From Kaistella flava (ex Peng et al. 2021) (lineage in GTDB: Bacteria > Bacteroidota > Bacteroidia > Flavobacteriales > Weeksellaceae): a DNA stretch of 64,000 nt. Positions 1 to 64,000 of the stretch are shown piece by piece. The number at the start of each line of letters is the position of its first letter. Within the stretch, counting starts at the first letter, position 1. Below the pieces are notes generated by a model. The model made no database searches. It was not told where the DNA came from and worked only from the letters and a program-made list of their open reading frames with translations. The position numbers and the translations under genes are program-made. The stretch spans positions 1,798,001 to 1,862,000 of the forward strand of contig NZ_CP040442.1 in NCBI RefSeq assembly GCF_015191005.1. The letters are read 5' to 3'.

Positions 1-2077
1 TTTGATCAACATCTACAATTTTGTCGATATTATCAATTCCTTCCAATTTTTTGTACGGCAAAGGATCTTTTACCGCTCTGTAAAAATGCTGATTTAGAAT
101 TGGATACAAAGTTCCATTAATCAAAGAAGATTTTCCACTTCCCGAAATCCCCGTTACTACAACCAGTTTTCCCAAAGGAATTTCTAAATTCACATTCTTC
201 AGATTATTTCCCGTCGCACCTTTTAGAATTAGTGATTTACCATTTCCTTCTCTACGAACTTCCGGAACTTCGATTTTACGTTTTCCGGTCAGATAATCTG
301 CAGTGATCGTATCGGCATTTAATAAATCTTTCGGCTTTCCTTGCCAAAGAACTTCACCACCGAATTTTCCGGCGCGCGGACCAATATCCAAAACCTCATC
401 AGCCTCCATAATCATGTCTTTGTCGTGTTCAACAACGATTACAGAATTTCCGATATCGCGTAAATTTTTCAAAGAATCGATCAGTCTTTCGTTATCTCTT
501 TGATGCAAACCAATCGATGGCTCATCTAAAATATAAAGAACATTCACCAATTGCGAACCGATTTGTGTTGCCAACCGAATCCGTTGAGATTCCCCACCAG
601 AAAGGGTTCGTGAACTTCTGCTCAAACTCAGATAATCTAAACCGACATCGAGCAAAAACTGCAATCTGGTTTTGATTTCCTTCAGAATTTCGTGAGCGAT
701 TATTTTATTGTTTTTATTGAATTTATCTTCAACCTGAATCAACCATTCCTTTAAATCAAGAAGCGATAAAGCATTAATTTCTGCAATATTTTTTCCATCG
801 ATTTTAAAACTTAAACTCGCCGCTTGCAAACGCGCTCCATTACATTCCGGACAAACCTCTTCCGTGGTGAAATGACGTTCTAACAAAGTAGCATCGTAAC
901 TTTCTTTGTCATCGATCATATCATTAATTAAAGAAATCAGCCCATCAAAATTGACTTTAATTTTCTTATTAATGCCGGCGTGTTTTAAATCTTTATTGAT
1001 TTCTTTATGACAACCGTTGTAAATATAGTCGATTGCTTCTTCAGGAATATCTTTCATCGGTGTTGCCAACGAAAGTCCATAAATTTCTAAAATATTTTTA
1101 ATTTGACCCAGAATCCATTTGTTCGATTTAATATCTTCTAATGGAAGTAAACCACCTTGATTTATAGAAAGTTTTGGGTTTTCAACAAAATAATCGGTGT
1201 TTACTTTTTTCACTGTTCCCAATCCTTTGCAATACGGACAACTTCCTTTCGGAGAATTGAACGAAAACGTGTTCGGCTCCGGTAAAGCCAATGAATGTCC
1301 GGTATCGGCATCCATTAAATTTTTGGAGAAATATTCTATTTTATCACTTGCTAATTTCTGGATCCCAATTACTCCTTCGCCCATGTGCAAAGCAGTTTTC
1401 AGGGATTGTTCCATTCTGGCTTCAGAGGCACTTTCGCCGATAATCCAACGGTCGATAACAATATCGATATCGTGGGTTTTGTAGCGGTCGAGTTTTAAAT
1501 CATATTCGATATCCAGAATTTCGCCATCAATTCTCGCCTGGCCGTATCCTTTCTTGGCCATCTGAATAAAAAGTTCATGGTAATGTCCTTTACGAGAACT
1601 AACTACGGGCGCCAACAACATTACCTTTTCTCCTTTGTAATTGTTTTTCACGGCCTCTAAAATTTGCTCTTCGGTATAACTGACCAATCTTTGGCCGGTC
1701 GTTAACGAGTACGCATCTGAAACTCTGGCAAAAAGCAAACGTAAAAAGTCATATAATTCAGTCACCGTTCCAACTGTAGAACGCGGGTTTTTATTGGTCG
1801 TTTTCTGTTCGATGGCGATAACCGGCGAAAGTCCGTCGATTTTATCAACATCGGGTCTTTCTAAACCACCCAGAAATTGTCTGGCATACGCCGAAAAAGT
1901 TTCGATATATCTTCGCTGACCTTCCGCGAAAATCGTATCAAAAGCCAACGACGATTTACCACTCCCTGAAAGTCCGGTGATTACAACCAGTTCATTGCGG
2001 GGAATTTTGACATCGATATTTTTTAAGTTGTGTTCACGGGCTCCGTAAACTTCTATATATTCTTTAGGATCTTCCAT
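1..2077 (-). CDS. uvrA: UvrA, excinuclease ABC subunit A (3' end outside the window)
   Basis: This is the damage-recognition ATPase of UvrABC nucleotide-excision repair, acting on DNA in the cytoplasm. Reading the minus strand from the ATG at 2075-2077 gives an open frame of about 692 codons that runs off the left edge. It carries a first P-loop (GSGKS) followed by the hallmark [20 protein letters not shown] stretch, an ARQFLGG segment, a CPYC-x-G-x-G zinc-finger half near 1215-1245, an ABC signature/Walker B region with [12 protein letters not shown] near 500-540, and a second GSGKS P-loop near 120-145. Full-length UvrA is about 930-950 residues, so roughly a quarter is missing at the window edge rather than through mutation. 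A consensus promoter box lies 36 bp upstream. The gene stands alone, divergent from the SDR gene. Confidence 0.97.
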
Positions 2078-2113
2078 TTTAAATTTTCCAAAATTTGAAT
2101 TTTTGGAATTCTG

Positions 2114-2121
2114 CAAAAATA
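2114..2121 (-). promoter_or_regulatory. -7 promoter box of uvrA
   Basis: The minus strand reads TATTTTTG, an exact match to the Bacteroidota sigma-factor -7 consensus TANNTTTG, 36 bp upstream of the uvrA ATG. A clear -33 element was not distinguished in the A/T-rich flank. Confidence 0.65.
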
Positions 2122-2192
2122 CGGATTTTTTAGAGGATAATAAGGTAAGAATTCGAAGTTGTATTTTAACTCAACTTAAAAGAGGACTGATG

Positions 2193-2337
2193 TAAAAATA
2201 CCGGAATATGATTATCAACTGAAGTTGATCTTGCAGAATTCTTGACGCTTCAACCTATCAAAAACATTGCCGAAAAAGACTCTTTTAATTTAAATTCTTC
2301 TGGTGAAAAAATAAAATTATTCCATTTGAACATGTAA
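2193..2337 (+). pseudogene. Decayed 5' fragment of fhs (leader plus first ~40 codons)
   Basis: The leader AAAAATACCGGAATATGA closely matches the leader of the intact fhs gene at 3433-3450. The codons that follow translate to TEVDLAEFLTLQPIKNIAEK, which aligns with TDLEIAESADIQLIKNIADK at residues 5-24 of Fhs. The distance from the ATG (2208) to the aligned codons is 10 nt here against 12 nt in fhs, so the start codon is out of frame and quickly meets a stop. The aligned frame ends at a TAA at 2335-2337. This is therefore a broken partial copy, lying just upstream of the SDR gene that separates it from intact fhs. The similarity was found by eye; beyond about codon 25 it becomes weak. Confidence 0.75.
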
Positions 2338-2464
2338 GTCCGCCTTTCCAGCATTTCTTAAAAGACGATCATTCATTACCTTTACTTAAATAAAAAACCA
2401 ACTATTTGCAATGAAAAAGCATCTATTATAGTTGGAGAAATAATCATTTAAAAGTTAAAAAGTT

Positions 2465-3211
2465 ATGGAAAATTTAAAAGGACAAGTCGTAATCGTAACA
2501 GGTGGAGCGTCGGGAATTGGCGGTGCTTTAACATCGGTTCTCGTAAAACGTGGCGCCTCGGTAGTTGCTGTAGACATCAACGAAGAAGCCGGACAAAATA
2601 AAGTAAAAGAAAGTCCGCAAAACATTGCATTCCTAAACGGTGACGTATCCAAAGAATCCGTGGCAGAAGAAGCAGTAAAGTTGGCGGTTTCAAAATTTGG
2701 AAAACTAACGGGATTAGTCAACAACGCACACGCTTCTCGCCAAAAACCTTTGATGGAATTGACGGCAGATGACTGGGCTTTATCTTTTGGAACTGGATTT
2801 AATGCAACCCTTCATTTTATGAAAGCCGCCTATGCTGAATTAAAAAAATCAAAAGGCTCGGTGGTCAATTTCGGATCCGGTGCCGCCCTGAATGGCCAGG
2901 CTACGCAGGCAAGTTACGCCGCTGCCAAAGAAGCGATTCGAGGTTTGAGCCGTGTTGCCGCGACGGAATGGGGAAAAGATAATATTCGGGTTAATGTCGT
3001 TTGCCCACTGGCTTTAACTGAAGGTGTTATTAAATGGCGAGAAAGCAGTCCGGAGCAGTATAAGCAAATTGCCGATCATATTCCGTTGAGTCATTTCGGA
3101 GACCCTGAAAACGATATCGCACCAATTGTGGCTTTTCTATTGAGCGACGACAGTCAGTATATGACAGGTCAGACCATTATGGCAGATGGCGGCGATATTA
3201 AATTAAGATAA
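2465..3211 (+). CDS. SDR family NAD(P)-dependent oxidoreductase
   Basis: A classical short-chain dehydrogenase/reductase of 248 residues, the usual length for the family. Visible motifs are the Rossmann TGGASGIGG at residues 12-20, an NNAH variant of the NNAG motif at 86-89, the catalytic serine near residue 138, and the YxxxK pair Tyr151/Lys155. The C-terminal GQTIMADGG is the typical SDR ending. The substrate cannot be deduced; the enzyme is cytosolic and probably acts on a small alcohol or ketone. It lies between a decayed fhs fragment and intact fhs, which suggests it was inserted there. There is no obvious operon partner, and the start is the only ATG close to the conserved N-terminus. 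Confidence 0.93.
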   Translation: MENLKGQVVIVTGGASGIGGALTSVLVKRGASVVAVDINEEAGQNKVKESPQNIAFLNGDVSKESVAEEAVKLAVSKFGKLTGLVNNAHASRQKPLMELTADDWALSFGTGFNATLHFMKAAYAELKKSKGSVVNFGSGAALNGQATQASYAAAKEAIRGLSRVAATEWGKDNIRVNVVCPLALTEGVIKWRESSPEQYKQIADHIPLSHFGDPENDIAPIVAFLLSDDSQYMTGQTIMADGGDIKLR

Positions 3212-3416
3212 ATAGTTTTTAAAGTTTTCCAAGGTCTAATGGACGGCGGAAATGCGAAAAAAGTATCCGAAAATCAGAAAATATTTAGTTGTTTCTGTCT
3301 GAATAAAATTTTGCTAAAGAATAGTTAATCGAAAGATTTTCTATTCTTTTTTGGTAAAAAACAGAACTACTGATATAAAGCATGAATAAAAAATTGATTT
3401 AAAATTTGATTTCCAC

Positions 3417-3424
3417 TAAATTTG
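3417..3424 (+). promoter_or_regulatory. -7 promoter box of fhs
   Basis: TAAATTTG matches TANNTTTG exactly and lies 22 bp upstream of the fhs ATG at 3447. The leader between them, with AAAAATACCAGAATATGA, is the part duplicated near 2193. Confidence 0.7.
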
Positions 3425-3446
3425 AGTGAATTAAAAATACCAGAAT

Positions 3447-5123
3447 ATGAGTTTCCCTACCGATCTAGAAATTGCAGAATCCGCCGACATTCAATTGATC
3501 AAAAATATTGCTGATAAAGTAGGCATTGATCATGATGACCTGGAATATTACGGAAAGTACAAAGCCAAAATACCTTTAAAATATATCGATGAAGAAAAGA
3601 TTAAAAAAGCAAAACTTATTTTAGTTACTGCCATTAATCCAACTCCGGCCGGTGAAGGAAAAACCACCGTTTCTGTTGGTTTGAATGACGGTTTATGTAA
3701 GATTGGTAAAAAATCAATTGCGGTTTTACGTGAACCTTCACTTGGGCCGGTTTTCGGTGTTAAAGGTGGCGCTGCCGGTGGCGGTTATGCGCAACTCATT
3801 CCTATGGTTGATATTAACCTCCATTTTACGGGAGATTTTTCAGCGATTGAAAAGGCGAACAACTTACTTTCTGCGTTGATTGATAATAATTTACAAAACA
3901 AAGTATACTCTTTAAATATTGATCCAAGAACCATCGTTTGGAAGCGCGTGATGGATATGAATGACCGTTCCTTGCGAAATATTGTCGTTGGATTAGGTGG
4001 CTCCAATAACGGAATTACGCGGGAAGAAGGTTTCAATATTACGCCGGCGAGTGAAGTGATGGCGATCTTATGTTTAAGCAATGACTTCGAAGATTTGAAA
4101 AATAGATTAGGAAATATTTTCGTGGGTTATACTTTTGACAAAAAACCAATTTTCGCGCGAGATTTAAAAGCAGAAAATGCGATGGCGATTTTATTAAAAG
4201 ATGCCATTAAACCAAATCTGGTTCAGACTTTAGAAGGAAATCCGGCGATTCTTCACGGTGGACCTTTTGCGAATATTGCGCAAGGAACCAATACGATTAT
4301 CGCTACAAAAACAGGACTTTCTCTCGCAGATTACGTTGTTACAGAAGCGGGATTCGGAGCCGATCTCGGTGCTGAAAAATTCCTGCATATCAAATGTCAT
4401 TACGGAAAAATGAAACCTGACGCTTACGTGATTGTCGCTACCATTCGTGCTTTGCGTTATCATGGTGGGGCGAAAAAAGGAGAATATGAACATCCTAATT
4501 TAGAATGTCTGAAAAATGGATTTGAAAATCTGGAAAAACATATTGAAAACGCACTGAAATTTGGAATGCAGCCAATTGTTGCCATTAATCATTTTGCAAC
4601 AGATTCTCAGGAAGAGATTGAATTTTTAATAAGTGCCTGTGCAAAACTAAATGTAAAAGCAATTGTGGCAGATGAGTTTACAAAAGGAGGTGACGGAATG
4701 ATCGACCTGGCCGAGGAAGTTGTTCGCTGTGCGGCTCATTGTGGCAACGACTTCAAACCATTATATAATGTTGAAGATTCTGTGGAACATAAAATTGAAA
4801 CCATTGCGAAAGAAGTTTACGGCGCAGAAAGTGTGGTTTATTCCCAGAAAGCAAAAAATCAACTGAAAACTATTTACGATTTAAATTTTGACAAACTGCC
4901 TATCTGCATGGCCAAAACTCAGAAATCTTTAAGCGACGACGAAACTAAAATCGGGCGACCTTCGAATTTCAAAATTACGGTTCGTGAATTTGAATTTGCT
5001 GCCGGTGCGGGATTCATCATTCCGGTTTTAGGTGACATGATGAGAATGCCGGGATTGCCTAATGTTCCCGCTGCGGAAGGAATGCACATCGATAAAAATG
5101 GAAAAATTACGGGATTAAGTTAA
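3447..5123 (+). CDS. fhs: Formate--tetrahydrofolate ligase
   Basis: The enzyme makes 10-formyltetrahydrofolate from formate, ATP and tetrahydrofolate, feeding one-carbon units to purine and formyl-Met-tRNA synthesis. The 558-residue length is typical. It shows the family P-loop TPAGEGKTT around residues 66-74, followed by REPSLGPVFGVKGGAAGGGY, the KPTxVQTLEGxPAxxHGGPF-like segment, and the conserved C-terminal AGAGFIIPVLGDMMRMPGLP. A -7 box 22 bp upstream supports the start. The gene is single, ends before a bidirectional terminator, and has a decayed copy of its own 5' end 1.2 kb upstream. The purine genes farther along the window are metabolically linked but not in the same transcription unit. 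Confidence 0.98.
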   Translation: MSFPTDLEIAESADIQLIKNIADKVGIDHDDLEYYGKYKAKIPLKYIDEEKIKKAKLILVTAINPTPAGEGKTTVSVGLNDGLCKIGKKSIAVLREPSLGPVFGVKGGAAGGGYAQLIPMVDINLHFTGDFSAIEKANNLLSALIDNNLQNKVYSLNIDPRTIVWKRVMDMNDRSLRNIVVGLGGSNNGITREEGFNITPASEVMAILCLSNDFEDLKNRLGNIFVGYTFDKKPIFARDLKAENAMAILLKDAIKPNLVQTLEGNPAILHGGPFANIAQGTNTIIATKTGLSLADYVVTEAGFGADLGAEKFLHIKCHYGKMKPDAYVIVATIRALRYHGGAKKGEYEHPNLECLKNGFENLEKHIENALKFGMQPIVAINHFATDSQEEIEFLISACAKLNVKAIVADEFTKGGDGMIDLAEEVVRCAAHCGNDFKPLYNVEDSVEHKIETIAKEVYGAESVVYSQKAKNQLKTIYDLNFDKLPICMAKTQKSLSDDETKIGRPSNFKITVREFEFAAGAGFIIPVLGDMMRMPGLPNVPAAEGMHIDKNGKITGLS

Positions 5124-5192
5124 AAACCAGAACTATCAAAAATTGACAGATTTCCCTTGAATGTAAAACTGATTTTGTTTCCAGCCTGAATT

Positions 5193-5280
5193 GCGCCCCG
5201 GATTGCAACGGAAATCCCGGAACAAGCGCAGGGAAAGCAAAGGCGTGAGGAATTGCAGTGGAAAGCCGGAAATGTGCGCC
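5193..5280. repeat. Dispersed palindromic intergenic repeat, family 1, copy a
   Basis: The element starts GCGCCCCGGATTGCAACGG and ends GTGGAAAGCCGGAAATGTGCGC, so its ends are imperfect inverted copies flanking AAATCCC and GAGGAATT halves. The same architecture recurs at 9918, 12903, 18070, 43142, 44587, 52608 and 56812. It lies between fhs and the tRNA terminator and codes for nothing visible. Confidence 0.7.
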
Positions 5281-5282
5281 AT

Positions 5283-5319
5283 AAAAAAAAGAGTTACAAA
5301 TTAATGCAACTCTTTTTTT
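5283..5319. terminator. Bidirectional intrinsic terminator between fhs and tRNA-Ala
   Basis: GAGTTACA and TGCAACTC form a stem, flanked by an A-tract on the left and a T-tract on the right. It can therefore end both the plus-strand fhs transcript and the minus-strand tRNA transcript. Confidence 0.8.
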
Positions 5320-5320
5320 G

Positions 5321-5394
5321 TGGAGGATATCGGGATCGAACCGACCACCTCTTGACTGCCAGTCAAACGCTCTAGCCAGATGAGCTAATCCCCC
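5321..5394 (-). tRNA. tRNA-Ala (anticodon GGC)
   Basis: The minus strand folds into a 74-nt cloverleaf without an encoded CCA. The acceptor stem GGGGGAT/ATCCTCC has one G-T pair and discriminator A. The D arm begins TTAGCTCA, the anticodon loop is CTGGCAG with anticodon GGC (reads GCC/GCU), and the T arm contains GGTTCGATCC. A bidirectional terminator follows it. Confidence 0.95.
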
Positions 5395-5477
5395 ATTTTG
5401 GGTGCTGAATTTTACGATGTAAATTTCAGATTTGCAATGATACAAATTTTTGTGATTTAAAAGCAAAATTTTGGGCT

Positions 5478-6269
5478 TTATTTTTTCTCGGCGACGAGAG
5501 AGTAAACGAGCGGTATTTTATTTCCAAACTGGGGAATTTGATATTTTCCTTTTTCGATTTCTTCCATATGGCGGAAACATGGATACGGCGACCAATTGTA
5601 TTCCTGAAAAGATTGCAGTTGCAGATTTTCATCTAACAGACTGGTCAGAACTTCGGACAGGGAATGATTCCAACTTACTTCTTCATTGGCCAAATCTGCA
5701 GTTCGGTCGGCATAAGTTCCATCGTTGGTTTCTATAATCTGTTGATCATTAAAATAACTGTATTGCACAAAAGTGAAATCATTATCGTACATCCAAACGA
5801 CCGGATGAAATTCCACGAAGATTAATTTGCCGCCGGGTTTTAGGAATTTTGAAATGACTTCGGCCCATTTCTGTAAGTCGGGAAGCCAACCAATTGTTCC
5901 GTAAGTCGTATAAACAATATCGAATTTGTCATGCAAAACATTAGGTAAATCGTAAACATCTGAAACAATGAATTCGGTATCTGTTCCGCATTTCTTGGCT
6001 AAATCTTTTGCTGCTTCAATGGATTTATCTGACAAATCGATTCCTGTAACTTTTGCTCCCAATCGAGAAAGTGAAATAGAATCCTGTCCGAAATGACATT
6101 GAAGATGCAAGATTTTTTTATCTTTAATATCTCCTAAAAGATCTAATTCAATTGAGTTTAAAGAAGTTCGGCCTTTTAAAAACTCGTCTACAAAATAGAA
6201 ATCAGACTTTAAATGCGAATCGACTTTTGCATTCCATAATTTGCGATTGATGTCGAGATAGTTTTCCAT
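5478..6269 (-). CDS. Class I SAM-dependent methyltransferase
   Basis: A 263-residue methyltransferase of unknown substrate. It has the class I Rossmann core: motif I reads LHLQCHFGQDSISLSRLGA, with the acidic post-I residue in TGIDLSDKSIEAA, followed by a FDIVYTTYGTIGWL motif IV. The ATG at 6269 is chosen because it forms a TAATG overlap with the stop of the upstream EamA gene, implying translational coupling. A longer reading from 6332 would bury 21 codons in that gene. Relatives are often annotated ubiquinone/menaquinone-type methyltransferases, but nothing here fixes a small-molecule substrate. Confidence 0.9.
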   Translation of the reverse strand: MENYLDINRKLWNAKVDSHLKSDFYFVDEFLKGRTSLNSIELDLLGDIKDKKILHLQCHFGQDSISLSRLGAKVTGIDLSDKSIEAAKDLAKKCGTDTEFIVSDVYDLPNVLHDKFDIVYTTYGTIGWLPDLQKWAEVISKFLKPGGKLIFVEFHPVVWMYDNDFTFVQYSYFNDQQIIETNDGTYADRTADLANEEVSWNHSLSEVLTSLLDENLQLQSFQEYNWSPYPCFRHMEEIEKGKYQIPQFGNKIPLVYSLVAEKK

Positions 6270-6685
6270 TATTTCCAAATTAAAAATAGAGTTCCAGCGA
6301 TTATTAATGATGCTCCAACTGCTGTTTTCCAAGTTAAAGTTTCTCCTAAAAAAATCACTGCAAAAATAATGGTCAAAGCCAAACTGAGTTTATCGATGCC
6401 GGCAACTTTTGAAACTTCGCCCATTTGTAATGCTTTAAAATAGAAGATCCAGGAAAATCCGGTTGCAAATCCTGAGATGGTAAGAAAAATCCAGTTTCTT
6501 GAAGATAATTCGCCGATTGCTTTATATTCATTTCGGAAGAAAACAATCATCCAAATCATGACTAAAACAACAACTGTTCGAATGGCAGTCGCCAAATTCG
6601 AGTTTACATTTTCTACGCCGACTTTAGCGAAAATCGCAGTTAGTGCAGCAAAGAAAGCCGATAATAAAGCGTAAATCCACCACAT
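6269..6685 (-). CDS. EamA-family membrane transporter, half-size
   Basis: A 138-residue integral membrane protein with about five hydrophobic helices and no soluble domain. It matches one EamA repeat of the drug/metabolite transporter superfamily, with the typical C-terminal GETLTWKTAVGASLIIAGTL segment. Full-size DMT transporters have two such repeats, so this protein would be expected to dimerise, as small multidrug resistance proteins do. Its stop overlaps the methyltransferase start by one base (TAATG), so both probably come from one mRNA. The substrate is unknown. Confidence 0.88.
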   Translation of the reverse strand: MWWIYALLSAFFAALTAIFAKVGVENVNSNLATAIRTVVVLVMIWMIVFFRNEYKAIGELSSRNWIFLTISGFATGFSWIFYFKALQMGEVSKVAGIDKLSLALTIIFAVIFLGETLTWKTAVGASLIIAGTLFLIWK

Positions 6686-6757
6686 TTTTTTGAGAGTTTA
6701 ATTCTTCTGAATACGTTCTAACTGTATAATATTGAGCGGCTTAAATTATCATTCAGC

Positions 6758-6790
6758 AACCGTGTCAAGGTTTTAAACCTTGACACGGTT
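6758..6790. repeat. Perfect 33-bp palindrome (16-bp arms, 1-nt centre)
   Basis: AACCGTGTCAAGGTTT is followed after a single T by its exact reverse complement. It lies between the hisS stop and the EamA start. Related sequences built on TTGACAAGGTT occur at 61794 and 62999, so this is one of a dispersed set rather than a unique operator. It could also fold as a terminator-like stem for hisS, but there is no long T-tract. Confidence 0.75.
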
Positions 6791-6799
6791 AATTGTTCA

Positions 6800-8149
6800 C
6801 TATCCCAAAAACTCTTCTGTCGTCTGAATAATCTGTTCACCCGTTTTCAAATTCTTAACGGTAATTTTTCCTTCAGAAATTTCTTGTTCACCGTAGAAAA
6901 CTAAGTTAGGAATTCCTTTCTTTTCAGCGTAGGTAAATTGTTTTTTCAATTTTGCAGATTCCGGATAGAGTTCTGCAGAAATTCCGTTTGCTCTAAGTTG
7001 ACCAATAATTTTCATCGCGGCCAAAGATTCGTTTTCACCATAATTGGCAAAAAGATATTGAACGGTATTTACAGAATCTTCAGGAAACAATCCCAGTTCT
7101 TCCATCACCAAATAAATTCGGTCCAGACCAAAAGAAACTCCAATTCCCGGAATATTTTTCACGCCGAAAACTTCGGTTAAGTTGTCATAACGACCGCCGC
7201 CGCCAATGGAACCCATGGCAACATCTGTGGCTTTCACTTCGAAAATGGCGCCGGTGTAATAATCGAGTCCTCTGGCTAAAGTGATATCAAATTTTAAACT
7301 TTCTTCGGAAATTCCTAATTCAAGAGATTTCGTCAGAACAAATTCCAACTCTTCTACTCCACTCGTTCCGATTTCATTTCCTTTAAATTTCTCTTTTAAC
7401 TGTGCTAAATTCTCAAGAGCATTTTCACTTTGAGTAAAGAGAAAATCTAATTTATTGAATGATTCCTGATTGATGTTTTTTTCTAGAAGTTCTTTAACAA
7501 CGCCTTCTTTACCAATTTTATCGAGTTTGTCAAGGGCGACGGTGAAATCAATTAGTTGATCAGAAATTCCGGCAAATTCTGCTAAACCGGAAAGAATTTT
7601 TCTGTTGTTTAAATGAAGTACAACCTTAACATTTAATTCTGCAAAAGACTTTAAATATAATTGAACCAATTCTACTTCCTGCCACAAACTTACACTTCCT
7701 ACGACATCAGCATCACATTGATAAAATTCACGGTAACGCCCTTTCTGTGGACGATCCGCGCGCCAAACCGGCTGGATTTGATACCGCTTAAAAGGGAAAG
7801 TCATTTGTCCGTGGTTCATGGCAACATATCTTGCAAAAGGAACGGTTAAGTCGTAACGTAGCGCCTTTTCCGAAATCTGCGAAATCAGTTTCTGCGAATT
7901 TTTAGCCGACCAATCTTCGTCTTTTGTCTTCGAAGCATAATCACCGGAATTCAAAATCTTAAAAATCAAACGATCTCCTTCTTCACCATATTTTCCGGTT
8001 AAAGTAGAAAGGTTTTCGAAACTTGGAGTTTCTAATGGTTGAAAACCAAACAATTCAAAATTCTTTTGTAAAATATTGATGATAAATTTTCTTCTGTAAA
8101 CTTCTTCGGCGGAAAAATCTCGGGTTCCTTTTGCTAAACTTGGCTTCAT
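6800..8149 (-). CDS. hisS: Histidyl-tRNA synthetase
   Basis: This class II aminoacyl-tRNA synthetase charges tRNA-His in the cytosol. The 449 residues contain the class II motif 2 region ([20 protein letters not shown]), the HisRS-specific [15 protein letters not shown], and motif 3 [12 protein letters not shown]-terminal anticodon-binding domain begins around residue 350. The N-terminal KGTRDF is the standard HisRS opening and fixes the start. A -7 box lies 64 bp upstream with a short tandem repeat in the leader, and a perfect palindrome follows the stop. Confidence 0.98.
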
Positions 8150-8153
8150 AGTT

Positions 8154-8185
8154 ATGGGTAATGAATAATAAGTAATGAGTAATTA
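8154..8185. repeat. Short tandem repeat in the hisS leader
   Basis: Degenerate tandem units of the form (G)GTAATGARTAAT run through the region between the hisS start and its promoter box. A longer version of the same array lies between purN and purM at 21831-21883. Confidence 0.6.
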
Positions 8186-8212
8186 TGCTGGCAATATACT
8201 TTTGTCAGTCTG

Positions 8213-8220
8213 CAAAAATA
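8213..8220 (-). promoter_or_regulatory. -7 promoter box of hisS
   Basis: The minus strand reads TATTTTTG, an exact TANNTTTG match, 64 bp before the hisS ATG and followed by the same GCAGA seen after the uvrA box. Confidence 0.55.
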
Positions 8221-8241
8221 CAAAATTATTAATCTAAGTTC

Positions 8242-8724
8242 CTAAAGATGCTTGATCATCCAAAGGTTGCAGCCGCTATGTCCTGAATTGCCTAATGGTT
8301 TTTCCAGGTAAGTAAAACCTTGCTTTTCATAGATGGAAACTGCGGTAGAAAATTCGGGTAAACTTTCTATATAAATTGATTGATAACCTGACTTTTTTGC
8401 AAACTCAATACTTTCTTCCATTAACTTTTTACCCAAACCTTTTCCTCGAAAATCTTTAGCGATGTAAAATTTAACAAGTTCGCCACATCTTTCTGGTAAA
8501 CCTTCGGTTGGAAAAATGCCACAGCAACCACATAATTCTCCATCTACTTCGGCTACGAACAATGCTGAATTTTCTTCTTTAAACAATTCTGATAAATGAT
8601 CTGTTGTTGGATCGTCATAAACAGTTCCTTGGGTAGCAACATTAAAATCATGAAAGCAACTGCGTATTATTGTTGCTAACAATTTATTATCTGACTGCTG
8701 AATTTTTCTAATATTAATTTCCAT
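8242..8724 (-). CDS. GNAT family N-acetyltransferase
   Basis: A 160-residue Gcn5-related acetyltransferase that would transfer acetyl from acetyl-CoA to an amine. The acetyl-CoA-binding motif A is clear as FRGKGLGKKLMEES (residues around 93-106), preceded by the VKFYIAKD beta strand and followed by the IYESLPEFSTAVSIYEKQGF motif B region. The length is normal and the start is the only ATG before the conserved first strand (MEINIRKIQQSD). The acceptor cannot be inferred. It lies alone between hisS and the HRDC gene, all on the minus strand. Confidence 0.9.
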   Translation of the reverse strand: MEINIRKIQQSDNKLLATIIRSCFHDFNVATQGTVYDDPTTDHLSELFKEENSALFVAEVDGELCGCCGIFPTEGLPERCGELVKFYIAKDFRGKGLGKKLMEESIEFAKKSGYQSIYIESLPEFSTAVSIYEKQGFTYLEKPLGNSGHSGCNLWMIKHL

Positions 8725-8793
8725 TTTATAAATTTAAAAAAACTTGATGAATTATTACCATTATAAAATATCGCTAGTTTTAATTTACCAATC

Positions 8794-8820
8794 AAAAAAC
8801 CGAAGAAAAATTTCTTCGGC
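8794..8820 (-). terminator. Intrinsic terminator downstream of the HRDC gene
   Basis: CCGAAGAAAAATTTCTTCGG forms a perfect stem and is followed on the minus strand by TTTTTT. Confidence 0.85.
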
Positions 8821-8849
8821 TTTTGTGAAAATATATAGAGTTTGTGTTT

Positions 8850-9296
8850 TTAAACCGTTTCTAAAATCTCAATGATTTCTTCACCGTAATTTTCAATTTT
8901 ATATTTACCGAAACCTTTGATGTCCAGCAACTCTTCTTTTTTCGCAGGTTTATATTTTGCAATCGAAAAAAGTTCTTTGTTGGTAGCAATCAAATACACA
9001 GGCAAACTTTTTTCTCTCGCTTTTTCGGAACGCCATAATTTCAGCGAATCCATAATTTTCATTTCATCCTGACTGAGTTCTTCTTGCGCAGCACTATATT
9101 TTTCGGGCTTTGCTTCGTTGACCTGTATTTTCAACTCTTCGAAATAAAGAACAACCGACCAATAACTTTCGTCCTCTTTCACAAAGGCAGTTTCGTATTT
9201 TAAAACATTATTTTCCTGTAGAAAACGATCGAGCGCTTTTTGGTCAGCGTAAATAAATTCGTCTGACAATCGTATTTTAAATATTTGAATTTTCAT
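8850..9296 (-). CDS. HRDC domain-containing protein
   Basis: A 148-residue protein whose second half is an HRDC fold: LKLWRSEKAREKSLPVYLIA, then the helix FSIAKYKPAKKEELLDIKGFG, then YGEEIIEIL. HRDC modules bind nucleic acid in RecQ helicases and RNase D. Here no helicase or nuclease domain is attached, so this is a stand-alone accessory protein. The first 70 residues (KIQIFKIRLSD) resemble the N-terminal portion seen in other Bacteroidota HRDC proteins but are otherwise unassigned. It sits directly downstream of ssb, separated by a terminator-like hairpin, so a DNA-related role is plausible but unproven. Confidence 0.85.
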   Translation of the reverse strand: MKIQIFKIRLSDEFIYADQKALDRFLQENNVLKYETAFVKEDESYWSVVLYFEELKIQVNEAKPEKYSAAQEELSQDEMKIMDSLKLWRSEKAREKSLPVYLIATNKELFSIAKYKPAKKEELLDIKGFGKYKIENYGEEIIEILETV

Positions 9297-9326
9297 GGTT
9301 TTTAGTTTTTAGTTTTAATTTAAAAA

Positions 9327-9366
9327 TGAAAAGCAAGCCGAATCCCATGGGATAAAATCCGGCTTA
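9327..9366 (-). terminator. Putative terminator downstream of ssb
   Basis: On the minus strand AAGCCGGA and TCGGCTT pair around an inner ATCCCATGGGAT palindrome, and the hairpin is followed by GCTTTTC. It ends just after the ssb stop at 9375. Confidence 0.6.
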
Positions 9367-9374
9367 CTACCCAC

Positions 9375-9704
9375 CTATTTACTACCCAGAAGGACAAGTT
9401 GATCAATACGAACTTCTGTAATATATCGTTTCTGCCCTTCTTTATCGTCATAATTTCGGTACACGATTTTTCCTTCAACTGCGATTTCCTTGCCCTTTTC
9501 CACATACTTTTCCATGAGGTCGGCTAATTTTCCGTTGCATACTAAGTTGTGCCATTGCGTTTCTTCTACTTTTTCACCCATGGCGTTGGTGTAATAATCG
9601 CTGGTTGCTAAACTAACTTTCGCTAATTTTCCGTTCTCGAATTGTACGATTTCGACGTCTTTTCCTGTTCTACCGATTAAGGTAACTTTGTTTCTTAGTG
9701 ACAT
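9375..9704 (-). CDS. ssb: Single-stranded DNA-binding protein, short form
   Basis: An OB-fold SSB of 109 residues that binds single-stranded DNA. It has the family opening LRNKVTLIGRTGKDVE, the core WHNLVCNGKLADLMEKYVEKGKEI, and the VEGKIVYRNYDDKEGQKRY strand. It ends right after the last OB strand (VLLGSK) and lacks the flexible linker and acidic DDDIPF-like tip that replication SSBs use to recruit partners. It is therefore probably an accessory SSB rather than the main replication protein. It precedes the HRDC gene on the same strand. Confidence 0.93.
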   Translation of the reverse strand: MSLRNKVTLIGRTGKDVEIVQFENGKLAKVSLATSDYYTNAMGEKVEETQWHNLVCNGKLADLMEKYVEKGKEIAVEGKIVYRNYDDKEGQKRYITEVRIDQLVLLGSK

Positions 9705-9917
9705 GGCTTTAGATTTTATAATTAAACATTAGAATCGAGTCTCACTGATCTATCTCGAATCTCTGTTGCAAAGGTTCATCAGCTTTCAAAAATTAGTCGG
9801 TAATGAACCGCTTAATATCGTTTGTATCCGTTTGTATCGTTTATTAAATTGAAAATCAAACATTTATAATTTCGTTTTTTGGGAGCAATGAGATTAAATT
9901 TTCTTTGAAATTTCGAT

Positions 9918-9978
9918 CCCGCTCTCCGTTGCAATCTTTTTTTAGGAAAAAAAAAGGATTTTCACTGCGATCGGGCTA
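9918..9978. repeat. Dispersed palindromic intergenic repeat, family 1, copy b
   Basis: Read on the minus strand it begins TAGCCCGATCGCAGTGAAAATCC and ends GATTGCAACGGAGAGCGGG, with a poly-T/A loop between the halves. It is the only feature seen in the 390-bp gap between ssb and the ADP-ribosylglycohydrolase gene apart from the latter's promoter. Confidence 0.75.
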
Positions 9979-10055
9979 GAATAAAGAGCAGTTTTTTATT
10001 TCCCATGATTTTGAAATACCATCTCAATAAATTTTTAAAATCAAAAGAAGAGTTT

Positions 10056-10063
10056 TATATTTG
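10056..10063 (+). promoter_or_regulatory. -7 promoter box of the ADP-ribosylglycohydrolase gene
   Basis: TATATTTG matches TANNTTTG, 34 bp before the ATG at 10098. Confidence 0.6.
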
Positions 10064-10097
10064 AGAATACCATTTACAAACACAAGATCAATTAAAA

Positions 10098-11051
10098 ATG
10101 ACAGACTTCCATTACAAAATCAAATCCGCTTTATTCGGTGTCGCCATCGGAGACGCGCTCGGTGTTCCCGTAGAATTCAAAAGCCGAGAAACTATTCTTC
10201 AAAAACCTGTGACCGACATGATTGGTTACGGAACCTATAACTTACCTCCTGGAACTTTCTCGGATGACAGTTCGATGACTTTTTGTTTGGCAGAAGCACT
10301 TACGCACGATTTTGATTTACACCGCATCGGACAAAACTTTGTAAAATGGTATCACGAAAATTTGTGGACAGCCCGCGGTGAAGTTTTCGATATCGGTATT
10401 GCGACTAGAGAAGCCATCAACAAAATTGCTCATGGAAAACAAGCTGAATTCGCTGGAAGTACTGACGCTTCCTCCAATGGAAATGGATCTTTGATGCGTA
10501 TTTTACCCCTTCTATTTTATATAAAGAATTTACCGATTTTTGAACGTTATGAAATCATGAAAAAAGTTTCTTCAATAACTCACGGACACATTCGGTCGGT
10601 AATTTCCTGTTTTTATTACCTTGAATTTGCGAGAGAAATTCTATTAGGAAAAGAGAAATTCGAAATCTATCAAAAACTACAAACCGAAATCCCAAACTTT
10701 TTAAAGTCACTTTCAATTGATCAGTATGAAATCTCATTTTTTAATCGACTTTTAAAAGATGATATTTCCGAATTAGCAGAGCATGAAATTTCCAGCAGCG
10801 GTTATGTTCTTCATTCTTTAGAAGCCAGCATTTGGTGTTTACTCAACATGGATAATTATAAAGACGCCACATTAAAAGCCGTGAATTTAGGAGAAGACAC
10901 TGACACAACTGCTGCAATAACAGGTGGACTTGCCGGCTTACTTTATGGTTTTGATACCATTCCATTAAATTGGGTTGAGCAGTTAGCGAGAAAAGATGAT
11001 ATTGAAGATTTGGCCGAAAGACTGGCGAAGAAAATGGGGGAAAAGTCGTAG
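10098..11051 (+). CDS. ADP-ribosylglycohydrolase family protein
   Basis: A 317-residue DraG/ARH-type hydrolase, expected to remove ADP-ribose from protein side chains or act on related ADP-ribosyl conjugates. The metal-binding signatures are visible: GVAIGDALGVPVEF near residue 15, FSDDSSMTFCLAEAL near 50 (the family's TDDT-like motif, here SDDSS), GNGSLMRILPL around 130, and the C-terminal GEDTDTTAAITGGLAG near 270, which supplies the second set of metal ligands. The length is normal. It has its own -7 box. No ADP-ribosyltransferase gene is visible nearby, so its target is not indicated by context. Confidence 0.94.
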   Translation: MTDFHYKIKSALFGVAIGDALGVPVEFKSRETILQKPVTDMIGYGTYNLPPGTFSDDSSMTFCLAEALTHDFDLHRIGQNFVKWYHENLWTARGEVFDIGIATREAINKIAHGKQAEFAGSTDASSNGNGSLMRILPLLFYIKNLPIFERYEIMKKVSSITHGHIRSVISCFYYLEFAREILLGKEKFEIYQKLQTEIPNFLKSLSIDQYEISFFNRLLKDDISELAEHEISSSGYVLHSLEASIWCLLNMDNYKDATLKAVNLGEDTDTTAAITGGLAGLLYGFDTIPLNWVEQLARKDDIEDLAERLAKKMGEKS

Positions 11052-11104
11052 GTTTAATTTTCAAAAATAAACTCTAACAGCAAAATAATTCACCCACTTT
11101 TGAA

Positions 11105-11620
11105 ATGAAAAATTTAATAATTTTATGCTGTTTAATGGTTGTAGGGGTTTATTTTTACTACCCTGTTTTTGACAGTAAAGGAATTTCATACATCATCGTG
11201 TTTTCTTCTTTTGTAATTGTTTGCTTCGCAGGAGCAAAACTTTATTCGTCAGATGAAAAAGGAGATTATGATTCACTTGAAAAGAAGATGGATAAATTAC
11301 ACGATTTCGATGGCATGTTTCAATATATGCACGACGGATTTTATATCAAGAAAGGAAAATCCATGGAATTGATAAAATGGTCAGAAATCATCACCGTTAA
11401 TTCACTTCGAATTCCAGTTCTAAATGATGAACAGACAGGTATTGAAATCATCACTGAAAATAAAAAGTACGAATTTATTGATCAGCAAACTCCTGGTATA
11501 GAAAAATTAATCGACAAGCTTTATGAGAATCTTCCTAGTTTGGAAGAACCAAATTCAGAAATTAATCATCTAAAATTTCAAAAAACCAGGTTATATGAAC
11601 TTGAAAAAAGTGTTAGTTAA
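11105..11620 (+). CDS. Hypothetical membrane-anchored protein with PH-like C-terminal half
   Basis: A 171-residue protein of no recognised family. Two hydrophobic helices (about residues 2-19 and 29-47) form an N-terminal membrane hairpin. The rest is a charged cytosolic domain with a strand pattern, DGFYIKKGKSMELIKWSEI then IEIITENKKYEFID, that resembles small bacterial PH-like domains; this fold guess is weak. It follows the ADP-ribosylglycohydrolase gene by 54 bp on the same strand and might share its transcript. Function unknown. Confidence 0.75.
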   Translation: MKNLIILCCLMVVGVYFYYPVFDSKGISYIIVFSSFVIVCFAGAKLYSSDEKGDYDSLEKKMDKLHDFDGMFQYMHDGFYIKKGKSMELIKWSEIITVNSLRIPVLNDEQTGIEIITENKKYEFIDQQTPGIEKLIDKLYENLPSLEEPNSEINHLKFQKTRLYELEKSVS

Positions 11621-11666
11621 AAACATAGAAAATATTTAAAATAATACAATTTCAAATAAAACACCT

Positions 11667-12278
11667 TTAATTATAAGAAAAATTCTCCTCCGGAAACATC
11701 TCGAATTGTGTGGTAGCATCAACCGTTAAACGGTATTTTTTACGAAGAATTTTATTGATGTTTTTCAGCGCACCGTCTGTTCCGATTTTGATGGAGTTTT
11801 CGGCAGAACCAAGAAGTCGACCGTTCTTTTTGTATGTATCATAAGAAGTTTCGGCAAGTAAATCACCTTCCGCATTGTAAACTTTCATGCTTACAATTAC
11901 CTGATTCGAAAAAACATATTTCCCAAACCCAACCTTAAAATATTTCACTTTCGGCACTACCGCATATTGCGCATTATTGTTTTCACAAAACTCTGCAATC
12001 ATGTTTTTTTCTGAGTCTTCGTAAGGAATATCATAATCAACACGGAGTAATTTACTACTTTTAGAAGTACTCAAATGATCTGACAATGCTGAGAAAAAAG
12101 CAGAATAAGTTGGCTCTTTTATTTCTTCGATATCAGGAAAAACTTCGGGATTAAAATATAGAACTTTATAGATTTTTGCTTCTCTATTTAATAGCACACT
12201 TTGTGCTGGGAGCGCACAGTAAGCTGTTAACAGCAATAGTATTGTAAAGTGTGTTCTAATTAAATAAATTTGTTTCAT
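11667..12278 (-). CDS. Secreted hypothetical protein
   Basis: A 203-residue protein with a signal-peptide-like N-terminus (charged MKQIYLIR, hydrophobic TILLLLTAYCALPAQS, likely cleaved near residue 26), so probably periplasmic or secreted. The mature part has the features of a CsgG/LpoB-like periplasmic fold: an early strand, SAFFSALSDHLSTS helix, IAEFCENNNAQYAVVPKV, then a pattern of long strands (VIVSMKVYNAEGDLLAETSY). This relationship is inference only. It has its own -7 box 14 bp upstream of the ATG, converges with the 11105 gene, and has no partner gene. Confidence 0.75.
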   Translation of the reverse strand: MKQIYLIRTHFTILLLLTAYCALPAQSVLLNREAKIYKVLYFNPEVFPDIEEIKEPTYSAFFSALSDHLSTSKSSKLLRVDYDIPYEDSEKNMIAEFCENNNAQYAVVPKVKYFKVGFGKYVFSNQVIVSMKVYNAEGDLLAETSYDTYKKNGRLLGSAENSIKIGTDGALKNINKILRKKYRLTVDATTQFEMFPEENFSYN

Positions 12279-12291
12279 GGTTTTGGTAATG

Positions 12292-12299
12292 CAAAGATA
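12292..12299 (-). promoter_or_regulatory. -7 promoter box of the 11667-12278 gene
   Basis: The minus strand reads TATCTTTG, a TANNTTTG match, 13 nt before the ATG, so the 5' UTR would be only about 9 nt. Confidence 0.6.
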
Positions 12300-12407
12300 C
12301 TGCCATCCAGCAACATAAGCAATATAATTTTAAGATTATTTTAACATTTATTTATAGATTTCTGATTTATAAAAGCAATAGTGCTTTTAAGATTAAATAA
12401 ATAGTTG

Positions 12408-12415
12408 TACTTTTG
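12408..12415 (+). promoter_or_regulatory. -7 promoter box of rpsO
   Basis: TACTTTTG matches TANNTTTG and lies 36 bp upstream of the rpsO ATG. Confidence 0.65.
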
Positions 12416-12451
12416 CACCCGTTACATAATAATCATTAAAACAATATTGGA

Positions 12452-12721
12452 ATGTACTTAACAACTGACACGAAGAAAGAAATCTTCGCAAAACATGGAA
12501 AGTCTGACGCAGACACAGGAAGCGCAGAAGGACAAGTAGCCCTTTTTACTTTCAGAATTAACCACCTTTCAGGTCACCTGAAAAAGAACCACAAAGATTA
12601 CGCAACTGAGCGTTCTTTGGTACTTTTAGTAGGTAAAAGAAAAGCGCTTTTAGATTATCTTAAGAAAAAAGATATTACTAGATATAGAGCTATTATCGCT
12701 GAATTAGGATTAAGAAAATAA
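12452..12721 (+). CDS. rpsO: 30S ribosomal protein S15
   Basis: This primary-binding 16S rRNA protein of the small subunit platform is 89 residues, the universal S15 length. The conserved stretches DTGSAEGQVALFTFRINHL, GHLKKNHKDYATERSL and the GKRKALLDYLKKKD-R-Y segment are all present. It is monocistronic, with a -7 box upstream and a strong intrinsic terminator immediately after. In other bacteria it is often next to pnp; that gene does not follow here. Confidence 0.98.
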   Translation: MYLTTDTKKEIFAKHGKSDADTGSAEGQVALFTFRINHLSGHLKKNHKDYATERSLVLLVGKRKALLDYLKKKDITRYRAIIAELGLRK

Positions 12722-12740
12722 TCATTTTCCAGACAAAATT

Positions 12741-12769
12741 AAAGCAACTCAATCGAGTTGCTTTTTTTT
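12741..12769 (+). terminator. Intrinsic terminator of rpsO
   Basis: AAGCAACTC and GAGTTGCTT pair around AATC, followed by an uninterrupted T-tract of eight. Confidence 0.9.
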
Positions 12770-12902
12770 ATGCTTAGTTTGTAAATAGACAAGAATCAGT
12801 GTCAAATCTTCGGGAGGAAAATTATAAACTGATAATTTAGAAAAAATCAAATAATCAGCTTTTCAATAAGGAGCAATAAAACCTTCGCTTCTTACAAATC
12901 CC

Positions 12903-12974
12903 GTCCCGCTGTCCGCTGTATCCTCCCGTTCCGAATTCTCGGAAACGGGAGAGATGCCGCTTCCATCGCGGCTA
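12903..12974. repeat. Dispersed palindromic intergenic repeat, family 1, copy c
   Basis: On the minus strand it begins TAGCCGCGATGGAAGCGGCA, has a CCCGTTTC/GAACGGG inner stem, and ends ATACAGCGGACAGCGGGAC. This is the most canonical copy in the window. It is the only feature in the gap between the rpsO terminator and the helicase terminator; the rest of 12770-13131 shows nothing recognisable. Confidence 0.8.
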
Positions 12975-13131
12975 TAACTTCAGGCATTTCTTCTTATCAC
13001 AGAAAACTCAATATCCTTCCACTGATACAAAAATCACTTTAATCAATCTGTAAAATAATTTCCTGCAAATTGATAACATCTTACCCAATTTCTTTTAGGT
13101 TCGTGATAAAAAAACCGCAACAATACTTCAA

Positions 13132-13162
13132 ATAAAAAATCCGAAAATATATTTCCGGATTT
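13132..13162 (-). terminator. Intrinsic terminator of the DEAD-box helicase gene
   Basis: ATCCGAAAAT and ATTTCCGGAT pair as a stem, followed on the minus strand by a run of T, seven bases after the helicase stop. Confidence 0.75.
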
Positions 13163-13168
13163 CTATTT

Positions 13169-14521
13169 TTATTTCTTTCTCTTGGCTTTTGATTTCGCTT
13201 TTTCCTGTGCTCGGTTGGCTCCAATTTTCTTTGGAATTTTTCTCGCATGAGGACCGCCCCAGTTTTCTTTTTTGTTCTTGTCTTTTTTCTCGTGAAATGC
13301 GCCACCACCTTCTTCTAATTTTACAGTGTGTGCATTTTTCATCACCACCTCATCTTTTTCAGAAGCGATTTTTACTGGATTAATTTTAACTTCAATAGGG
13401 AAATCTTTCATGATTACCGACTTGTCCATTAAAATTTCAATATCCAATAGCTGCGTATCTTCATTTTTAGTAACGAAAGAAACGGCAATACCATTTTTAT
13501 CTGCACGACCAGTACGGCCAATTCTGTGGATATACTGTTCCGGAACTTCAGGAATTTCGAAATTGATAACGTGGGTAATATCTGAGATATCTAAACCACG
13601 CGCCATAATATCCGTCGTAATCAAACCACGAACTTGCTGTTTCTCAAAACTTCGCATCGCATTCAAACGATAATTCTGCGATTTATTAGAGTGAATCACA
13701 TCGAATTGATCCGGGAATAATTCTTCGATCTTGGTATACAATAAATCAGCGTGTTTCTTATTATTACAGAAAATAAGAACTTTCGAAAATTCTTCGTCTG
13801 TTTTTAATAAATGTTCAAGGAGATTTATTTTGGTATTAAAGTTTTCAACCTTATAACCAATTTGTTCAATTTTTTCTAATGGCGTTCCTGACTTTGCCAG
13901 GGAAATTTCCATTGGCCCGGAGAAATACTCATATAATAAAGCATCAACTGCTTCTGTCATGGTTGCAGAAAAAAGAATATTCTGTCTTTTCTCTTTCATC
14001 ATTTGGAAAATATGCGTCAACTGAGCTTTGAAGCCTAAATTCAGCATTTCATCAAATTCATCGATGATTAATTTCTGAACTTCTTTTAAAGAAATTGCAT
14101 TGTCAATCGCCAAATCCATTACTCTACCAGGAGTTCCGACTAAAATATCGCAACCGTCAGCAAAAAGTAATTTTTGAGTTTTAATATTTTTTCCACCGTA
14201 GATTCCGATTACTCTGGCGGTAATGTTTTTAGTTAAATTCTCAACAATTCCAGCAACCTGAACAACCAGTTCACGCGTTGGAACAAGGATAAGAACAGTT
14301 GGATTTCCAGTCTTATTATATTTCCAGGTTTTGAGAACTGGAAGTAGATATGCCAAAGTTTTTCCGGTACCGGTTTGTGCAATTCCCATCACATCTCTAC
14401 CTGAAAGAATCGGGCTCAAAGTTTTTAATTGAATCGGTGTCGGTTCAAATAAATTAGAATCCGCTAAAACATCAAGAATTTTTTCGGGAAGATCGAAATC
14501 GGCAAAGGTCATTTTTTCCAT
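13169..14521 (-). CDS. DEAD-box RNA helicase (motif II DEFD)
   Basis: An ATP-dependent RNA helicase of 450 residues, likely helping ribosome assembly or RNA turnover. Motifs in order: Q-motif FxxPTPIQ near residue 25, motif I AQTGTGKT near 52, PTRELV near 84, motif II DEFD in place of DEAD near 153, SAT near 186, and the motif VI HRIGRTGR near 335. The tail after residue 400 is lysine-rich and low in complexity, as in RNA-binding extensions. A -7 box ends four bases before the ATG at 14521, so the mRNA may be leaderless; the alternative is the ATG at 14512 (residue 4). A terminator follows. Confidence 0.95.
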   Translation of the reverse strand: MEKMTFADFDLPEKILDVLADSNLFEPTPIQLKTLSPILSGRDVMGIAQTGTGKTLAYLLPVLKTWKYNKTGNPTVLILVPTRELVVQVAGIVENLTKNITARVIGIYGGKNIKTQKLLFADGCDILVGTPGRVMDLAIDNAISLKEVQKLIIDEFDEMLNLGFKAQLTHIFQMMKEKRQNILFSATMTEAVDALLYEYFSGPMEISLAKSGTPLEKIEQIGYKVENFNTKINLLEHLLKTDEEFSKVLIFCNNKKHADLLYTKIEELFPDQFDVIHSNKSQNYRLNAMRSFEKQQVRGLITTDIMARGLDISDITHVINFEIPEVPEQYIHRIGRTGRADKNGIAVSFVTKNEDTQLLDIEILMDKSVIMKDFPIEVKINPVKIASEKDEVVMKNAHTVKLEEGGGAFHEKKDKNKKENWGGPHARKIPKKIGANRAQEKAKSKAKRKK

Positions 14522-14525
14522 TTTG

Positions 14526-14533
14526 CAAAGATA
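14526..14533 (-). promoter_or_regulatory. -7 box abutting the helicase start codon
   Basis: The minus strand reads TATCTTTG then CAAA then ATG. With the start point a few bases after the box, transcription would begin at or next to the initiation codon. Confidence 0.6.
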
Positions 14534-14584
14534 GTTTTTTTGAGAGGATTAGAATATATCTAATTTTTTATTTATAAAGCAGAA

Positions 14585-16231
14585 TTATCTTTTTAATAAT
14601 CTTAAAAAAAGAACAATCGCCAGAACAACTGAAAATATAACACTTAAGATAATCAAAAGCGTAATGTCTCCCATATGTAATGCTCTTTCAGAATTCCAAA
14701 GAATCGCAGTGGCAATAATATTGGAGCATAAAACCAGTGTTAAAACCAGATTAACAATACTCGATTTAATTAATTGATGCGTCTTTTCAAGATCTTTTAT
14801 TTCGCTGGTAATAGTAAATTTATTCTCGTCTAATTTTTCAAGAAGTGAGCGTAATTCTTTCGGTATTTCCTCCACATTATCAATTAGATTCAATAGTTTC
14901 TGAGATCCAGATTTGACTAGTTTTTCAGGAGAAATTTTATTAAAGATGATTTTTTTAGTGAAAGGCCGCAGACTTTTTACAATATCCAAATTAGGATTAA
15001 TACTTCTTCCGACGCCTTCAATTAAACTAATACCTTTCAAAAGCAAGTATAAATAGTCCGGCATATTCAGTCGGTTATTTTTTAAAGTGTGTATCATTTT
15101 ACCAACCAATTTCGGAACGTCGATATTTTGCAAAGAAGTATGATGAACGAAATTAAGTACCTCTTCTACATCATTTTGAAACTCCTTTTCATCGGGAATC
15201 TCATAACTCACTGCCATTTTCTTCAAATTTTTAACAATCTTAGCAGCATTCTTTGATACAAAAGCAACGATTAATTGTTCCAGAATTTCTTTATCATTGG
15301 GTTGAATTTTTCCTACTGCACCGAAATCAATGAAAACAACTTTCCCATCTTTCGTTATTAGAATATTTCCCGCGTGCGGATCGGCGTGAAAAAATCCGTA
15401 ATCTAGAATTTGTGAAACAAAAAGCCGTAAACCAACTTCCGAAATTTTCACTGGATTTATTTCGTTTTCTAAAAGTGCTTCTTTATCGGTGATTTTTAAG
15501 CCATCAATAAATTCCATGCAAAGAATATTATTGCTGCAAAACTCCTCATAGACTTTCGGAACATACGTTTCCTTATTATTTTTAAAGTTTAAGGCGAACT
15601 GTTGAATATTATTCTTTTCGTTGGTTAATGAAATTTCTTCCAGCAAAGATTTTTCAAAAGTAGAAATTGCACTCTTTAAATTGAATCTCACTCCAATATC
15701 AGAATACGTTGAAATCACTTTTATCAAATCGTGAATCAACAATAAATCATCCTGAATAATTTCCTGAACATTTGGTTTTTTAACTTTTAGAATTACTTCG
15801 GAACCGTCATTTAAAATAGCTTTATAAACTTGCGCAATCGACGCTGTGGCGACTGGCTTTTTCTGAATCTCTTTAAAATGTTCATAAGGTGAAATATTGA
15901 ATTCCTGCTCTAAAATCTCTTCCAGATTCAAATCAACTTCTTCCACTTTATCCTGAAGTTTCTGCAATTCCAGAATTAAGTCCGTCGGTAGCAAATCTTC
16001 ACGGCTGGAAAATGCCTGACCTAATTTCACAAAAGTTGGTCCCAATTCCTCTAAAGTCATTCTAATTCTTTCGTAAACAGAATTAGTCAAAACGATTTCA
16101 TTTTCATCAACGGAAGGTTCATTATTTTTGGCGAGATTCATTCTGGCTAAAATATCTTTGAATCCATATTTACTAAAAATGGAAATCAATTTTGCGGAAC
16201 GTTTCAGTTTTCTCTGTTGTTTATCGAACAT
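14585..16231 (-). CDS. ABC1/UbiB (AarF) family atypical protein kinase
   Basis: A 548-residue UbiB-type protein, membrane-associated and usually linked to isoprenoid quinone or lipid metabolism. It has the family's KxGQ motif (FVKLGQAFSSREDLLP, near residue 70), an ATP-binding ASIAQVYKA loop replacing the normal glycine-rich loop, the catalytic HADPHAGNILI near 280, and metal-binding DFGAVG near 300. Two transmembrane helices close the protein (about 490-510 and 520-545). It lies between guaA and the helicase gene on the same strand. The substrate is unknown and ATPase rather than protein-kinase activity is likely. Confidence 0.94.
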   Translation of the reverse strand: MFDKQQRKLKRSAKLISIFSKYGFKDILARMNLAKNNEPSVDENEIVLTNSVYERIRMTLEELGPTFVKLGQAFSSREDLLPTDLILELQKLQDKVEEVDLNLEEILEQEFNISPYEHFKEIQKKPVATASIAQVYKAILNDGSEVILKVKKPNVQEIIQDDLLLIHDLIKVISTYSDIGVRFNLKSAISTFEKSLLEEISLTNEKNNIQQFALNFKNNKETYVPKVYEEFCSNNILCMEFIDGLKITDKEALLENEINPVKISEVGLRLFVSQILDYGFFHADPHAGNILITKDGKVVFIDFGAVGKIQPNDKEILEQLIVAFVSKNAAKIVKNLKKMAVSYEIPDEKEFQNDVEEVLNFVHHTSLQNIDVPKLVGKMIHTLKNNRLNMPDYLYLLLKGISLIEGVGRSINPNLDIVKSLRPFTKKIIFNKISPEKLVKSGSQKLLNLIDNVEEIPKELRSLLEKLDENKFTITSEIKDLEKTHQLIKSSIVNLVLTLVLCSNIIATAILWNSERALHMGDITLLIILSVIFSVVLAIVLFLRLLKR

Positions 16232-16323
16232 AAAAAAGTTTTAGAATAAGGTTCAAAAAGTATTCCCCAATTATTTAAAAAAGGGGAATATTTATCATAT
16301 TATATTTTTGAGAAAGTTCCAAA

Positions 16324-17853
16324 TTATTCCCACTCGATCGTTGCCGGTGGTTTACTTGAGATATCATAAGCAACACGGTTAATCCCGCGAACTTCATTGA
16401 TAATTCTATTGGAAATGGTATCCAAAAATTCGTACGGAAGTCTGCTCCAGGTTGCGGTCATGAAATCAGTCGTATTCGCTGAACGTACAACCGCTGTGTA
16501 TTCATATGTTCTTTCGTCGCCCATTACGCCTACAGATTTCACTGGAAGTAAAACGACGAACGCCTGAGAAACTTTATCGTATAAATCATTCTTGTATAAT
16601 TCTTCGATGAAAATATCATCGGCTTCCTGTAAGATTCTTACTTTCTCTTCATCGACTGCTCCAAGAATTCTGATTCCTAATCCAGGTCCCGGGAACGGAT
16701 GACGGTGAACCAAATGATGTGGAATACCGAGTTCCTCTCCTACTTTGCGAACCTCATCTTTAAAGAGTTCACGCAAAGGTTCAAGCAATTCGAAATCCAT
16801 TTCTTCTGGAAGTCCGCCTACATTGTGGTGAGATTTAATGACAGAAGAAGGTCCTTTTACAGACTGACTTTCAATCACATCTGGGTAAATTGTTCCTTGT
16901 GCTAAAAATTTAGCACCTTCGATTTTCTTAGATTCTTCATCGAAAACCGCAACGAATTCGTTTCCGATCGCTTTTCTTTTTTCTTCCGGATCTGAAACGC
17001 CAGCCAATTTGGATAGGAATCTTTCGGAAGCATCAATCATTTTAATTTTTAAGTTGAAATGTTCGCCGTAATTTTCCATTACTTTTTTGCCTTCGTCTTT
17101 TCTTAAAAGTCCGGTATCTACGAAGATACATTGCAACTGATCACCAATCGCCTTATGAATTAAAACAGCAGCTACAGAAGAATCAACGCCTCCAGAAAGT
17201 CCGAGGATTACTTTTTGATCGCCTACTCTTTCTTTAATATCAGCGATTGTTTCGTCGATATAATTAGTGAGTTTCCAGTTTTTTGGTGATTTACACACAT
17301 TGAATACAAAGTTCTCCATCATTCTGGTTCCTTCTTCAGTGTGAGAAACTTCTGGGTGGAATTGGACGCAGTAGATTTTCTTAGCTTCATTTGAAATCGC
17401 AGAAATAACATCCGTCATTCCGTTGATGACAAACCCTTCCGGAAGTGTTTCTACTTCATCGAAATGGCTCATCCAAACGGTAGAAAAACGACTTACGCCA
17501 GATAGAAACTGATTCGATTTCTGAATTTCTAATTTTGCTTTTCCATATTCTCCTTTTTCTCCTTTTCTTACTTTTCCGCCTAACAAGTGAGTTGTTAATT
17601 GCATTCCATAACAAATCCCAAGGACAGGAATGTCTTGTTCAAAAAGTGCTTTATCAACTAAGTGTGCATTTTCTGCATTTACAGAACTTGGTCCACCAGA
17701 AAGAATAATTCCGGATGGTTCGCGCTCTAAGATTTCTGCTAAAGGAGTATTGAAAGGAAGGACTTCTGAGTAAACGCCCATTTCGCGGATTCTTCGTCCG
17801 ATGAGTTGATTGTATTGTGATCCAAAATCGAGGATGATAATTCCGTTTTGCAT
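16324..17853 (-). CDS. guaA: GMP synthase (glutamine-hydrolysing)
   Basis: This enzyme aminates XMP to GMP with glutamine and ATP, the last step to guanine nucleotides. The 509 residues comprise an N-terminal class I amidotransferase domain with the nucleophile in GICYGMQL (near residue 83) and the CVQFHPEVSHTE triad segment, followed by an ATP pyrophosphatase domain with the PP-loop LSGGVDSS (near 222). The C-terminal dimerisation domain has HRHPFPGPGLGIRILG and ends PPATIEWE, the family's standard terminus. It lies downstream of purD on the same strand but is separated by two repeats and a terminator, so it probably has its own promoter. Confidence 0.98.
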   Translation of the reverse strand: MQNGIIILDFGSQYNQLIGRRIREMGVYSEVLPFNTPLAEILEREPSGIILSGGPSSVNAENAHLVDKALFEQDIPVLGICYGMQLTTHLLGGKVRKGEKGEYGKAKLEIQKSNQFLSGVSRFSTVWMSHFDEVETLPEGFVINGMTDVISAISNEAKKIYCVQFHPEVSHTEEGTRMMENFVFNVCKSPKNWKLTNYIDETIADIKERVGDQKVILGLSGGVDSSVAAVLIHKAIGDQLQCIFVDTGLLRKDEGKKVMENYGEHFNLKIKMIDASERFLSKLAGVSDPEEKRKAIGNEFVAVFDEESKKIEGAKFLAQGTIYPDVIESQSVKGPSSVIKSHHNVGGLPEEMDFELLEPLRELFKDEVRKVGEELGIPHHLVHRHPFPGPGLGIRILGAVDEEKVRILQEADDIFIEELYKNDLYDKVSQAFVVLLPVKSVGVMGDERTYEYTAVVRSANTTDFMTATWSRLPYEFLDTISNRIINEVRGINRVAYDISSKPPATIEWE

Positions 17854-17874
17854 ATGTATTGTTAGGTGTTATTT

Positions 17875-18028
17875 TTTAACCACAAAGTCTCAAAAGATTA
17901 ATTCAAAAAGCTTTAAATAAAAGCTAACAAAAGAGAAAATCTAAAGATTTTCAAAGCTGTTCTGTTCTTGCCAGATGTTAAATATTAAAATTTACACCCA
18001 TTTAACTTTGTGACTTCGTGGTTTTAAA
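17875..18028. repeat. MITE-like element with terminal inverted repeats, copy 1
   Basis: The left end TTTAACCACAAAGTCTCAAA is an imperfect inverted copy of the right end ACTTTGTGACTTCGTGGTTT. The centre contains the small palindrome GAAAATCTAAAGATTTTC (17935-17952). No ORF is present. Comparable elements lie at 34752 and, more degenerate, at 30483 and 52182. Confidence 0.7.
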
Positions 18029-18069
18029 TGTTATTTTATATCGTTATTTTAATTTAGTAACCGAATCCC

Positions 18070-18155
18070 TAGCCCTGATCGCAGTGAAAATCCCGGAATG
18101 AGGTGCGAGCAAAGCGAGCGCCGAATGAGGAATTGTAACGAAGAGCAGGTTCCCG
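18070..18155. repeat. Dispersed palindromic intergenic repeat, family 1, copy d
   Basis: It begins TAGCCCTGATCGCAGTGAAA-ATCCC and ends GAGGAATTGTAACGAAGAGCA-GGTTCCCGG, the two halves being degenerate inverted copies with a GC-rich loop that itself contains GCGAGC direct units. Confidence 0.7.
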
Positions 18156-18172
18156 GCTTCTAAAAATGATAA

Positions 18173-18196
18173 TAAAAAAGACGTGGAAAACCACGC
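18173..18196 (-). terminator. Intrinsic terminator of purD
   Basis: On the minus strand GCGTGG-TTTT-CCACGT is followed by TTTTTT, starting nine bases after the purD stop. Confidence 0.85.
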
Positions 18197-18204
18197 CCTA
18201 TTAT

Positions 18205-19440
18205 TTAAAACTTGCCGATGTCGTCTCTGTAATATTCGTAATCATAGTGAATAAGATCTGCATCTTTATACACTTCTTTGCGCGCTTCTTCGAAAGTATC
18301 GCCAGTGGCAACCAAACTTAAAACACGTCCGCCAGTGGTTAAAATCTGATTTCCTTTGACTCTCGCGCCGGCAAAAAGAAGTTGACTGGTCACTTTTTCT
18401 GTATTTCTGATTTCAAAACCTGTCTCGATTTGACGTGGATAACCGCCGGAACACATTACCAAACACACCGCTTTTTTGTCGCTGAATTTCAGTTCGATAT
18501 CGTTTCCTTCTATGCAATCCATGATGACATCGTACAGATTATTTTCCAGCAAAGCCATAATTACCTGCGTTTCCGGGTCGCCTAATCTCATGTTATATTC
18601 CAGCAAATAGGTTCCGTTTGCCGTCACCATTAAACCGAAAAAGATAAAACCTTTGAACCGGATATTCGAAGCATGAAGTCCTACTAACGTCGGTTTTAAG
18701 ATATTTTCGTCAAAATCTTTTTGATGGGCTTCCGTAAATTCCGGACTTGGCGCAACGCTTCCCATTCCACCAGTATTCGGTCCTGTATCACCTGAGCCTG
18801 CTTTTTTATAATCCTTCACTGGAATACATGGGAACAATTTATCGCCATTTGAAAAGGCGATAATGGAGGCTTCAAAACCTTTTAAATATTCTTCGATGAC
18901 CAATTGAATTCCGGCATCACCAAATATTCTTTCGATCATAAATTGGTGAATAGTCATTTCAGCTTCGGCTAAATCTTCAGCAATCACAACGCCTTTTCCG
19001 CCCGCAAGTCCGCTGGCTTTAATTACTAGAGGAAACTCCTGCGTTCTTACGTAATCAATCGCGTCTTGATAGGCTTCAAATACTTTTGCTTTTGCAGTTT
19101 TGATATTATGAGTCTGCATGAATTTTTTGGAAAACGCTTTGCTTCCTTCTAATTCTGCCGTTCTTTTTCTTGGACCAAAAATCTTAAGATTATGTTTTTT
19201 AAATTCATCTACAATCCCACCCACTAAAGGTGCTTCCGGACCGACGATGGTTAAATCTATTCTTTCTTTGATGGCGAAGTCTCTTAACCCTTCGATGCTG
19301 TCTTCATATACATTCTGACCCAATGAATCTGTAGTTGCATTTCCTTTGGCGAAATATAATTTAGAAATCCTTTTATCGCTGTTGAGCTTTAAAGCGATCG
19401 CAGATTCTCTGGCGCCGTTTCCTACTATTAATATTTTCAT
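18205..19440 (-). CDS. purD: Phosphoribosylamine--glycine ligase (GAR synthetase)
   Basis: The second step of de novo purine synthesis joins glycine to phosphoribosylamine with ATP. The 411-residue protein has the N-terminal GNGARESAIALKL motif, an ATP-grasp domain with KASGLAGGKGVVIAE near residue 140, the PVKDYKKAGSGDTGPNTGGMGSVAP signature, and the metal-binding YNMRLGDPETQ near 280. It is last in the purM-purN-purH-purD order, followed by an intrinsic terminator. A TANNTTTG box in the gap after purH suggests an additional internal promoter. Confidence 0.98.
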   Translation of the reverse strand: MKILIVGNGARESAIALKLNSDKRISKLYFAKGNATTDSLGQNVYEDSIEGLRDFAIKERIDLTIVGPEAPLVGGIVDEFKKHNLKIFGPRKRTAELEGSKAFSKKFMQTHNIKTAKAKVFEAYQDAIDYVRTQEFPLVIKASGLAGGKGVVIAEDLAEAEMTIHQFMIERIFGDAGIQLVIEEYLKGFEASIIAFSNGDKLFPCIPVKDYKKAGSGDTGPNTGGMGSVAPSPEFTEAHQKDFDENILKPTLVGLHASNIRFKGFIFFGLMVTANGTYLLEYNMRLGDPETQVIMALLENNLYDVIMDCIEGNDIELKFSDKKAVCLVMCSGGYPRQIETGFEIRNTEKVTSQLLFAGARVKGNQILTTGGRVLSLVATGDTFEEARKEVYKDADLIHYDYEYYRDDIGKF

Positions 19441-19464
19441 AGTTTATTATTTGTTTGCTTTTTA

Positions 19465-19472
19465 CAAAATTA
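19465..19472 (-). promoter_or_regulatory. -7 promoter box of purD
   Basis: The minus strand reads TAATTTTG, a TANNTTTG match, 24 bp before the purD ATG, in the 97-bp gap after purH. Confidence 0.55.
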
Positions 19473-19537
19473 CTCAATTGAAAATAAATTTCAAATGGAG
19501 TTGGAAAAAATTTCCGTTCTATATCCCTATAGCAAAA

Positions 19538-21055
19538 TCAATGCAAAAAGTGTCTCATTCCAGAAAACATCATTGGAATTCCATGTTCGTTGGCTGCTTC
19601 GATGCTATCTTCGTCACGCATACTTCCGCCTGGTTGGATAATTGCCTTGATGCCTTCCTTCGCACAAAAGTCAACCACATCTCTGAAAGGGAAAAAGGCA
19701 TCTGAAGCTAAAACTAAATCGCCGTCGAATTTAAGTTTTGCTCTTTCTACAGCATGTTCGGTTGCCCAGATTCTGTTCACCTGACCGCCGCCAATTCCTA
19801 AAGCCTGGAATCCATTGGAAACAACAATCGCATTTGACTTCACATATTTTACAACACGTTGAGCGAATAATAACGCTTTTTCCTGTTCTGTTGTTGGTTT
19901 AAAAACGGTAACAGTTTTAATATCATCAGAAAACTGATTGTCATTATCTTGGACTAACATTCCACCATCAATTTTCACCCAAGTTTGCTGATCGGTCACT
20001 GGATTTTTAATTTTAATGATTCGCAGATTTTTTTTCTTTTTCAAAAACTCTAAAGCATCCTCATCGAAATCCGGCGCCATTACAATTTCTAAAAATGTTT
20101 TACTCAATTCTTCAGCCGTGGCTAAATCTACTTTAAAGTTCATTCCAATAATTCCACCAAAGATGGAAACTGGATCACATTCAAATGTTTTCTTGTAGGT
20201 TTCTACTGCTGTTGTTCCGATGGCAACTCCGCAAGGTGTAGAATGTTTTACGGCGCAACAAGCCATTTCGTCTTTGAATTCGTTTACGACTTTCCAGCAT
20301 AAATCCATATCGCGAAGATTATTGAAAGAAAGTTCTTTTCCACCTAAAATTTCGAAATCTTTCATTGCACCGTTTTCGGTTGTTGAAGTGTAATACGCTG
20401 CAGTTTGATGTGGATTTTCGCCATATCTTAGATCTGAAACTTTTTGATAAGAAGCGTTTAGGTATTGTGGATAATCTTCATCTAAAAGCATTTGCGCAAT
20501 GGCTGCATCATAAGCTGAAGTTAGATTAAATACTTTTCCGGCTAATTTTTTTCTCGTCTCTAAAGATGTTTCGCCAGATTCTTCGATTTCTTTTTGAACC
20601 AAAGCGTAATCTTCAACATTGGTAATTACGGCAACTGACTGAAAATTCTTCGCACCGGAACGCAACATTGAAGGTCCACCAATATCGATGAATTCTACTT
20701 TATCTTCTAATGAAATATCGGTATTTGCATGAGCGAAAAACGGATACAAGTTCACAACAACCATATCGATTAATCCGATTTCGTGTTCTTTCACCGTATT
20801 CATGTGTTCTTCATTAGAACGAACGGCAAGCAATCCGCCATGAACTTTTGGATGCAACGTTTTTACACGTCCATCCAACATTTCTGGGAAATCAGTTACT
20901 TCATCAATTTGAATTGGATTTAAACCAGCTTCTTTTAAATGCTTAAAAGTTCCACCTGTGGAAATTAATTCGTAATTGTTTGCTTCTAAAAACTTTGCAA
21001 AATCTACGAGTCCGGATTTATCGGAAACGGAAATGAGCGCTCTTTTTTTTGACAT
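19538..21055 (-). CDS. purH: Bifunctional AICAR formyltransferase/IMP cyclohydrolase
   Basis: The last two steps of IMP synthesis. The 505 residues comprise an N-terminal methylglyoxal-synthase-like IMP cyclohydrolase domain ([22 protein letters not shown], then [14 protein letters not shown] near residue 65). The AICAR formyltransferase domain contains [14 protein letters not shown] near 210, the catalytic KHSTPCG near 262, and DAFFPFRD near 465. It ends in the characteristic FSGMRHFLH. The formyl donor is 10-formyltetrahydrofolate, which Fhs at 3447-5123 can supply. It sits between purN and purD. Confidence 0.98.
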
Positions 21056-21083
21056 TTTCTTTCTTTTTTACTTTTTATTAGAT

Positions 21084-21253
21084 CCGTTCTTTCACCAACG
21101 GTTTTGATTTTCTAAATTCCGTAGGTTTCACCGACGGTTATTATTGTTGAATTCCGTCGGAATTCGTTTTTTGATATTTATATCTTCTTCAATAGGGTTT
21201 CTTCTTCCATAGGGCTTCACCCTATGCTATTGATTTCGCCACTTCGTGGCTGG
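21084..21253. repeat. Cluster of small palindromes between purN and purH
   Basis: The 203-bp gap is packed with short inverted repeats: CCGTTCTTTCACCAACGG, CCGTAGGTTTCACCGACGG, GAATTCCGTCGGAATTC, AGGGCTTCACCCT and GCCACTTCGTGGC, the last two separated by ATGCTATTGATTTC. A related unit, ACGGGCTAAAGCCCGT followed by TTCTATTGATG, lies at 52336. No ORF is seen. Confidence 0.7.
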
Positions 21254-21258
21254 GTTGT

Positions 21259-21819
21259 TTAATTTAAAACTAGATTTATTGCTTTTGGGAAAATCTCATA
21301 TTCTATGGTATGAATTTTTTCGGCTAATGTTTCTAAAGATTCGTCCTTTGAAATTTCAAATGATTTTTGAAGAATGATTTCACCTTCATCAATTCCTGAA
21401 GTTACATAATGAACGGTTGCGCCACTTTCTTTTTCTCCCTGTACTAAAACGGCTTCGTGAACGTGATGTCCCCACATTCCTTTTCCACCAAATTTGGGTA
21501 ATAATGCAGGATGAATATTGATTATCTTTCCATTAAAAGATTCACAGAATTCTTTATTTAAAATTGATAAAAATCCAGCGAGTACAATTAAATCGGTGTT
21601 TTCAGGAAGGAATTGCTTTAATTCAGATGAGAACGTTTTCCCTCTAGGAATTAGTTGAACTGAAATATTGTGTTTTTTCGCACGCTCCAATCCGAAACAT
21701 TCCCTATCGGCAACAACTAAAGAAATTTTTGCATTTGGAATTTCTCCATTGTCAATGCAGTCAATAATCCTTTGTAAATTGGTTCCGCCACCGGAAACTA
21801 AAACTACGATATTCTTCAT
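21259..21819 (-). CDS. purN: Phosphoribosylglycinamide formyltransferase
   Basis: Transfers a formyl group from 10-formyltetrahydrofolate to GAR in purine synthesis. The 186-residue length is typical. The phosphate-binding VSGGGTNLQRIID lies at the N-terminus. The catalytic core has NIHPALLPKFGGKGMWGHHVHEAV (Asn, His) near residues 104-127 and the downstream GATVHYVTSGIDEGEIILQ with the catalytic Asp near 143. It follows purM by 99 bp that contain a tandem repeat, and precedes purH. Confidence 0.98.
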   Translation of the reverse strand: MKNIVVLVSGGGTNLQRIIDCIDNGEIPNAKISLVVADRECFGLERAKKHNISVQLIPRGKTFSSELKQFLPENTDLIVLAGFLSILNKEFCESFNGKIINIHPALLPKFGGKGMWGHHVHEAVLVQGEKESGATVHYVTSGIDEGEIILQKSFEISKDESLETLAEKIHTIEYEIFPKAINLVLN

Positions 21820-21830
21820 TTATTTTAACG

Positions 21831-21883
21831 ATGAGTAATGGGTAATCCGCAATGAGTAATAAGTAATGGATAATGAGTAATTC
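21831..21883. repeat. Tandem repeat between purM and purN
   Basis: Five or so degenerate 9-10-bp units of the type GTAATGAGTAAT follow one another (ATGAGTAATGGGTAATC, CAATGAGTAATAAGTAATGG, ATAATGAGTAATTC). The same unit makes the array in the hisS leader. Confidence 0.7.
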
Positions 21884-21918
21884 ACTTCAATCTCTTACTT
21901 ATCGTTTTTTTTTAAATA

Positions 21919-22908
21919 TTAGATTAAATTTATTTTCTCTGAACCTTCTGTGATTACACCGATTTCGTACGCATCATCTAGTAAATCCAATATTTTTTCA
22001 GCATGTTTCTCATCAACTACCACGACCATTCCAACTCCCATGTTGAATGTTCCGTACATTTCCATACGATCAATGTTTCCGCGCTTTTCTAATTCAAGCA
22101 TTACGGAAGGGATTTTAATTTTAGAAGCGTCGATTGTTGCACAAAGGTTTTCCGGAATAATTCTCGGAATATTTTCGATGATTCCTCCACCTGTAATATG
22201 TGCAATTCCACAAACATCAACTTCTTCTAAAATTCTATGAATTGGTTGGTAATACAATCTCGTTGGAACAAGAAGCGTTTCGTACAAAGGTTTCCCTTCA
22301 AACTCTTCATTGAAATCAGGAAAGATCTTTCTCACCAATGAAAAACCATTGGAGTGAAATCCTGAACTTGGCAAAGCGATAATTTTACAGCCTTTTTTGA
22401 TTGCTGAACCATCAATAATATTTTCTTTTTCAACAATGCCTACACAGAAACCTGCAACATCATAATCGCCTGGTTTATACATTCCGGGCATTTCCGCGGT
22501 TTCGCCACCGATCAAGGCGCAATTATTATCTTTACAAGCCTTCACCATTCCCATCACGATTTCGGCTGCAATGTCAGCATCCAATTTTCCACACGCTAAA
22601 TAATCAAGGAAAAATAATGGTTTCGCTCCGTGACATATTATATCGTTGGCACACATCGCAAAACAGTCAACACCAATAGAATCGTATTTTTTAGAATCTA
22701 AAGCGACTTTCAGTTTGGTTCCTACTCCATCGGTTCCGCTTACGAGAACTGGATTTTTGTAGCCCGCGATTTCATAGAATGCACCAAAACTTCCAAGATT
22801 ATTCAAAACATTTTTGTTATGCGTTTCTGCAACGGCTGTTTTGATTTTATCAACAGTTTTGTAACCTTCTTCTTTATCGACTCCGGCGGATTTGTAGGTA
22901 TTGCTCAT
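21919..22908 (-). CDS. purM: Phosphoribosylformylglycinamidine cyclo-ligase
   Basis: Closes the imidazole ring to give AIR, using ATP. The 329 residues contain the PurM-family N-terminus (YKSAGVDKEEGYKTVDKIK), the signature SGTDGVGTKLKVAL near residue 58, the metal-binding LIGGETAEMPGMY near 137, and GFHSNGFSLVR in the C-terminal half. It is the first purine gene of the minus-strand block, upstream of purN. A complete small transcription unit with its own terminator lies immediately upstream, so the promoter of purM is either between 22908 and 22958 or read-through through that terminator. Confidence 0.98.
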   Translation of the reverse strand: MSNTYKSAGVDKEEGYKTVDKIKTAVAETHNKNVLNNLGSFGAFYEIAGYKNPVLVSGTDGVGTKLKVALDSKKYDSIGVDCFAMCANDIICHGAKPLFFLDYLACGKLDADIAAEIVMGMVKACKDNNCALIGGETAEMPGMYKPGDYDVAGFCVGIVEKENIIDGSAIKKGCKIIALPSSGFHSNGFSLVRKIFPDFNEEFEGKPLYETLLVPTRLYYQPIHRILEEVDVCGIAHITGGGIIENIPRIIPENLCATIDASKIKIPSVMLELEKRGNIDRMEMYGTFNMGVGMVVVVDEKHAEKILDLLDDAYEIGVITEGSEKINLI

Positions 22909-22958
22909 TTTTGATTCTTTAATAGTATGTTTCTAAAATATCTTTATTTCATAAAAAC

Positions 22959-22995
22959 AAAAAAGCCGGCAGTCTTTCTGACCGTCGGCTTTTTG
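22959..22995. terminator. Strong terminator upstream of purM
   Basis: AAAAAGCCG-x-C and G-x-CGGCTTTTT arms form a long stem around TCTTTCTGA, with A/T tracts on both sides, so it can work in either direction. It lies between the 24-aa ORF and purM on the minus strand. Confidence 0.85.
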
Positions 22996-22996
22996 T

Positions 22997-23071
22997 TTAT
23001 TTTTCAGCGTCGATTACATTTCCAAAAACTTGGATGATTACTTTTGGTGAATGTAATAAATGCAGTTTCAC
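22997..23071 (-). CDS. Candidate small ORF, 24 aa, upstream of purM
   Basis: Minus-strand GTG-initiated frame: VKLHLLHSPKVIIQVFGNVI followed by DAEK and TAA. It starts right after an in-frame TAA, so it is not the tail of a larger gene. A near-consensus -7 box (TATTTTCG, 23091-23098) lies 19 nt upstream, and a strong terminator begins one base after the stop, so promoter, ORF and terminator make a complete unit of about 130 nt. It may be a small protein or an attenuating leader peptide for purM. The start codon is non-ATG and no Shine-Dalgarno is evident. I do not recognise a family. Confidence 0.45.
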   Translation of the reverse strand: MKLHLLHSPKVIIQVFGNVIDAEK

Positions 23072-23090
23072 TTTTTAAAATTTTGTTCTG

Positions 23091-23098
23091 CGAAAATA
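23091..23098 (-). promoter_or_regulatory. -7 box of the small ORF upstream of purM
   Basis: TATTTTCG on the minus strand differs from TANNTTTG at one base and is followed by CAGA, as are the uvrA and hisS boxes. Confidence 0.45.
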
Positions 23099-23298
23099 AG
23101 ATTTTTAAACCTGATTCTAAAATTATAAATGATAAATTTTCCACAATTTTATCTTAATGGAATTTCGAACAGTTGAAAATTAATCAAAGTCTATTTTATT
23201 TATTTCGAATTTTTCATTTTATTAGACTTCAAAATATTTTTTATTTAGAAAATAGATCACGATTCTTTTTGTATTTATTTTTTTTTAAAAAAAAGAGA

Positions 23299-23432
23299 CA
23301 AAAGTTTTAATTTAATTAGTTGTTCAAAAGATTGCAAAAAGTGATTAGCATGACTTTTTTAAAGACTCTCTAAACTTCTTTAAAACCGCAAAAGGCAAAA
23401 GCTTTATTTTAATTAGTTATACAAAATATTCA
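23299..23432 (+). repeat. Imperfect direct repeat, 97-bp offset
   Basis: CAAAAGTTTTAATTTAATTA at 23299 recurs as CAAAAGCTTTATTTTAATTA at 23396, and similarity continues through GTTGTTCAAAAGATT versus GTTATACAAAATATT. The rest of 23099-23535 is very A/T-rich and shows nothing else I can support. Confidence 0.5.
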
Positions 23433-23583
23433 AATACCGAGGATTTTAAATCCGTGCTACTTTTTTGAACTTTAATAAAAGTTCCCAAAGTTAAAATAAC
23501 CATCATTACTATTTTCTATATTCCACAAGAACTGTTTGGAACAATATTTCTATACCTTGCTTGGACCAATTACGAGACAGATC

Positions 23584-24726
23584 ATGACGAATAAAGATTT
23601 AAATTTTGGTAAAGGATTTATCTTCACCAAACATACTCCGAAAGAAATTTCCCATTTTGATCGGGTCTTTGATGTTTTCAAAGATTTACTCACCCATACT
23701 TCCGGCGATATCGAAGAAGCATTTGAATGGCTCGATATGCTGGATAAAGAATATGACATTTTCACCGATGAATATACGCTTGAAAACTTTGAAGAAGATT
23801 TGAAGAAACGCGGTTATATCAAGGAAGAAAAAAAGGACGAAGATGGAAACACCGGAACTGGAAAAGGCAAAAACATTTTAACAGCAAAACTGGAAGCAGC
23901 TTTACGGCAATTCGCTTTAGACCAAATTTTCGGTAAACTTAAAAAAAGCGGTATCGGAAATCACAACACCAAAAAAGTCGGCGTGGGTGATGAACGTGAA
24001 GGCGAGAATCGCACATTTCAATATGGCGACGATTTATCCACGGTGAACATGACCGAGAGTTTGAAAAATGCACAAATCAATAATGGGATTTCAGACTTGC
24101 GTTTAACTGAAGACGATCTTATCGTTGAGGAAACCAAACATAAAGCGCAAATGAGCACGGTGTTGATGATCGACATTAGCCACTCTATGATTTTGTACGG
24201 CGAAGACCGAATCACGCCCGCCAAAAAAGTCGCCATGGCTTTGGTTGAATTAATTAAAAGAAAATATCCGAAAGATTCCATTGACATTATTGTCTTCGGA
24301 AACGAAGCCTGGCCGATTAAAATCAAAGACCTTCCTTATTTACAAGTTGGACCTTATCACACCAACACCGTTGCCGGTTTGGAATTAGCGATGGATATTC
24401 TGCGAAGAAAAAGAAATACCAATAAGCAGATTTTTATGATTACCGACGGAAAACCGAGTTGTATTAAATTACCAACGGGAGAATTCTACATGAACAGCAA
24501 TGGCCTCGACCAAATGATTGTTGACCAATGTCTGAACAAAGCTGCACAAGCAAGAAAACTAAAGATTCCAATCACTACTTTCATGATTGCACAAGATCCA
24601 TATCTCCGAAAATTCGTGGACGCTTTCACGGCTCAAAATCAAGGAAAAGCATTCTTAACAGGACTTTCAGGGTTGGGAGAAATGATTTTTGAAGATTACG
24701 AAAAAAATAGAATTAAAAGAATTTAG
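23584..24726 (+). CDS. VWA domain-containing protein
   Basis: A 380-residue protein from the ATG at 23584; an upstream TTG reading would add 16 residues that look non-coding. The von Willebrand A domain fills the C-terminal half. Its MIDAS motif is DISHS in VLMIDISHSM, with the conserved Thr in the HTNTVAGLELAMDIL region and TDGKPS supplying the last metal ligand. The N-terminal half is acidic and helical and binds nothing recognisable. It is paired with a MoxR-like AAA ATPase 162 bp downstream. VWA-MoxR pairs act as chelatase-like or chaperone complexes, for example inserting metals or remodelling target proteins. Confidence 0.9.
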   Translation: MTNKDLNFGKGFIFTKHTPKEISHFDRVFDVFKDLLTHTSGDIEEAFEWLDMLDKEYDIFTDEYTLENFEEDLKKRGYIKEEKKDEDGNTGTGKGKNILTAKLEAALRQFALDQIFGKLKKSGIGNHNTKKVGVGDEREGENRTFQYGDDLSTVNMTESLKNAQINNGISDLRLTEDDLIVEETKHKAQMSTVLMIDISHSMILYGEDRITPAKKVAMALVELIKRKYPKDSIDIIVFGNEAWPIKIKDLPYLQVGPYHTNTVAGLELAMDILRRKRNTNKQIFMITDGKPSCIKLPTGEFYMNSNGLDQMIVDQCLNKAAQARKLKIPITTFMIAQDPYLRKFVDAFTAQNQGKAFLTGLSGLGEMIFEDYEKNRIKRI

Positions 24727-24806
24727 TAGGCTAATAGACAATATACTGATATATAATAGACTAGTAAATATTAGACTTACGATTAGAAGCAATAAAGACT
24801 CATAGA

Positions 24807-24852
24807 AACCTTTGCGTTCATTGCGTTCTCTCTTCGCGACTTTGCGAGAAAC
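24807..24852. repeat. Short repeat fragment between the VWA and AAA genes
   Basis: CCTTTGCGTTCATTGCGTTC is followed by CTTCGCGACTTTGCGAGAAA. It has the same TTTGCG/TTTGTG repeat vocabulary as the ends of the MITE-like elements at 17875 and 34752. I judge it a degenerate relative. Confidence 0.4.
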
Positions 24853-24888
24853 AAAAAAATTTAGAAATAAATCAACATAATAAAATAC

Positions 24889-26343
24889 ATGAAAAAAGAT
24901 ATCACATTCAAAGAATTAAAAGATTCTGGTTACACGCATAAAACCATTAACCAGGAAATTCAGGCCAATTTAATTGCCAAAATTAAAGCTAAAGAACCGG
25001 TATTCGAAGGACTTTGGGGTTATGAAGATACCGTTGTTCCGCAATTAAAAAAAGCAATTCTTGCAGGACATCACATTAATCTTTTAGGATTGCGTGGACA
25101 GGCAAAAACCAAGATTGCGAGGAGCATGGTGAGTTTGCTCGATGAATATATGCCGATTGTAAAAGGGTCTGAAATCAATGACAGTCCTTTTAACCCGATC
25201 TCAAAATATGCCAGAGATTTGATCGAAGCACAAGGCGACGAAACCATGATTTCCTGGGTGCACCGTTCTGATCGTTTCTATGAAAAACTGGCAACTCCGG
25301 ATGTAAATGTGGCTGATTTAATTGGTGATATCGATCCGATAAAAGCTGCGACTTTGAAACTGCCTTATTCCGATGAACGCGTTTTACATTACGGAATGAT
25401 TCCGCGTGCCAACCGTTGTATTTTTGTCTTGAATGAACTGCCCGATTTGCAAGCACGAATTCAGGTTTCCTTATTTAATATTTTACAGGAAGGCGATATT
25501 CAAATCCGTGGATTTCAGTTGAGAATGCCGTTGGATATTCAGTTTGTGTTTACGGCGAATCCGGAAGATTACACGAACAGGGGAAGCATTGTAACTCCTT
25601 TAAAAGACAGAATCGGTTCACAGATTTTTACGCATTATCCAAAAACTATCGCTCTTGCCAGACAAATTACAGAACAGGAAGCCTTAATTTCTGCGGAAGA
25701 TAAAGCCCAAATCCAAGTTCCAAGTATGGCGAAAGATCTTTTAGAAGAAGTTGCTTTTGCGGCACGTGATAGCGAATATGTTGATGCGAAAAGCGGCGTC
25801 AGTGCGCGACTTACAATCAGTGCGATGGAAAATTTAATGGCCGCAGCAAAATTGCGTTTGATCGAATCAGATTCCGAAAAGACTACGATTCGCTTGGTCG
25901 ATTTCATGTCCATCATTCCTTCGATTACAGGAAAAATCGAACTCGTTTACGAAGGAGAACAGGAAGGCGCAGATCACGTTGCGAAAATCCTAATTGACAA
26001 AGCAGTTACGACTCAGTTTGAAATGATTTTTCCGCGAATTCCAAAACTGGAAAAAGAAGGTATTAAAACTCCTTACACCGATTTGATCAAGTGGTTCAAT
26101 AAAAATTCACTCGAATTAAATTACGACGACACCGATAAGGAATTTTATTCCAAACTCGACAGCGTAAAACCGCTTTCAGAAATTATCGAGGAGTACGCAG
26201 ATCAGCTAAGTCCGGAAGATCAAAACTTCTGCAAAGAGCTTATTTTATGGGCTTTAACTATTAACAATAAACTTGACAAATCTGAAAACGAAAAAGCGTT
26301 CACTTTTGATTCTGCTGGAATTGGTAAATATTACAGCAATTAA
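24889..26343 (+). CDS. MoxR-like AAA ATPase with altered Walker motifs
   Basis: A 484-residue AAA protein of the MoxR/magnesium-chelatase type, partner of the upstream VWA protein. The P-loop is GLRGQAKT (residues 67-74), with Ala at the position of the usual second Gly. Walker B is CIFVLNELPDL, with Asn182 in place of the usual Asp before Glu183. Sensor 1 is FTANPEDY, and the DRIG arginine segment follows. The C-terminal 130 residues are helical. The deviations may mean weak or no ATP hydrolysis, or they may be characteristic of this subfamily. An intrinsic terminator follows. The metal or client is unknown. Confidence 0.9.
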   Translation: MKKDITFKELKDSGYTHKTINQEIQANLIAKIKAKEPVFEGLWGYEDTVVPQLKKAILAGHHINLLGLRGQAKTKIARSMVSLLDEYMPIVKGSEINDSPFNPISKYARDLIEAQGDETMISWVHRSDRFYEKLATPDVNVADLIGDIDPIKAATLKLPYSDERVLHYGMIPRANRCIFVLNELPDLQARIQVSLFNILQEGDIQIRGFQLRMPLDIQFVFTANPEDYTNRGSIVTPLKDRIGSQIFTHYPKTIALARQITEQEALISAEDKAQIQVPSMAKDLLEEVAFAARDSEYVDAKSGVSARLTISAMENLMAAAKLRLIESDSEKTTIRLVDFMSIIPSITGKIELVYEGEQEGADHVAKILIDKAVTTQFEMIFPRIPKLEKEGIKTPYTDLIKWFNKNSLELNYDDTDKEFYSKLDSVKPLSEIIEEYADQLSPEDQNFCKELILWALTINNKLDKSENEKAFTFDSAGIGKYYSN

Positions 26344-26392
26344 TTTTTAAGGAATAGAAGATTTTCGTACTTCTGATTCTTAGTAAACTCAG

Positions 26393-26424
26393 CTCTCTTA
26401 AAGTAATTTAGGAGAGTTTTTTTT
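26393..26424 (+). terminator. Intrinsic terminator of the VWA-AAA pair
   Basis: CTCTC and GAGAG pair around about 13 nt, followed by eight T residues, 50 bp after the AAA gene stop. Confidence 0.75.
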
Positions 26425-26567
26425 GAGATTAATCCTAAATTATTCCTACTTTGTACAAATGAAAATTGGGAGATTTCAGAAGTTTACTTTTTATAATTTT
26501 AATGAGTCAAATTATGAAAAAACACGCTAATCTTTTAATAAAATTAGGATCAAAAAACAAGAAATAA

Positions 26568-27020
26568 ATGGACTTACTCAGTAATATAGTCTGGAGCTTC
26601 AATGACACAGAATACGATTCCAAAGAAGATTTCAATAAAGATATTTCACAATATCAACTTAAAATCAAGAAGGAAGAAGCATCATGGAATCCAGACGAAA
26701 TCGTAATTGAAAACAACGCAGTCGACATCGTATTTATGGCGTGGGTTGATGAAAATGGTTTGGCAGAAAACGAAACGCTTTTAGAAGATGAGGAATTTTT
26801 TGATGATGAAAGCAATAGTGAATTCGGTTTATTTCAAGCCGATATTCAAGCCCGACTTCATGCAGAGAACGGCAAAAATTTTTCCGCTTTAGAATTAATG
26901 TACAAACTAGATCAACAGATGAAACCCAAAGAATTGGGCGATGATCTTTTTTTTGAAGGTTTAGGCAGTTTAGAAAGTGAAAATAATATTCCTAAATTTT
27001 ATTTATTTTGCGGAAGTTGA
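26568..27020 (+). CDS. Hypothetical acidic cytosolic protein
   Basis: A 150-residue protein with no recognised family. It has no signal peptide or membrane segment. It is strongly acidic in the middle (an ETLLEDEEFFDDESN stretch around residues 78-92), and its last third has a FSALELMYKLDQQMKPKELGDD segment followed by LGDDLFFEGLG. It stands alone between the AAA gene terminator and the HPF-like gene. A weak TANNTTT-type box could not be assigned. Codon use is like its neighbours, so it is probably a real gene rather than a shadow. Confidence 0.7.
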   Translation: MDLLSNIVWSFNDTEYDSKEDFNKDISQYQLKIKKEEASWNPDEIVIENNAVDIVFMAWVDENGLAENETLLEDEEFFDDESNSEFGLFQADIQARLHAENGKNFSALELMYKLDQQMKPKELGDDLFFEGLGSLESENNIPKFYLFCGS

Positions 27021-27227
27021 AATTAATAAAATTCATCCCGAATTTTCTTCAAACAACAGATATCAAAAAAATGAAGAATAGACAAAGTCAAGGACATCTT
27101 AAACAGCCAATTGTGTTAATGTGATGTTAAACTGTGCAATTACTTGCCTGAATATCGGCGTATCTCCTATCTTTAATTAACGGTAAAAAAAATAAACTTA
27201 TCGACACAACTAAAAAATTGAATTAAA

Positions 27228-27542
27228 ATGGAAATACTAATCAATACCGATCACAACATTTCAGCAAGCGAAGAAATGAGATCATACATGAGAGCTGATT
27301 TAGAAACTGCCTTCGAACGTTTTAGCGATCATTTAACCCGACTGGAAGTGAAGATCAGTGATGAAAACGGAAATAAAGAAGGTGAAAAAGATAAAAAATG
27401 CGTGCTCGAAGCACGCCTCAAAGGAATGCAGCCATTAGTGGTTACCAGTCATGGAAATTCAATTGACCAGGCTCTTGGTGAGGCATCCACTAAAATGAAA
27501 ACTTCTCTGGACACCGCCATGGGCAAATTAAGGAGTTATTAA
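27228..27542 (+). CDS. HPF/RaiA-family ribosome-associated protein
   Basis: A 104-residue member of the ribosome hibernation family, which binds the 30S decoding region and slows or protects ribosomes in stationary phase. It shows the family pattern of N-terminal strand, helix (SEEMRSYMRADLETAFERF), strands LTRLEVKISDENG and KCVLEARLKGMQPLVVTSHG, and a long C-terminal helix (IDQALGEASTKMKTSLDTAMGKL). It lacks the long C-terminal dimerisation domain of long-form HPF, so it is the short type. It is monocistronic with a clear terminator. A TATCTTTA box lies about 50 bp upstream. Confidence 0.88.
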   Translation: MEILINTDHNISASEEMRSYMRADLETAFERFSDHLTRLEVKISDENGNKEGEKDKKCVLEARLKGMQPLVVTSHGNSIDQALGEASTKMKTSLDTAMGKLRSY

Positions 27543-27566
27543 AAGTAACTGAAAATATATATTATT

Positions 27567-27595
27567 AAAGACGTTCATTTTTGAGCGTCTTTTTT
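27567..27595 (+). terminator. Intrinsic terminator of the HPF-like gene
   Basis: AAAGACG-TTC and GAG-CGTCTTT pair around ATTTTT, followed by more T residues. Confidence 0.85.
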
Positions 27596-27748
27596 CTGTC
27601 TGCAAACTTTCACTTCTCTTTATTTCGATAGCTATTTAAATCTAAAATAGAAAAAATTCTGTTCAAGCATTTACCAGGATTTTCGCTTAAAATGACCGTA
27701 CTTTTAAAATTGAAGTGAAAACATTTTATCTAAATAATTCTCTTTCCG

Positions 27749-27756
27749 TACCTTTG
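27749..27756 (+). promoter_or_regulatory. -7 promoter box of the flavin monooxygenase gene
   Basis: TACCTTTG, a TANNTTTG match, lies 76 bp upstream of the ATG at 27833. Confidence 0.55.
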
Positions 27757-27832
27757 CAAATTGTGCGAAATTATTAGAAATAGGTCCGCAAATAAATGAC
27801 AAATTAGAAGCTACGACAATCGCATAAAGAAA

Positions 27833-29290
27833 ATGGAAAAAGAAAAAACCAGTTGGACTGTTTGTCCCGATTGCCAAGGAACCGGCAAACAAAAGCGCAG
27901 AATCAAAAAAAAAGCTCAGCTTCGTTATCAAGCTGAATTAGCAGTTTTCGAAAAATCAAATTTCGAAGGAACTGCGCCAACTCGCCCGGAAGGAACTTTT
28001 ATGATTTGCCCAGATTGTGCAGGCTCCGGCATAATTCCTTCCGAAAACTTTCCTGTTCCAGATGAAAATTATCCTCACGTTGCGATTATTGGAGCAGGAA
28101 TTGGTGGTATCGCTTTAGCAATTGGCTGTTTGCATCGTGGTATTCCTTTTACCATTTTCGAAAAAGACAGTAGTTTTAATGAGCGCTCACAAGGTTATGG
28201 TTTAACCCTGCAACAAGCCAGAAAAACTTTAGAAAATTTCGGAATTTTTAATTTAGAAAACGGTATTATTTCCAACCATCATGTTGTACATGCTCCAGAT
28301 GGAAAAATTGTGGGACAATGGGGAATGCGAAAATGGCTGGGAACAGTTGAAAAATTTACGACCCAAAATAATATTCAAAGAAGCAATATTCATATTGCCC
28401 GTCAAAATCTCCGTTTGCAATTGCTGCAACAGTTGGGCGGAGAAAATAAAGTACGGTGGAATCATCAATTTACCGGTTACAAAAAAGATTCTGACGGAAA
28501 ATTGCACCTTCATTTTTTAGAAAATAATAGTCCGAAATTTTATCATGCAGATCTTCTTATTGGTGCAGATGGAATTAGAAGTGCTGTTCGAAAAACGATC
28601 ATTCCCGAAGAAAAATTTCCCTTGAGATATTTAGGTTGCATGGTGATTTTAGGTATATGTGAACTTTCTAAGCTTCAACATTTAGAAAATTCTTTACTAG
28701 ATTCTGAAACCGTTTTTCAAACCGCAAACGGAAAGGAAAGAATTTATATGATGCCTTTCGACAAAAACTGTATCATGTGGCAATTAAGTTTTCCGATAGA
28801 AGAATTAGAAGCAAAAAAACTAAGTGACGACGGAAAATTAGCGCTTAAAAATGAAGCCATCAGGAGGACTCCTTTTCACACCCCAATTCCAGAGATTTTA
28901 CAACTGACAGATGAAGATAAAATTACAGGTTATGCGGTATATGATCGCGAATTACTTAATGCTGAAATGCTAAAAAATGCAGATTCGGTCACCTTATTGG
29001 GCGATGCCGCACATCCGATGAGTCCATTCAAAGGTCAAGGTGCCAACCAAGCTTTACTCGATGCTTTATCTTTGGTACGGGAAATTTTTAAAAATTGCAA
29101 ACCTTTATCAAATTGGCGAGAAACAGGAATTCGAGAAAGTGTATTAAATAACTTTGAAAAAGAAATGCTGGAAAGAAGCGCCACGAAAGTAAAAGATTCT
29201 GCCGCCGCCGCTCAATTTTTACATTCCGAAATTGCGCTTTATGAAGGTGATGAGCCGAGAGGGAGGGTTTTGAAGAGGAAAGGAGCTTAA
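27833..29290 (+). CDS. FAD-dependent monooxygenase with N-terminal DnaJ-type zinc finger
   Basis: A 485-residue fusion. Residues 1-65 contain two CxxCxGxG motifs (Cys11/Cys14 and Cys59/Cys62) spaced as in a DnaJ/tryptophan-RNA-binding-attenuator-inhibitor-like zinc site. From residue 83 a group A flavoprotein monooxygenase follows: GAGIGG dinucleotide motif (87-92), the EKD ribose-binding acid, the DLLIGADGIRSAVR motif (DG) near 245, and LLGDAAHPMSPFKGQGANQAL (GD) near 390. The catalytic domain resembles TetX, UbiH and salicylate hydroxylases, and the substrate is unknown. The zinc-finger part is an unusual addition to a flavin monooxygenase and may bind a partner. A terminator follows. Confidence 0.9.
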   Translation: MEKEKTSWTVCPDCQGTGKQKRRIKKKAQLRYQAELAVFEKSNFEGTAPTRPEGTFMICPDCAGSGIIPSENFPVPDENYPHVAIIGAGIGGIALAIGCLHRGIPFTIFEKDSSFNERSQGYGLTLQQARKTLENFGIFNLENGIISNHHVVHAPDGKIVGQWGMRKWLGTVEKFTTQNNIQRSNIHIARQNLRLQLLQQLGGENKVRWNHQFTGYKKDSDGKLHLHFLENNSPKFYHADLLIGADGIRSAVRKTIIPEEKFPLRYLGCMVILGICELSKLQHLENSLLDSETVFQTANGKERIYMMPFDKNCIMWQLSFPIEELEAKKLSDDGKLALKNEAIRRTPFHTPIPEILQLTDEDKITGYAVYDRELLNAEMLKNADSVTLLGDAAHPMSPFKGQGANQALLDALSLVREIFKNCKPLSNWRETGIRESVLNNFEKEMLERSATKVKDSAAAAQFLHSEIALYEGDEPRGRVLKRKGA

Positions 29291-29432
29291 CAATTCTGAC
29301 CGTATTTAAAAAAGCAATCTCCATTTTTAAAATATCCCAGATATTCAAAAAAATTGGAATCAGCTAATAAATTATTTTCAAAAGCTAAACTTCCAAAGCA
29401 AATAAAACAACATTAAAAAATTCGCTCTAAAA

Positions 29433-29482
29433 AGCCTCAAGACTCCCGCTTCGCAAAGTCTCCGACTTTGAGGCTGTTTTTT
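29433..29482 (+). terminator. Terminator downstream of the flavin monooxygenase
   Basis: AGCCTCAA and TTTGAGGCT form the outer stem around an inner GACT/AGTC hairpin, followed by TTTTTT. Confidence 0.75.
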
Positions 29483-29528
29483 GAGAACTCCTTTTTCCAA
29501 TAAATATTTATATGATATACATTAAATA

Positions 29529-29562
29529 AAAAGCACAATCTCCCACGGAAATTGTGCTTTTT
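29529..29562. terminator. Bidirectional terminator, mainly for the J/KTSC gene
   Basis: AAAAGCACAAT and ATTGTGCTTTT pair around a 12-nt loop with A/T tracts on both sides. It stands 22 bp past the minus-strand stop at 29585. Confidence 0.85.
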
Positions 29563-29584
29563 AAAAATTTAAAACAATAGGAAA

Positions 29585-30034
29585 TTAATCCTCCATTGCT
29601 TCACCATTTTTTCTGTAGATGAAACCGCCACCGTAAATGTGTCTTCTTGCAAAACGGCTTGGCGAATCTGCGTTGACCATTTTGATGTACGTATTTCTTG
29701 GTACGCCGATATATTCGTACATTTTTCCATTCAAATGCTGAACTTTCAAAATCGATTTTTCATAAAAGAAATCCTGAATATTAGATTTTGCAATCGTTTC
29801 GGTATATTCTTCTTTATATTTTTCCTGCGTTTCTGGGTTGATGCTCACCAAAAAGTGGTAGGCTTCAATCACCAATTTGCTTTTTTCTTCTGCGTCCAGT
29901 TTCCCAGCTTCGTCGTTCACAAATTTATCAGGATGCGAATCTTTCATCGTATTTCTGTAAATTGTTTTTAAATCTTTTAATGTTGCGGTTTTATCAACCC
30001 CAAGAAGCTTTCTGTGCTCACCTACTCTTTTCAT
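29585..30034 (-). CDS. J-domain protein fused to a KTSC domain
   Basis: A 149-residue protein from the ATG at 30034; a TTG two codons upstream is less likely. The N-terminal half is a J domain with the diagnostic HPDK (residues 34-37) between helices II and III, predicting that it stimulates a DnaK-type Hsp70. The C-terminal half is a KTSC domain, with VQHLNGKMYEYIGVPRNTYIKM and the SPSRFARRHIYG ending; this domain is otherwise found alone or fused to RNA-related proteins. The Gly/Phe and zinc regions of DnaJ are absent. It has its own -7 box and a terminator. The client is unknown. Confidence 0.88.
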   Translation of the reverse strand: MKRVGEHRKLLGVDKTATLKDLKTIYRNTMKDSHPDKFVNDEAGKLDAEEKSKLVIEAYHFLVSINPETQEKYKEEYTETIAKSNIQDFFYEKSILKVQHLNGKMYEYIGVPRNTYIKMVNADSPSRFARRHIYGGGFIYRKNGEAMED

Positions 30035-30142
30035 ATGCAAATATTTTCTGATTTCTTAAAGCAATAGGTAATGACCTTCTTCACCAATATTTGTTTTAAT
30101 ATTTGACAAAAGCGATTCACACTTATAACTTTTTTGCGGGTG

Positions 30143-30150
30143 CAAAATTA
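30143..30150 (-). promoter_or_regulatory. -7 promoter box of the J/KTSC gene
   Basis: The minus strand reads TAATTTTG, matching TANNTTTG, about 110 bp upstream of the ATG, with GCACCCGC after it. Confidence 0.5.
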
Positions 30151-30424
30151 GTCATTTAAATTTTAATTATACTATTCAAAGAGTACTGATTTTGAGCAAA
30201 TTAATCAGAATAAGTTATAAAATATGTTAAATTATAATGATCCATTTCTAAATAATAATGTTTTTTCACCTCATCTAAAGGACGAGACAAAGGTTTAATA
30301 TCAAATATTATAGTATTCGCAATTTTTCAGGACGGAAACAAAAGTTCCAATAATTCTATTAAAAATAATAGATTGAGGAAAAGACATTTGACTTCTTCAA
30401 ATCTTCAATTTCATTGAGAAAGGG

Positions 30425-30459
30425 CGAAGTCTACAATCTTCATTAAACTTCGTTTTTTT
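30425..30459 (+). terminator. Putative orphan terminator in the 30.0-30.8 kb gap
   Basis: CGAAGT and ACTTCG pair over a 16-nt loop and are followed by TTTTTTT. No gene precedes it on the plus strand; 30151-30424 holds only A/T-rich sequence with no supportable ORF. Confidence 0.4.
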
Positions 30460-30482
30460 GAACTTTTTAATCTTTTCAAGAA

Positions 30483-30702
30483 CCTGTTTAAATTTAATAA
30501 AAAAACTAAAAACATAAATCACCTCAGTTTTAGGAAAAAAAATAATGTAAAAAGTCCACATAAGTTGCGAGAATCAAAGATTTTCAACTTTGTGTTCTAC
30601 ATATTTTAAGAGTGAAAACTAATTCTTATGGCACTTATGTTATTTTATATACACTTAAATCAGACTCTAATAAAACAAAACTTTTATGTCTTTTGTAGTT
30701 TA
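30483..30702. repeat. Degenerate MITE-like element, copy 3
   Basis: The right end CTTTTATGTCTTTTGTAGTT is an inverted relative of the AAACCACAAAGnCACAAAAG end of the elements at 17875 and 34752. The centre has GAGAATCAAAGATTTTC like their cores. The left end is poorly preserved, so its limit is approximate. Confidence 0.4.
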
Positions 30703-30709
30703 AAAAAAT

Positions 30710-30768
30710 GGAGCGCTTTAGTTAATTTGTAATTGACAGTGTCAATCCTTCCTATAACGCTCCTTTTT
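30710..30768 (+). other. Terminator-like two-stem structure just upstream of the tyrS promoter
   Basis: GGAGCG (30710-30715) pairs with CGCTCC (30758-30763), followed by TTTTT. Inside is the perfect hairpin ATTGAC-AGT-GTCAAT (30732-30746). It ends 37 bp before the tyrS -7 box and could close an unseen upstream RNA or act as a binding site. Confidence 0.45.
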
Positions 30769-30804
30769 CAGCCAAAACCAGTCCAACAGTTCCGTCAAAA
30801 TTCC

Positions 30805-30812
30805 TACCTTTG
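30805..30812 (+). promoter_or_regulatory. -7 promoter box of tyrS
   Basis: TACCTTTG matches TANNTTTG and lies 22 bp before the ATG at 30835. This excludes the longer upstream reading of tyrS, which would start before the promoter. Confidence 0.7.
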
Positions 30813-30834
30813 CTTCTTTAAAAATTTGCAAGAA

Positions 30835-32130
30835 ATGAACGCTTTTATTGAAGAACTGAAATGGCGCGGCTTGTTTGCCGACATGATGCCAGGAACCGAA
30901 GAACAACTGAATAAGGAAATGACCACGGCCTATATTGGCTTTGATCCTACCGCAGATTCGTTGCATATCGGAAGTCTAATCCCCATCAAAGTTCTGGCGC
31001 ATTATCAGCAACACGGTCATAAACCAATCGCTTTAGTAGGTGGCGCAACCGGAATGATCGGTGATCCTTCTGGAAAATCGAACGAAAGAAATGCTTTAGA
31101 TGAAGATACGCTCAACCATTACGTAGAATGTTTGAAAGGACAACTTTCTAAGTTTTTAAACTTCGATGGTACTGAAGCGAACAGCGCAGAATTAGTGAAC
31201 AATTATGACTGGATGAAAGAAATTTCTTTCCTGGAATTCATTCGTGATATCGGTAAGAATATTACCGTGAATTATATGATGGCGAAAGAATCGGTGAAGA
31301 AAAGAATCACCGGTGAAGGCGGCGCAGAAGGAATGAGTTTTACCGAATTTTCTTACCAATTATTACAAGGTTATGATTTCCTACATTTATATAAAGCAAA
31401 AAATGTAAGACTGCAAATGGGTGGTTCTGATCAGTGGGGAAATATCACCACGGGAACAGAATTAATCAGAAGAAAAGTTCAGGGAGAAGCGTTTGCTTTA
31501 ACCGTTCCTTTAATTACAAAAGCCGACGGTTCTAAATTCGGAAAATCAGAAGCGGGTGAAAACTACTGGTTGGATCCGAAAAGAACTTCACCATATAAAT
31601 TCTACCAGTTTTGGGTCAATGCTACTGATGTTGATGCTGAAAGATTTATTAAATTCTATACTTTTTTAAGCAAAGAAGAAATCGAAGCTTTAATTGAAGA
31701 TCATAAAACAGCACCTCACGAAAGAAAGCTACAGAAAAAGCTAGCGGAAGAAGTTACGGTTTGGGTTCACAACCGTGAAGAATTTGAGAAAGCAGTGAAA
31801 GCTTCAGAAATTTTATTCGGACGTTCAACAGCAGAAGATTTAGTGAGTTTGGATGAAGCAACTTTCTTAGAAGTTTTCGAAGGTGTTCCACAAAAAGAGC
31901 TATCAAAATCTGAAGTTGTAGGAAGTAACATCGTTGATTTAATTTCTGATAAATCCGGTTTTCTAAAATCGAAAGGAGAAGCTAAAAGAGAATTGACGAG
32001 CAATGCGATTTCCATTAATAAAGAAAAAGTAAGCGAAACTTTCGAAGTAGCAGAAAAAGATTTGATCGACGGGAAATTCCTTTTATTACAAAAGGGAAAA
32101 AAGAATTATTTCATCGTAAAAGCGGTTTAA
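30835..32130 (+). CDS. tyrS: Tyrosyl-tRNA synthetase
   Basis: This class I aminoacyl-tRNA synthetase charges tRNA-Tyr. From the ATG at 30835 it is 431 residues, the normal TyrRS length; the open frame extends 34 codons upstream but passes through the promoter. It has [16 protein letters not shown] with the HIGH-type motif (HIGS), [13 protein letters not shown], the tyrosine-binding [20 protein letters not shown], and the KMSKS-type loop as KFGKS. The C-terminal 80 residues form an S4-like RNA-binding domain ([14 protein letters not shown] and the [18 protein letters not shown] ending). The gene is monocistronic. Confidence 0.98.
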
Positions 32131-32235
32131 AAGTCAAATGACATTTAACAGCAACACTAAATTAAAGGGCTTTGCATACATTCCATCTTTTGTCTTAGGT
32201 GAAATCATTGTACCTTTACTGCATAAATTTTAAAT

Positions 32236-32988
32236 ATGGTTATTGTACTTTTTATCATAGTCCTTTGGTATTCCGGACTGTTTTTTCAGACATTTTTCTT
32301 GCACCGTTACGCGGCGCATCAAAGTTTTAAAATGTCGAAATTCGGAGAGAAATTGTGTTTCGTTTTAACTTGGGTTACGCAGGGATCGAACTATCTTTCT
32401 GCTTACGGTTATGGCGTCATGCACAGAATGCACCATGCTTTCGCTGACACTGAAAAAGATCCGCACTCTCCAAAATATGACGACAATTTGTTTTCAATGA
32501 TGTGGCGCACGAAGAAAATTTATGCCGACATCAACAGTCAGAAAGCAATCATCGAGGAAAAATTCACTAAGAATGTTCCACAGTGGGAAGGTTTCGATAA
32601 GTTCGCCAGTTCATGGGGTTCCAGATTAGCGTGGGGAATTGCTTACACCGCTTTCTTCTACTTCTTCGCAACCGCTTGGTGGCAGTGGCTTTTATTGCCA
32701 GTTGCTTATATGATGGCGCCAATTCACGGTGTAATTATCAATTGGTTTGCACACATTTATGGGTACACTAACTTTAAAGTTTCGGATACTTCTAAAAACC
32801 TGTTGAGATTCGACTGGTTAATGATGGGTGAAGCTTATCACAACAATCACCACAAACACGGTGGAAGAGCGAATTTCGGTGGCGTAAGATGGCATGAAAT
32901 GGATGTCACTTATCAAATCATGATTTTGTTAGACAAAATGAAACTGATTAAACTGAATCCGGTTGCAGTTGTTAAGAGAGATCATTAA
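32236..32988 (+). CDS. Acyl-CoA desaturase-type fatty acid desaturase
   Basis: A 250-residue membrane-bound di-iron desaturase, expected to put a double bond into fatty acyl chains and so tune membrane fluidity. The three histidine boxes are HRYAAH (23-28), HRMHH (63-67) and HNNHH (202-206). Hydrophobic segments lie around residues 2-20, 40-55, 130-150 and 152-172. The protein is shorter than full delta-9 desaturases because the C-terminal extension is missing. It follows tyrS by 105 bp but a TACCTTTA box suggests its own promoter, and a strong terminator follows. Confidence 0.92.
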   Translation: MVIVLFIIVLWYSGLFFQTFFLHRYAAHQSFKMSKFGEKLCFVLTWVTQGSNYLSAYGYGVMHRMHHAFADTEKDPHSPKYDDNLFSMMWRTKKIYADINSQKAIIEEKFTKNVPQWEGFDKFASSWGSRLAWGIAYTAFFYFFATAWWQWLLLPVAYMMAPIHGVIINWFAHIYGYTNFKVSDTSKNLLRFDWLMMGEAYHNNHHKHGGRANFGGVRWHEMDVTYQIMILLDKMKLIKLNPVAVVKRDH

Positions 32989-32993
32989 AATAT

Positions 32994-33031
32994 AAACCGT
33001 CTCGTCATTATTTGACGAGACGGTTTTTTTT
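32994..33031 (+). terminator. Intrinsic terminator of the desaturase gene
   Basis: AAACCGTCTCGTCA and TGACGAGACGGTTT form a long perfect stem with a short loop and a T-tract. It may also serve the converging folB-folK gene. Confidence 0.92.
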
Positions 33032-33075
33032 GTGCTTGATTTATGATTAATTCTTTTTCGAAATATAAAATCATT

Positions 33076-33858
33076 TTATTTTTCCAACTCAGAATTATCC
33101 AGCTGAATCTCCGGTTGTAATTGCTGCACAAAATCAATGAGGAAAGGCAGTTCTTCGATATCTTTGTCAATGATAAAGCCGTTGTAAGTAAGGACATCTA
33201 AATCGATTTCGCGCGGTGCATTTTTATTTTCGGTTCGTACTCTTCCTAATAATGCTTCAATTTGTTTTAAATGCATTTTCAGTTCAGACAGACTTTTTTT
33301 AGTGTGAAAAAGGATTGCTCCATTCAGAAACTCTGGTTGATCTTCAAACTTCAAAGGTGCTGTTTTGATAAACGCCGTACGCTGCATAATGAATCCAAAA
33401 TCCTGAAGATACTGTAAAGCTTTACTGAAATTTTCCTCTGAATTGATATTAGAACCCATAGCGACAACCGCAGTTTTATAGCGGTCTTTACCATCAATTT
33501 CCACCAATACATTATCTGCAAAACGTAAAGCGTGCGGCTTTTCGACTTTCACCGTAATCTCTTGCAAGGCCGGTCCGGACTCTTGGATATGATTATAAAT
33601 CTTGTCCGTCAAAGTTTCAATGAGGTGAAAACTTTTATGATCCACAAAATCAATAATCCCTTTTGTTATCTTTTTATAATCTACCGCGTCCTGAACATCA
33701 TCTGTTTTCGAGGCGATGGCTGTATCATATTTGAATGAGAAAGAAATGATGATATCCTGCAATTTTTCGGTTTCCCAATCGATGAAACCAATAAATGCAC
33801 GAAGGCGTAAATTTTCGACTCGGACTATGGATAATTTCGGATTATAGGTTGCTCCCAT
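33076..33858 (-). CDS. Bifunctional dihydroneopterin aldolase/HPPK (FolB-FolK fusion)
   Basis: Two consecutive steps of folate synthesis in one 260-residue chain. Residues 1-122 match FolB: LRAFIGFIDWETEKLQDI, with the catalytic Glu segment and the final strand EITVKVEKPHALRFADNVLVEI. Residues 128-255 match 6-hydroxymethyl-dihydropterin pyrophosphokinase: VVAMGSNINSEENF, KTAPLKFEDQPEFLNGAI, and the PREIDLDVLTYNG signature. The fusion is efficient because FolB's product is FolK's substrate. A FolM-like pteridine reductase gene lies 96 bp upstream on the same strand, which suggests a small folate cluster. Confidence 0.93.
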   Translation of the reverse strand: MGATYNPKLSIVRVENLRLRAFIGFIDWETEKLQDIIISFSFKYDTAIASKTDDVQDAVDYKKITKGIIDFVDHKSFHLIETLTDKIYNHIQESGPALQEITVKVEKPHALRFADNVLVEIDGKDRYKTAVVAMGSNINSEENFSKALQYLQDFGFIMQRTAFIKTAPLKFEDQPEFLNGAILFHTKKSLSELKMHLKQIEALLGRVRTENKNAPREIDLDVLTYNGFIIDKDIEELPFLIDFVQQLQPEIQLDNSELEK

Positions 33859-33954
33859 ATTTAACTCAATTTTTTTTCTTTTTAATGTTTTTTACTGCGT
33901 TTTGCTTTTAACGCAAATATCTTTTTGTGTTCTCCTTTTAAAGTATTCTAATTC

Positions 33955-34674
33955 TTAAACCAAATGTTCTCCACCATCAATATATAAAATCTGTCCGGTG
34001 AAGAATTTACTGTCTAAAATAAATTGAACGGCTTTTAAAATCTCGTCTAAATTACCAATTGTTTTTAAAGGAATATTTTGCGCTAAATTTAATAAATAAC
34101 TTTCATCTTTCCCTTCTGGCGGAAGAATTAAACCTGGTGCAATTCCGTTGACTCTAATATTTGGAGCTAACTCCACGGCGGAAATCAGGGTGAAATCTTT
34201 TAATAACTTCTTACTTAAAATATAATCCAGATGAACGGTACTATTTTTAGCTGCTTTCGTATCGATGAAATTAATGATATTTCCTTTTCCGAAAACCCGT
34301 GCAAAAGCTTTGGTTAAAAGATAAGGATTTTTAAAATTAATGGTCATTTCTTTATCTAAAAGTTCGCTTCCCAATTCCTGAAAATTCGACGGAATAAAAT
34401 CTGACGCACAGTTGACCAAAACCTCAATATTGATATTTTGCTTTTTTAATTTTTCAAAGATTTCATCAAAATTATTACTTCCTAAAAAATTAATTTGTAG
34501 CAATTCTACCTCTACTCCATTTGATAAAGACTGAATTTCATCTTTTACTTTTTGGGCTTTATCTACAGAAGAATTATAATGCAAGACCAAATTATAACCT
34601 TTTTTTGCAAGATGAATTGCGACCGCTTTTCCGATTCGGGCGGCACTACCGGTTACTAAAGCATAATTTTTCAT
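33955..34674 (-). CDS. SDR, pteridine-reductase (FolM) like
   Basis: A 239-residue short-chain dehydrogenase with VTGSAARIGKAVA at residues 7-19. TGSAARIG rather than TGxxxGIG resembles the TGAxxRIG of pteridine reductases and FolM, where the Arg favours NADPH. The NCAS motif is NxAG-like, and YILSKK supplies the YxxxK Tyr/Lys. The C-terminal VNGIAPGLILPP and ILYIDGGEHLV are typical. It sits directly upstream of the folB-folK fusion on the same strand, which supports a role in reducing dihydropterin or dihydrofolate. The exact substrate is inference. Confidence 0.88.
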   Translation of the reverse strand: MKNYALVTGSAARIGKAVAIHLAKKGYNLVLHYNSSVDKAQKVKDEIQSLSNGVEVELLQINFLGSNNFDEIFEKLKKQNINIEVLVNCASDFIPSNFQELGSELLDKEMTINFKNPYLLTKAFARVFGKGNIINFIDTKAAKNSTVHLDYILSKKLLKDFTLISAVELAPNIRVNGIAPGLILPPEGKDESYLLNLAQNIPLKTIGNLDEILKAVQFILDSKFFTGQILYIDGGEHLV

Positions 34675-34697
34675 ATTTGTTTTTTTGGCTTAATAAT

Positions 34698-34725
34698 GCT
34701 CAAGTTCAATTATTCAACTTGAGCA
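34698..34725 (-). other. Perfect 10-bp hairpin upstream of the FolM-like gene
   Basis: TGCTCAAGTT and AACTTGAGCA pair around CAATTATT, 24 bp upstream of the FolM-like ATG. There is no T-tract on the gene's strand, so it is more likely an operator or leader structure than a terminator. Confidence 0.45.
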
Positions 34726-34751
34726 CAATCAATAAAATTAGGACTTATTTT

Positions 34752-34966
34752 TTTAAACCATAAAAGCCACAAAAGCTTTATGCGGATTTAGTTCTTTTAT
34801 AATATTCATGACAAAGATTTCATCGTGAAATTAAAAAAAGATTAAGTAATAAAATAAAAGTTCACAAAATCGGAAATCTAAAGATTCCCACAATCTTTAG
34901 GCTCTTTTGTTGCAATCATTTAAAACTTTTTCTTCAATTTATCTATGTGCCTTTGTGGTTTTAAAT
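34752..34966. repeat. MITE-like element with terminal inverted repeats, copy 2
   Basis: The left end TTTAAACCATAAAAGCCACA is an imperfect inverted copy of the right end TATGTGCCTTTGTGGTTTTA. The centre has GGAAATCTAAAGATTCCC (34872-34889), matching the core of copy 1 at 17935. It fills most of the 318-bp gap between the FolM-like and reductase genes. Confidence 0.7.
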
Positions 34967-34992
34967 TTTTGACAGATTACAATGAAATCAGT

Positions 34993-35661
34993 TTAAAAAC
35001 CTTCTTTAACGATGAATTCGTCGGCAATTCCTAAAGAGGCTAAATGACCTTCAACTGCGTTCATCATTGGTGGCGGACCGCAGAGATAATAATATTTCAA
35101 ATGCTCTTCGGAATATTTTTTTATTAATTCCGGCGAGATATATCCATGTTCATAACCTTCTAAATTTTCTTTTGAAAGAATATTGATAAAGTTTTTCCCA
35201 AGCATTGATGTGAACCGTTCTTCTAAAATAATATCTGCTTTTTCTTTATTGGCAAAAAGAAGTTTGTTTCCAGCAATTAAATTTTGTTTTTCTAAGTTTT
35301 TTAAAATCGCAATAAATGGCGTAATCCCAGCTCCACCAGCGATAAAGATTCCGGCTCCTTTATAATGAATATCGCCAAAAGGTTTATAAATAAGAACCTC
35401 ATCTCCTGGTTTAGAAGAAAGCAATTCGTTGGTTACTCCTTTATGTTCAGGGTAAGTTTTGATGGTAAATTCGATCTGATCATCTTCGGGCAGAGACGTA
35501 AAAGTGAAACAGTTTTTCTTTTCGCTCCAACCAGGTTTATTAAGAGAAATATCAACTGCCTGTCCAGGGATATAATTCAGGCCTTGCGGTTTTTCAAGAA
35601 CGATGTGCAGAACATCATGAGTAAGATGCTCAATCGATTTAATGGTAGTTAATTGTGACAT
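34993..35661 (-). CDS. FAD-binding oxidoreductase (flavodoxin/ferredoxin-NADP reductase type)
   Basis: A 222-residue ferredoxin-NADP+ reductase superfamily protein. The ATG at 35661 is used because the 36 residues before it in the open frame have no similarity to the family. The N-terminal FAD domain has an IPGQAVDISLN and a CFTFTSLPEDDQIEFTIKTYPEHKGVTNEL region, with the RxYS-type FAD motif reading FTFTS instead. The NAD(P) domain has IAGGAGITPFIAIL and YYLCGPPPMMNAVEGHL. No iron-sulfur or globin domain is attached, so it must use a separate partner. Confidence 0.9.
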   Translation of the reverse strand: MSQLTTIKSIEHLTHDVLHIVLEKPQGLNYIPGQAVDISLNKPGWSEKKNCFTFTSLPEDDQIEFTIKTYPEHKGVTNELLSSKPGDEVLIYKPFGDIHYKGAGIFIAGGAGITPFIAILKNLEKQNLIAGNKLLFANKEKADIILEERFTSMLGKNFINILSKENLEGYEHGYISPELIKKYSEEHLKYYYLCGPPPMMNAVEGHLASLGIADEFIVKEGF

Positions 35662-35868
35662 AATTACTTGTTTAGGATTATAAATATACGATAAAATTCT
35701 TTCAGAAATATCTCTTTCAGAAGTCTCGACCAACGCTTGAAGCAACTGTAGAACTATCACTGTGCACAATTTCCCTCATGAAAAAACAGAGATTATAATT
35801 TTTTATTAAATCATCAAAAACCTTTATACTAAACACTTTTAAAGCATATTAAAGAAAATGACATCATT

Positions 35869-35895
35869 AAAAAAACCGAGCGACACCTCGGTTTT
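35869..35895 (-). terminator. Intrinsic terminator of asnB
   Basis: On the minus strand AAAACCGAG and CTCGGTTTT pair around GTGTCG, with T-tract beyond, 64 bp past the asnB stop. Confidence 0.8.
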
Positions 35896-35958
35896 CATTT
35901 ATAATTAATTACTTTTATTGATCATTTATTAATCACAAAATTATGTAAATATTCCTTT

Positions 35959-37629
35959 TTAATAAGAATCTTCATGTACTGAAAGCACTGCTCTTCCACT
36001 TGGATCATTGGCGTTTTTAAAGGCTTCATCCCACTCCAAAGCAATCGGCGTAGAACAAGCTACTGAAGGAACTGAAGGAACTGTTGCAGCCGCAGTTTCA
36101 CTCGGGAAATGTTCTTCAAAAATTGTTCGGTATCTGTACTCCTCTTTGTTTTGTGGCGTGTTCAATGGAAAACGGAATTTGGAGTTGATCATCATTTCGT
36201 CAGTCACTTCATTTTCTGCGACTTCTTTTAAAGAGTCGATCCAGGAATAACCTACGCCATCAGAGAATTGCTCTTTCTGTCTCCAGGTAATGCTTTCCGG
36301 TAATAAATCTTCAAATGCTTTTCTCAAAACCCATTTCTCTATTTTTGGTTCGTGAGCAGTGACCATTTTATCTTTAGGATTCATTCGCATCGCAACATCC
36401 ATAAACTCTTTATCTAAAAACGGAACGCGTCCTTCAATTCCCCAACTCATCAATGCTTTATTAGCTCTCAAACAATCGTACAAATGAAGTTTGCTTAATT
36501 TTCGAACGTTCTCTTCATGGAATTCTCTGGCATTTGGCGCTTTGTGGAAATACAAATAACCTCCAAATATTTCATCACTTCCTTCGCCCGAAAGAACCAT
36601 TTTAATTCCCATTGATTTAATGACTCTTGCCAGTAAATACATTGGCGTGGAAGCACGAATCGTGGTGACATCATAAGTTTCCAAATGATAAATCACGTCG
36701 CGAACAGCATCTAAACCTTCCTGAATAGTGAAATGAACTTCGTGGTGAATGGAACCGATATGTTCGGCTGCTTTTTGGGCCGCAATTAAATCCGGACTTC
36801 CTTCTAAACCAACGGCAAAACTGTGTAACCTTGGATACCAAGCTTCCTGTGTATCGCCACTTTCAATTCTGTTTCTCGCATATTTTGCCGTAACTGCAGA
36901 AATTATAGAAGAATCCAAACCGCCTGAAAGTAAAACTCCATAAGGAACATCGCTCATCAATTGACGGTGAACGGCATCTTCCAAAGCTTTCCTAAGTTCT
37001 GCAATATCTGTCGGGTTGTCTTTTACATTATCGTAATCTTCCCAATCTCTTTGATACCATTGCTGTAATTCGTAACCATCTAAACTATATAGAAAATGTC
37101 CCGGCAAAAATGTTTCAATGCTTTTGCAAACCCCTTCTAGAGCTTTCAATTCAGAAGCTACATAATAACTTCCGTTTTTATCCCAACCTTGATACAACGG
37201 ACAAATTCCCATATGGTCTCTTGCCACCAAATAAATATCATTTTCGATATCATAAATAGCAAAGGCGAAAATTCCGTTCAATTTATCTACAAAAGTTTTT
37301 CCATATTTTTGAAACAAAGGAATAATGACTTCACAATCGGATTCGGTTTGAAAATCATAATCAGGAAATTCCAGTCTTAATTCTCTATGGTTATAAATCT
37401 CGCCATTAACGGCTAAAACTATTTTTTTATCTTTTGAAAATAAAGGTTGTTTCCCAGAAGTTGGATCTACAATCGCCAAACGTTCATGAGAAAAAATTAC
37501 TTTTTCATTTTGAAAAATACCGCTCCAATCCGGACCACGGTGACGGATTTTTTTTGACATTTCTAATATTTGAGGTCTTAAGATCTCGGTTTTTTGTTTG
37601 GCGTCAAACAGACATACAATTCCACACAT
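35959..37629 (-). CDS. asnB: Asparagine synthase B (glutamine-hydrolysing)
   Basis: Converts aspartate to asparagine with glutamine and ATP. The 556 residues have the N-terminal nucleophile domain MCGIVCLFD with Cys2, the RHRGPDWSGIF and NGEIYNH glutaminase motifs, and the synthetase domain with the pyrophosphate loop LLSGGLDSS near residue 237. The motifs SGEGSDEIFGGYLYFHKAP and GRVPFLDKEFMDVAM follow. The last 40 residues form a low-complexity alanine/threonine-rich tail (AAATVPSVPSVACS), as in other AsnB proteins. It stands alone between a terminator and the T9SS gene, which is divergent. Confidence 0.97.
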   Translation of the reverse strand: MCGIVCLFDAKQKTEILRPQILEMSKKIRHRGPDWSGIFQNEKVIFSHERLAIVDPTSGKQPLFSKDKKIVLAVNGEIYNHRELRLEFPDYDFQTESDCEVIIPLFQKYGKTFVDKLNGIFAFAIYDIENDIYLVARDHMGICPLYQGWDKNGSYYVASELKALEGVCKSIETFLPGHFLYSLDGYELQQWYQRDWEDYDNVKDNPTDIAELRKALEDAVHRQLMSDVPYGVLLSGGLDSSIISAVTAKYARNRIESGDTQEAWYPRLHSFAVGLEGSPDLIAAQKAAEHIGSIHHEVHFTIQEGLDAVRDVIYHLETYDVTTIRASTPMYLLARVIKSMGIKMVLSGEGSDEIFGGYLYFHKAPNAREFHEENVRKLSKLHLYDCLRANKALMSWGIEGRVPFLDKEFMDVAMRMNPKDKMVTAHEPKIEKWVLRKAFEDLLPESITWRQKEQFSDGVGYSWIDSLKEVAENEVTDEMMINSKFRFPLNTPQNKEEYRYRTIFEEHFPSETAAATVPSVPSVACSTPIALEWDEAFKNANDPSGRAVLSVHEDSY

Positions 37630-37878
37630 GATTCTTATATTTATTCGTTTTGTAACTTTTAATTAAAATTCTACCACAAACATATTATAAATGTTTACAA
37701 ATCGAAACAATAAATTTGAATATCAGTAATATTTACTAATATTAATTTTTAAATAGGAAAAATTTAAGTTAAATCTCAATTTTTAAGTTTTTATATGAAT
37801 TATTTTTATTTCTTGAATAAATTATTTTTATCTTACTGTTAAAATAATTACATTTACAATTAATATAAATACATATAT

Positions 37879-40800
37879 ATGATGAAAAATTTACACATTA
37901 AAAATGTCTTACCTTGCAAATTACAGCTAATTTTGTATCTTTTTGCGATACATCTTATTTTTGCGCAATCCATTCCATCAAACACTAGACTCACTCAAAT
38001 TAATACACTGAGAGGTAGTGCTTTAAATTTAGTTGAAAGTACAGACACTCATACTTATCATATCGGCACTGTTGGTGCTGAAATTGGATTTGATTCGTTC
38101 AATAATCCGAGTGTAGGAAAAGACGATCTTTATGTTTTAAAATCAAATACCTCAGATGGCACCAATGTGTGGATGAAAACCTTCAATGCGGGATCTAAAG
38201 GAGTTATTTCCCCTAAAAAAGTTTACGTTGACAGTAACAATAGTGTTTTTATTTTTGCGCAATTTAGTGGTAGTATTAAAGTCGCTGGAAAAACTATAGT
38301 TTCTAACGGTACAGATGACACTTTTCTAATCAAATTAGATCAGAATGGAAATGCATTGTGGATCAATCTATTTAATAACACAGATCGATCTTTCATTTAT
38401 AATATTAAGTTTGCCAATGACTCTACGGATCTATATATGATTTATAGCCAAAATCATTTGGTTAGAATGAGTTCAACAGGATACATCATATTTAATAATT
38501 CCTATTCTCCTGGTACTGACCTAAGGGGAATTGCATTGAAAAATAACAATATCTACATAGCGGGGCTCTCTGTAAATAGCTCAGAAGTTTTTGGTACTGA
38601 AACTATTATTGGGCGACAAGGTTTTATTATCAAAGGAGATAAAAACGCAAATTTCAACGCATCAATGCAGACTACCGGCGGCGCCATTGCTGGTGCTGAT
38701 ATTAGTGATATTGCCTTCGATAGTGGTGGTAATTTACTGTTGACTGGTTATAATAGTAGTTCTATTGGATTAACTACAGAAAGTGGTTACTGGACATATA
38801 CTTTTAATCCAAACTCTAATTTTGAAAATAATCGATTGTACCAATATACTGCAAAGATCGATTCAAATCTCGCATCTGTATCATTCTTTCGTACTTCTAC
38901 TCCAATCAGTACAGATGCAATTTATGGCATACAATCAAGAAGTTTTTCAGCAAAACTTATTCCCTATGGAACTTCTGGAAGTTTTCGAAATATTATTTCT
39001 CTTGGATTTTTTGATGGCAGAAATAACATTACCAATTTCACATTGTCAAACGGTGTAAATATTACTGTAGCAAATGCTGGAGCGGGAAAATATCAATTCT
39101 TAGGATCTTATGATAATAGCGGAGTCTTTGATAATGGAGTTCAGAAGCAATTAGGTGGAGTGGACTCTCCGATATTAGCTGCATCTGGAAATGCTTATAT
39201 AGAAACTACCAGGGGTAATAGACTTTTTACTACCAAAGCTTATCTAATTCCTAGCAATAATATAGCTTGGACTAAACAGAAAACAAGTTCAATTGGAGGA
39301 AGTTTGTCTAGTCAATTTTCTCAACATTTGAATTCATCGAAAAATGAAATGTTTTTTAGCGCAATTGTTGAGGGTAAAGCAAATTTTTTTGGTAAAGATG
39401 TTAATAACTTCACCGGCATAAAATCAAGATATGTTACTAGACTTGGTTCAGATCTACTGCCAAAATGGTTTGCCAGATTCCATGTTGATTCGGGACAATC
39501 AGAACTAAATATTTCGAAAGACTTTGCTTGTGTGGATAAAGACGATAATTTTGTTTTTCTCGCAAATACTTCTGGTTTAACTTCAACTTTCATTGATGCT
39601 GCAGGGAATTTTATTGATTTTCAACAACCGGCAGATAATAGTTCGAAAGCAATAATTAAATTAGATAAAAATGGAATTCTAGTTTGGAGTAAACAATTAA
39701 CCTCTTCTTTCGCTGCAACAGTTTATGCTGCTGTTACAACTGATTCAAAAGGCGATGTATACATTATGGGAACCACTACTGCTAATTTAAAAATTGATGG
39801 AAATATTATTACCACCTCCGGTTCTAATAATATTTTTTTAATTAAAATTTCAAAAACAGGAAATGTTTTATACAGTAAATCCTATCAAAACATCAGTGCA
39901 TACACATTTCTTCCCACTTTTGACGCTCAAGACAATCTCTATATTTTTACTGAACCCTATGGTAATGGTAATAATTATGTTTTTGATGGTATTACAGTTA
40001 CAACAAATGCATATCAATTAGATCACATTATGTTGAAATTTGATAGTAGTGGAAATGTAATTTGGGGCAAAAACTTTTATGGAAATGCAACGAGAGAAAG
40101 TTATTCATGGCCAAATGATGTAGTTTTTGACGGAGTTGATTTTTTACTATCGGGTAGTTACTACACAGATCAAAATGATGATTTTGTGGGCCTTGATCTT
40201 GCTAACATTCCTAGGGTTTATCCAACATTAACCTATATTCCTTTTTTTGCAAAAATTACAACTTCAGGAAATGTTTTATGGCAGAAACCAGTTCACAGTA
40301 ATTTCGTTAGTCAAGGTAATTATAGTAATTTCGATGTTGACGAGAATAAAAATATGTACATCTATACTTATGCAAAAGATAAAATTTCCTTTAATGGTTT
40401 AGAATACTCTTTTGATGAAAATAATGGAAATAAAATTTTAATGAAAATAGACACCTCTGGAAATTTAAAATATTTCAAACGAGCCGACATAAATTTTGCA
40501 TCTGGTTCGTTAATAGATGTTATTGGTGAAGACAAAATAAATGTATCAGGTTTTACTTCCTCATATAATTTTCTGAATTATCCTATTAATAATAAATATG
40601 CTTCCAATCTGTACGTCGCAACATTCGGAAATTTAGATTCTTATTATCTTACGCCAACAAAGGATTACTTGCAGCTGAATAATATTGTAATGGAAAATAA
40701 TCCAGATAACGCAAATACTTTTTCTTTCGATCTAATCAATAATGTAGATTGGAACGCAATTAGTGATCAATCTTGGTTAAATCTTTCATTCCTAAGCTTA

Positions 40801-41208
40801 ACGGATAAAAATAATTTCAAAAATACTATTTCAGGAAACGGTGATGCTAAAATTATTATGTCTGCTTCAACAAATAATACAGGAGTCAACAGAAGCGCAA
40901 CTGTTTTAGTTTCCGGAACGGGTGTCGATTCAAAATCGATTATCGTCACACAGAGTTTTATTTTGGCGACGGGTGAAACTAAAACTTTTTTGACTACGCT
41001 TTATCCAAATCCAACCTCAGATGTTTTGAATATTGAAACCAAACAAGATATTTCAAAAATCGAAATTTATGATTTGAGCGGAAGATTGCTAAAAACTTCT
41101 GGTAGAAAAGACAAACAGATCTCTGTTTCCAATTTAAATAAAGGAATGTATTTAATCAAATTACACACAGAAAGCGGAGTCATTAATTCTAAATTCATCA
41201 AGAATTAA
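37879..41208 (+). CDS. Secreted T9SS type A sorting-domain protein with beta-propeller-like repeats and BACON domain
   Basis: A 1109-residue exported protein. The N-terminus has a signal peptide (hydrophobic LQLILYLFAIHLIFA, cleaved near residue 30). Residues about 60-930 hold many repeats of the form LIKLDQNGNALW..., LDKNGILVWSK..., FDSSGNVIWGKNF..., each followed by D-rich segments, as in SBBP-type propellers. A BACON domain follows, with WNAISDQSWLNLS and GVNRSATVLVSGTG. The C-terminal 75 residues are a type IX sorting domain (LYPNPTSDVLNIET, IEIYDLSGRLL, LNKGMYLIKL). It should cross the outer membrane by T9SS and be surface-bound or released. A terminator follows. Confidence 0.9.
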   Translation: MMKNLHIKNVLPCKLQLILYLFAIHLIFAQSIPSNTRLTQINTLRGSALNLVESTDTHTYHIGTVGAEIGFDSFNNPSVGKDDLYVLKSNTSDGTNVWMKTFNAGSKGVISPKKVYVDSNNSVFIFAQFSGSIKVAGKTIVSNGTDDTFLIKLDQNGNALWINLFNNTDRSFIYNIKFANDSTDLYMIYSQNHLVRMSSTGYIIFNNSYSPGTDLRGIALKNNNIYIAGLSVNSSEVFGTETIIGRQGFIIKGDKNANFNASMQTTGGAIAGADISDIAFDSGGNLLLTGYNSSSIGLTTESGYWTYTFNPNSNFENNRLYQYTAKIDSNLASVSFFRTSTPISTDAIYGIQSRSFSAKLIPYGTSGSFRNIISLGFFDGRNNITNFTLSNGVNITVANAGAGKYQFLGSYDNSGVFDNGVQKQLGGVDSPILAASGNAYIETTRGNRLFTTKAYLIPSNNIAWTKQKTSSIGGSLSSQFSQHLNSSKNEMFFSAIVEGKANFFGKDVNNFTGIKSRYVTRLGSDLLPKWFARFHVDSGQSELNISKDFACVDKDDNFVFLANTSGLTSTFIDAAGNFIDFQQPADNSSKAIIKLDKNGILVWSKQLTSSFAATVYAAVTTDSKGDVYIMGTTTANLKIDGNIITTSGSNNIFLIKISKTGNVLYSKSYQNISAYTFLPTFDAQDNLYIFTEPYGNGNNYVFDGITVTTNAYQLDHIMLKFDSSGNVIWGKNFYGNATRESYSWPNDVVFDGVDFLLSGSYYTDQNDDFVGLDLANIPRVYPTLTYIPFFAKITTSGNVLWQKPVHSNFVSQGNYSNFDVDENKNMYIYTYAKDKISFNGLEYSFDENNGNKILMKIDTSGNLKYFKRADINFASGSLIDVIGEDKINVSGFTSSYNFLNYPINNKYASNLYVATFGNLDSYYLTPTKDYLQLNNIVMENNPDNANTFSFDLINNVDWNAISDQSWLNLSFLSLTDKNNFKNTISGNGDAKIIMSASTNNTGVNRSATVLVSGTGVDSKSIIVTQSFILATGETKTFLTTLYPNPTSDVLNIETKQDISKIEIYDLSGRLLKTSGRKDKQISVSNLNKGMYLIKLHTESGVINSKFIKN

Positions 41209-41232
41209 AAATTCTAATTTCTCATAAGAACG

Positions 41233-41264
41233 AAAAACACTTCTGAATTCAGAAGTGTTTTTTT
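41233..41264 (+). terminator. Intrinsic terminator of the T9SS protein gene
   Basis: AAAACACTTCTGAATTCAG-type perfect palindrome (AACACTTCTGA/TCAGAAGTGTT) followed by T residues. A/T tracts on both sides make it bidirectional, also useful to the converging GMC gene. Confidence 0.9.
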
Positions 41265-41287
41265 ATCCTTAATAGAATTTTGATCAT

Positions 41288-42880
41288 CTATACAAAATCC
41301 TTTCTAATAATTTCCTCCATACAATATTCTGCAATCGCTGTAATCGTCACAAAAGGATTTACGCCAATTGTGCCCGGGATTAGAGAACCGTCAATCACAT
41401 ATAAATTTTTGTGCCCGTTCAATCTTCCAAACTGGTCAGTAGCTTTTCCTAAAACAATTCCGCCCAAAGGATGATAACAAACATCAGCCCCGAAACCATT
41501 ATGAAATAGCAAATGAGAACGTGTTCCGCCATTGGCTTTATTCATTGTTTTGAGGAAATATTTCGCATTATCTTTCATGTGAACAGTGTGTGATTTGTCC
41601 CAGTTTAAATCCAGTTTCTGTTCTTTCAGATTGTAATTAACTTCACCAAATTTCTTCAGTTTATTCACCATTAAATAAAGCGAAGTCGCCACATTCATGC
41701 CCATTGGCAAAGGCGCAATCTCCACAAAAAACGGATGTTCCTTATCTTCCCAATGATCGATTCCGCCCACGGGAATGGTAGATTGTTTAAATCCTGTTCC
41801 CCCTGAAAATGCTTTTACCCAATTTCTTCCCGTCATAAAATTCCCATTGTTTCCCCATTCTTTACCAATATTTTCATCGATAGAAAACTGGGCAACGGCT
41901 TTTGATTTTAATAATAATTCTAAAGAACCCATTGTTCCGGCGGAAAGAATTAATTTTTTAGCGTTGATTATTTTATGTTGAATTTCTTCCCCTTTTGTAT
42001 TGATGACCGAAATATCAATAGAATAACTTTTATCCGGATTTTGACTTATATGATTTACCTTATGTAATTCCAGGATTTCTAATTTCCCTGTTGCAGTGGC
42101 TTTTTTCAAATAGGTTTTATCGAGGGAATTTTTACCATGATTATTTCCATAAATAACCTCACCGGCCAAAGCAGAACGCGGAACTTCTTCCTTGTATTCC
42201 TTTTCCATGTATTTAAAGTCATACACATTCGGAACACGAACGGTTTTGAAACCAGCATTTTTAGCTTCTTCTTCACCAACTCTTTTAAATTTATAAAAAT
42301 CACAGCCGTCCAAGAATTCTTCGGAGGCAACATTCGTTTTCAGTTCTTTGTTGGCTAAAGGAAAATAATGAGAATAGAATTTCTCAGTATCTAAATTTGG
42401 AAACATTTCTTTAAAATATTCTTTCTTTGGAGTAACGGCCATTCCGCCATTGACTAATGAACCGCCACCTACGCCACGGCCAACCCAGATTTTGATATGT
42501 TCGAAATCCAGTCGATCCAAAGCGCCGGTGAATTTTTCGAGTCTAAATAGATTCATAAATGGCGCAATAGTTTTTGTTTTCAACCACGCTGCAGAATGTC
42601 CCGGATTAATCATGGGCGAAAATTTCTCACCTGATTTTTCCCAGTCTAAGCCCATTTCCAAAAGCGTAACCGGAATGTTTTTTTCGCAAAGTCTTAACGC
42701 TGCCACCGAACCGCCATAGCCAGAACCAATAATGACAACTTCTTTGTCAATCATTTCTGTGGGTTTCAAAGTTGGGGTTTCTAATGGATTTTGCGCTTTT
42801 CCAAACAAATTGCCTGATCCTAAAAAGAAAAAGGCAGCGATTCCTAAACTACTGGTTTGAATAAATTCTTTGCGATTCAT
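41288..42880 (-). CDS. GMC-type oxidoreductase, cholesterol-oxidase-like
   Basis: A 530-residue FAD enzyme from the ATG at 42880; the frame could also start three codons upstream at a GTG. It carries an export-type N-terminus (NRKEFIQTSSLGIAAFFFLG) resembling but not matching a twin-arginine signal. The FAD motif VVIIGSGYGGSVAALRL is at about residue 48. A VGRGVGGGSLVNGGMA segment follows, then LILSAGTMGSLELLLKS. The ending HPLGGIVLGKATDQFGRLNGHKNLYVIDGSLIPGTIGVNPFVT is typical of cholesterol-oxidase-like GMC proteins. The substrate is likely an alcohol or sterol but is not determined. Confidence 0.9.
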   Translation of the reverse strand: MNRKEFIQTSSLGIAAFFFLGSGNLFGKAQNPLETPTLKPTEMIDKEVVIIGSGYGGSVAALRLCEKNIPVTLLEMGLDWEKSGEKFSPMINPGHSAAWLKTKTIAPFMNLFRLEKFTGALDRLDFEHIKIWVGRGVGGGSLVNGGMAVTPKKEYFKEMFPNLDTEKFYSHYFPLANKELKTNVASEEFLDGCDFYKFKRVGEEEAKNAGFKTVRVPNVYDFKYMEKEYKEEVPRSALAGEVIYGNNHGKNSLDKTYLKKATATGKLEILELHKVNHISQNPDKSYSIDISVINTKGEEIQHKIINAKKLILSAGTMGSLELLLKSKAVAQFSIDENIGKEWGNNGNFMTGRNWVKAFSGGTGFKQSTIPVGGIDHWEDKEHPFFVEIAPLPMGMNVATSLYLMVNKLKKFGEVNYNLKEQKLDLNWDKSHTVHMKDNAKYFLKTMNKANGGTRSHLLFHNGFGADVCYHPLGGIVLGKATDQFGRLNGHKNLYVIDGSLIPGTIGVNPFVTITAIAEYCMEEIIRKDFV

Positions 42881-43070
42881 GATTACCACTAAACAATAAC
42901 CATACTACAATTGAATTTTAAGCACAAGAGAAGTAAGGCATTCCATAGTAAATATTCTTATCACCCGCTCTAGATTTTGGAATGTTCAAAGTCCGTTAAC
43001 GAATTAAGTTGAGAAACAAAACTTTACGAAATCGAAATCACGATTTCACAGAAATATGGGAGGTGTAAAA

Positions 43071-43105
43071 AATAAAAAAGATAGCGTTCCGGTGGAACGC
43101 TATCT
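43071..43105 (-). terminator. Terminator downstream of the rRNA methyltransferase gene
   Basis: AGATAGCGTTCC and GGAACGCTATCT form a 12-bp perfect stem with a 3-nt loop, followed on the minus strand by TTTTTT. The transcript reaches it after crossing the repeat at 43142. Confidence 0.85.
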
Positions 43106-43141
43106 GTATTTTAAAATGATAAAAGAAGCCTGCTCTTTCTT

Positions 43142-43197
43142 CTAGCCCGGATCGAAACGACATCCCCGCCGCGGCGGGATATAGTGGAGAGCCGGAT
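43142..43197. repeat. Dispersed palindromic intergenic repeat, family 1, copy e
   Basis: TAGCCCGGATCGAAACGA-CATCC and GATATAGTGGAGAGCCGGATC flank a perfect CCCGCCGCGGCGGG inner palindrome. It lies within the 352-bp gap between the GMC and rRNA methyltransferase genes, where only this and a terminator were seen. Confidence 0.8.
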
Positions 43198-43241
43198 CAA
43201 CCATTCAGAAGAAGCACAAATCGTGTTGCTCCTAAAAGATA

Positions 43242-44447
43242 TTATGCTTTTCTCTCAATCAGCGCCATATAGAATCCGTCGAAGCCTGAACTTGGCATTA
43301 CTTTCTCTTCTTTGATCAAAGTGTAACCTTCGTTATTTTTTAGGAAAGTCGCTACTTGCTCATTGTTTTCACTTGGTAAAATAGAACAGGTTGCATAAAC
43401 CATTTTTCCACCTTTCTTCAAGATTTTAGCATAATCCTGAAGGATTTTTTCTTGCTCTTTTCTAATACGGTCTATGAATTCCTGATCGATTTTCCATTTA
43501 GAATCCGGGTTTCTTTTCAAAACTCCCAAACCTGAACATGGCGAATCTATAAGTAATCTATCTGCTTTTTCGTGCAATCTTTTAATGACTTTATTATCGT
43601 CGATAAATCTTGTTTCGATATTGTGTGCGCCTGCTCTTTTTGCACGACGTTTCAATTCTGCCAATTTCCATTCGTAAATATCAAGGGCGATAATTTGACC
43701 TTTGTTTTTCATCAAAGCTGCCAAATGCAAAGTTTTTCCACCCGCTCCAGCACAAACATCAACCACGCGCATTCCTTCACTAACATCCAGAAGTTCACCG
43801 ATTTTTTGAGAAGAAGCATCCTGTACTTCAAACAAACCATCTTTAAAGGCGGTAGTTATAAAGACATTTTTCTTTTGTTCTAACTGTACCGCGTCAGGAT
43901 AATTCTGAATTTGGAAACTTTCTACACCTTCGTCTCTTAAATCAGAAACCAATTCTCTAGCAGTTGTTTTCAAAGTATTCACCCGAAGAATTGTTGGAGC
44001 CTGTTCGTTCAGCGCCACCATTTCTCTTTCCCAACTTGGACCTAATTCTCTTTCCAAAGTCTCTGCCAACCATTCCGGAATCGAATATTCAATCGCTTTT
44101 GTTGGAACGGTGTTTTTCTTTAATTTATTGATGATTTCGGCATTTTTAATACCGTCGAATTCTTCAAATTTCTTGTAATGCGTTTTGGTCCAAAGGCAAT
44201 ACGTCAAAATCATTTTGTAAATATTACCAGGTTTTACGCCTTCGCCCATATAATATTCGATCCGTTTTTTCCAACGGATGATGTCGTAAAAAATCTGCGC
44301 AACTACTTTTCGGTCTTCGCTGCCCCATTGTTTATGCCCTTTTAAAAGTCTTTCGATCACTTTATCGGCATATTTTCTATCTTCGAAAAAAGTTTCTTGT
44401 AATGCATCGTGAATTCCGATGAGTAAGTTTCTGTGTATGAGTTCCAT
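43242..44447 (-). CDS. 16S rRNA m5C methyltransferase (RsmB/RsmF, NOL1/NOP2/sun type)
   Basis: A 401-residue tRNA/rRNA cytosine-C5 methyltransferase. An N-terminal helical domain (residues 1-140, RLLKGHKQWGSEDRK region) resembles the NusB-like domain of RsmB. The SAM motif is VCAGAGGKTLHLAALM near residue 234. The catalytic Cys is in DSPCSGLGVLKRNPDSKWKI near 298, and the second Cys of the motif, TCSILPSENN, near 354. A -7 box is 53 bp upstream. It is followed by a family 1 repeat and a strong terminator. Which cytosine it methylates is not determinable here. Confidence 0.92.
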   Translation of the reverse strand: MELIHRNLLIGIHDALQETFFEDRKYADKVIERLLKGHKQWGSEDRKVVAQIFYDIIRWKKRIEYYMGEGVKPGNIYKMILTYCLWTKTHYKKFEEFDGIKNAEIINKLKKNTVPTKAIEYSIPEWLAETLERELGPSWEREMVALNEQAPTILRVNTLKTTARELVSDLRDEGVESFQIQNYPDAVQLEQKKNVFITTAFKDGLFEVQDASSQKIGELLDVSEGMRVVDVCAGAGGKTLHLAALMKNKGQIIALDIYEWKLAELKRRAKRAGAHNIETRFIDDNKVIKRLHEKADRLLIDSPCSGLGVLKRNPDSKWKIDQEFIDRIRKEQEKILQDYAKILKKGGKMVYATCSILPSENNEQVATFLKNNEGYTLIKEEKVMPSSGFDGFYMALIERKA

Positions 44448-44499
44448 TTAGGATATTTTAAATTTAATTCAGCCTCGAATCTTCGGGCTATAATTTTTG

Positions 44500-44507
44500 C
44501 AAAAATA
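44500..44507 (-). promoter_or_regulatory. -7 promoter box of the rRNA methyltransferase gene
   Basis: TATTTTTG on the minus strand, an exact TANNTTTG match, 53 bp from the ATG. Confidence 0.6.
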
Positions 44508-44586
44508 AGGTTTTTTAGCGGAAGTATAAGATGAAATTTTTGGGCGCGCATTTGATTGTGTCGAATAGGAAAATATTATTTTCTTG

Positions 44587-44676
44587 GGCGCCTATTTCCG
44601 CCTTCCACTCCCAATCTTTTTTCGCCATTCCTAAGGCCAACGCATAAAAAAGGATTTCCGTTCAAGTCGGGGCGCA
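44587..44676. repeat. Dispersed palindromic intergenic repeat, family 1, copy f
   Basis: Read on the minus strand, GCGCCCCGACTTGAACGGAA at one end and GTGGAAGGCGGAAATAGGCGCC at the other are close to the ends of the copy at 5193. The rest of the 487-bp gap is A/T-rich without a supportable ORF. Confidence 0.7.
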
Positions 44677-44922
44677 GACTTGGCAAGAAACGATCTTGGA
44701 ATTTAAAATACTCCTATCTTTTGAAATAAGTAGGAATATCGACTATTCTATTTCCACAATGAATTTTACTTTTAAGAAATTCTTTATTATTTTTTTTCTT
44801 CAAAATTCACTTTTCTATTTCAACAAAGCACTCTATAATCTTTTATCTCCCAATAGCTATTATCAATAATAGGCTTTTAAAAAGATTCTAATTCATGGCA
44901 ATGCCTTTGCTGTGATTTACAC

Positions 44923-44930
44923 TAAATTTG
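44923..44930 (+). promoter_or_regulatory. -7 box abutting the MFS start codon
   Basis: TAAATTTG is followed by TTTT and then ATG, leaving only four bases. A leaderless or nearly leaderless mRNA is predicted. Confidence 0.6.
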
Positions 44931-44934
44931 TTTT

Positions 44935-46332
44935 ATGCCAACAATCCAAAATAATTCTGTTAAAAAATTCTTACCCTTAATTTTGGCAACCGCCATTTTT
45001 ATGCAAATGTTGGATTCCACCATTCTGAATACTTCCTTGCCTTCAATTGCAAAGGATTTACAAGAATCACCTTTGGATATGCAGAATGCGATTATCTCTT
45101 ATGTTTTAACCCTGGCTTTGTTCATGCCGGTGAGCGGTTTTTTAGCAGACAAATTTGGAACTAGAAAAATTTTCATTTCCTCTTTAATTATTTTCAGCTT
45201 AGGTTCTTTGCTTTGCGCGCTTTCACAAAACCTCAATCATTTGGTTATTGCACGAGTGATCCAAGGAGTTGGCGGAAGTTTAATGACTCCTGTTGGGCGT
45301 TTGGCTTTAATAAAAACTTTTCAAAAAAATGAATTGGTGCAAGCCATGAACTACGCCATTATTCCTGCTTTAATCGGTCCAATCCTGGGACCTTTAGTCG
45401 GTGGTTACATGGTTGATTATTTATCGTGGCACTGGATTTTTCTAATTAATATCCCAATTGGATTATTGGGAATTATACTGAGTTTGAAATACATGCCCGA
45501 CTATCAATCAAAGAAAATAAGTTTCGACTTAAAGGGTTTTTTAATATTTGCGTCAGCTTCTCTCCTACTTTCTATTTCCCTGGAAATGTTTGGAACAACA
45601 AAACATACCACTTTGGTTTTACTGATTTTCACCTTAGGATTTTTGATGATTTACTATTATTACGTCCACGCTAAGAAAACAAAAAACCCAATTTTCCCAT
45701 TGAATTTATTTCAGGTAAGAACGTTTCGTGTAGGAATTTTAGGAAACCTGGCGACCAGATTAGGAATCAGTTCTATTCCACTCTTATTGCCTTTAATGAT
45801 CCAAATTGCCTATGGACAAAGCGCTGTAGTTTCTGGGTGGATTGTTGCTCCGATGGCTTTAACCGCCATGTTTGGGAAATCTTTCGTTATTAAAATTCTG
45901 GACAATTTCGGTTACCGCAAAACACTGATGTCCAACACTTTCATTATCGGTTTTTTAATTGTCTGTTTGGGAATTCCCGGAATTAACACTTCTATTTATT
46001 GGTTTATTCCGATTCTTGCAGTGCTTGGTTTTTTCAACTCGATTCAGTTCACCTCTATGAATACGATTGCGATTGCAGATTTAAGGGATTCTCATACCAG
46101 TAGCGGAAATTCATTATTAGCAGTCAATCAACAACTTGCCGTAGGATTCGGTATTGCGATCGGTTTAATCACCTTAAAATTATTTGAAAACGATACTTCA
46201 TTAACTTCAGGAAAAATTCACCTTGCTTTTCGATACACTTTTTTCTTGGTCGGTATTCTAACCATATTTACAGGAATAGTTTTCAGACGACTTCATGCTA
46301 CAGATGGTGAAAATATGAAATCACAAGTTTAA
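44935..46332 (+). CDS. MFS transporter, DHA2-type multidrug efflux
   Basis: A 465-residue inner-membrane antiporter with about 14 hydrophobic helices, the hallmark of the DHA2 branch (EmrB/QacA type). Visible signatures are LDSTILNTSLPSIA in TM1, GFLADKFGTRKIF between TM2 and TM3 (MFS motif A), the RVIQGVGGSLMTPVGRLA segment, and the TM5 motif C-like IPALIGPILGPLVGGYM. No membrane-fusion partner gene is next to it, so it probably works alone. A -7 box four bases before the ATG suggests an unusual leaderless mRNA. The substrate is unknown. Confidence 0.92.
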   Translation: MPTIQNNSVKKFLPLILATAIFMQMLDSTILNTSLPSIAKDLQESPLDMQNAIISYVLTLALFMPVSGFLADKFGTRKIFISSLIIFSLGSLLCALSQNLNHLVIARVIQGVGGSLMTPVGRLALIKTFQKNELVQAMNYAIIPALIGPILGPLVGGYMVDYLSWHWIFLINIPIGLLGIILSLKYMPDYQSKKISFDLKGFLIFASASLLLSISLEMFGTTKHTTLVLLIFTLGFLMIYYYYVHAKKTKNPIFPLNLFQVRTFRVGILGNLATRLGISSIPLLLPLMIQIAYGQSAVVSGWIVAPMALTAMFGKSFVIKILDNFGYRKTLMSNTFIIGFLIVCLGIPGINTSIYWFIPILAVLGFFNSIQFTSMNTIAIADLRDSHTSSGNSLLAVNQQLAVGFGIAIGLITLKLFENDTSLTSGKIHLAFRYTFFLVGILTIFTGIVFRRLHATDGENMKSQV

Positions 46333-46356
46333 AGAAGCAAGCTTTTTTTTTCTAAA

Positions 46357-46498
46357 CTGCAAAAAGAACAAAAGTTTTCATTGTAATAAACCTTTCAGAA
46401 GTTTGCAAAACATGATGATACAACAAATTACTATTTTGCAAACTTTTGAAAATCTTCTTCATCACATTTATCTTTACCTCTTTTGCAGTTAAAAGAAT
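46357..46498. repeat. Long nested inverted repeat between the MFS and pirin genes
   Basis: The inner arms AAGTTTGCAAAA (46399-46410) and TTTTGCAAACTT (46434-46445) are perfect and extend to a 16-bp stem with one G-T. The outer arms CTGCAAAAAGA and TCTTTTGCAG also pair. No ORF is present. Similar GCAAAAGAAACAAAAGTTT sequence recurs at the right edge of the window (63921). Confidence 0.6.
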
Positions 46499-46553
46499 TA
46501 CACTTCTACTATTTAACTTATCCTAAATCAATGCTTTTACTTTTTTTCTGCCG

Positions 46554-46561
46554 TAAATTTG
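46554..46561 (+). promoter_or_regulatory. -7 promoter box of the pirin gene
   Basis: TAAATTTG, an exact TANNTTTG match, sits 21 bp before the ATG at 46583 and rules out a start at the upstream TTG (46559). Confidence 0.7.
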
Positions 46562-46582
46562 TTTCATAAAATAAGAAGTAAA

Positions 46583-47458
46583 ATGTCAGTAAAAAAAGTA
46601 GAAATCGTAGTACAGCCAAGACCTGCTCATTTTGTGGGTGATGGTTTCAGAGTGCATAATTTTATCCCGAGCGGTTTGCATCTAGATATGAAAAGAATGG
46701 ATCCGTTCCTTATGCTGGATTATAATTCTAAATTTAATTTTGGTCCGACTTCCACTCCGAGAGGCGTTGGTGTTCATCCGCATCGTGGTTTTGAGACCGT
46801 AACAATTGCTTATCAAGGAAAAGTAGAACATCACGATTCTGCCGGTGGTGGCGGAATTATCGGTGAAGGCGATGTACAATGGATGACTGCAGCTTCTGGT
46901 GTTTTGCATAAAGAATTTCATGAAACAGAATGGGCGAAAGCTGGTGGGATTTTCCAAATGGTTCAGTTGTGGGTAAACTTACCTGCAAAAGATAAAATGA
47001 GTACGCCAAAATATCAGGCAATTTCAAATTCTGAAATGGTGAAAATAGATTTGGGCGAAAATGGTTTTATTGAAGTGATTGCAGGAAATTATCAGGATAA
47101 AAAAGGTCCTGCTAATACATTCAGTCCAGTTCATTTGATGAATGCCAAATTGAAATCAGGCGGAAAAGCTGAATTTAATTTCCCGGCAAACTTTAATACT
47201 GGAGTATTGGTTATTGAAGGAAATATCATCGTTAATGGTGAAGAAAAGGTACCTACAGATCATTTTGCCCTTTTCGAAAATGAAGGAGAAACATTTGCCA
47301 TTGAAGCAACTGAAGACAGCATTGTTTTAATATTAAGTGGTGAACCTTTAAATGAACCAATTGCGCCGCATGGACCTTTTGTAATGAATACCAGAGAAGA
47401 AATCGTTCAGGCTTTTGACGATTACAACAATGGAAAGTTTGGATACCTAGAAGATTAA
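46583..47458 (+). CDS. Pirin family protein
   Basis: A 291-residue bicupin of the pirin family from the ATG at 46583. The N-terminal cupin carries the metal-site pattern HPHRGFETVTIAYQG, then HHDSAGGGGIIGEGDVQWMTAASGVLHKEFHE, with three His and one Glu as ligands. The C-terminal cupin (around 190-280) is degenerate. Some pirins have quercetinase activity or bind transcription factors; which applies is unknown. It has its own -7 box, and the downstream NAD(P)-binding gene follows after 57 bp. Confidence 0.93.
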   Translation: MSVKKVEIVVQPRPAHFVGDGFRVHNFIPSGLHLDMKRMDPFLMLDYNSKFNFGPTSTPRGVGVHPHRGFETVTIAYQGKVEHHDSAGGGGIIGEGDVQWMTAASGVLHKEFHETEWAKAGGIFQMVQLWVNLPAKDKMSTPKYQAISNSEMVKIDLGENGFIEVIAGNYQDKKGPANTFSPVHLMNAKLKSGGKAEFNFPANFNTGVLVIEGNIIVNGEEKVPTDHFALFENEGETFAIEATEDSIVLILSGEPLNEPIAPHGPFVMNTREEIVQAFDDYNNGKFGYLED

Positions 47459-47515
47459 ATCCTGTTGAATTTGAGAAATGAAATCATTTAGTCATTAATT
47501 TTTAATTATAAAAAA

Positions 47516-48172
47516 ATGAAAATCTCACTCATCGGCGCTACAGGTTATGTAGGAAATGCCATTCTAAAAGAACTTTTGGAAAGAAATTATCAGGTAACCG
47601 CCATCGCGAGAAATACCGATAAACTAAATATTGAAAACAAAAATCTTCAAAAAAAGAATATCGACATCTTCAATCAAAATGTTTTAGCTGAAGGAATAAA
47701 AGACAGTGATGCCGTCATCAGCGCTTATAATCCAGGATGGACCAATCCGAATATCCATGACGAATATTTAAAAGGAGCAGCGGCTATTCAAAATGCGGTA
47801 GAAAGTTCCGGTGTAAAAAAACTCATTGTTATCGGTGGCGCCGGAACTTTGAAAATCGACGGGAATTATGGAGTTGACAATCCTGATTTTCCGAAACAAT
47901 TTTATCCGGGAGCAAGTGCTGTGAAAAAATATTTTGTAGAAAATTTAAGTAAAAACAAAATGCTCGATTGGGAATTTTTCAGTCCGGCAATTGAAATGAG
48001 CAGTGCGAGTGACGCTCAAGTGAAGACAGGAAAATACCGACTTGGAAAAGATTCACCGGTTTTTGACAAAGAGGGTCGCTCAAGACTTTCTGTTGAAGAT
48101 TTAGCAGTCGCAATCGTTGACGAACTTGAAAACAAAAAGTTCAACCAACAGATTTTCACTGCAGCGTATTAA
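47516..48172 (+). CDS. NAD(P)-binding oxidoreductase (NmrA/YwnB-like atypical SDR)
   Basis: A 218-residue atypical SDR. It starts with LIGATGYVGNAILKELLERNYQV, the GATGxxG dinucleotide motif of the NmrA-like branch, with ALARN-type Arg (IARNTD) favouring NADP(H). The middle VKKLIVIGGAGTL and EFFSPAIEM segments are typical. The YxxxK catalytic motif is not evident, so it may be a regulator or a low-activity reductase. It follows pirin by 57 bp on the same strand, which suggests cotranscription, and has a strong terminator. Confidence 0.88.
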   Translation: MKISLIGATGYVGNAILKELLERNYQVTAIARNTDKLNIENKNLQKKNIDIFNQNVLAEGIKDSDAVISAYNPGWTNPNIHDEYLKGAAAIQNAVESSGVKKLIVIGGAGTLKIDGNYGVDNPDFPKQFYPGASAVKKYFVENLSKNKMLDWEFFSPAIEMSSASDAQVKTGKYRLGKDSPVFDKEGRSRLSVEDLAVAIVDELENKKFNQQIFTAAY

Positions 48173-48174
48173 TT

Positions 48175-48213
48175 AAAAAGGGATTACAAGTAAATTTTTG
48201 TAATCCCTTTTTT
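48175..48213 (+). terminator. Intrinsic terminator after the NAD(P)-binding gene
   Basis: AAAAAGGGATTACAA and TTGTAATCCCTTTTT form a 15-bp perfect stem followed by T residues, two bases after the stop codon. Confidence 0.92.
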
Positions 48214-48328
48214 ATTAAAATTTCTTTAATTATATCTTTTCTAAAATAAACAAAATCACGGGTTTAGATAAAATAAATAACTTCCATGGATTATAATTCC
48301 TAACTTTAGTTTACCAAATTACACTAAA

Positions 48329-49837
48329 ATGGAAGATAAGAAAAAACTCACCAGACAAACAGGAGCACCCGTTCCTGACAATCAGAACAGTCAAACTGCA
48401 GGTCCAAGAGGACCGCTGCTGATGCAGGATTATTGGTTTCTCGAAAAAATGGCCAACTTCGACAGAGAAGTCATTCCCGAACGAAGAATGCACGCCAAAG
48501 GTTCAGGAGCTTTCGGAACATTTACCGTAACCCACGATATTTCGCAATATACTAAAGCCAATATTTTTAATGAAATCGGAAAACAAACCGAAATGTTTGC
48601 AAGGTTTTCTACGGTAGCTGGCGAAAGAGGAGCCGCCGATGCAGAAAGAGACATTCGTGGTTTTGCCTTAAAGTTTTATACCGATGAAGGAATTTGGGAT
48701 TTGGTGGGAAACAATACGCCGGTATTCTTTTTCCGCGATCCAATGAAATTTCCGGATTTGAATCATGCGGTGAAACGCGATCCGAAAACCAATATGAGAA
48801 ATGCCAATAACAACTGGGATTTCTGGACCTTGCTGCCGGAAGCTTTGCACCAAGTAACCATCGTGATGAGTGACCGCGGATTGCCAAACGGTTACCGACA
48901 CATGCACGGTTTCGGAAGTCATACTTATAGTTTCATTAATAAAGATAATACAAGACATTGGGTAAAATTCCACTTTAGAACCCAACAGGGAATCGCTAAT
49001 TTAACGGATGAAGAAGCCGCAAAATTAGTTGGAATGGATCGTGAATCTTCACAGCGGGATTTATTTGACAATATCGAAAAAGGCAATTTCCCGAAATGGA
49101 CGATGTTTGTGCAAATCATGACCGAAGAAGAAGCGAAAACGTATCGTTTCCATCCATTTGATTTAACAAAAGTTTGGTCAAAAGCAGATTTTCCTTTAAT
49201 TGAAGTTGGCAAATTTGAACTGAATAAAAATGCAGAGAATTATTTTGCAGATGTAGAACAAGCCGCCTTCAATCCAACGAATATTGTACCCGGAATTGGT
49301 TTCTCTCCAGACAAAATGCTGCAGGGAAGATTGTTCTCGTACGGCGATGCACAGCGTTACCGATTAGGCGTGAATCATTATCAAATTCCGGTAAACAAAC
49401 CTAGATGTCCTTATCATGCCTATCACCGCGACGGACAAATGCGCGTGGACGGAAATTACGGTGGAACCAAACATTACGAACCCAACAGTTACGGCGAATG
49501 GCAGGAACAACCTTCCGCAAAAGAACCGCCTTTAGAATTATCAGGAGATGCTTATGCTCATAATTTCCGAGATGAGGATGAGGACTATTTCACCCAACCA
49601 GGAGATTTATTCCGCATCATAAAAGCAGATGGAAAAGCCGATGTTTTATTTAAAAACACAGCCGCAAATGTTGGAGGTGCCGAAAAATTTGTACAGATTC
49701 GACATATCAGAAATTGTTATAAAGCAGATCCAGAATATGGAGAAGGTGTTGCTGATGCCTTAGGGTTAAGTATGGATGAAGTCAACGGTTTTGATATGAG
49801 TCCTTATGATCAATGGGCGCCGAGAAAGTCAGAGTGA
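48329..49837 (+). CDS. katA: Catalase (small-subunit heme type, KatA-like)
   Basis: Dismutates hydrogen peroxide in the cytosol. The 502 residues fit the small-subunit heme catalases. The distal His is His55 in RRMHAKG, the distal Asn is Asn128 in VGNNTPVFF, and the heme-ligating Tyr is Tyr338 in [12 protein letters not shown]. The N-terminal arm [19 protein letters not shown] and C-terminal [18 protein letters not shown] are family typical. There is no signal peptide. It is monocistronic, with a TAACTTTA near-box upstream and a terminator. OxyR-type control would be expected, but no site was identified. Confidence 0.98.
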
Positions 49838-49863
49838 TTTTAAATATTTTATTTAAGCTTATG

Positions 49864-49899
49864 AAAGGTGGAAATGTTTTTTAAAACTTTCCACCTTTT
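49864..49899 (+). terminator. Intrinsic terminator of the catalase gene
   Basis: AAAGGTGGAAA and TTTCCACCTTT pair around about 12 nt, with T residues after. Confidence 0.85.
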
Positions 49900-50032
49900 T
49901 CATTTAGTAAGGAGAAGCATTTTCATCATTGTTTTTTTCGATATTTCATTTTGAAGGTTTTGCACCTCACTTTCTGCAAAAATTCCCGATTTTTGCGCGT
50001 TTAATTATTAATGAAGAAGTTTTAAAGTAAAG

Positions 50033-51217
50033 ATGCTCAAAGAAAAAAATAAATTTATTGCCACGGTACTCGCATTTGCAGTAATTCCAATGTCGGGATT
50101 AGCGACCGATATTTATCTTCCTTCCATGCCAAATATGGCGATCGAACTTCAACAACCGGAAACGAAAATTCAACTTACGCTGACTTTATTTTTGATCAGT
50201 TATGGCATCACTCAATTTTTTGCGGGAAGTGTGGTAGATTCTTACGGAAGATATCGCGTTACTCTGGTTTCTTTGGGACTATTTATGTTGAGTTTTTTAG
50301 TGACTGCGCTAACCAAAGATATTATGGTAATCTATGCCATGCGTATTTTACAGGGAGTATTAGCAGGTTTTGCTATCGTCTCCAAACGGGCGTTTTTTGT
50401 TGATGTGTTCGAAGGTGAACAACGAAAGCATTATTTGAGCGTCATGACGATTGTCTGGTCTGTTGGTCCAATTATCGCCCCTTTTCTTGGTGGTTATTTG
50501 CAGAAACTTTTCGGATGGCAGTCGAATTTTTATCTTTTAGCGGGTTACAGTTTTCTGTTATTGATCTTTGAAATCCTGTTTTCTGGAGAAACATTAAAAG
50601 TAAAAAAGCCATTTCTTATTAATTTTGTTTTAAAGGAATATGACATGATGTTCCGAAGTAAAGATTTTTTCTACGGAATGTTGATGTGCGGCGTAAGTTA
50701 TGCGATGGTCATTTTCTTTAATCTTTGCGGCGCATTTATTATCGAACACAAAATGGGTTATTCAGAAGTTGTCGTCGGTTATGTTTCTTTAATTCTTGGT
50801 TTAGCGTGGATGTCGGGAGGATTTATCGGAAAATTTTTAATAGACAAAGATTTTCTTCCTAAAAATAGATTTGCGAATTATACCCAGTTATCTGTAATTC
50901 TGTTAATGATTTCTTGCTCTTTTTTTCTGAATAACATTTACACTTTAGTCGCTTTTGCTTTCGTGATACACGTGACTGCAGGTTTTATTTTTAACAACTA
51001 TTTCGCCTATTGCCTCGGAAGATTTCCAAATTCCGCAGGAGTTGCCGGTGGTCTAACTGGCGGAGTTTCCTATATCATCACTTCTGCAGTAAGTTACAGC
51101 ATTGTTGCAATCCTTCGACCAACCGTTCAGTTAGACGTTGCAGAAGGATATTTGATTATGGGAATTCTGGGATTACTTATTTTAAGTATGACAAAATTTA
51201 GAAAGGCATATCTTTAA
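50033..51217 (+). CDS. MFS transporter, Bcr/CflA family drug efflux
   Basis: A 394-residue 12-helix major-facilitator pump. The Bcr/CflA signature ATDIYLPSMPNMA with an Asp in TM1 is present at about residues 23-35, followed by TLTLFLISYGITQFFAGSVVDSYGRYRV (MFS motif A) and the LRILQGVLAGFAIVSKRAFFVD segment. Related proteins export bicyclomycin, chloramphenicol or cysteine. It stands alone; the TMEM175-like gene follows after 39 bp and may be cotranscribed. Confidence 0.92.
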   Translation: MLKEKNKFIATVLAFAVIPMSGLATDIYLPSMPNMAIELQQPETKIQLTLTLFLISYGITQFFAGSVVDSYGRYRVTLVSLGLFMLSFLVTALTKDIMVIYAMRILQGVLAGFAIVSKRAFFVDVFEGEQRKHYLSVMTIVWSVGPIIAPFLGGYLQKLFGWQSNFYLLAGYSFLLLIFEILFSGETLKVKKPFLINFVLKEYDMMFRSKDFFYGMLMCGVSYAMVIFFNLCGAFIIEHKMGYSEVVVGYVSLILGLAWMSGGFIGKFLIDKDFLPKNRFANYTQLSVILLMISCSFFLNNIYTLVAFAFVIHVTAGFIFNNYFAYCLGRFPNSAGVAGGLTGGVSYIITSAVSYSIVAILRPTVQLDVAEGYLIMGILGLLILSMTKFRKAYL

Positions 51218-51256
51218 ATTTATAGAATTTAATTACCTTTAGTTTTTAAAAACAAA

Positions 51257-51829
51257 ATGACTAAAGGAAGACTTGAAGCTTTCAGTGATGGTGTTCTCGC
51301 GATTATCATCACGATTATGGTTTTGGAATTACGCATTCCGAACGGTGATACTTTTGAAGATTTAAAGCCGATGGTTTTTAAATTTCTGTCTTACATTTTC
51401 AGTTTTATTTATGTTGGTATTTATTGGAATAACCACCATCACCTCTTTCAAGCAATGAAACATGTCAATGGCAAAATCCTTTGGGCCAATCTTCATTTAC
51501 TCTTTTGGCTGTCTATTTTACCATTTGCAACTTCCTGGATGGGAGAAAATCATTTCACTAAAAATCCAGTTGCTTTATATGGATTTGTGTTATTGATGTG
51601 TGCTTTGGCTTTTAATATTTTAGAGAAATTCTGTCTCGATTTAGAAGGTAAAGATTCTGTCATTGCAAAAGCGCTGAAATCTACTCTAAAAGAAAAAATG
51701 TCGCTGGGAATTTATCTTTCAGGAATTATCCTTTCATTTTTTTATCCTATAATTTCTGTTGTACTTTATTATACGGTGGCATTATTATGGATCATTCCTG
51801 ATGTAAGAATTGAAAAAACTTTAAAATAA
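51257..51829 (+). CDS. TMEM175-like potassium channel family protein (DUF1211)
   Basis: A 190-residue six-helix membrane protein. Its first helix reads FSDGVLAIIITIMVLELRIP, the RxxxFSDGVxAIxxTLxxLE signature that forms the pore gate of TMEM175 channels. A YWNNHHHLFQ motif after the second helix is also conserved in the family. Bacterial members form tetrameric potassium-selective channels without the classical TVGYG filter. It lies between an MFS pump and a small acetyltransferase, spaced 39 and 6 bp apart, which suggests an operon. Confidence 0.9.
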   Translation: MTKGRLEAFSDGVLAIIITIMVLELRIPNGDTFEDLKPMVFKFLSYIFSFIYVGIYWNNHHHLFQAMKHVNGKILWANLHLLFWLSILPFATSWMGENHFTKNPVALYGFVLLMCALAFNILEKFCLDLEGKDSVIAKALKSTLKEKMSLGIYLSGIILSFFYPIISVVLYYTVALLWIIPDVRIEKTLK

Positions 51830-51835
51830 AATATC

Positions 51836-52126
51836 ATGATATCACAACATTACGATATGATTAATATCGAACAAAACGACCAAACTTTCGACATTTATTA
51901 CGACGCAGAAAAAGCGGGTTTCATGGAATACAATTTAAAAGAAGGTATATTAGAAATTATTCATACTGAAGTATTTGAAGAATTTGGTGGCAAAGGTTTG
52001 GGAAAAGAACTGGTAAAAACAGCGGTGGAATTTGCGAAAAAGAATAATTTGAAGATTATTCCTTTGTGTCCATATTCAAAACGAATGATTGAGAAAACGC
52101 CTGAATTTAGAGAACTTCTGGCGTAG
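51836..52126 (+). CDS. Small GNAT-like N-acetyltransferase
   Basis: A 96-residue minimal acetyltransferase of the YjdJ/Gcn5-related type (about 90-100 residues). It carries FEEFGGKGLGKELVKTAVEFAKKN, which holds the acetyl-CoA-binding GGKGLG, and ends IPLCPYSKRMIEKTPEFRELL, typical of the subfamily. The start at residue 1 gives a 6-bp gap after the TMEM175-like gene; an in-frame ATG at residue 8 is possible and would better match the usual N-terminus. The acceptor substrate is unknown. Confidence 0.85.
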   Translation: MISQHYDMINIEQNDQTFDIYYDAEKAGFMEYNLKEGILEIIHTEVFEEFGGKGLGKELVKTAVEFAKKNNLKIIPLCPYSKRMIEKTPEFRELLA

Positions 52127-52181
52127 TACTTTTATAATTAAAATTTTCTGTGGTGCCAATATCATCTTGTTGAAGGACTTT

Positions 52182-52470
52182 TCACCATTAAGACGATGAA
52201 GTGATTAAGAAGCATTAAGTAATATCTGAAGATATTATTCAGTTGAATACTTTTAATTCGTTTTGCTAAAATCTAAAGATTTGCTTCAGATTTTTATAAG
52301 TTTTGGCTATAGCCAATGATTATCTCGTTTTTTAAACGGGCTAAAGCCCGTTTCTATTGATGAATTAAAGACTTCGGAAGGTCAGCTTGGTGCATTAACA
52401 AAAAATAAAACTTCGCATTCATCTTGATGATTCTTAATTTCCCTTAATCACTTCATAAACCTTACTATTT
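52182..52470. repeat. MITE-like element with terminal inverted repeats, copy 4
   Basis: The left end contains GATGAAGTGATTAAGAAGCATTAAG and the right end its imperfect inverse, CTTAATTTCCCTTAATCACTTCAT. The interior holds AAAATCTAAAGATTTGC (52269-52285), as in copies 1-3, then the palindrome ACGGGCTAAAGCCCGT. No transposase is encoded. Confidence 0.65.
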
Positions 52471-52545
52471 AAATTTATGATGATAGAAGTTGCGTTATAA
52501 AGACTTCAACACGCTCAGTCTGGCTTTTTTCACAAGACGAACTCA

Positions 52546-52580
52546 AAAAACCTTTCGGTGAAAAACTTAAAGGTTTTTTT
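52546..52580. terminator. Terminator-like hairpin in the 52.1-52.8 kb gap
   Basis: AAAAACCTTT and AAAGGTTTTT pair around a 13-nt loop, and the right arm is followed by T residues. It lies 420 bp after the small GNAT gene and would end read-through from that operon. Confidence 0.65.
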
Positions 52581-52607
52581 ATATCCAGATTGGTAAGAAG
52601 CGCAAAT

Positions 52608-52741
52608 CTGCGCCCCGGCTTGCCTCTCTTATTTTTATTTTTTTATTTGAATCGGCGAACCACTAAAATTGGTTTGAACGGAGCTCTTTTTTGCAGAACG
52701 AAGTGGAGCAAAAAAAGCGGGAGTACTTCGGCTTGGCTCAG
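52608..52741. repeat. Dispersed palindromic intergenic repeat, family 1, degenerate copy g
   Basis: Starts CTGCGCCCCGGCTTG and includes GGTTTGAACGGAGCTCTTTT with its partner AAAAAAAGCGGGAGTACTTCGG. It has the same GCGCCCCG start and GAACGG half as copies a and f. A minor 62-codon frame runs through it but has no support. Confidence 0.5.
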
Positions 52742-52787
52742 TATAAATTCCAGACGGATAAAGGTGCCCAAATCATAACAAAAAAAC

Positions 52788-52795
52788 TATATTTG
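52788..52795 (+). promoter_or_regulatory. -7 promoter box of the sodium/solute symporter gene
   Basis: TATATTTG, a TANNTTTG match, 22 bp before the ATG at 52818. Confidence 0.65.
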
Positions 52796-52817
52796 TGAAA
52801 ATTTAAAAAGAAATTCT

Positions 52818-54254
52818 ATGAATCCGATTGTGTTGCTGTTGATTATCATTGCGTATTTTGGACTTTTACTTTGGGTCGCTTATCGAACCGGAAAAGGCAG
52901 TAACAACGAAAGTTTTTTTATCGGAAACCGAAAAAGCAACTGGATGCTCGTTGCGTTTGGAATGATTGGAACTTCGCTTTCGGGCGTGACTTTCGTGTCG
53001 GTTCCAGGTGCAGTTGGTGCTGATAAATTTCATTATCTACAGATTACGATTGGATATTTAATTGGATACATTGTCATCGCTTACGTTCTTCTACCACTCT
53101 ATTATCGACTGAAACTGACCTCGATTTACGGATATCTGCAACAGAGAATGGGGCAACTTTCTTATAAATCTGGTGCGTGGATTTTCATCGTTTCCCGTTT
53201 GGTTGGTGCAACGGCAAGATTGTATTTGGTGGTGAATATTTTGCAGATGACGATTCTTGATAGTTTAGGCGTTCCTTTTATCGTGACAACGCTGGTTATC
53301 TTAATCATGATTATTCTCTACACTTACGAAGGTGGCGTGAAAACGATTGTGTGGACAGATACTTTGCAGACGACGTGTATGCTTTTGGGACTGATTATTT
53401 GTTCGGTTTATATGATGAATCATTTGGGTTTAAACTTCACAGAAAGTATTTCTCAAATGAATAAACTGGGTTATACTGAGGTTTTCAATACGGATTCGAA
53501 CAGTAAAGCTTTCTTTTTTAAACAGATTTTAGCCGGAGCTTTTATCACGATTACGATGACTGGAATTGATCAGGAAATGATGCAGAAATCTTTGTCGGTA
53601 ACCAGACTGAAAGATTCGCAGAAAAACATGGTCGTTCTTGGAGTGATTTTAGTCGGTGTGATTTCACTGTTTCTATTTATGGGCGGACTTTTACATCTTT
53701 ATGGAAATACGGAACATGTTGCCACTTCAGGAGATCAATTGTTCCCGGATATTGCTTTGAATCACATGCCGCCGTTTATTTCGATCATCTTTATTGTGGC
53801 TTTGATTTCAGCGCTTTTTCCGAGTGCAGATGGTGCGATGACAGCCTTAACTTCTTCTTTATGTATTGATGTTTTCGGCTTGAGAGAAAAACCGATTTCA
53901 CAAAAAGAGCAGGAAAAATTTAGAAAAAGAGTTCACTTAATTGTAGCGTTTGCCTTTTTGGTGATGGTGATTATTTTCAAATTAATCAATGATAATTCGA
54001 TGATTGGTTTGATTCTGAAAATGGCTGGATTTACTTATGGACCATTGCTCGGATTATTTGCTTTCGGAATTTTCACCAAGTTCCAGGTGAAAGACAAATG
54101 GGTTCCTTACGTTTGTATCGCCGCTCCAATTATTTCGTTTTTAATCGATAAATACCAGGAGAACTTTTTCGGTGAGTTTAAAATCGGTTTGGAGTTGTTG
54201 ATTATTAATGGCTTGATTACGTTCTTTGGATTGTGGTTGATTCGGAAGAAATAA
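52818..54254 (+). CDS. Sodium:solute symporter (SSS family)
   Basis: A 478-residue membrane transporter with about 13 hydrophobic helices that couples solute uptake to the sodium gradient. The family core is recognisable: SLSGVTFVSVPGAVG in the unwound first helix, the WTDTLQTTCMLLGL segment, the GIDQEMMQKSLS site, and ALFPSADGAMTALTSSLCIDVF, which contributes sodium ligands. The solute cannot be read from sequence. The next gene, a GIY-YIG protein, starts only 6 bp downstream and is likely cotranscribed although unrelated in function. Confidence 0.94.
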   Translation: MNPIVLLLIIIAYFGLLLWVAYRTGKGSNNESFFIGNRKSNWMLVAFGMIGTSLSGVTFVSVPGAVGADKFHYLQITIGYLIGYIVIAYVLLPLYYRLKLTSIYGYLQQRMGQLSYKSGAWIFIVSRLVGATARLYLVVNILQMTILDSLGVPFIVTTLVILIMIILYTYEGGVKTIVWTDTLQTTCMLLGLIICSVYMMNHLGLNFTESISQMNKLGYTEVFNTDSNSKAFFFKQILAGAFITITMTGIDQEMMQKSLSVTRLKDSQKNMVVLGVILVGVISLFLFMGGLLHLYGNTEHVATSGDQLFPDIALNHMPPFISIIFIVALISALFPSADGAMTALTSSLCIDVFGLREKPISQKEQEKFRKRVHLIVAFAFLVMVIIFKLINDNSMIGLILKMAGFTYGPLLGLFAFGIFTKFQVKDKWVPYVCIAAPIISFLIDKYQENFFGEFKIGLELLIINGLITFFGLWLIRKK

Positions 54255-54259
54255 AAATT

Positions 54260-55099
54260 ATGGCTTTTGCAAAAACAATAAAAATATTTTTGATTGATGG
54301 CGATCCTAACGGAAGGATGTCTTGTGAATTATCGAATTGGACTGGGAAAGCGTATAAAATCCCCAGAATCAAAATCAAAGATTGTTCAGATCGATCTGAT
54401 TTGAACACTACAGGAGTTTATTTACTTTTTGGGAAAAATGAAGAAGGTAAAGATTTAGTTTACATAGGCGAAGCAGAAAATGTTCTCGTTCGTTTAAATC
54501 AACATTTATCATCAAAAGATTTTTGGAAAGAAACTATAGTTTTTATAAGTAAAGATGAAAATCTTAATAAGGCTCATATCAAATATCTGGAAAACCGATT
54601 GCATGACATTGCAACAAGAACAAATAGATATGCTATTGAAAATGGCTGTACTCCAACTTTATCCTCAATATCGGAATCTGACCGCGCCGAAATGGAAGAG
54701 TTTATTGAAAACATTAAATTAATGGTAAATACCCTTGGTCATAAAGTTTTTGAAGATAAAAGAGAACTTTCAACGTCAAGAAAAGATAAAGAATTATTGT
54801 ACATCAAATCTTCAAGAGGTTGTGATGCGATTGCAGAGCAAACATCAGAAGGATTTTTAGTATTAAAAGGTTCAAAAATAGCAGATTCTGTAACTCCATC
54901 AATCTCAAACTCTATCAAGGAATATAGACTTGAATTAATCAACAAAAATCTAATTATTGATTATGAATTTAAAGAAGATTATATTTTTTCAAGCCCATCT
55001 TATGCTGCGACAATAGTAATGGGAAGAAGTGCAAATGGTCTTACTGAATGGAAAACGATCGATGGTAGAATATTAAAAAGTTTAGAAAGTAATCAATAA
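54260..55099 (+). CDS. GIY-YIG nuclease family protein with DUF4357
   Basis: A 279-residue protein from the ATG at 54260. The N-terminal domain has the GIY-YIG pattern as TTGVYLLFG then DLVYIGEAENVLVRLNQH, about residues 52-82, including Arg and Asn residues of the catalytic core; the following VFISKDENLNKAHIKYLENRLHD resembles the family's glutamate motif. The C-terminal half (about 170-275) matches DUF4357, with SSPSYAATIVMGRSANGLTEWK. Such proteins are often linked to restriction or phage-related islands but also occur alone. It follows the symporter by 6 bp. An identical terminator to the one after hicB follows it. Confidence 0.88.
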   Translation: MAFAKTIKIFLIDGDPNGRMSCELSNWTGKAYKIPRIKIKDCSDRSDLNTTGVYLLFGKNEEGKDLVYIGEAENVLVRLNQHLSSKDFWKETIVFISKDENLNKAHIKYLENRLHDIATRTNRYAIENGCTPTLSSISESDRAEMEEFIENIKLMVNTLGHKVFEDKRELSTSRKDKELLYIKSSRGCDAIAEQTSEGFLVLKGSKIADSVTPSISNSIKEYRLELINKNLIIDYEFKEDYIFSSPSYAATIVMGRSANGLTEWKTIDGRILKSLESNQ

Positions 55100-55132
55100 A
55101 GACCTTTTCTAGATTCTAAATTAAAAACAATT

Positions 55133-55173
55133 AATCCGAGCTAAAAACTCGGATTTTTTCATTTTCCAAACAC
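55133..55173 (+). terminator. Terminator, copy 1 of the direct repeat flanking hicAB
   Basis: AATCCGAG and CTCGGATT pair around CTAAAAA, followed by TTTTTT. The first 32 bases are identical to the copy at 55859, and with CATTTTCCAAACA the similarity continues to about 41 bases with two mismatches. Confidence 0.88.
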
Positions 55174-55224
55174 AGCATTCTTTTAAATTTATATTCATAT
55201 AATATTATTTGTTAGTATTTTTAC

Positions 55225-55232
55225 TATCTTTG
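55225..55232 (+). promoter_or_regulatory. -7 promoter box of hicAB
   Basis: TATCTTTG, a TANNTTTG match, 19 bp before the hicA ATG. Confidence 0.65.
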
Positions 55233-55251
55233 ATGTGCTATTTGTGAAAAT

Positions 55252-55446
55252 ATGAAACGAATAAAAGTCGGAGAAATTATCAAAATGCTGGAGAAAGACA
55301 GTTGGTTTCTTCACAGACAAAAGGGCAGCCATCGACAATACAAACATCCTGATAAAAAAGGAACCGTAACCGTAAATGGCAAACCAAGTGAAGTTTTATC
55401 ACAAATGCTTTTGAATAGTATTTTCAAACAAGCTGGTTGGAAATAA
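55252..55446 (+). CDS. hicA: HicA-type toxin (mRNA interferase)
   Basis: A 64-residue double-stranded-RNA-binding-fold toxin that cleaves mRNA when its antitoxin is degraded. The signature catalytic His is in KGSHRQYKH (residues 25-33), after the helix IKMLEKDSWFLHRQ and before TVTVNGKPSEVL and the terminal QAGWK. The order toxin then antitoxin is the classic HicAB arrangement. A -7 box is 19 bp upstream, and hicB starts 15 bp after the stop. Confidence 0.93.
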   Translation: MKRIKVGEIIKMLEKDSWFLHRQKGSHRQYKHPDKKGTVTVNGKPSEVLSQMLLNSIFKQAGWK

Positions 55447-55461
55447 TTTAATTTAGAAAAA

Positions 55462-55854
55462 ATGGAAAAAATAAAAGTAATAATAGATTGGGATGAAAAC
55501 TTTGGCGCAGTATCAGATTTAGTTGAAGGTTGCGTTGCGACTGGAAAAACATTTGAGCAGGTAAAAGAAAATTACGCATCGGCTTTGACATTTCATCTTG
55601 AAGGTTTAGAAAACGAAGAAATCCCGAAAGAACTTTCAGGTAAATATGAACTGGAGTTTGAACTTACGGCGCAAGCATTATTACACCGTTTTGATAAGAT
55701 TCTTACCCGCGCTGCACTATCTAGAATCACAGGAATTAATGAAAGACAATTAGGGCATTATGTTTCAGGATATCGAAATCCAAAATCAGAACAAAGAAAA
55801 AAAATCGTAGAAGCTTTTCACCAATTAGGAGAAGAATTTCTCTCTGTATCCTAA
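55462..55854 (+). CDS. hicB: HicB-family antitoxin
   Basis: A 130-residue HicB antitoxin. The N-terminal partial RNase H-like fold reads IIDWDENFGAVSDLVEGCVATGKTFEQVKENYASAL, which covers the toxin's active site. The C-terminal part, ILTRAALSRITGINERQLGHYVSGYRNPKSEQ, is a helix-turn-helix that should bind the hicAB operator and autoregulate the operon. It ends just before a terminator that is a copy of the one before hicA. Confidence 0.92.
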   Translation: MEKIKVIIDWDENFGAVSDLVEGCVATGKTFEQVKENYASALTFHLEGLENEEIPKELSGKYELEFELTAQALLHRFDKILTRAALSRITGINERQLGHYVSGYRNPKSEQRKKIVEAFHQLGEEFLSVS

Positions 55855-55858
55855 AATA

Positions 55859-55899
55859 AATCCGAGCTAAAAACTCGGATTTTTTCATTTCCCAAACCC
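55859..55899 (+). terminator. Terminator, copy 2 of the direct repeat flanking hicAB
   Basis: The same AATCCGAG/CTCGGATT hairpin and T-tract as at 55133, followed by CATTTCCCAAACCCACC. It ends the hicAB transcript, and the transketolase promoter follows after 12 bp. Confidence 0.88.
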
Positions 55900-55911
55900 A
55901 CCAAAAATATG

Positions 55912-55919
55912 TAAATTTG
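55912..55919 (+). promoter_or_regulatory. -7 promoter box of the transketolase genes
   Basis: TAAATTTG, an exact TANNTTTG match, 21 bp before the ATG at 55941; it excludes the upstream TTG start. Confidence 0.7.
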
Positions 55920-55940
55920 CCACCTAATAAATCAACAATA

Positions 55941-56792
55941 ATGAGTAAATCTACTGAAGAGCTGAAATCTCTTACCACACAGATTAGAAGAGACATTTTA
56001 AGAATGGTTCACGCCGTTAATTCAGGGCATCCAGGCGGAAGTTTGGGCTGTACCGAATACTTCACAGCATTGTACGGAAAAGTGATGAACTACAAATTCC
56101 CTTTCACCATGGAAGGAAAAAACGAAGATCTTTTCTTTCTTTCCAACGGACACATTTCACCAGTGTTCTACTCCACTTTAGCGAGATTCGATTTTTTTCC
56201 GGTTGCAGAATTGGCAACTTTTAGAAAATTGGGAACGAGACTGCAGGGACATCCAACCACGCATGACGATCTTCCAGGAATCAGAATAGCTTCAGGTTCT
56301 TTGGGTCAAGGTTTGTCGGTTGCGATTGGTGCGGCTTTAGGTAAAAAATTAGACGGTGATTCCAGTTTAATTTACACTTTACAAGGCGATGGCGAATTGC
56401 AGGAAGGTCAAAACTGGGAAGCATTTATGTATGCCGCTGCTAAAAAAGTAGACAACATTATTGCAACCATCGATTATAACGGACGTCAGATTGATGGCGA
56501 CACCGATGATGTTTTGGATCTTGGAGATTTACACGCAAAAATGGAAGCATTTGGCTGGACCGTTTTGAACGAGAAAAACGGAAACGATTTAGAAGCCGTA
56601 ATTGCAATTCTGGAAAGAGCAAAAACCGAGACCGGTAAAGGAAAACCAGTGTGTATTCTTTTACATACCGAAATGGGACATGGTGTAGATTTTATGATGG
56701 GAACTCACGCATGGCACGGAAAAGCGCCAAGCAATGAGCAACTGGATAACGCTTTCAAACAATTGTATTTAGAAGCTCCGGCTGATTACTAA
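55941..56792 (+). CDS. Transketolase, N-terminal (thiamine diphosphate-binding) subunit
   Basis: A 283-residue half of a two-gene transketolase of the pentose phosphate pathway, moving two-carbon ketol units between sugar phosphates. Visible are VNSGHPGGSLGCTEYFTALYG, the HISPVFYSTLAR His segment, RLQGHPTTHDDLPGIRIASGSLGQGLSVAIG, and the thiamine-diphosphate motif GDGELQEGQNWEAFMYAAAKKVDNIIATIDYN around residues 152-183. It lacks the pyrimidine-binding and C-terminal domains, which are supplied by the 56970-57917 gene. Split transketolases are common in Bacteroidota. Confidence 0.96.
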   Translation: MSKSTEELKSLTTQIRRDILRMVHAVNSGHPGGSLGCTEYFTALYGKVMNYKFPFTMEGKNEDLFFLSNGHISPVFYSTLARFDFFPVAELATFRKLGTRLQGHPTTHDDLPGIRIASGSLGQGLSVAIGAALGKKLDGDSSLIYTLQGDGELQEGQNWEAFMYAAAKKVDNIIATIDYNGRQIDGDTDDVLDLGDLHAKMEAFGWTVLNEKNGNDLEAVIAILERAKTETGKGKPVCILLHTEMGHGVDFMMGTHAWHGKAPSNEQLDNAFKQLYLEAPADY

Positions 56793-56811
56793 ACTCATTT
56801 GGGCAGACATT

Positions 56812-56895
56812 TCCGTCCTCCGTTCCCGCTTTTTTAATTGCTGGCTTCAACAAGCTCAGCCACCAATTAAAAAGAGCTCCACTCAGGCCAGGCTG
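56812..56895. repeat. Dispersed palindromic intergenic repeat, family 1, copy h
   Basis: Inserted between the two transketolase halves. CCGTTCCCGCTTTTTTAATT and AATTAAAAAGAGCTCCACTC are degenerate inverted halves around GCTGGCTTCAACAAGCTCAGC; the AGCTC and GCGGG blocks match copy g at 52670. Confidence 0.6.
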
Positions 56896-56969
56896 CAGAT
56901 TATTTATAATTTAGAAAACTCGTTATTTAAATCCGAGAAATTCGGAAAATTCAAAATTTAAAATTCCTC

Positions 56970-57917
56970 ATGAAATATACATACACAGAACAAAAAGATA
57001 CAAGAAGCGGATTCGGCGCTGGATTAGCAGAATTGGCAGATAAAAACCCAAATGTCGTAGCACTTTGTGCAGACCTTATCGGATCTTTGAAAATGGAGAA
57101 ATTCATTGAAAAAGCACCAGAACGTTTTTTCCAGATCGGAATCGCAGAAGCCAACATGATGGGAATCGCAGCCGGTTTAACCATCAACGGAAAAATTCCT
57201 TTCACCGGAACATTCGCCAACTTCTCTACATCAAGAGTTTATGACCAGATTCGTCAGTCAATCGCTTACTCCAATAAAAACGTAAAAATTTGTGCTTCCC
57301 ACGCAGGATTAACTTTGGGTGAAGATGGCGCAACACACCAGGTTTTAGAAGACATCGGCATGATGAAAATGCTTCCAGGAATGACCGTAATCAACACTTG
57401 TGATTACAACCAAACCAAAGCAGCAACTCTTGCAATCGCAGATTTCGAAGGACCGGTTTATTTAAGATTCGGACGACCGGTTGTTCCAGTATTTATTCCA
57501 GAAGATATGCCTTTCGTAATCGGAAAAGGAATTATGCTTCAAGAAGGAACCGACGTAACCATCGTAGCAACCGGACATTTAGTTTGGGAATCTTTATTGG
57601 CAGCAGACGCTTTAGAGAAAGAAGGAATTTCTTGTGAAGTCATCAACATTCACACCATCAAACCTTTAGACGAAGAAATCATCTTAAAATCGGTAGAAAA
57701 AACAGGAAGAATCGTAACAGCCGAAGAACACAACTACATCGGAGGTTTAGGCGAATCCGTTGCCGGAATGTTGTCCAGAAAAAGACCAACCATCCAGGAA
57801 TTCGTAGCCGTAAATGATACCTTCGGAGAATCTGCAACTCCAGCAGAATTAATGAAAAAATACGGAATTGATTCTGACGCTGTTCAAGCAGCGGTGAAGA
57901 GAATTATGAAGAGATAA
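56970..57917 (+). CDS. Transketolase, C-terminal subunit
   Basis: The 315-residue partner of the preceding gene, carrying the pyrimidine-binding and C-terminal domains. The pyrimidine domain begins RSGFGAGLAELADKNPNVV and includes the catalytic Glu in FQIGIAEANMMGIAAGL (about residues 52-68), followed by TFANFSTSRVYDQIRQSIAYSNKNVKICASHAGLTLGEDGATHQ. The C-terminal domain has VINIHTIKPLDEEII and TAEEHNYIGGLGESVAGML. It follows the N-terminal gene by 177 bp that hold a dispersed repeat, and it ends at a clear terminator. Confidence 0.96.
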   Translation: MKYTYTEQKDTRSGFGAGLAELADKNPNVVALCADLIGSLKMEKFIEKAPERFFQIGIAEANMMGIAAGLTINGKIPFTGTFANFSTSRVYDQIRQSIAYSNKNVKICASHAGLTLGEDGATHQVLEDIGMMKMLPGMTVINTCDYNQTKAATLAIADFEGPVYLRFGRPVVPVFIPEDMPFVIGKGIMLQEGTDVTIVATGHLVWESLLAADALEKEGISCEVINIHTIKPLDEEIILKSVEKTGRIVTAEEHNYIGGLGESVAGMLSRKRPTIQEFVAVNDTFGESATPAELMKKYGIDSDAVQAAVKRIMKR

Positions 57918-57968
57918 TTTTCAAAAGACGAAAAGATTATAGATCGCTTCGCTTTTAGAAAAAAGACT

Positions 57969-57998
57969 AATCCACTGATTATTTCAGTGGATTTTTTA
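57969..57998 (+). terminator. Intrinsic terminator of the transketolase genes
   Basis: AATCCACTG and CAGTGGATT pair around ATTATTT, followed by TTTT. The following 57999-58329 region is A/T-rich and shows nothing else I can support. Confidence 0.88.
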
Positions 57999-58329
57999 TT
58001 TAAAAACATTCCTAAATTTGATTTAATAATTTTCAAATTTAACTATCCTTTTCCTCTTATTGAATCCTTTGAAAGATAACTTCACTTCCGCACAATTCGA
58101 TGGTGGAGTTTATAGAGTACTGCAACAGTTCTGCTTCCTATAAAACCTGCAAGTTTCAAAATATTTTTTGAATTGTTTCTGCCATAAATTTAGTTTCAAT
58201 TAGATAAAGATATCAAAAACACTAGTGAAATCTGTAAACTTTTCTATAAATTAAATAATATATTTATTTATATATCAGGCAATTAAATGATTTTATTTGT
58301 AAACAATTTTTTTTACACTTAGTAAATTG

Positions 58330-58337
58330 TATTTTTG
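58330..58337 (+). promoter_or_regulatory. -7 promoter box upstream of the 32-aa ORF
   Basis: TATTTTTG is an exact TANNTTTG match on the plus strand, about 100 bp before the ORF at 58441. Confidence 0.5.
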
Positions 58338-58397
58338 ACTTTATCGAAAAGGTAATTATACTTTAGCGAAAAATGTTTAAATACCTCGACACAAAAA

Positions 58398-58422
58398 AAT
58401 TCCCGAGAGCGTCTCGAGAATT
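58398..58422. other. Near-perfect hairpin in the leader of the 32-aa ORF
   Basis: AATTCCCGAGA and TCTCGAGAATT pair around GCG with one mismatch. On the minus strand it is followed by a T-tract and would be a terminator; on the plus strand it is a leader stem 18 bp upstream of the ATG. Confidence 0.65.
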
Positions 58423-58440
58423 AAATTTAAATTTTTGATA

Positions 58441-58539
58441 ATGAGCAAAATTAAAAAAGATTTGAAACAAATTTTAAAGATGGTTGGCGCCGCTTTGATT
58501 CATTCCTTTCTCATCTACATCATACAAATAATTTTGTAG
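58441..58539 (+). CDS. Candidate small membrane peptide, 32 aa
   Basis: ATG frame coding MSKIKKDLKQILKMVGAALI followed by HSFLIYIIQIIL and TAG. A basic, amphipathic N-terminus (five Lys in 14 residues) leads into one hydrophobic segment of about 17 residues that runs to the C-terminus, like type I toxins and other small single-span peptides. It has a -7 box at 58330, a stable leader hairpin and a downstream terminator at 58570, all on the same strand, so it can be a complete gene. No antisense RNA is demonstrated. I do not recognise a named family. Confidence 0.6.
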   Translation: MSKIKKDLKQILKMVGAALIHSFLIYIIQIIL

Positions 58540-58569
58540 AAGTATTTCGAAAATCTCTTTTTTTTAACT

Positions 58570-58595
58570 GCCTGCGTAACTGCAGGCTTTATTTT
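58570..58595 (+). terminator. Terminator downstream of the 32-aa ORF
   Basis: GCCTGC and GCAGGC pair around GTAACT, followed by TTTATTTT. Confidence 0.7.
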
Positions 58596-58705
58596 GCTAT
58601 TACAAATATAGAAATCTTTTTGCAATAGGTGATAATATTACACCATTAAAATTTTGCAATCTTTCCAAAAATGTAATGCCTCAACAGCGCATAAATTCTT
58701 TCCTT

Positions 58706-58812
58706 CGCTGCCGCACGAATCCTTCCGTGTGGTTTTTAGAAATACAAAAATATCTAAACTGTATCTAGAGATTCTAATTTTTCAAAAAAAAAATTACGTA
58801 AATTTGAATTAA
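58706..58812 (+). repeat. Direct repeat flanking the RelE/ParE module, copy 1
   Basis: CGCTGCCGCACGAATCCTTCCGTGTGG is followed after about 65 bp by GTAAATTTGAATTAAA, which contains the antitoxin -7 box. The same order, CGCTGCCGCACAAATCCTTT then CGTGTGG and GTAAATTTGAGTTAAA, occurs at 59397-59525 on the other side of the module. Confidence 0.6.
58799..58806 (+). promoter_or_regulatory. -7 promoter box of the RelE/ParE module
   Basis: TAAATTTG, an exact TANNTTTG match, 19 bp before the ATG at 58826. Confidence 0.65.
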
Positions 58813-58825
58813 ATATTTGGAAATA

Positions 58826-59068
58826 ATGAATTTAGAAGCACGAAAAATATCACTGGTTCAGGAGTTTTTGAGAATTGATAACGAAAAGTTGATCACTGCT
58901 TTAGAAAATTTACTTTACAAAACAAAAAACGAATTTTTTGAAGAGAATTTGAAACCAATGTCTTTGGAAGATTTTAATAAAGAAATTGACAAAGCCATCA
59001 ATGATGAAGAAAATAATCGACTCATTCGAGCAGAAGATCTAAAGGAAAAAATCCAGAAATGGAGTTAG
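58826..59068 (+). CDS. Putative antitoxin of a RelE/ParE-type module
   Basis: An 80-residue acidic, helical protein from the ATG at 58826; the upstream TTG lies between promoter and ATG and is not favoured. It begins with an N-terminal helix LEARKISLVQEFLRIDNEKLITALENLLYK and has a highly charged C-terminal half (MSLEDFNKEIDKAINDEENNRLI, then EDLKEKI), the shape of small ribbon- or helix-type antitoxins that wrap the toxin. It overlaps the toxin start by 10 bp, as antitoxin-toxin pairs commonly do. The family is not recognised beyond this. Confidence 0.82.
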   Translation: MNLEARKISLVQEFLRIDNEKLITALENLLYKTKNEFFEENLKPMSLEDFNKEIDKAINDEENNRLIRAEDLKEKIQKWS

Positions 59069-59379
59069 AAATCTTTTGGACTCAACTTGCAGAAGATAAA
59101 CTGCAAGATATTTTTGATTACTACAAAGGGAAAGCAGGAATTAAAACTTCAAGGAAAATAATCACCCAAATTGTTGACCGAACAATTGATTTAAATAAAA
59201 ACCCAAGAATTGGTCCCGAAGAAGAATTGTTGAAAGACCGCTTGCAGGAATTTAGACATTTGATATCAACAAATTACAAAATAATCTATTACATCAATTT
59301 TGAAACGAAGAGAATTGTAATTGCAAATGTTTTTGATGTAAGACAAAATCCTGAAAAAATACAGAAAACGAAATATTAA
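59059..59379 (+). CDS. RelE/ParE-family toxin
   Basis: A 106-residue toxin of the RelE/ParE superfamily, which either cleaves mRNA at the ribosome or poisons gyrase. It has the N-terminal strand LEIFWTQLAEDKLQDIFDYYKG, the helix TSRKIITQIVDRTIDLNKNP, the RIGPEEELLKDRLQEFRHLI segment, and the strands TNYKIIYYINFETKRIVIANVFDVRQNP with a conserved Arg near residue 95. Its start overlaps the antitoxin gene. The ParE versus RelE assignment is not certain without structural modelling. Confidence 0.9.
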   Translation: MELEIFWTQLAEDKLQDIFDYYKGKAGIKTSRKIITQIVDRTIDLNKNPRIGPEEELLKDRLQEFRHLISTNYKIIYYINFETKRIVIANVFDVRQNPEKIQKTKY

Positions 59380-59396
59380 AACCCTCTCGCTCCCTC

Positions 59397-59525
59397 GCTG
59401 CCGCACAAATCCTTTCGTGTGGCTTATTGAATAGAACGAAGGAAATTGCTCGAAACCCAAGAAAACTTTCGACTTGGTTATCTATTTATTTTTCTAAAAT
59501 AAAAAAGATGTAAATTTGAGTTAAA
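59397..59525 (+). repeat. Direct repeat flanking the RelE/ParE module, copy 2, with the BCCT promoter
   Basis: CGCTGCCGCACAAATCCTTT and CGTGTGG, then A/T-rich sequence, then the -7 box TAAATTTG (59511-59518) within GTAAATTTGAGTTAAA. It duplicates the layout at 58706 and should drive the BCCT transporter gene. Confidence 0.6.
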
Positions 59526-59592
59526 CAACCCGATGTCGCTGAATTGTATTCCGTGACGATGCTGCTACAATCTTGTTCCCTAAATAAGTACG

Positions 59593-61779
59593 ATGCCCAT
59601 GAACCAAAACTCCAACGAAGATAATCCGAATGATCACACCCATTCAGAAAAAACGCCGTTTGAACGCAGTCGTTTTGGTGGCAGCGTAAAGTCGCCTAAA
59701 GTTAAAAGTGAGGTTCCTGTATCAAAAAGTGATTTGGGAAAAGGCGCTCAAAAACTATGGCAGAATAAAACCACCCAAATTAACTGGAGTGTTTTAATAA
59801 TATCATCTGCGGTAATTGCGTCGTTTTCATTTTGGGTAATTGCGATGCCTGATCAAGCGAGAGCAACAATGAAATTAACCGTTAATTGGATCGCCACCAA
59901 TTTAGGCTGGTACTACGTTTTGACAATGGCGCTTGTCATTTTCTTTGTCGTTTGGGTGGCACTATCAAAAGCAGGAAATCTGCGTTTGGGACCTGATGAT
60001 TCGCGGCCACAATATGGACTTGCTACCTGGGCCGCAATGCTTTTTGCGGCAGGAGTCGGAATTGACCTTTTGTTTTTCTCGGTGACGGGACCCGTCGTTC
60101 AGTATTTGACGCCACCCTCGGGTGATGCAGAATCTGCCGCTGCTTTGCAGGATGCAGTCGTTTGGACCATGTTTCACTATGGTATAGCCGGTTGGGCGGT
60201 CTATGCACTACTCGGTATGGCAATGGGATATTTTGCTTATCGATGGAATTTGCCGCTTTCAATCCGAGCAGCGCTATATCCGCTTTTTGGCAAACGAGTA
60301 AAAGGTGCACTAGGTGACTCCATCAGCACTATTGCATTGATAGGAACTGTTTTTGGCGTCGCAACCACCATGGGAATTGGCGTGGTGCTGCTTAACGTTG
60401 GTTTCGCAAAACTGTTTGGCTTTAACGAAGGTCTAACGTTGCAAATTGCACTGGTTATTGGCGCTGTGATTTTAACGATTGCAGCAACAACATCAGGCGT
60501 AGATCGTGGGATCCGCTGGATTTCTGAATTGAATCTGTGGAGCGCCGTGGCCATGATGGCATTTATTCTAATAGCAGGTCATACAGCATTTTTGCTTAAC
60601 GGATTGGTAGAAAACATCGGTCAATTTTTGGTAACGCTGCCTTCAAGAATGTTTAAAACTTTTGCCTACGTTCCAGACAGCAGTGACTGGATGGGAAGTT
60701 GGACCCTTTTCTTTTGGGCCTTTTGGCTGGCATGGGGACCTTTTGTAGGCGTATTTTTGGCTCGGATTTCCCGCGGCCGAACTTTGCGCGAATTTGTAGT
60801 TGCGGCGATTACGGTACCGGTGCTTTGTGACTTTATTATCGTGTCCTTTTTTGGCAACTCCGCACTGTACGAAGTATTACAAGGGAACTCGGCATTTGCC
60901 GAACTGGCAATCGAAAGTCCTGAACATGGCTGGTATGCACTTTTAGGAATGTTCCCTGCACCCCTATTCTTGATTGCTCTTGCCACGTTTTCAGGATTGT
61001 TGTTTTATATTACCAGTGCCAACTCAGGTGCAATGGTAATGTCTAATTTTTCAGCATCGATTCCTGATCCAAGTGAGGATGGTCCTAAATGGTTACGAAT
61101 ATTTTGGGCTGTTCTAACGGCAGTGTTGACCATTTCTATGCTTCTGGCAGGCGGCGTTATTACAATGGAATATGCTACACTAATTTTTGCGCTTCCGGTA
61201 ACTGTTATTGCGTACCTGGTCATGTTTTCATTTTATAAAGCGTTACGGATAGAGCGTGCCGAACAGGAAGGAAAAGTGATTCGCGATCCAACAATTACTC
61301 CAAGTGGTGGTCATATTCCCGAGCGTTCCTGGAAGCAGCGACTTGGGCAAATGCTTACTTTTGCCTCAAAAAAAGAAGGAGTGCAGTATTTAGAGCGCGT
61401 GATTCGCCCTGCTCTTGATGACGTGGCGGCGGAATTTAGAGGTCAGGGTTATGATGCCGAGCGTCAGAATGCCGACCACGACGAAAGAATCTCAACCATT
61501 GATCCTACTCGTCCTTCGGGACCTTTACTCAGGGTGTCGACCGACAGTGTTCATGATTTTTATTATCAGGTGGCTATGGTGGCAACACCAGCACCGACCT
61601 TTAGCGGAAAAATGGCATCGGATACCGATGTTTATTATCGACTTGAAGTCACTACCCAAACCGGATCAGGTGGCTATGATTTAATGGGATTGAGCCGTCA
61701 GCAGGTGATTGATGATGTATTGGAACAATATGAAGCGTATATTACCTATATAAGCGCAGCACGAGAGGAAGACGAATGA
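59593..61779 (+). CDS. BCCT family choline/betaine/carnitine transporter
   Basis: A 728-residue secondary transporter for quaternary ammonium osmoprotectants such as choline, in the inner membrane. A 60-residue hydrophilic N-terminus precedes about 12 transmembrane helices (residues 70-555). Family motifs are GLATWAAMLFAAGVGIDLLFF, VVWTMFHYGIAGWAVYAL, SWTLFFWAFWLAWGPFVGVF, and ARISRGRTLREF. The last 160 residues form a hydrophilic domain like the osmosensing tail of BetT. The codons look less A/T-rich than its neighbours and the alanine/glycine content is high, which suggests transfer from a higher-GC donor. Start 59599 (second Met) is equally possible. Confidence 0.93.
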   Translation: MPMNQNSNEDNPNDHTHSEKTPFERSRFGGSVKSPKVKSEVPVSKSDLGKGAQKLWQNKTTQINWSVLIISSAVIASFSFWVIAMPDQARATMKLTVNWIATNLGWYYVLTMALVIFFVVWVALSKAGNLRLGPDDSRPQYGLATWAAMLFAAGVGIDLLFFSVTGPVVQYLTPPSGDAESAAALQDAVVWTMFHYGIAGWAVYALLGMAMGYFAYRWNLPLSIRAALYPLFGKRVKGALGDSISTIALIGTVFGVATTMGIGVVLLNVGFAKLFGFNEGLTLQIALVIGAVILTIAATTSGVDRGIRWISELNLWSAVAMMAFILIAGHTAFLLNGLVENIGQFLVTLPSRMFKTFAYVPDSSDWMGSWTLFFWAFWLAWGPFVGVFLARISRGRTLREFVVAAITVPVLCDFIIVSFFGNSALYEVLQGNSAFAELAIESPEHGWYALLGMFPAPLFLIALATFSGLLFYITSANSGAMVMSNFSASIPDPSEDGPKWLRIFWAVLTAVLTISMLLAGGVITMEYATLIFALPVTVIAYLVMFSFYKALRIERAEQEGKVIRDPTITPSGGHIPERSWKQRLGQMLTFASKKEGVQYLERVIRPALDDVAAEFRGQGYDAERQNADHDERISTIDPTRPSGPLLRVSTDSVHDFYYQVAMVATPAPTFSGKMASDTDVYYRLEVTTQTGSGGYDLMGLSRQQVIDDVLEQYEAYITYISAAREEDE

Positions 61780-61793
61780 AGCCGTTTCATCTT

Positions 61794-61985
61794 CTCAAGG
61801 TTTTAAACTTTGACAAGGTTTTAAAAATGTCCGCTTTATTTTTAGAAATCATCTTTTCATTAAAATTTTAAAATTTTATTACACCAAAGAAATATTTAGT
61901 TTTCAAAATTAATCCATCAGCAAAACCAGACATTTACGCCATCGGTGATTCTACCAAAACAATAGAAGAGTTTCTGGATTATTGA
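61794..61985 (+). pseudogene. Decayed copy of the DUF488 gene start and its upstream region
   Basis: 61905-61985 reads AKPDIYAIGDSTKTIEEFLD then stop, aligned with EKPTIYTIGHSTRTIGEFLE at residues 5-24 of the intact DUF488 protein (63122-63664). The conserved His of IGHST is changed to Asp here. Upstream, TTGACAAGGTT, TTTAAAATTT and CCAAAGAAAT also match the sequence before the intact gene, so leader and promoter were duplicated together. The copy ends at TGA after about 26 codons. MarC lies between the fragment and the intact gene. Confidence 0.75.
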
Positions 61986-62074
61986 ATTCCCTTGCTCCCG
62001 AACGATTCTATTTCGTGGTTTACAGAACACAAAATTTCTAAATTACACTTTCAATCTTTAATTTTTTATGATGA

Positions 62075-62098
62075 CCACACGAAAGGATTCGTGCGGCA
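62075..62098. repeat. Inverted copy of the GCCGCACGAATCC palindrome
   Basis: CCACACGAAAGGATTCGTGC followed by GGCA is the reverse complement of the element at 58706 and 59397 (GCCGCACGAATCCTTTCGTG). The rest of 61986-62236 shows no ORF I can support. Confidence 0.55.
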
Positions 62099-62236
62099 AC
62101 TAGTGAACAAATTAATAATTCCAATATTAAAGTGGTGGAATTTGACCACTTTAAAATAACTTACTAAAAAACTAAACGGTTAAATTTCATAATCTTAATC
62201 TTTTAATCTAAAGACAAGACTTCCATTTAAAAACTT

Positions 62237-62244
62237 TAATTTTG
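62237..62244 (+). promoter_or_regulatory. -7 promoter box of marC
   Basis: TAATTTTG, a TANNTTTG match, 23 bp before the ATG at 62268. Confidence 0.6.
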
Positions 62245-62267
62245 ATAGAGAAAAATAAACCGCTAAA

Positions 62268-62960
62268 ATGACATTTGAATTCAACTCCTTCATCCATTTA
62301 ATATTTATAGGATTTATTGCACTATTCCCGGTTATCAATCCTCTTGGAAGCGCCTTTATTGTAAGTCCCTATTTTTCTGGCTTAGATCGACAAGAACGAT
62401 TGAATGCAATCAAACGAATTTCATTATATGCTTTTTTAATCTGTTTGGTTACTTTGATTATTGGACATTGGATCTTAGAATTATTTGGAATAACGGTTCC
62501 AATTATTCAGTTAGCGGGTGGAATAATGATTTGCAAAACCGGCTGGGAATTCCTTTCACCACCGAAACAAGAAAATACAGAGGAAATCCAAACTGGCAAC
62601 AAAAATCTAAGTCATCAACTGGAAAACAAACTGTTTTTTCCAATTACTTTTCCAATTACTACCGGAGCTGGTACAATCGCGGTTCTCTTTACCTTAAGTG
62701 CGCATGGATCCAGTAAAACCATCTCCCAATACTTGATCAATACGAGTGCGATTATGATTGCGGTATTGGCATTGTGTATTTTAGTATTCATTTGTTATAT
62801 CAATGCCAATCGACTGATTAAGTATTTAGGCTCGCAAAGGGAGAAAATAATTAACAGCATTATGGCTTTTTTAATTTTTTGTGTTGGTTTACAAATCGCA
62901 GTTGAAGGCATTACCCAACTCGCTTTACAGATCATGAAAGTTTTACATCAAGCGAGTTAA
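62268..62960 (+). CDS. MarC family membrane protein
   Basis: A 230-residue MarC/NAAT-family integral membrane protein with about six hydrophobic helices. Signatures are PVINPLGSAFIV in the first loop, RISLYAFLICLVTLIIG, LAGGIMICKTGWEFL, and the FFPITFPITTGAGTIAVLFTLSAHG re-entrant-loop region. Some relatives transport amino acids; the MarC antibiotic-resistance link is disputed, so no substrate is claimed. It sits between a decayed fragment of the DUF488 5' end and the intact DUF488 gene, as if inserted. A palindrome related to the 6758 element follows. Confidence 0.92.
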   Translation: MTFEFNSFIHLIFIGFIALFPVINPLGSAFIVSPYFSGLDRQERLNAIKRISLYAFLICLVTLIIGHWILELFGITVPIIQLAGGIMICKTGWEFLSPPKQENTEEIQTGNKNLSHQLENKLFFPITFPITTGAGTIAVLFTLSAHGSSKTISQYLINTSAIMIAVLALCILVFICYINANRLIKYLGSQREKIINSIMAFLIFCVGLQIAVEGITQLALQIMKVLHQAS

Positions 62961-62998
62961 TTTGTAAATTTAATTTCTGAACTTTCGATTGTGTCATT

Positions 62999-63031
62999 AA
63001 CCTTGTCAAGTTTTGACACCTTGACAAGGTT
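62999..63031. repeat. 33-bp palindrome after marC
   Basis: AACCTTGTCAAG and CTTGACAAGGTT are perfect 12-bp arms around TTTTGACAC. It belongs to the same set as the 33-bp palindrome at 6758 and the copy inside the DUF488 fragment. It may act as a terminator for marC, with limited T residues. Confidence 0.65.
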
Positions 63032-63121
63032 CTTAAAAAGAATGGTTCTCCAGTTAAATAGTTAATCTTTCCATTTAAAATTTCTAATTTTACTAAGCCA
63101 AAGAAATTTCAATTTTATAAA

Positions 63122-63664
63122 ATGAAAGCAGCGGAAAAACCAACCATTTACACCATCGGTCATTCTACCAGAACGATCGGGGAATTTCTGGAAATGTTGA
63201 ATTCATTTAATATTAAAATTTTAGCAGACATTCGAAGACTTCCGGGTTCGAGGAAATACCCGCAATTTAATCAGGACGATTTAAAGAAATCTTTAGAAGA
63301 AAACGGAATCGAATATGTTTATATTGAAGATTTGGGCGGAAGAAGACCAGCGAAAAAAGATTCAAAAAATACAAGTTGGAGAAATAAATCTTTTCAAGGT
63401 TACGCCGATTACATGGAAACCGAATCCTTTGAAAATGGTGCAGCAGAGTTGGCGAAGTTAGCCTTAGAACATCCGACGGCGATGATGTGTTCAGAAGCAG
63501 TTTGGTGGCGTTGTCATCGCTCCATGGTTTCGGATTATTTTAAAGCAAAAGGCTGGGAAGTTTTACATATTATGGCTTTAGGCAAAGTTCACGAACATCC
63601 TTATACTTCTCCGGCGAGAATTGTGGGAGATCAGGTTTTTTATTCTGATGAAAATTCTGGTTAA
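63122..63664 (+). CDS. DUF488 domain-containing protein
   Basis: A 180-residue protein of the DUF488 family, function unknown. It shows the family N-terminus IYTIGHSTRTIGEFLEML and LADIRRLPGSRKYPQF, the GGRR segment, the MCSEAVWWRCHRSMVSDYF motif with its conserved Cys and His, and the basic C-terminus. The Cys-Arg-His arrangement hints at a catalytic or metal role, but no activity is established. It follows marC by 161 bp. A decayed copy of its first ~25 codons lies 1.2 kb upstream. Confidence 0.93.
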   Translation: MKAAEKPTIYTIGHSTRTIGEFLEMLNSFNIKILADIRRLPGSRKYPQFNQDDLKKSLEENGIEYVYIEDLGGRRPAKKDSKNTSWRNKSFQGYADYMETESFENGAAELAKLALEHPTAMMCSEAVWWRCHRSMVSDYFKAKGWEVLHIMALGKVHEHPYTSPARIVGDQVFYSDENSG

Positions 63665-63700
63665 CCTTTTCAAATTCCCTAATAAAACATTAAAAAAGCA

Positions 63701-63913
63701 ATGATGAAAACACAATTTAAAATTGGCGATAAAGTCAAATGGAATTCGGAAGCAGGAAGAGTTTCGGGAACGATTATTAAAATCCATACCAAAGATTTTG
63801 ATTACAAAGGTTACACGCATCATGCTACAGAAGACGATCCGCAGTACGAAATCAAAAGCAGCAAAACCGATCATATTGCAGCGCACAAAGGTTCGGCTTT
63901 AACGAAAGAGTAG
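63701..63913 (+). CDS. DUF2945 (hypervirulence-associated TUDOR-like) protein
   Basis: A 70-residue protein matching the DUF2945/HVA1 small beta-barrel family: FKIGDKVKWNSEAGRVSGTIIKIHTKDF and ATEDDPQYEIKSSKTDHIAAHKGSALTK. The family is of SH3/TUDOR-like shape and unknown function. It begins 36 bp after the DUF488 stop and is probably cotranscribed with it. A second Met at residue 2 is an equal start. Confidence 0.88.
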   Translation: MMKTQFKIGDKVKWNSEAGRVSGTIIKIHTKDFDYKGYTHHATEDDPQYEIKSSKTDHIAAHKGSALTKE

Positions 63914-63920
63914 AGTGAAT

Positions 63921-63985
63921 TTTACCGCAAAAGAAACAAAAGTTTAATGAAGCAAATCAAAAGTTTGCAAAATGTAAATGGAATT
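63921..63985. repeat. Partial dispersed A/T repeat at the right edge
   Basis: ACCGCAAAAGAAACAAAAGTTTA and AAAAGTTTGCAAAATG recall the outer and inner arms of the inverted repeat at 46357. The element is cut off by the window end. Confidence 0.45.
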
Positions 63986-64000
63986 AAGCAGTTACTTTTT

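Follow-up and report, generated by a model that had tools for sequence, protein, structure and literature searches.

Small genes between decayed and intact neighbour-gene starts as probable scars of recombinase-free gene exchange in Kaistella

How did four small genes or gene pairs come to lie, each between two direct copies of sequence, in one 64,000-nucleotide stretch (the window) of the Kaistella flava genome? A sequence-only reading had listed an SDR gene, hicAB, a RelE/ParE pair and marC, taken each to be flanked by duplicated host sequence, and suggested one shared, undescribed route of insertion. Self-comparison of the window recovered all four genes and all four repeat pairs near the reported positions, the direct copies now being 72-92% alike. 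The pairs are heterogeneous: two are 5' remnants (fhs, DUF488), one is a terminator (hic) and one a dispersed palindrome (RelE/ParE). Two direct copies, each tens of bp long or more, enclose the inserted gene or genes at SDR, hic and DUF488, and these three stand as local duplications or remnants, whereas the RelE/ParE flank is a dispersed repeat. We propose, with a probability of roughly two in three, that the window's small genes between a decayed and an intact neighbour-gene start or terminator are scars of repeated recombinase-free gene exchange at hotspots in a strongly recombining Kaistella. The route of exchange is known in outline, and a new mobile element is not indicated.

The argument starts at the SDR/fhs site. 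G000 denotes the window genome, G006 K. gelatinilytica, and other G numbers further relatives. All features in this site's list are on the + strand:
2185-2278, +: decayed fhs 5' copy spanning some of the promoter and about 25 codons, continuous with the flank on the uvrA side (self-comparison)
2465-3211, +: SDR oxidoreductase, 248 aa, the inserted gene (Pfam PF13561/PF00106)
3318-3352, +: hairpin resembling a terminator, after SDR and before the fhs promoter, read from the sequence and common to G006 and G024
3424-3519, +: intact fhs promoter and start (self-comparison, alignment)
3447-5123, +: fhs, 558 aa (named as in the sequence-only reading; tblastn across relatives)

The two fhs copies align over 97 columns at 72% (E 1.6e-4). 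The remnant is better kept in G006 (80% over 130 columns); those of G000 and G033 are too decayed for lineage assignment. The window genome and two relatives with SDR have the fhs remnant, and the left junction of the insert is common to G000, G033 and G006. Among the 16 relatives from which the region was taken, six have a single fhs and no SDR, two have SDR with the remnant, one (G024) has a broken SDR with the remnant, two have fhs remnants only and five have no fhs in the stretch taken. Base-by-base alignment revealed one intact uvrA-fhs junction without SDR in G030, G002, G013 and G010. The single-copy empty site that had been predicted here is indeed found in relatives, and the extra copy accompanies the cassette. 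G017 and G027 were dropped as empty SDR sites, since both hold fhs remnants.

The G006 locus has a mosaic composition. Four-fold sites identical between G006 and G000 amount to 83% in SDR (98/118), against 48% in uvrA (101/209) and 46% in fhs from about +130 (86/188), a contrast between SDR and flanks with a Fisher p of about 1e-10. The first ~112 bp of fhs hold 2 differences between these genomes, with divergence beyond. From +125 in fhs, G024 is the closest relative of G006, or tied, in 17 of 26 steps of 60 bp, and the fhs tree groups G006 with G024 at 100% support. On the other side, the left flank of G006 is closest to G024 and next to G010, and its remnant scores best against G010 (136/163). 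This identity profile indicates a native left remnant in G006, an imported tract made up of SDR, the fhs promoter and ~110 bp from the fhs start, and a native remainder of fhs. Such a mosaic implies that the SDR cassette moved on ordinary chromosomal DNA with its right crossover inside fhs, where the tract ends between about +108 and +130; this homologous crossover at one end belongs to a later transfer, not to the founding event. The earlier suggestion of recombination between a donor locus and the homologous downstream flank matches the profile. It is conceivable, though doubtful, that the flank duplication itself makes the cassette portable: the partial and the full target start would serve as its own homology arms, and two crossovers within the promoter and first ~130 bp would suffice in any recipient, with no recombinase. 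G006 fits: its right crossover falls at about +108 to +130 of fhs, and the left one somewhere in the interval from the native remnant to SDR.

The stub could also have arisen by loss, the native fhs (or DUF488) being deleted to a 5' stub and a complete gene reacquired alongside with its upstream neighbour. A stub of that kind exists in G017 and G027, where the fhs 5' end is joined to the last codons with the middle missing, and 5/16 relatives lack fhs in the stretch taken. However, the G017/G027 stub retains a 3' piece and extends farther into fhs, and the fhs of G006 is mostly native, only SDR, the promoter and ~110 bp being imported, so no loss is needed there. We consider loss and regain unlikely.

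The hic site is bounded by terminators:
55129-55177, +: terminator copy 1, upstream of hicA (self-comparison)
55252-55446, +: HicA-family protein, 64 aa (Pfam PF07927)
55462-55854, +: HicB-like protein, 130 aa (PF15919, E 6.5e-4, 20.3 bits, below the Pfam cut-off of 27)
55855-55903, +: terminator copy 2, between hicB and transketolase (self-comparison)

The two terminators align over 49 columns at 92% (E 1e-12). Without mismatch, their core occurs at 2 sites in the 3.72-Mb genome, both flanking hicAB; allowing 3 mismatches adds 5 sites, with 1 in the backward control. Directly upstream, an ORF (54233-55099) carries DUF4357 and a GIY-YIG nuclease domain just below cut-off. This site suits the idea that the cassettes are ancestral and that the repeats, derived from conversion or from similar terminators, allow their precise loss. 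G017 has no hic and a single terminator, whose left half matches copy 1 of G027 and whose right half matches copy 2, with flanks about 94% identical; by this alignment it may be a deletion between two terminators, which is as likely as an empty site. G030 and G026 have another stem in terminator copy 2, and hic divergence roughly tracks tktA divergence (hic vs tktA identity 86.5 vs 86.2% for G000-G027, 84.6 vs 90.5% for G000-G030 and 74.4 vs 80.8% for G000-G026). Against deletion stand the import visible in the G006 SDR tract and the SDR-free single-copy sites, which retain complete intergenic DNA that is absent from the decayed G000 copy. As an account of the window, deletion hot spots are quite improbable.

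At the marC site the decayed copy is again a gene start:
61791-61989, +: decayed DUF488 promoter and start (self-comparison), also in G033, which is without marC there
62268-62960, +: MarC-family membrane protein (Pfam PF01914)
63002-63204, +: intact DUF488 promoter and start (self-comparison)
63122-63664, +: DUF488 protein (Pfam PF04343)

This pair aligns over 203 columns at 72% (E 4e-24), and comparison of the remnant with 11 DUF488 starts gave no clear source lineage. G024 has marC without the duplicate and G033 the duplicate without marC, so cassette and duplicate are uncoupled. A cassette lacking its duplicate is what the sequence-only reading had itself named as evidence against its proposal. 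The marC case warns that a decayed copy next to a cassette need not derive from that cassette. A single-copy relative without the insert was found at SDR alone; none was found at marC, and at hic the deletion reading of G017 is equally likely.

The RelE/ParE site differs in kind:
58707-58732, +: dispersed palindrome copy 1 (motif search)
58826-59068, +: small ORF upstream of ParE, presumed antitoxin from its position, no Pfam match
59059-59379, +: ParE-family protein, 106 aa (Pfam PF05016)
59397-59422, +: dispersed palindrome copy 2 (motif search)
59593-61779, +: BCCT transporter (Pfam PF02028)
62075-62100, -: dispersed palindrome copy 3, where the G000/G033 alignment ends

The segments 58701-58741 and 59391-59431 align over 41 columns at 85% (E 1e-5). 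Because their palindromic core has 13 genomic copies at up to 3 mismatches (0 in the backward control), the pair is a dispersed repeat and not, as had been proposed, a copy of the BCCT promoter region. A weak second segment (58777-58813 vs 59488-59525, 38 columns, 84%, E 0.007) may be a promoter. G000 and G033 have in common the block 58706-62098 with palindromes at both ends; in G011, the block 58706-59385 has one palindrome on its left edge and follows the transketolase downstream region directly instead of lying some 700 bp on. Insertion of small cassettes by a recombinase (integron-like, IS-derived or transposon-like), with repeats as attachment sites or target duplications, would suit the palindromes ending the ParE pair and these blocks, but it is highly improbable given repeats that vary by site (gene start, terminator, palindrome) and in length (41 to 203 columns) and the protein scan, in which 0/38 matched a recombinase, integrase or transposase family.

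The 38 scanned proteins came from the window, G033, G030, G013, G007, G024 and G006, a minority set against the 202 ORFs of at least 60 aa in these and other transketolase regions. Integron cassettes or IS/MITE elements would bring one recombination site common to all inserts, and none was found: two sites have gene starts, the hic site has a terminator and the RelE/ParE site a palindrome. An element common to the four sites was rejected, as they share no repeat and no scanned protein matched a recombinase family. Nor is a single route for the four cassettes supported, with RelE/ParE between dispersed palindromes, marC uncoupled from the duplicate and a hic-free relative that may be a deletion product.

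We read the intervals as probable hotspots. Between the same anchors the content varies: BCCT, Na/H-exchanger and Usp, MarC, CIA30, BRO-N, sulfatase, SDR. PADLOC, run on 7 proteins of G033 and G030, returned no match to defence-island cargo. The intervals of G030 and G024 also encode BRO-N proteins, which are phage-linked; like the ORF with the nuclease domain upstream of hic, they are neighbours with a possible mobile-element tie, which counts against the proposed reading. The flanking core genes are phylogenetically incongruent as judged by nucleotide identity alone: besides G033, the closest relative of G000 is G017 for uvrA, G006 for tktA, G011 for tktB and G030 for fhs. A tree of uvrA, tktA and tktB had low support, which conflict among these genes would lead one to expect. 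The comEC and dprA families are present in the window species, as also in most control genomes; the species may be naturally competent.

Counts of duplicates were compared with E. coli K-12. The start-region test took genes of 100 aa or more that have 3.2 kb of upstream sequence, and scored start-region matches of at least 40 bits lying 0.3-3 kb upstream in non-coding DNA. Within the window's first 60 kb, 2/40 genes had such a match (DUF488 lies outside; 0.00 expected from unrelated pairs), as had 4/229 in a 400-kb sample of the window genome (0.08 expected) and 3/215 in 320 kb of E. coli (0.19 expected). A Fisher comparison of 3/43 with 4/229 (p = 0.08) was given no weight, the 3/43 being hand-set from 2/40 plus the DUF488 case and three genes. 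Counting all pairs of at least 40 bits with at least one non-coding copy, we obtained 27 near (0.2-3 kb apart) and 9 farther pairs in the 400-kb sample; the 64-kb window has 5 near pairs, and the 320 kb of E. coli have 5 near and 4 far ones. Of the 27, one 20-kb stretch holds 14 and another 5, and many are repeats with 4-14 copies; the larger count in the window genome rests mostly on a few such clusters. The search for self-similar flanking pairs, proposed from the window, had a divided outcome on the 400-kb sample: flanking pairs exceed chance, but in the start-region test the window genome does not surpass E. coli, and the sample does not show start-region duplicates to be in excess genome-wide.

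We propose the following sequence for the recombinase-free exchange. A small gene with a conserved gene immediately downstream would arrive on donor chromosomal DNA; this DNA would pair with the recipient's copy of the conserved gene, and the right crossover would fall inside that copy, as at SDR/fhs in G006. When the structure was founded, the left end would join without long homology within the recipient's own gene start, although neither microhomology nor a donor sequence was seen for that junction; alternatively, a recircularised fragment would integrate by one crossover. The recipient's promoter and first codons would then be stranded upstream and decay, the donor-derived promoter and start driving the gene. 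The finished structure would spread to other lineages by ordinary homologous recombination, as SDR did. The hic terminators and ParE palindromes would belong to the same kind of variable interval and need not share that step.

The SDR case gives a base-level view of how a metabolic gene entered a core locus and then, with no mobile element involved, moved among species within one genus. A dead 5' stub marks such events, and stubs could serve to count recombinase-free gains in other genomes. The route is not undescribed, as had been supposed: insertions with long target duplication, homology-facilitated illegitimate recombination (HFIR) and mobile-element-free recombination hotspots are all in print. 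In the hotspots of the last kind, recombination at flanking core genes is the driver (PMC5635113); like the Kaistella sites, they combine fixed core genes around variable content with mosaic flanks, and no recombinase was found in them; flank duplication scars are a feature of the Kaistella sites that the account of those hotspots drawn on here does not mention. Work on HFIR sequenced 14 E. coli clones in which a single crossover of recircularised, shortened molecules had duplicated part of the target, over 109-950 bp (PMC3240628). One end anchored by homology and the other joined illegitimately is common to that proposal and ours, but it concerned laboratory conjugation in E. coli, whereas here natural sequences were compared and the founding junction is inferred. 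In Vibrio cholerae, T6SS effector genes were successively displaced with old immunity genes left behind, for which HFIR followed by spread through homologous recombination was proposed (PMC5361080). There too a conserved anchor lies on one side and a piece of the old gene on the other, but the anchor is upstream and the remnant a kept 3' immunity gene, whereas here the anchor is downstream and the remnant a dead 5' end. Restriction-modification genes, finally, insert with long, variable target duplication (Nobusato et al. 2000, as cited in PMC3031569 and in the reference list of PMC3077401). In both cases genes without a recombinase of their own lie between long, variable direct copies of the target, as inferred from related genomes; in Kaistella, by contrast, the cargo is SDR, hicAB or marC, one copy is decayed, and a tract of import between lineages is visible.

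When the window (bases 1798001-1862000 of the 3.72-Mb single-contig genome) was compared with itself, all four repeat pairs announced by the sequence-only reading were recovered. The best two matches were the DUF488 pair around the gene of a MarC-family protein (E 4e-24) and the terminator pair around the genes of HicA/HicB-like proteins (E 1e-12), followed by the pair around a ParE-family protein with its small upstream ORF (E 1e-5) and the fhs pair around an SDR oxidoreductase (E 1.6e-4; gene identities from Pfam). Repeat pairs of this sort are beyond chance. Matching gene starts against upstream non-coding DNA gave 2 positives among the 40 genes of the window's first 60 kb (a limit that leaves DUF488 outside), with 0.00 expected from unrelated pairs; a 400-kb sample of the same genome gave 4/229 genes (0.08 expected) and 320 kb of E. 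coli K-12 gave 3/215 (0.19 expected). Counting all repeat pairs with at least one non-coding copy, we found 5 near pairs (0.2-3 kb apart) in the window. The sample had 27 such near pairs and 9 with wider spacing; the corresponding counts for E. coli were 5 and 4. Nineteen of the 27 near pairs of the sample were concentrated in 2 of its 20 stretches, and many were repeats with 4 to 14 copies. The genome-wide search proposed earlier, run here on the sample, did not bear out a genome-wide habit. The sample also contained a 3-kb repeat with 99.8% identity and 4.1 kb between its copies (stretch L253, 9815-12844 and 16971-20000), and a direct repeat enclosing small ORFs (stretch L257, 2169-2532 and 3947-4315; 96% over 369 columns), which could be a more recent example of the flank duplications seen in the window.

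The SDR/fhs site was the most informative across relatives. In K. flava, Kaistella sp. SH40-3 (G033) and K. gelatinilytica G5-32 (G006), the order is uvrA, a decayed 5' copy of fhs (the remnant), SDR, a terminator-like hairpin, a complete promoter and fhs; the remnant is best preserved in K. gelatinilytica (80% over 130 columns). The single-copy empty site predicted for genomes lacking SDR was seen by alignment in G030, G002, G013 and G010, where a single complete promoter with fhs comes after uvrA. A single fhs also occurs in G022 and G029, which were scored by fhs presence, their upstream DNA lying outside the alignment. G024 carries the remnant, a broken SDR (two pieces, 46-55%), an extra 440-aa ORF, then the same hairpin and fhs. 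In G017 and G027, only the two ends of fhs remain, 5' and 3', the middle being gone, which is an independent gene loss at the same place:

L145 (G027), about 2290-2550, reverse complement: fhs end pieces
L144 (G017), about 2390-2600, reverse complement: fhs end pieces

No fhs was found in the stretch taken from G007, G009, G031, G018 or G015. A tRNA-Ala (GGC) gene lies on the opposite strand just downstream of fhs (window 5320-5394).

Between K. flava and K. gelatinilytica, identity was 82% in uvrA, 94% in SDR, 92-100% per 50-bp step in the fhs promoter and first codons, and about 81% in the remaining fhs, with two differences in the first ~112 bp of the gene and many after. At 4-fold sites, SDR reached 83% (98/118), the level seen between K. 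flava and its near relative SH40-3 (96/117), whereas uvrA and the rest of fhs stood at 48% (101/209) and 46% (86/188; Fisher p ~1e-10 for the contrast). From +125 on, G024 was the closest to the K. gelatinilytica fhs, or tied, in 17 of 26 steps; the fhs tree joined the two with 100% support, and their uvrA genes shared 91-97% identity per 100-column step. The K. gelatinilytica remnant scored highest against the promoter and start of G010 (136/163). By this profile across uvrA, remnant, SDR and fhs, K. gelatinilytica is a mosaic: native DNA runs through the fhs stub, SDR with the promoter and the start of fhs was imported, and the remainder of fhs is native again. The left crossover likely fell inside the stub itself. 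The junction after the stub looks alike in K. flava, SH40-3 and K. gelatinilytica, so the founding SDR insertion probably took place once and was later passed on.

The terminator core around hicAB occurs without mismatch at two sites in the genome, one on each side of these genes. G027 has hicAB enclosed by two terminators; G017 lacks hic and has a single terminator, and the flanks of the two genomes are about 94% identical on either side. Their comparison is compatible with an insertion with a 29 bp overlap; the single terminator of G017 is equally the expected product of a deletion between two copies. Hic identity to K. flava roughly tracks that of tktA (86.5 versus 86.2% for G027, 84.6 versus 90.5% for G030, 74.4 versus 80.8% for G026). 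The stem of the second terminator differs in G030 and G026, so this terminator may be hic's own instead of a copy. In G030, other genes separate hicAB from transketolase, at a distance of about 6.6 kb. Directly upstream of hicAB in the window, a 288-aa ORF (54233-55099) carries DUF4357, and its match to a GIY-YIG nuclease domain falls just short of that domain's cut-off.

ParE is flanked by a repeat with a palindromic core of 26 bp, of which the genome has 13 copies at no more than 3 mismatches, against 0 in a backward control. Three lie in the window:

58707-58732: palindromic core
59397-59422: palindromic core
62075-62100: palindromic core

The block common to K. flava and SH40-3 (58706-62098) has a palindrome at each end, and in G011 the block 58706-59385 directly follows the transketolase downstream region, with one palindrome. 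Such block ends suggest that the palindromes are possibly recombination end points. Another flank duplication was noted in G030 (stretch L125): two copies of the terminator region that follows the second transketolase gene (window 57919-57997) lie 7.5 kb from each other (~11274-11352 and 18877-18958) and enclose a block that includes BCCT. Staggered matches ~77 bp apart in G017 and G027 (L137 from ~6358 and L127 from ~4917, reverse complement) suggest that a long array of repeats lies downstream of the two transketolase genes.

The sequence-only reading tied the marC cassette to its flank duplicate and named a cassette without duplicate as the case against it. G024 is such a case, with marC and DUF488 together and no second DUF488 start found in the 14 kb taken. 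SH40-3 also has the decayed DUF488 start (window 61791-61989), but the genes that come next there encode a Na/H-exchanger and a Usp protein in place of MarC. Joint arrival of marC and DUF488 with a later swap in SH40-3 may still account for this, since both remnants score higher against the K. flava DUF488 start than against that of SH40-3. In G013, a different fragment of DUF488 precedes that genome's DUF488 gene by 1.2 kb.

Content between the same anchors varies by species, and the nearest relative differs from gene to gene among uvrA, tktA, tktB and fhs. The favoured reading is that recombination was anchored in the conserved downstream gene, the other side being joined illegitimately or via a circle, and that later spread proceeded by ordinary homologous recombination. 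Among 38 proteins scanned from the window and six relatives (a minority of the relatives' ORFs), none matched a recombinase, integrase or transposase family. BRO-N proteins occur in the G030 and G024 intervals and, together with the DUF4357 ORF, make mobile-element ties possible. The genome has members of the comEC and dprA families, but these speak only weakly for competence since most control genomes have both as well. Riemerella is close to Kaistella. Published abstracts describe Riemerella anatipestifer and R. columbina as naturally competent, and not Flavobacterium johnsoniae.

Several known processes resemble this pattern. Restriction-modification (RM) systems can insert with long, variable target duplications (PMC3031569, which refers to Nobusato et al. 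2000). In another study, 14 sequenced clones carried partial target duplications of 109-950 bp, attributed to one crossover with a shortened molecule that had recircularised; 4 of 60 clones resembled true homology-facilitated illegitimate recombination (HFIR; PMC3240628). For V. cholerae, HFIR that leaves old immunity genes in place was proposed (PMC5361080), and hotspots without recognisable mobile elements showed frequent recombination at flanking core genes (PMC5635113). Set beside these accounts, the present finding counts as a new, well-resolved example among RM target duplications, recircularised crossover or HFIR, and element-free hotspots.
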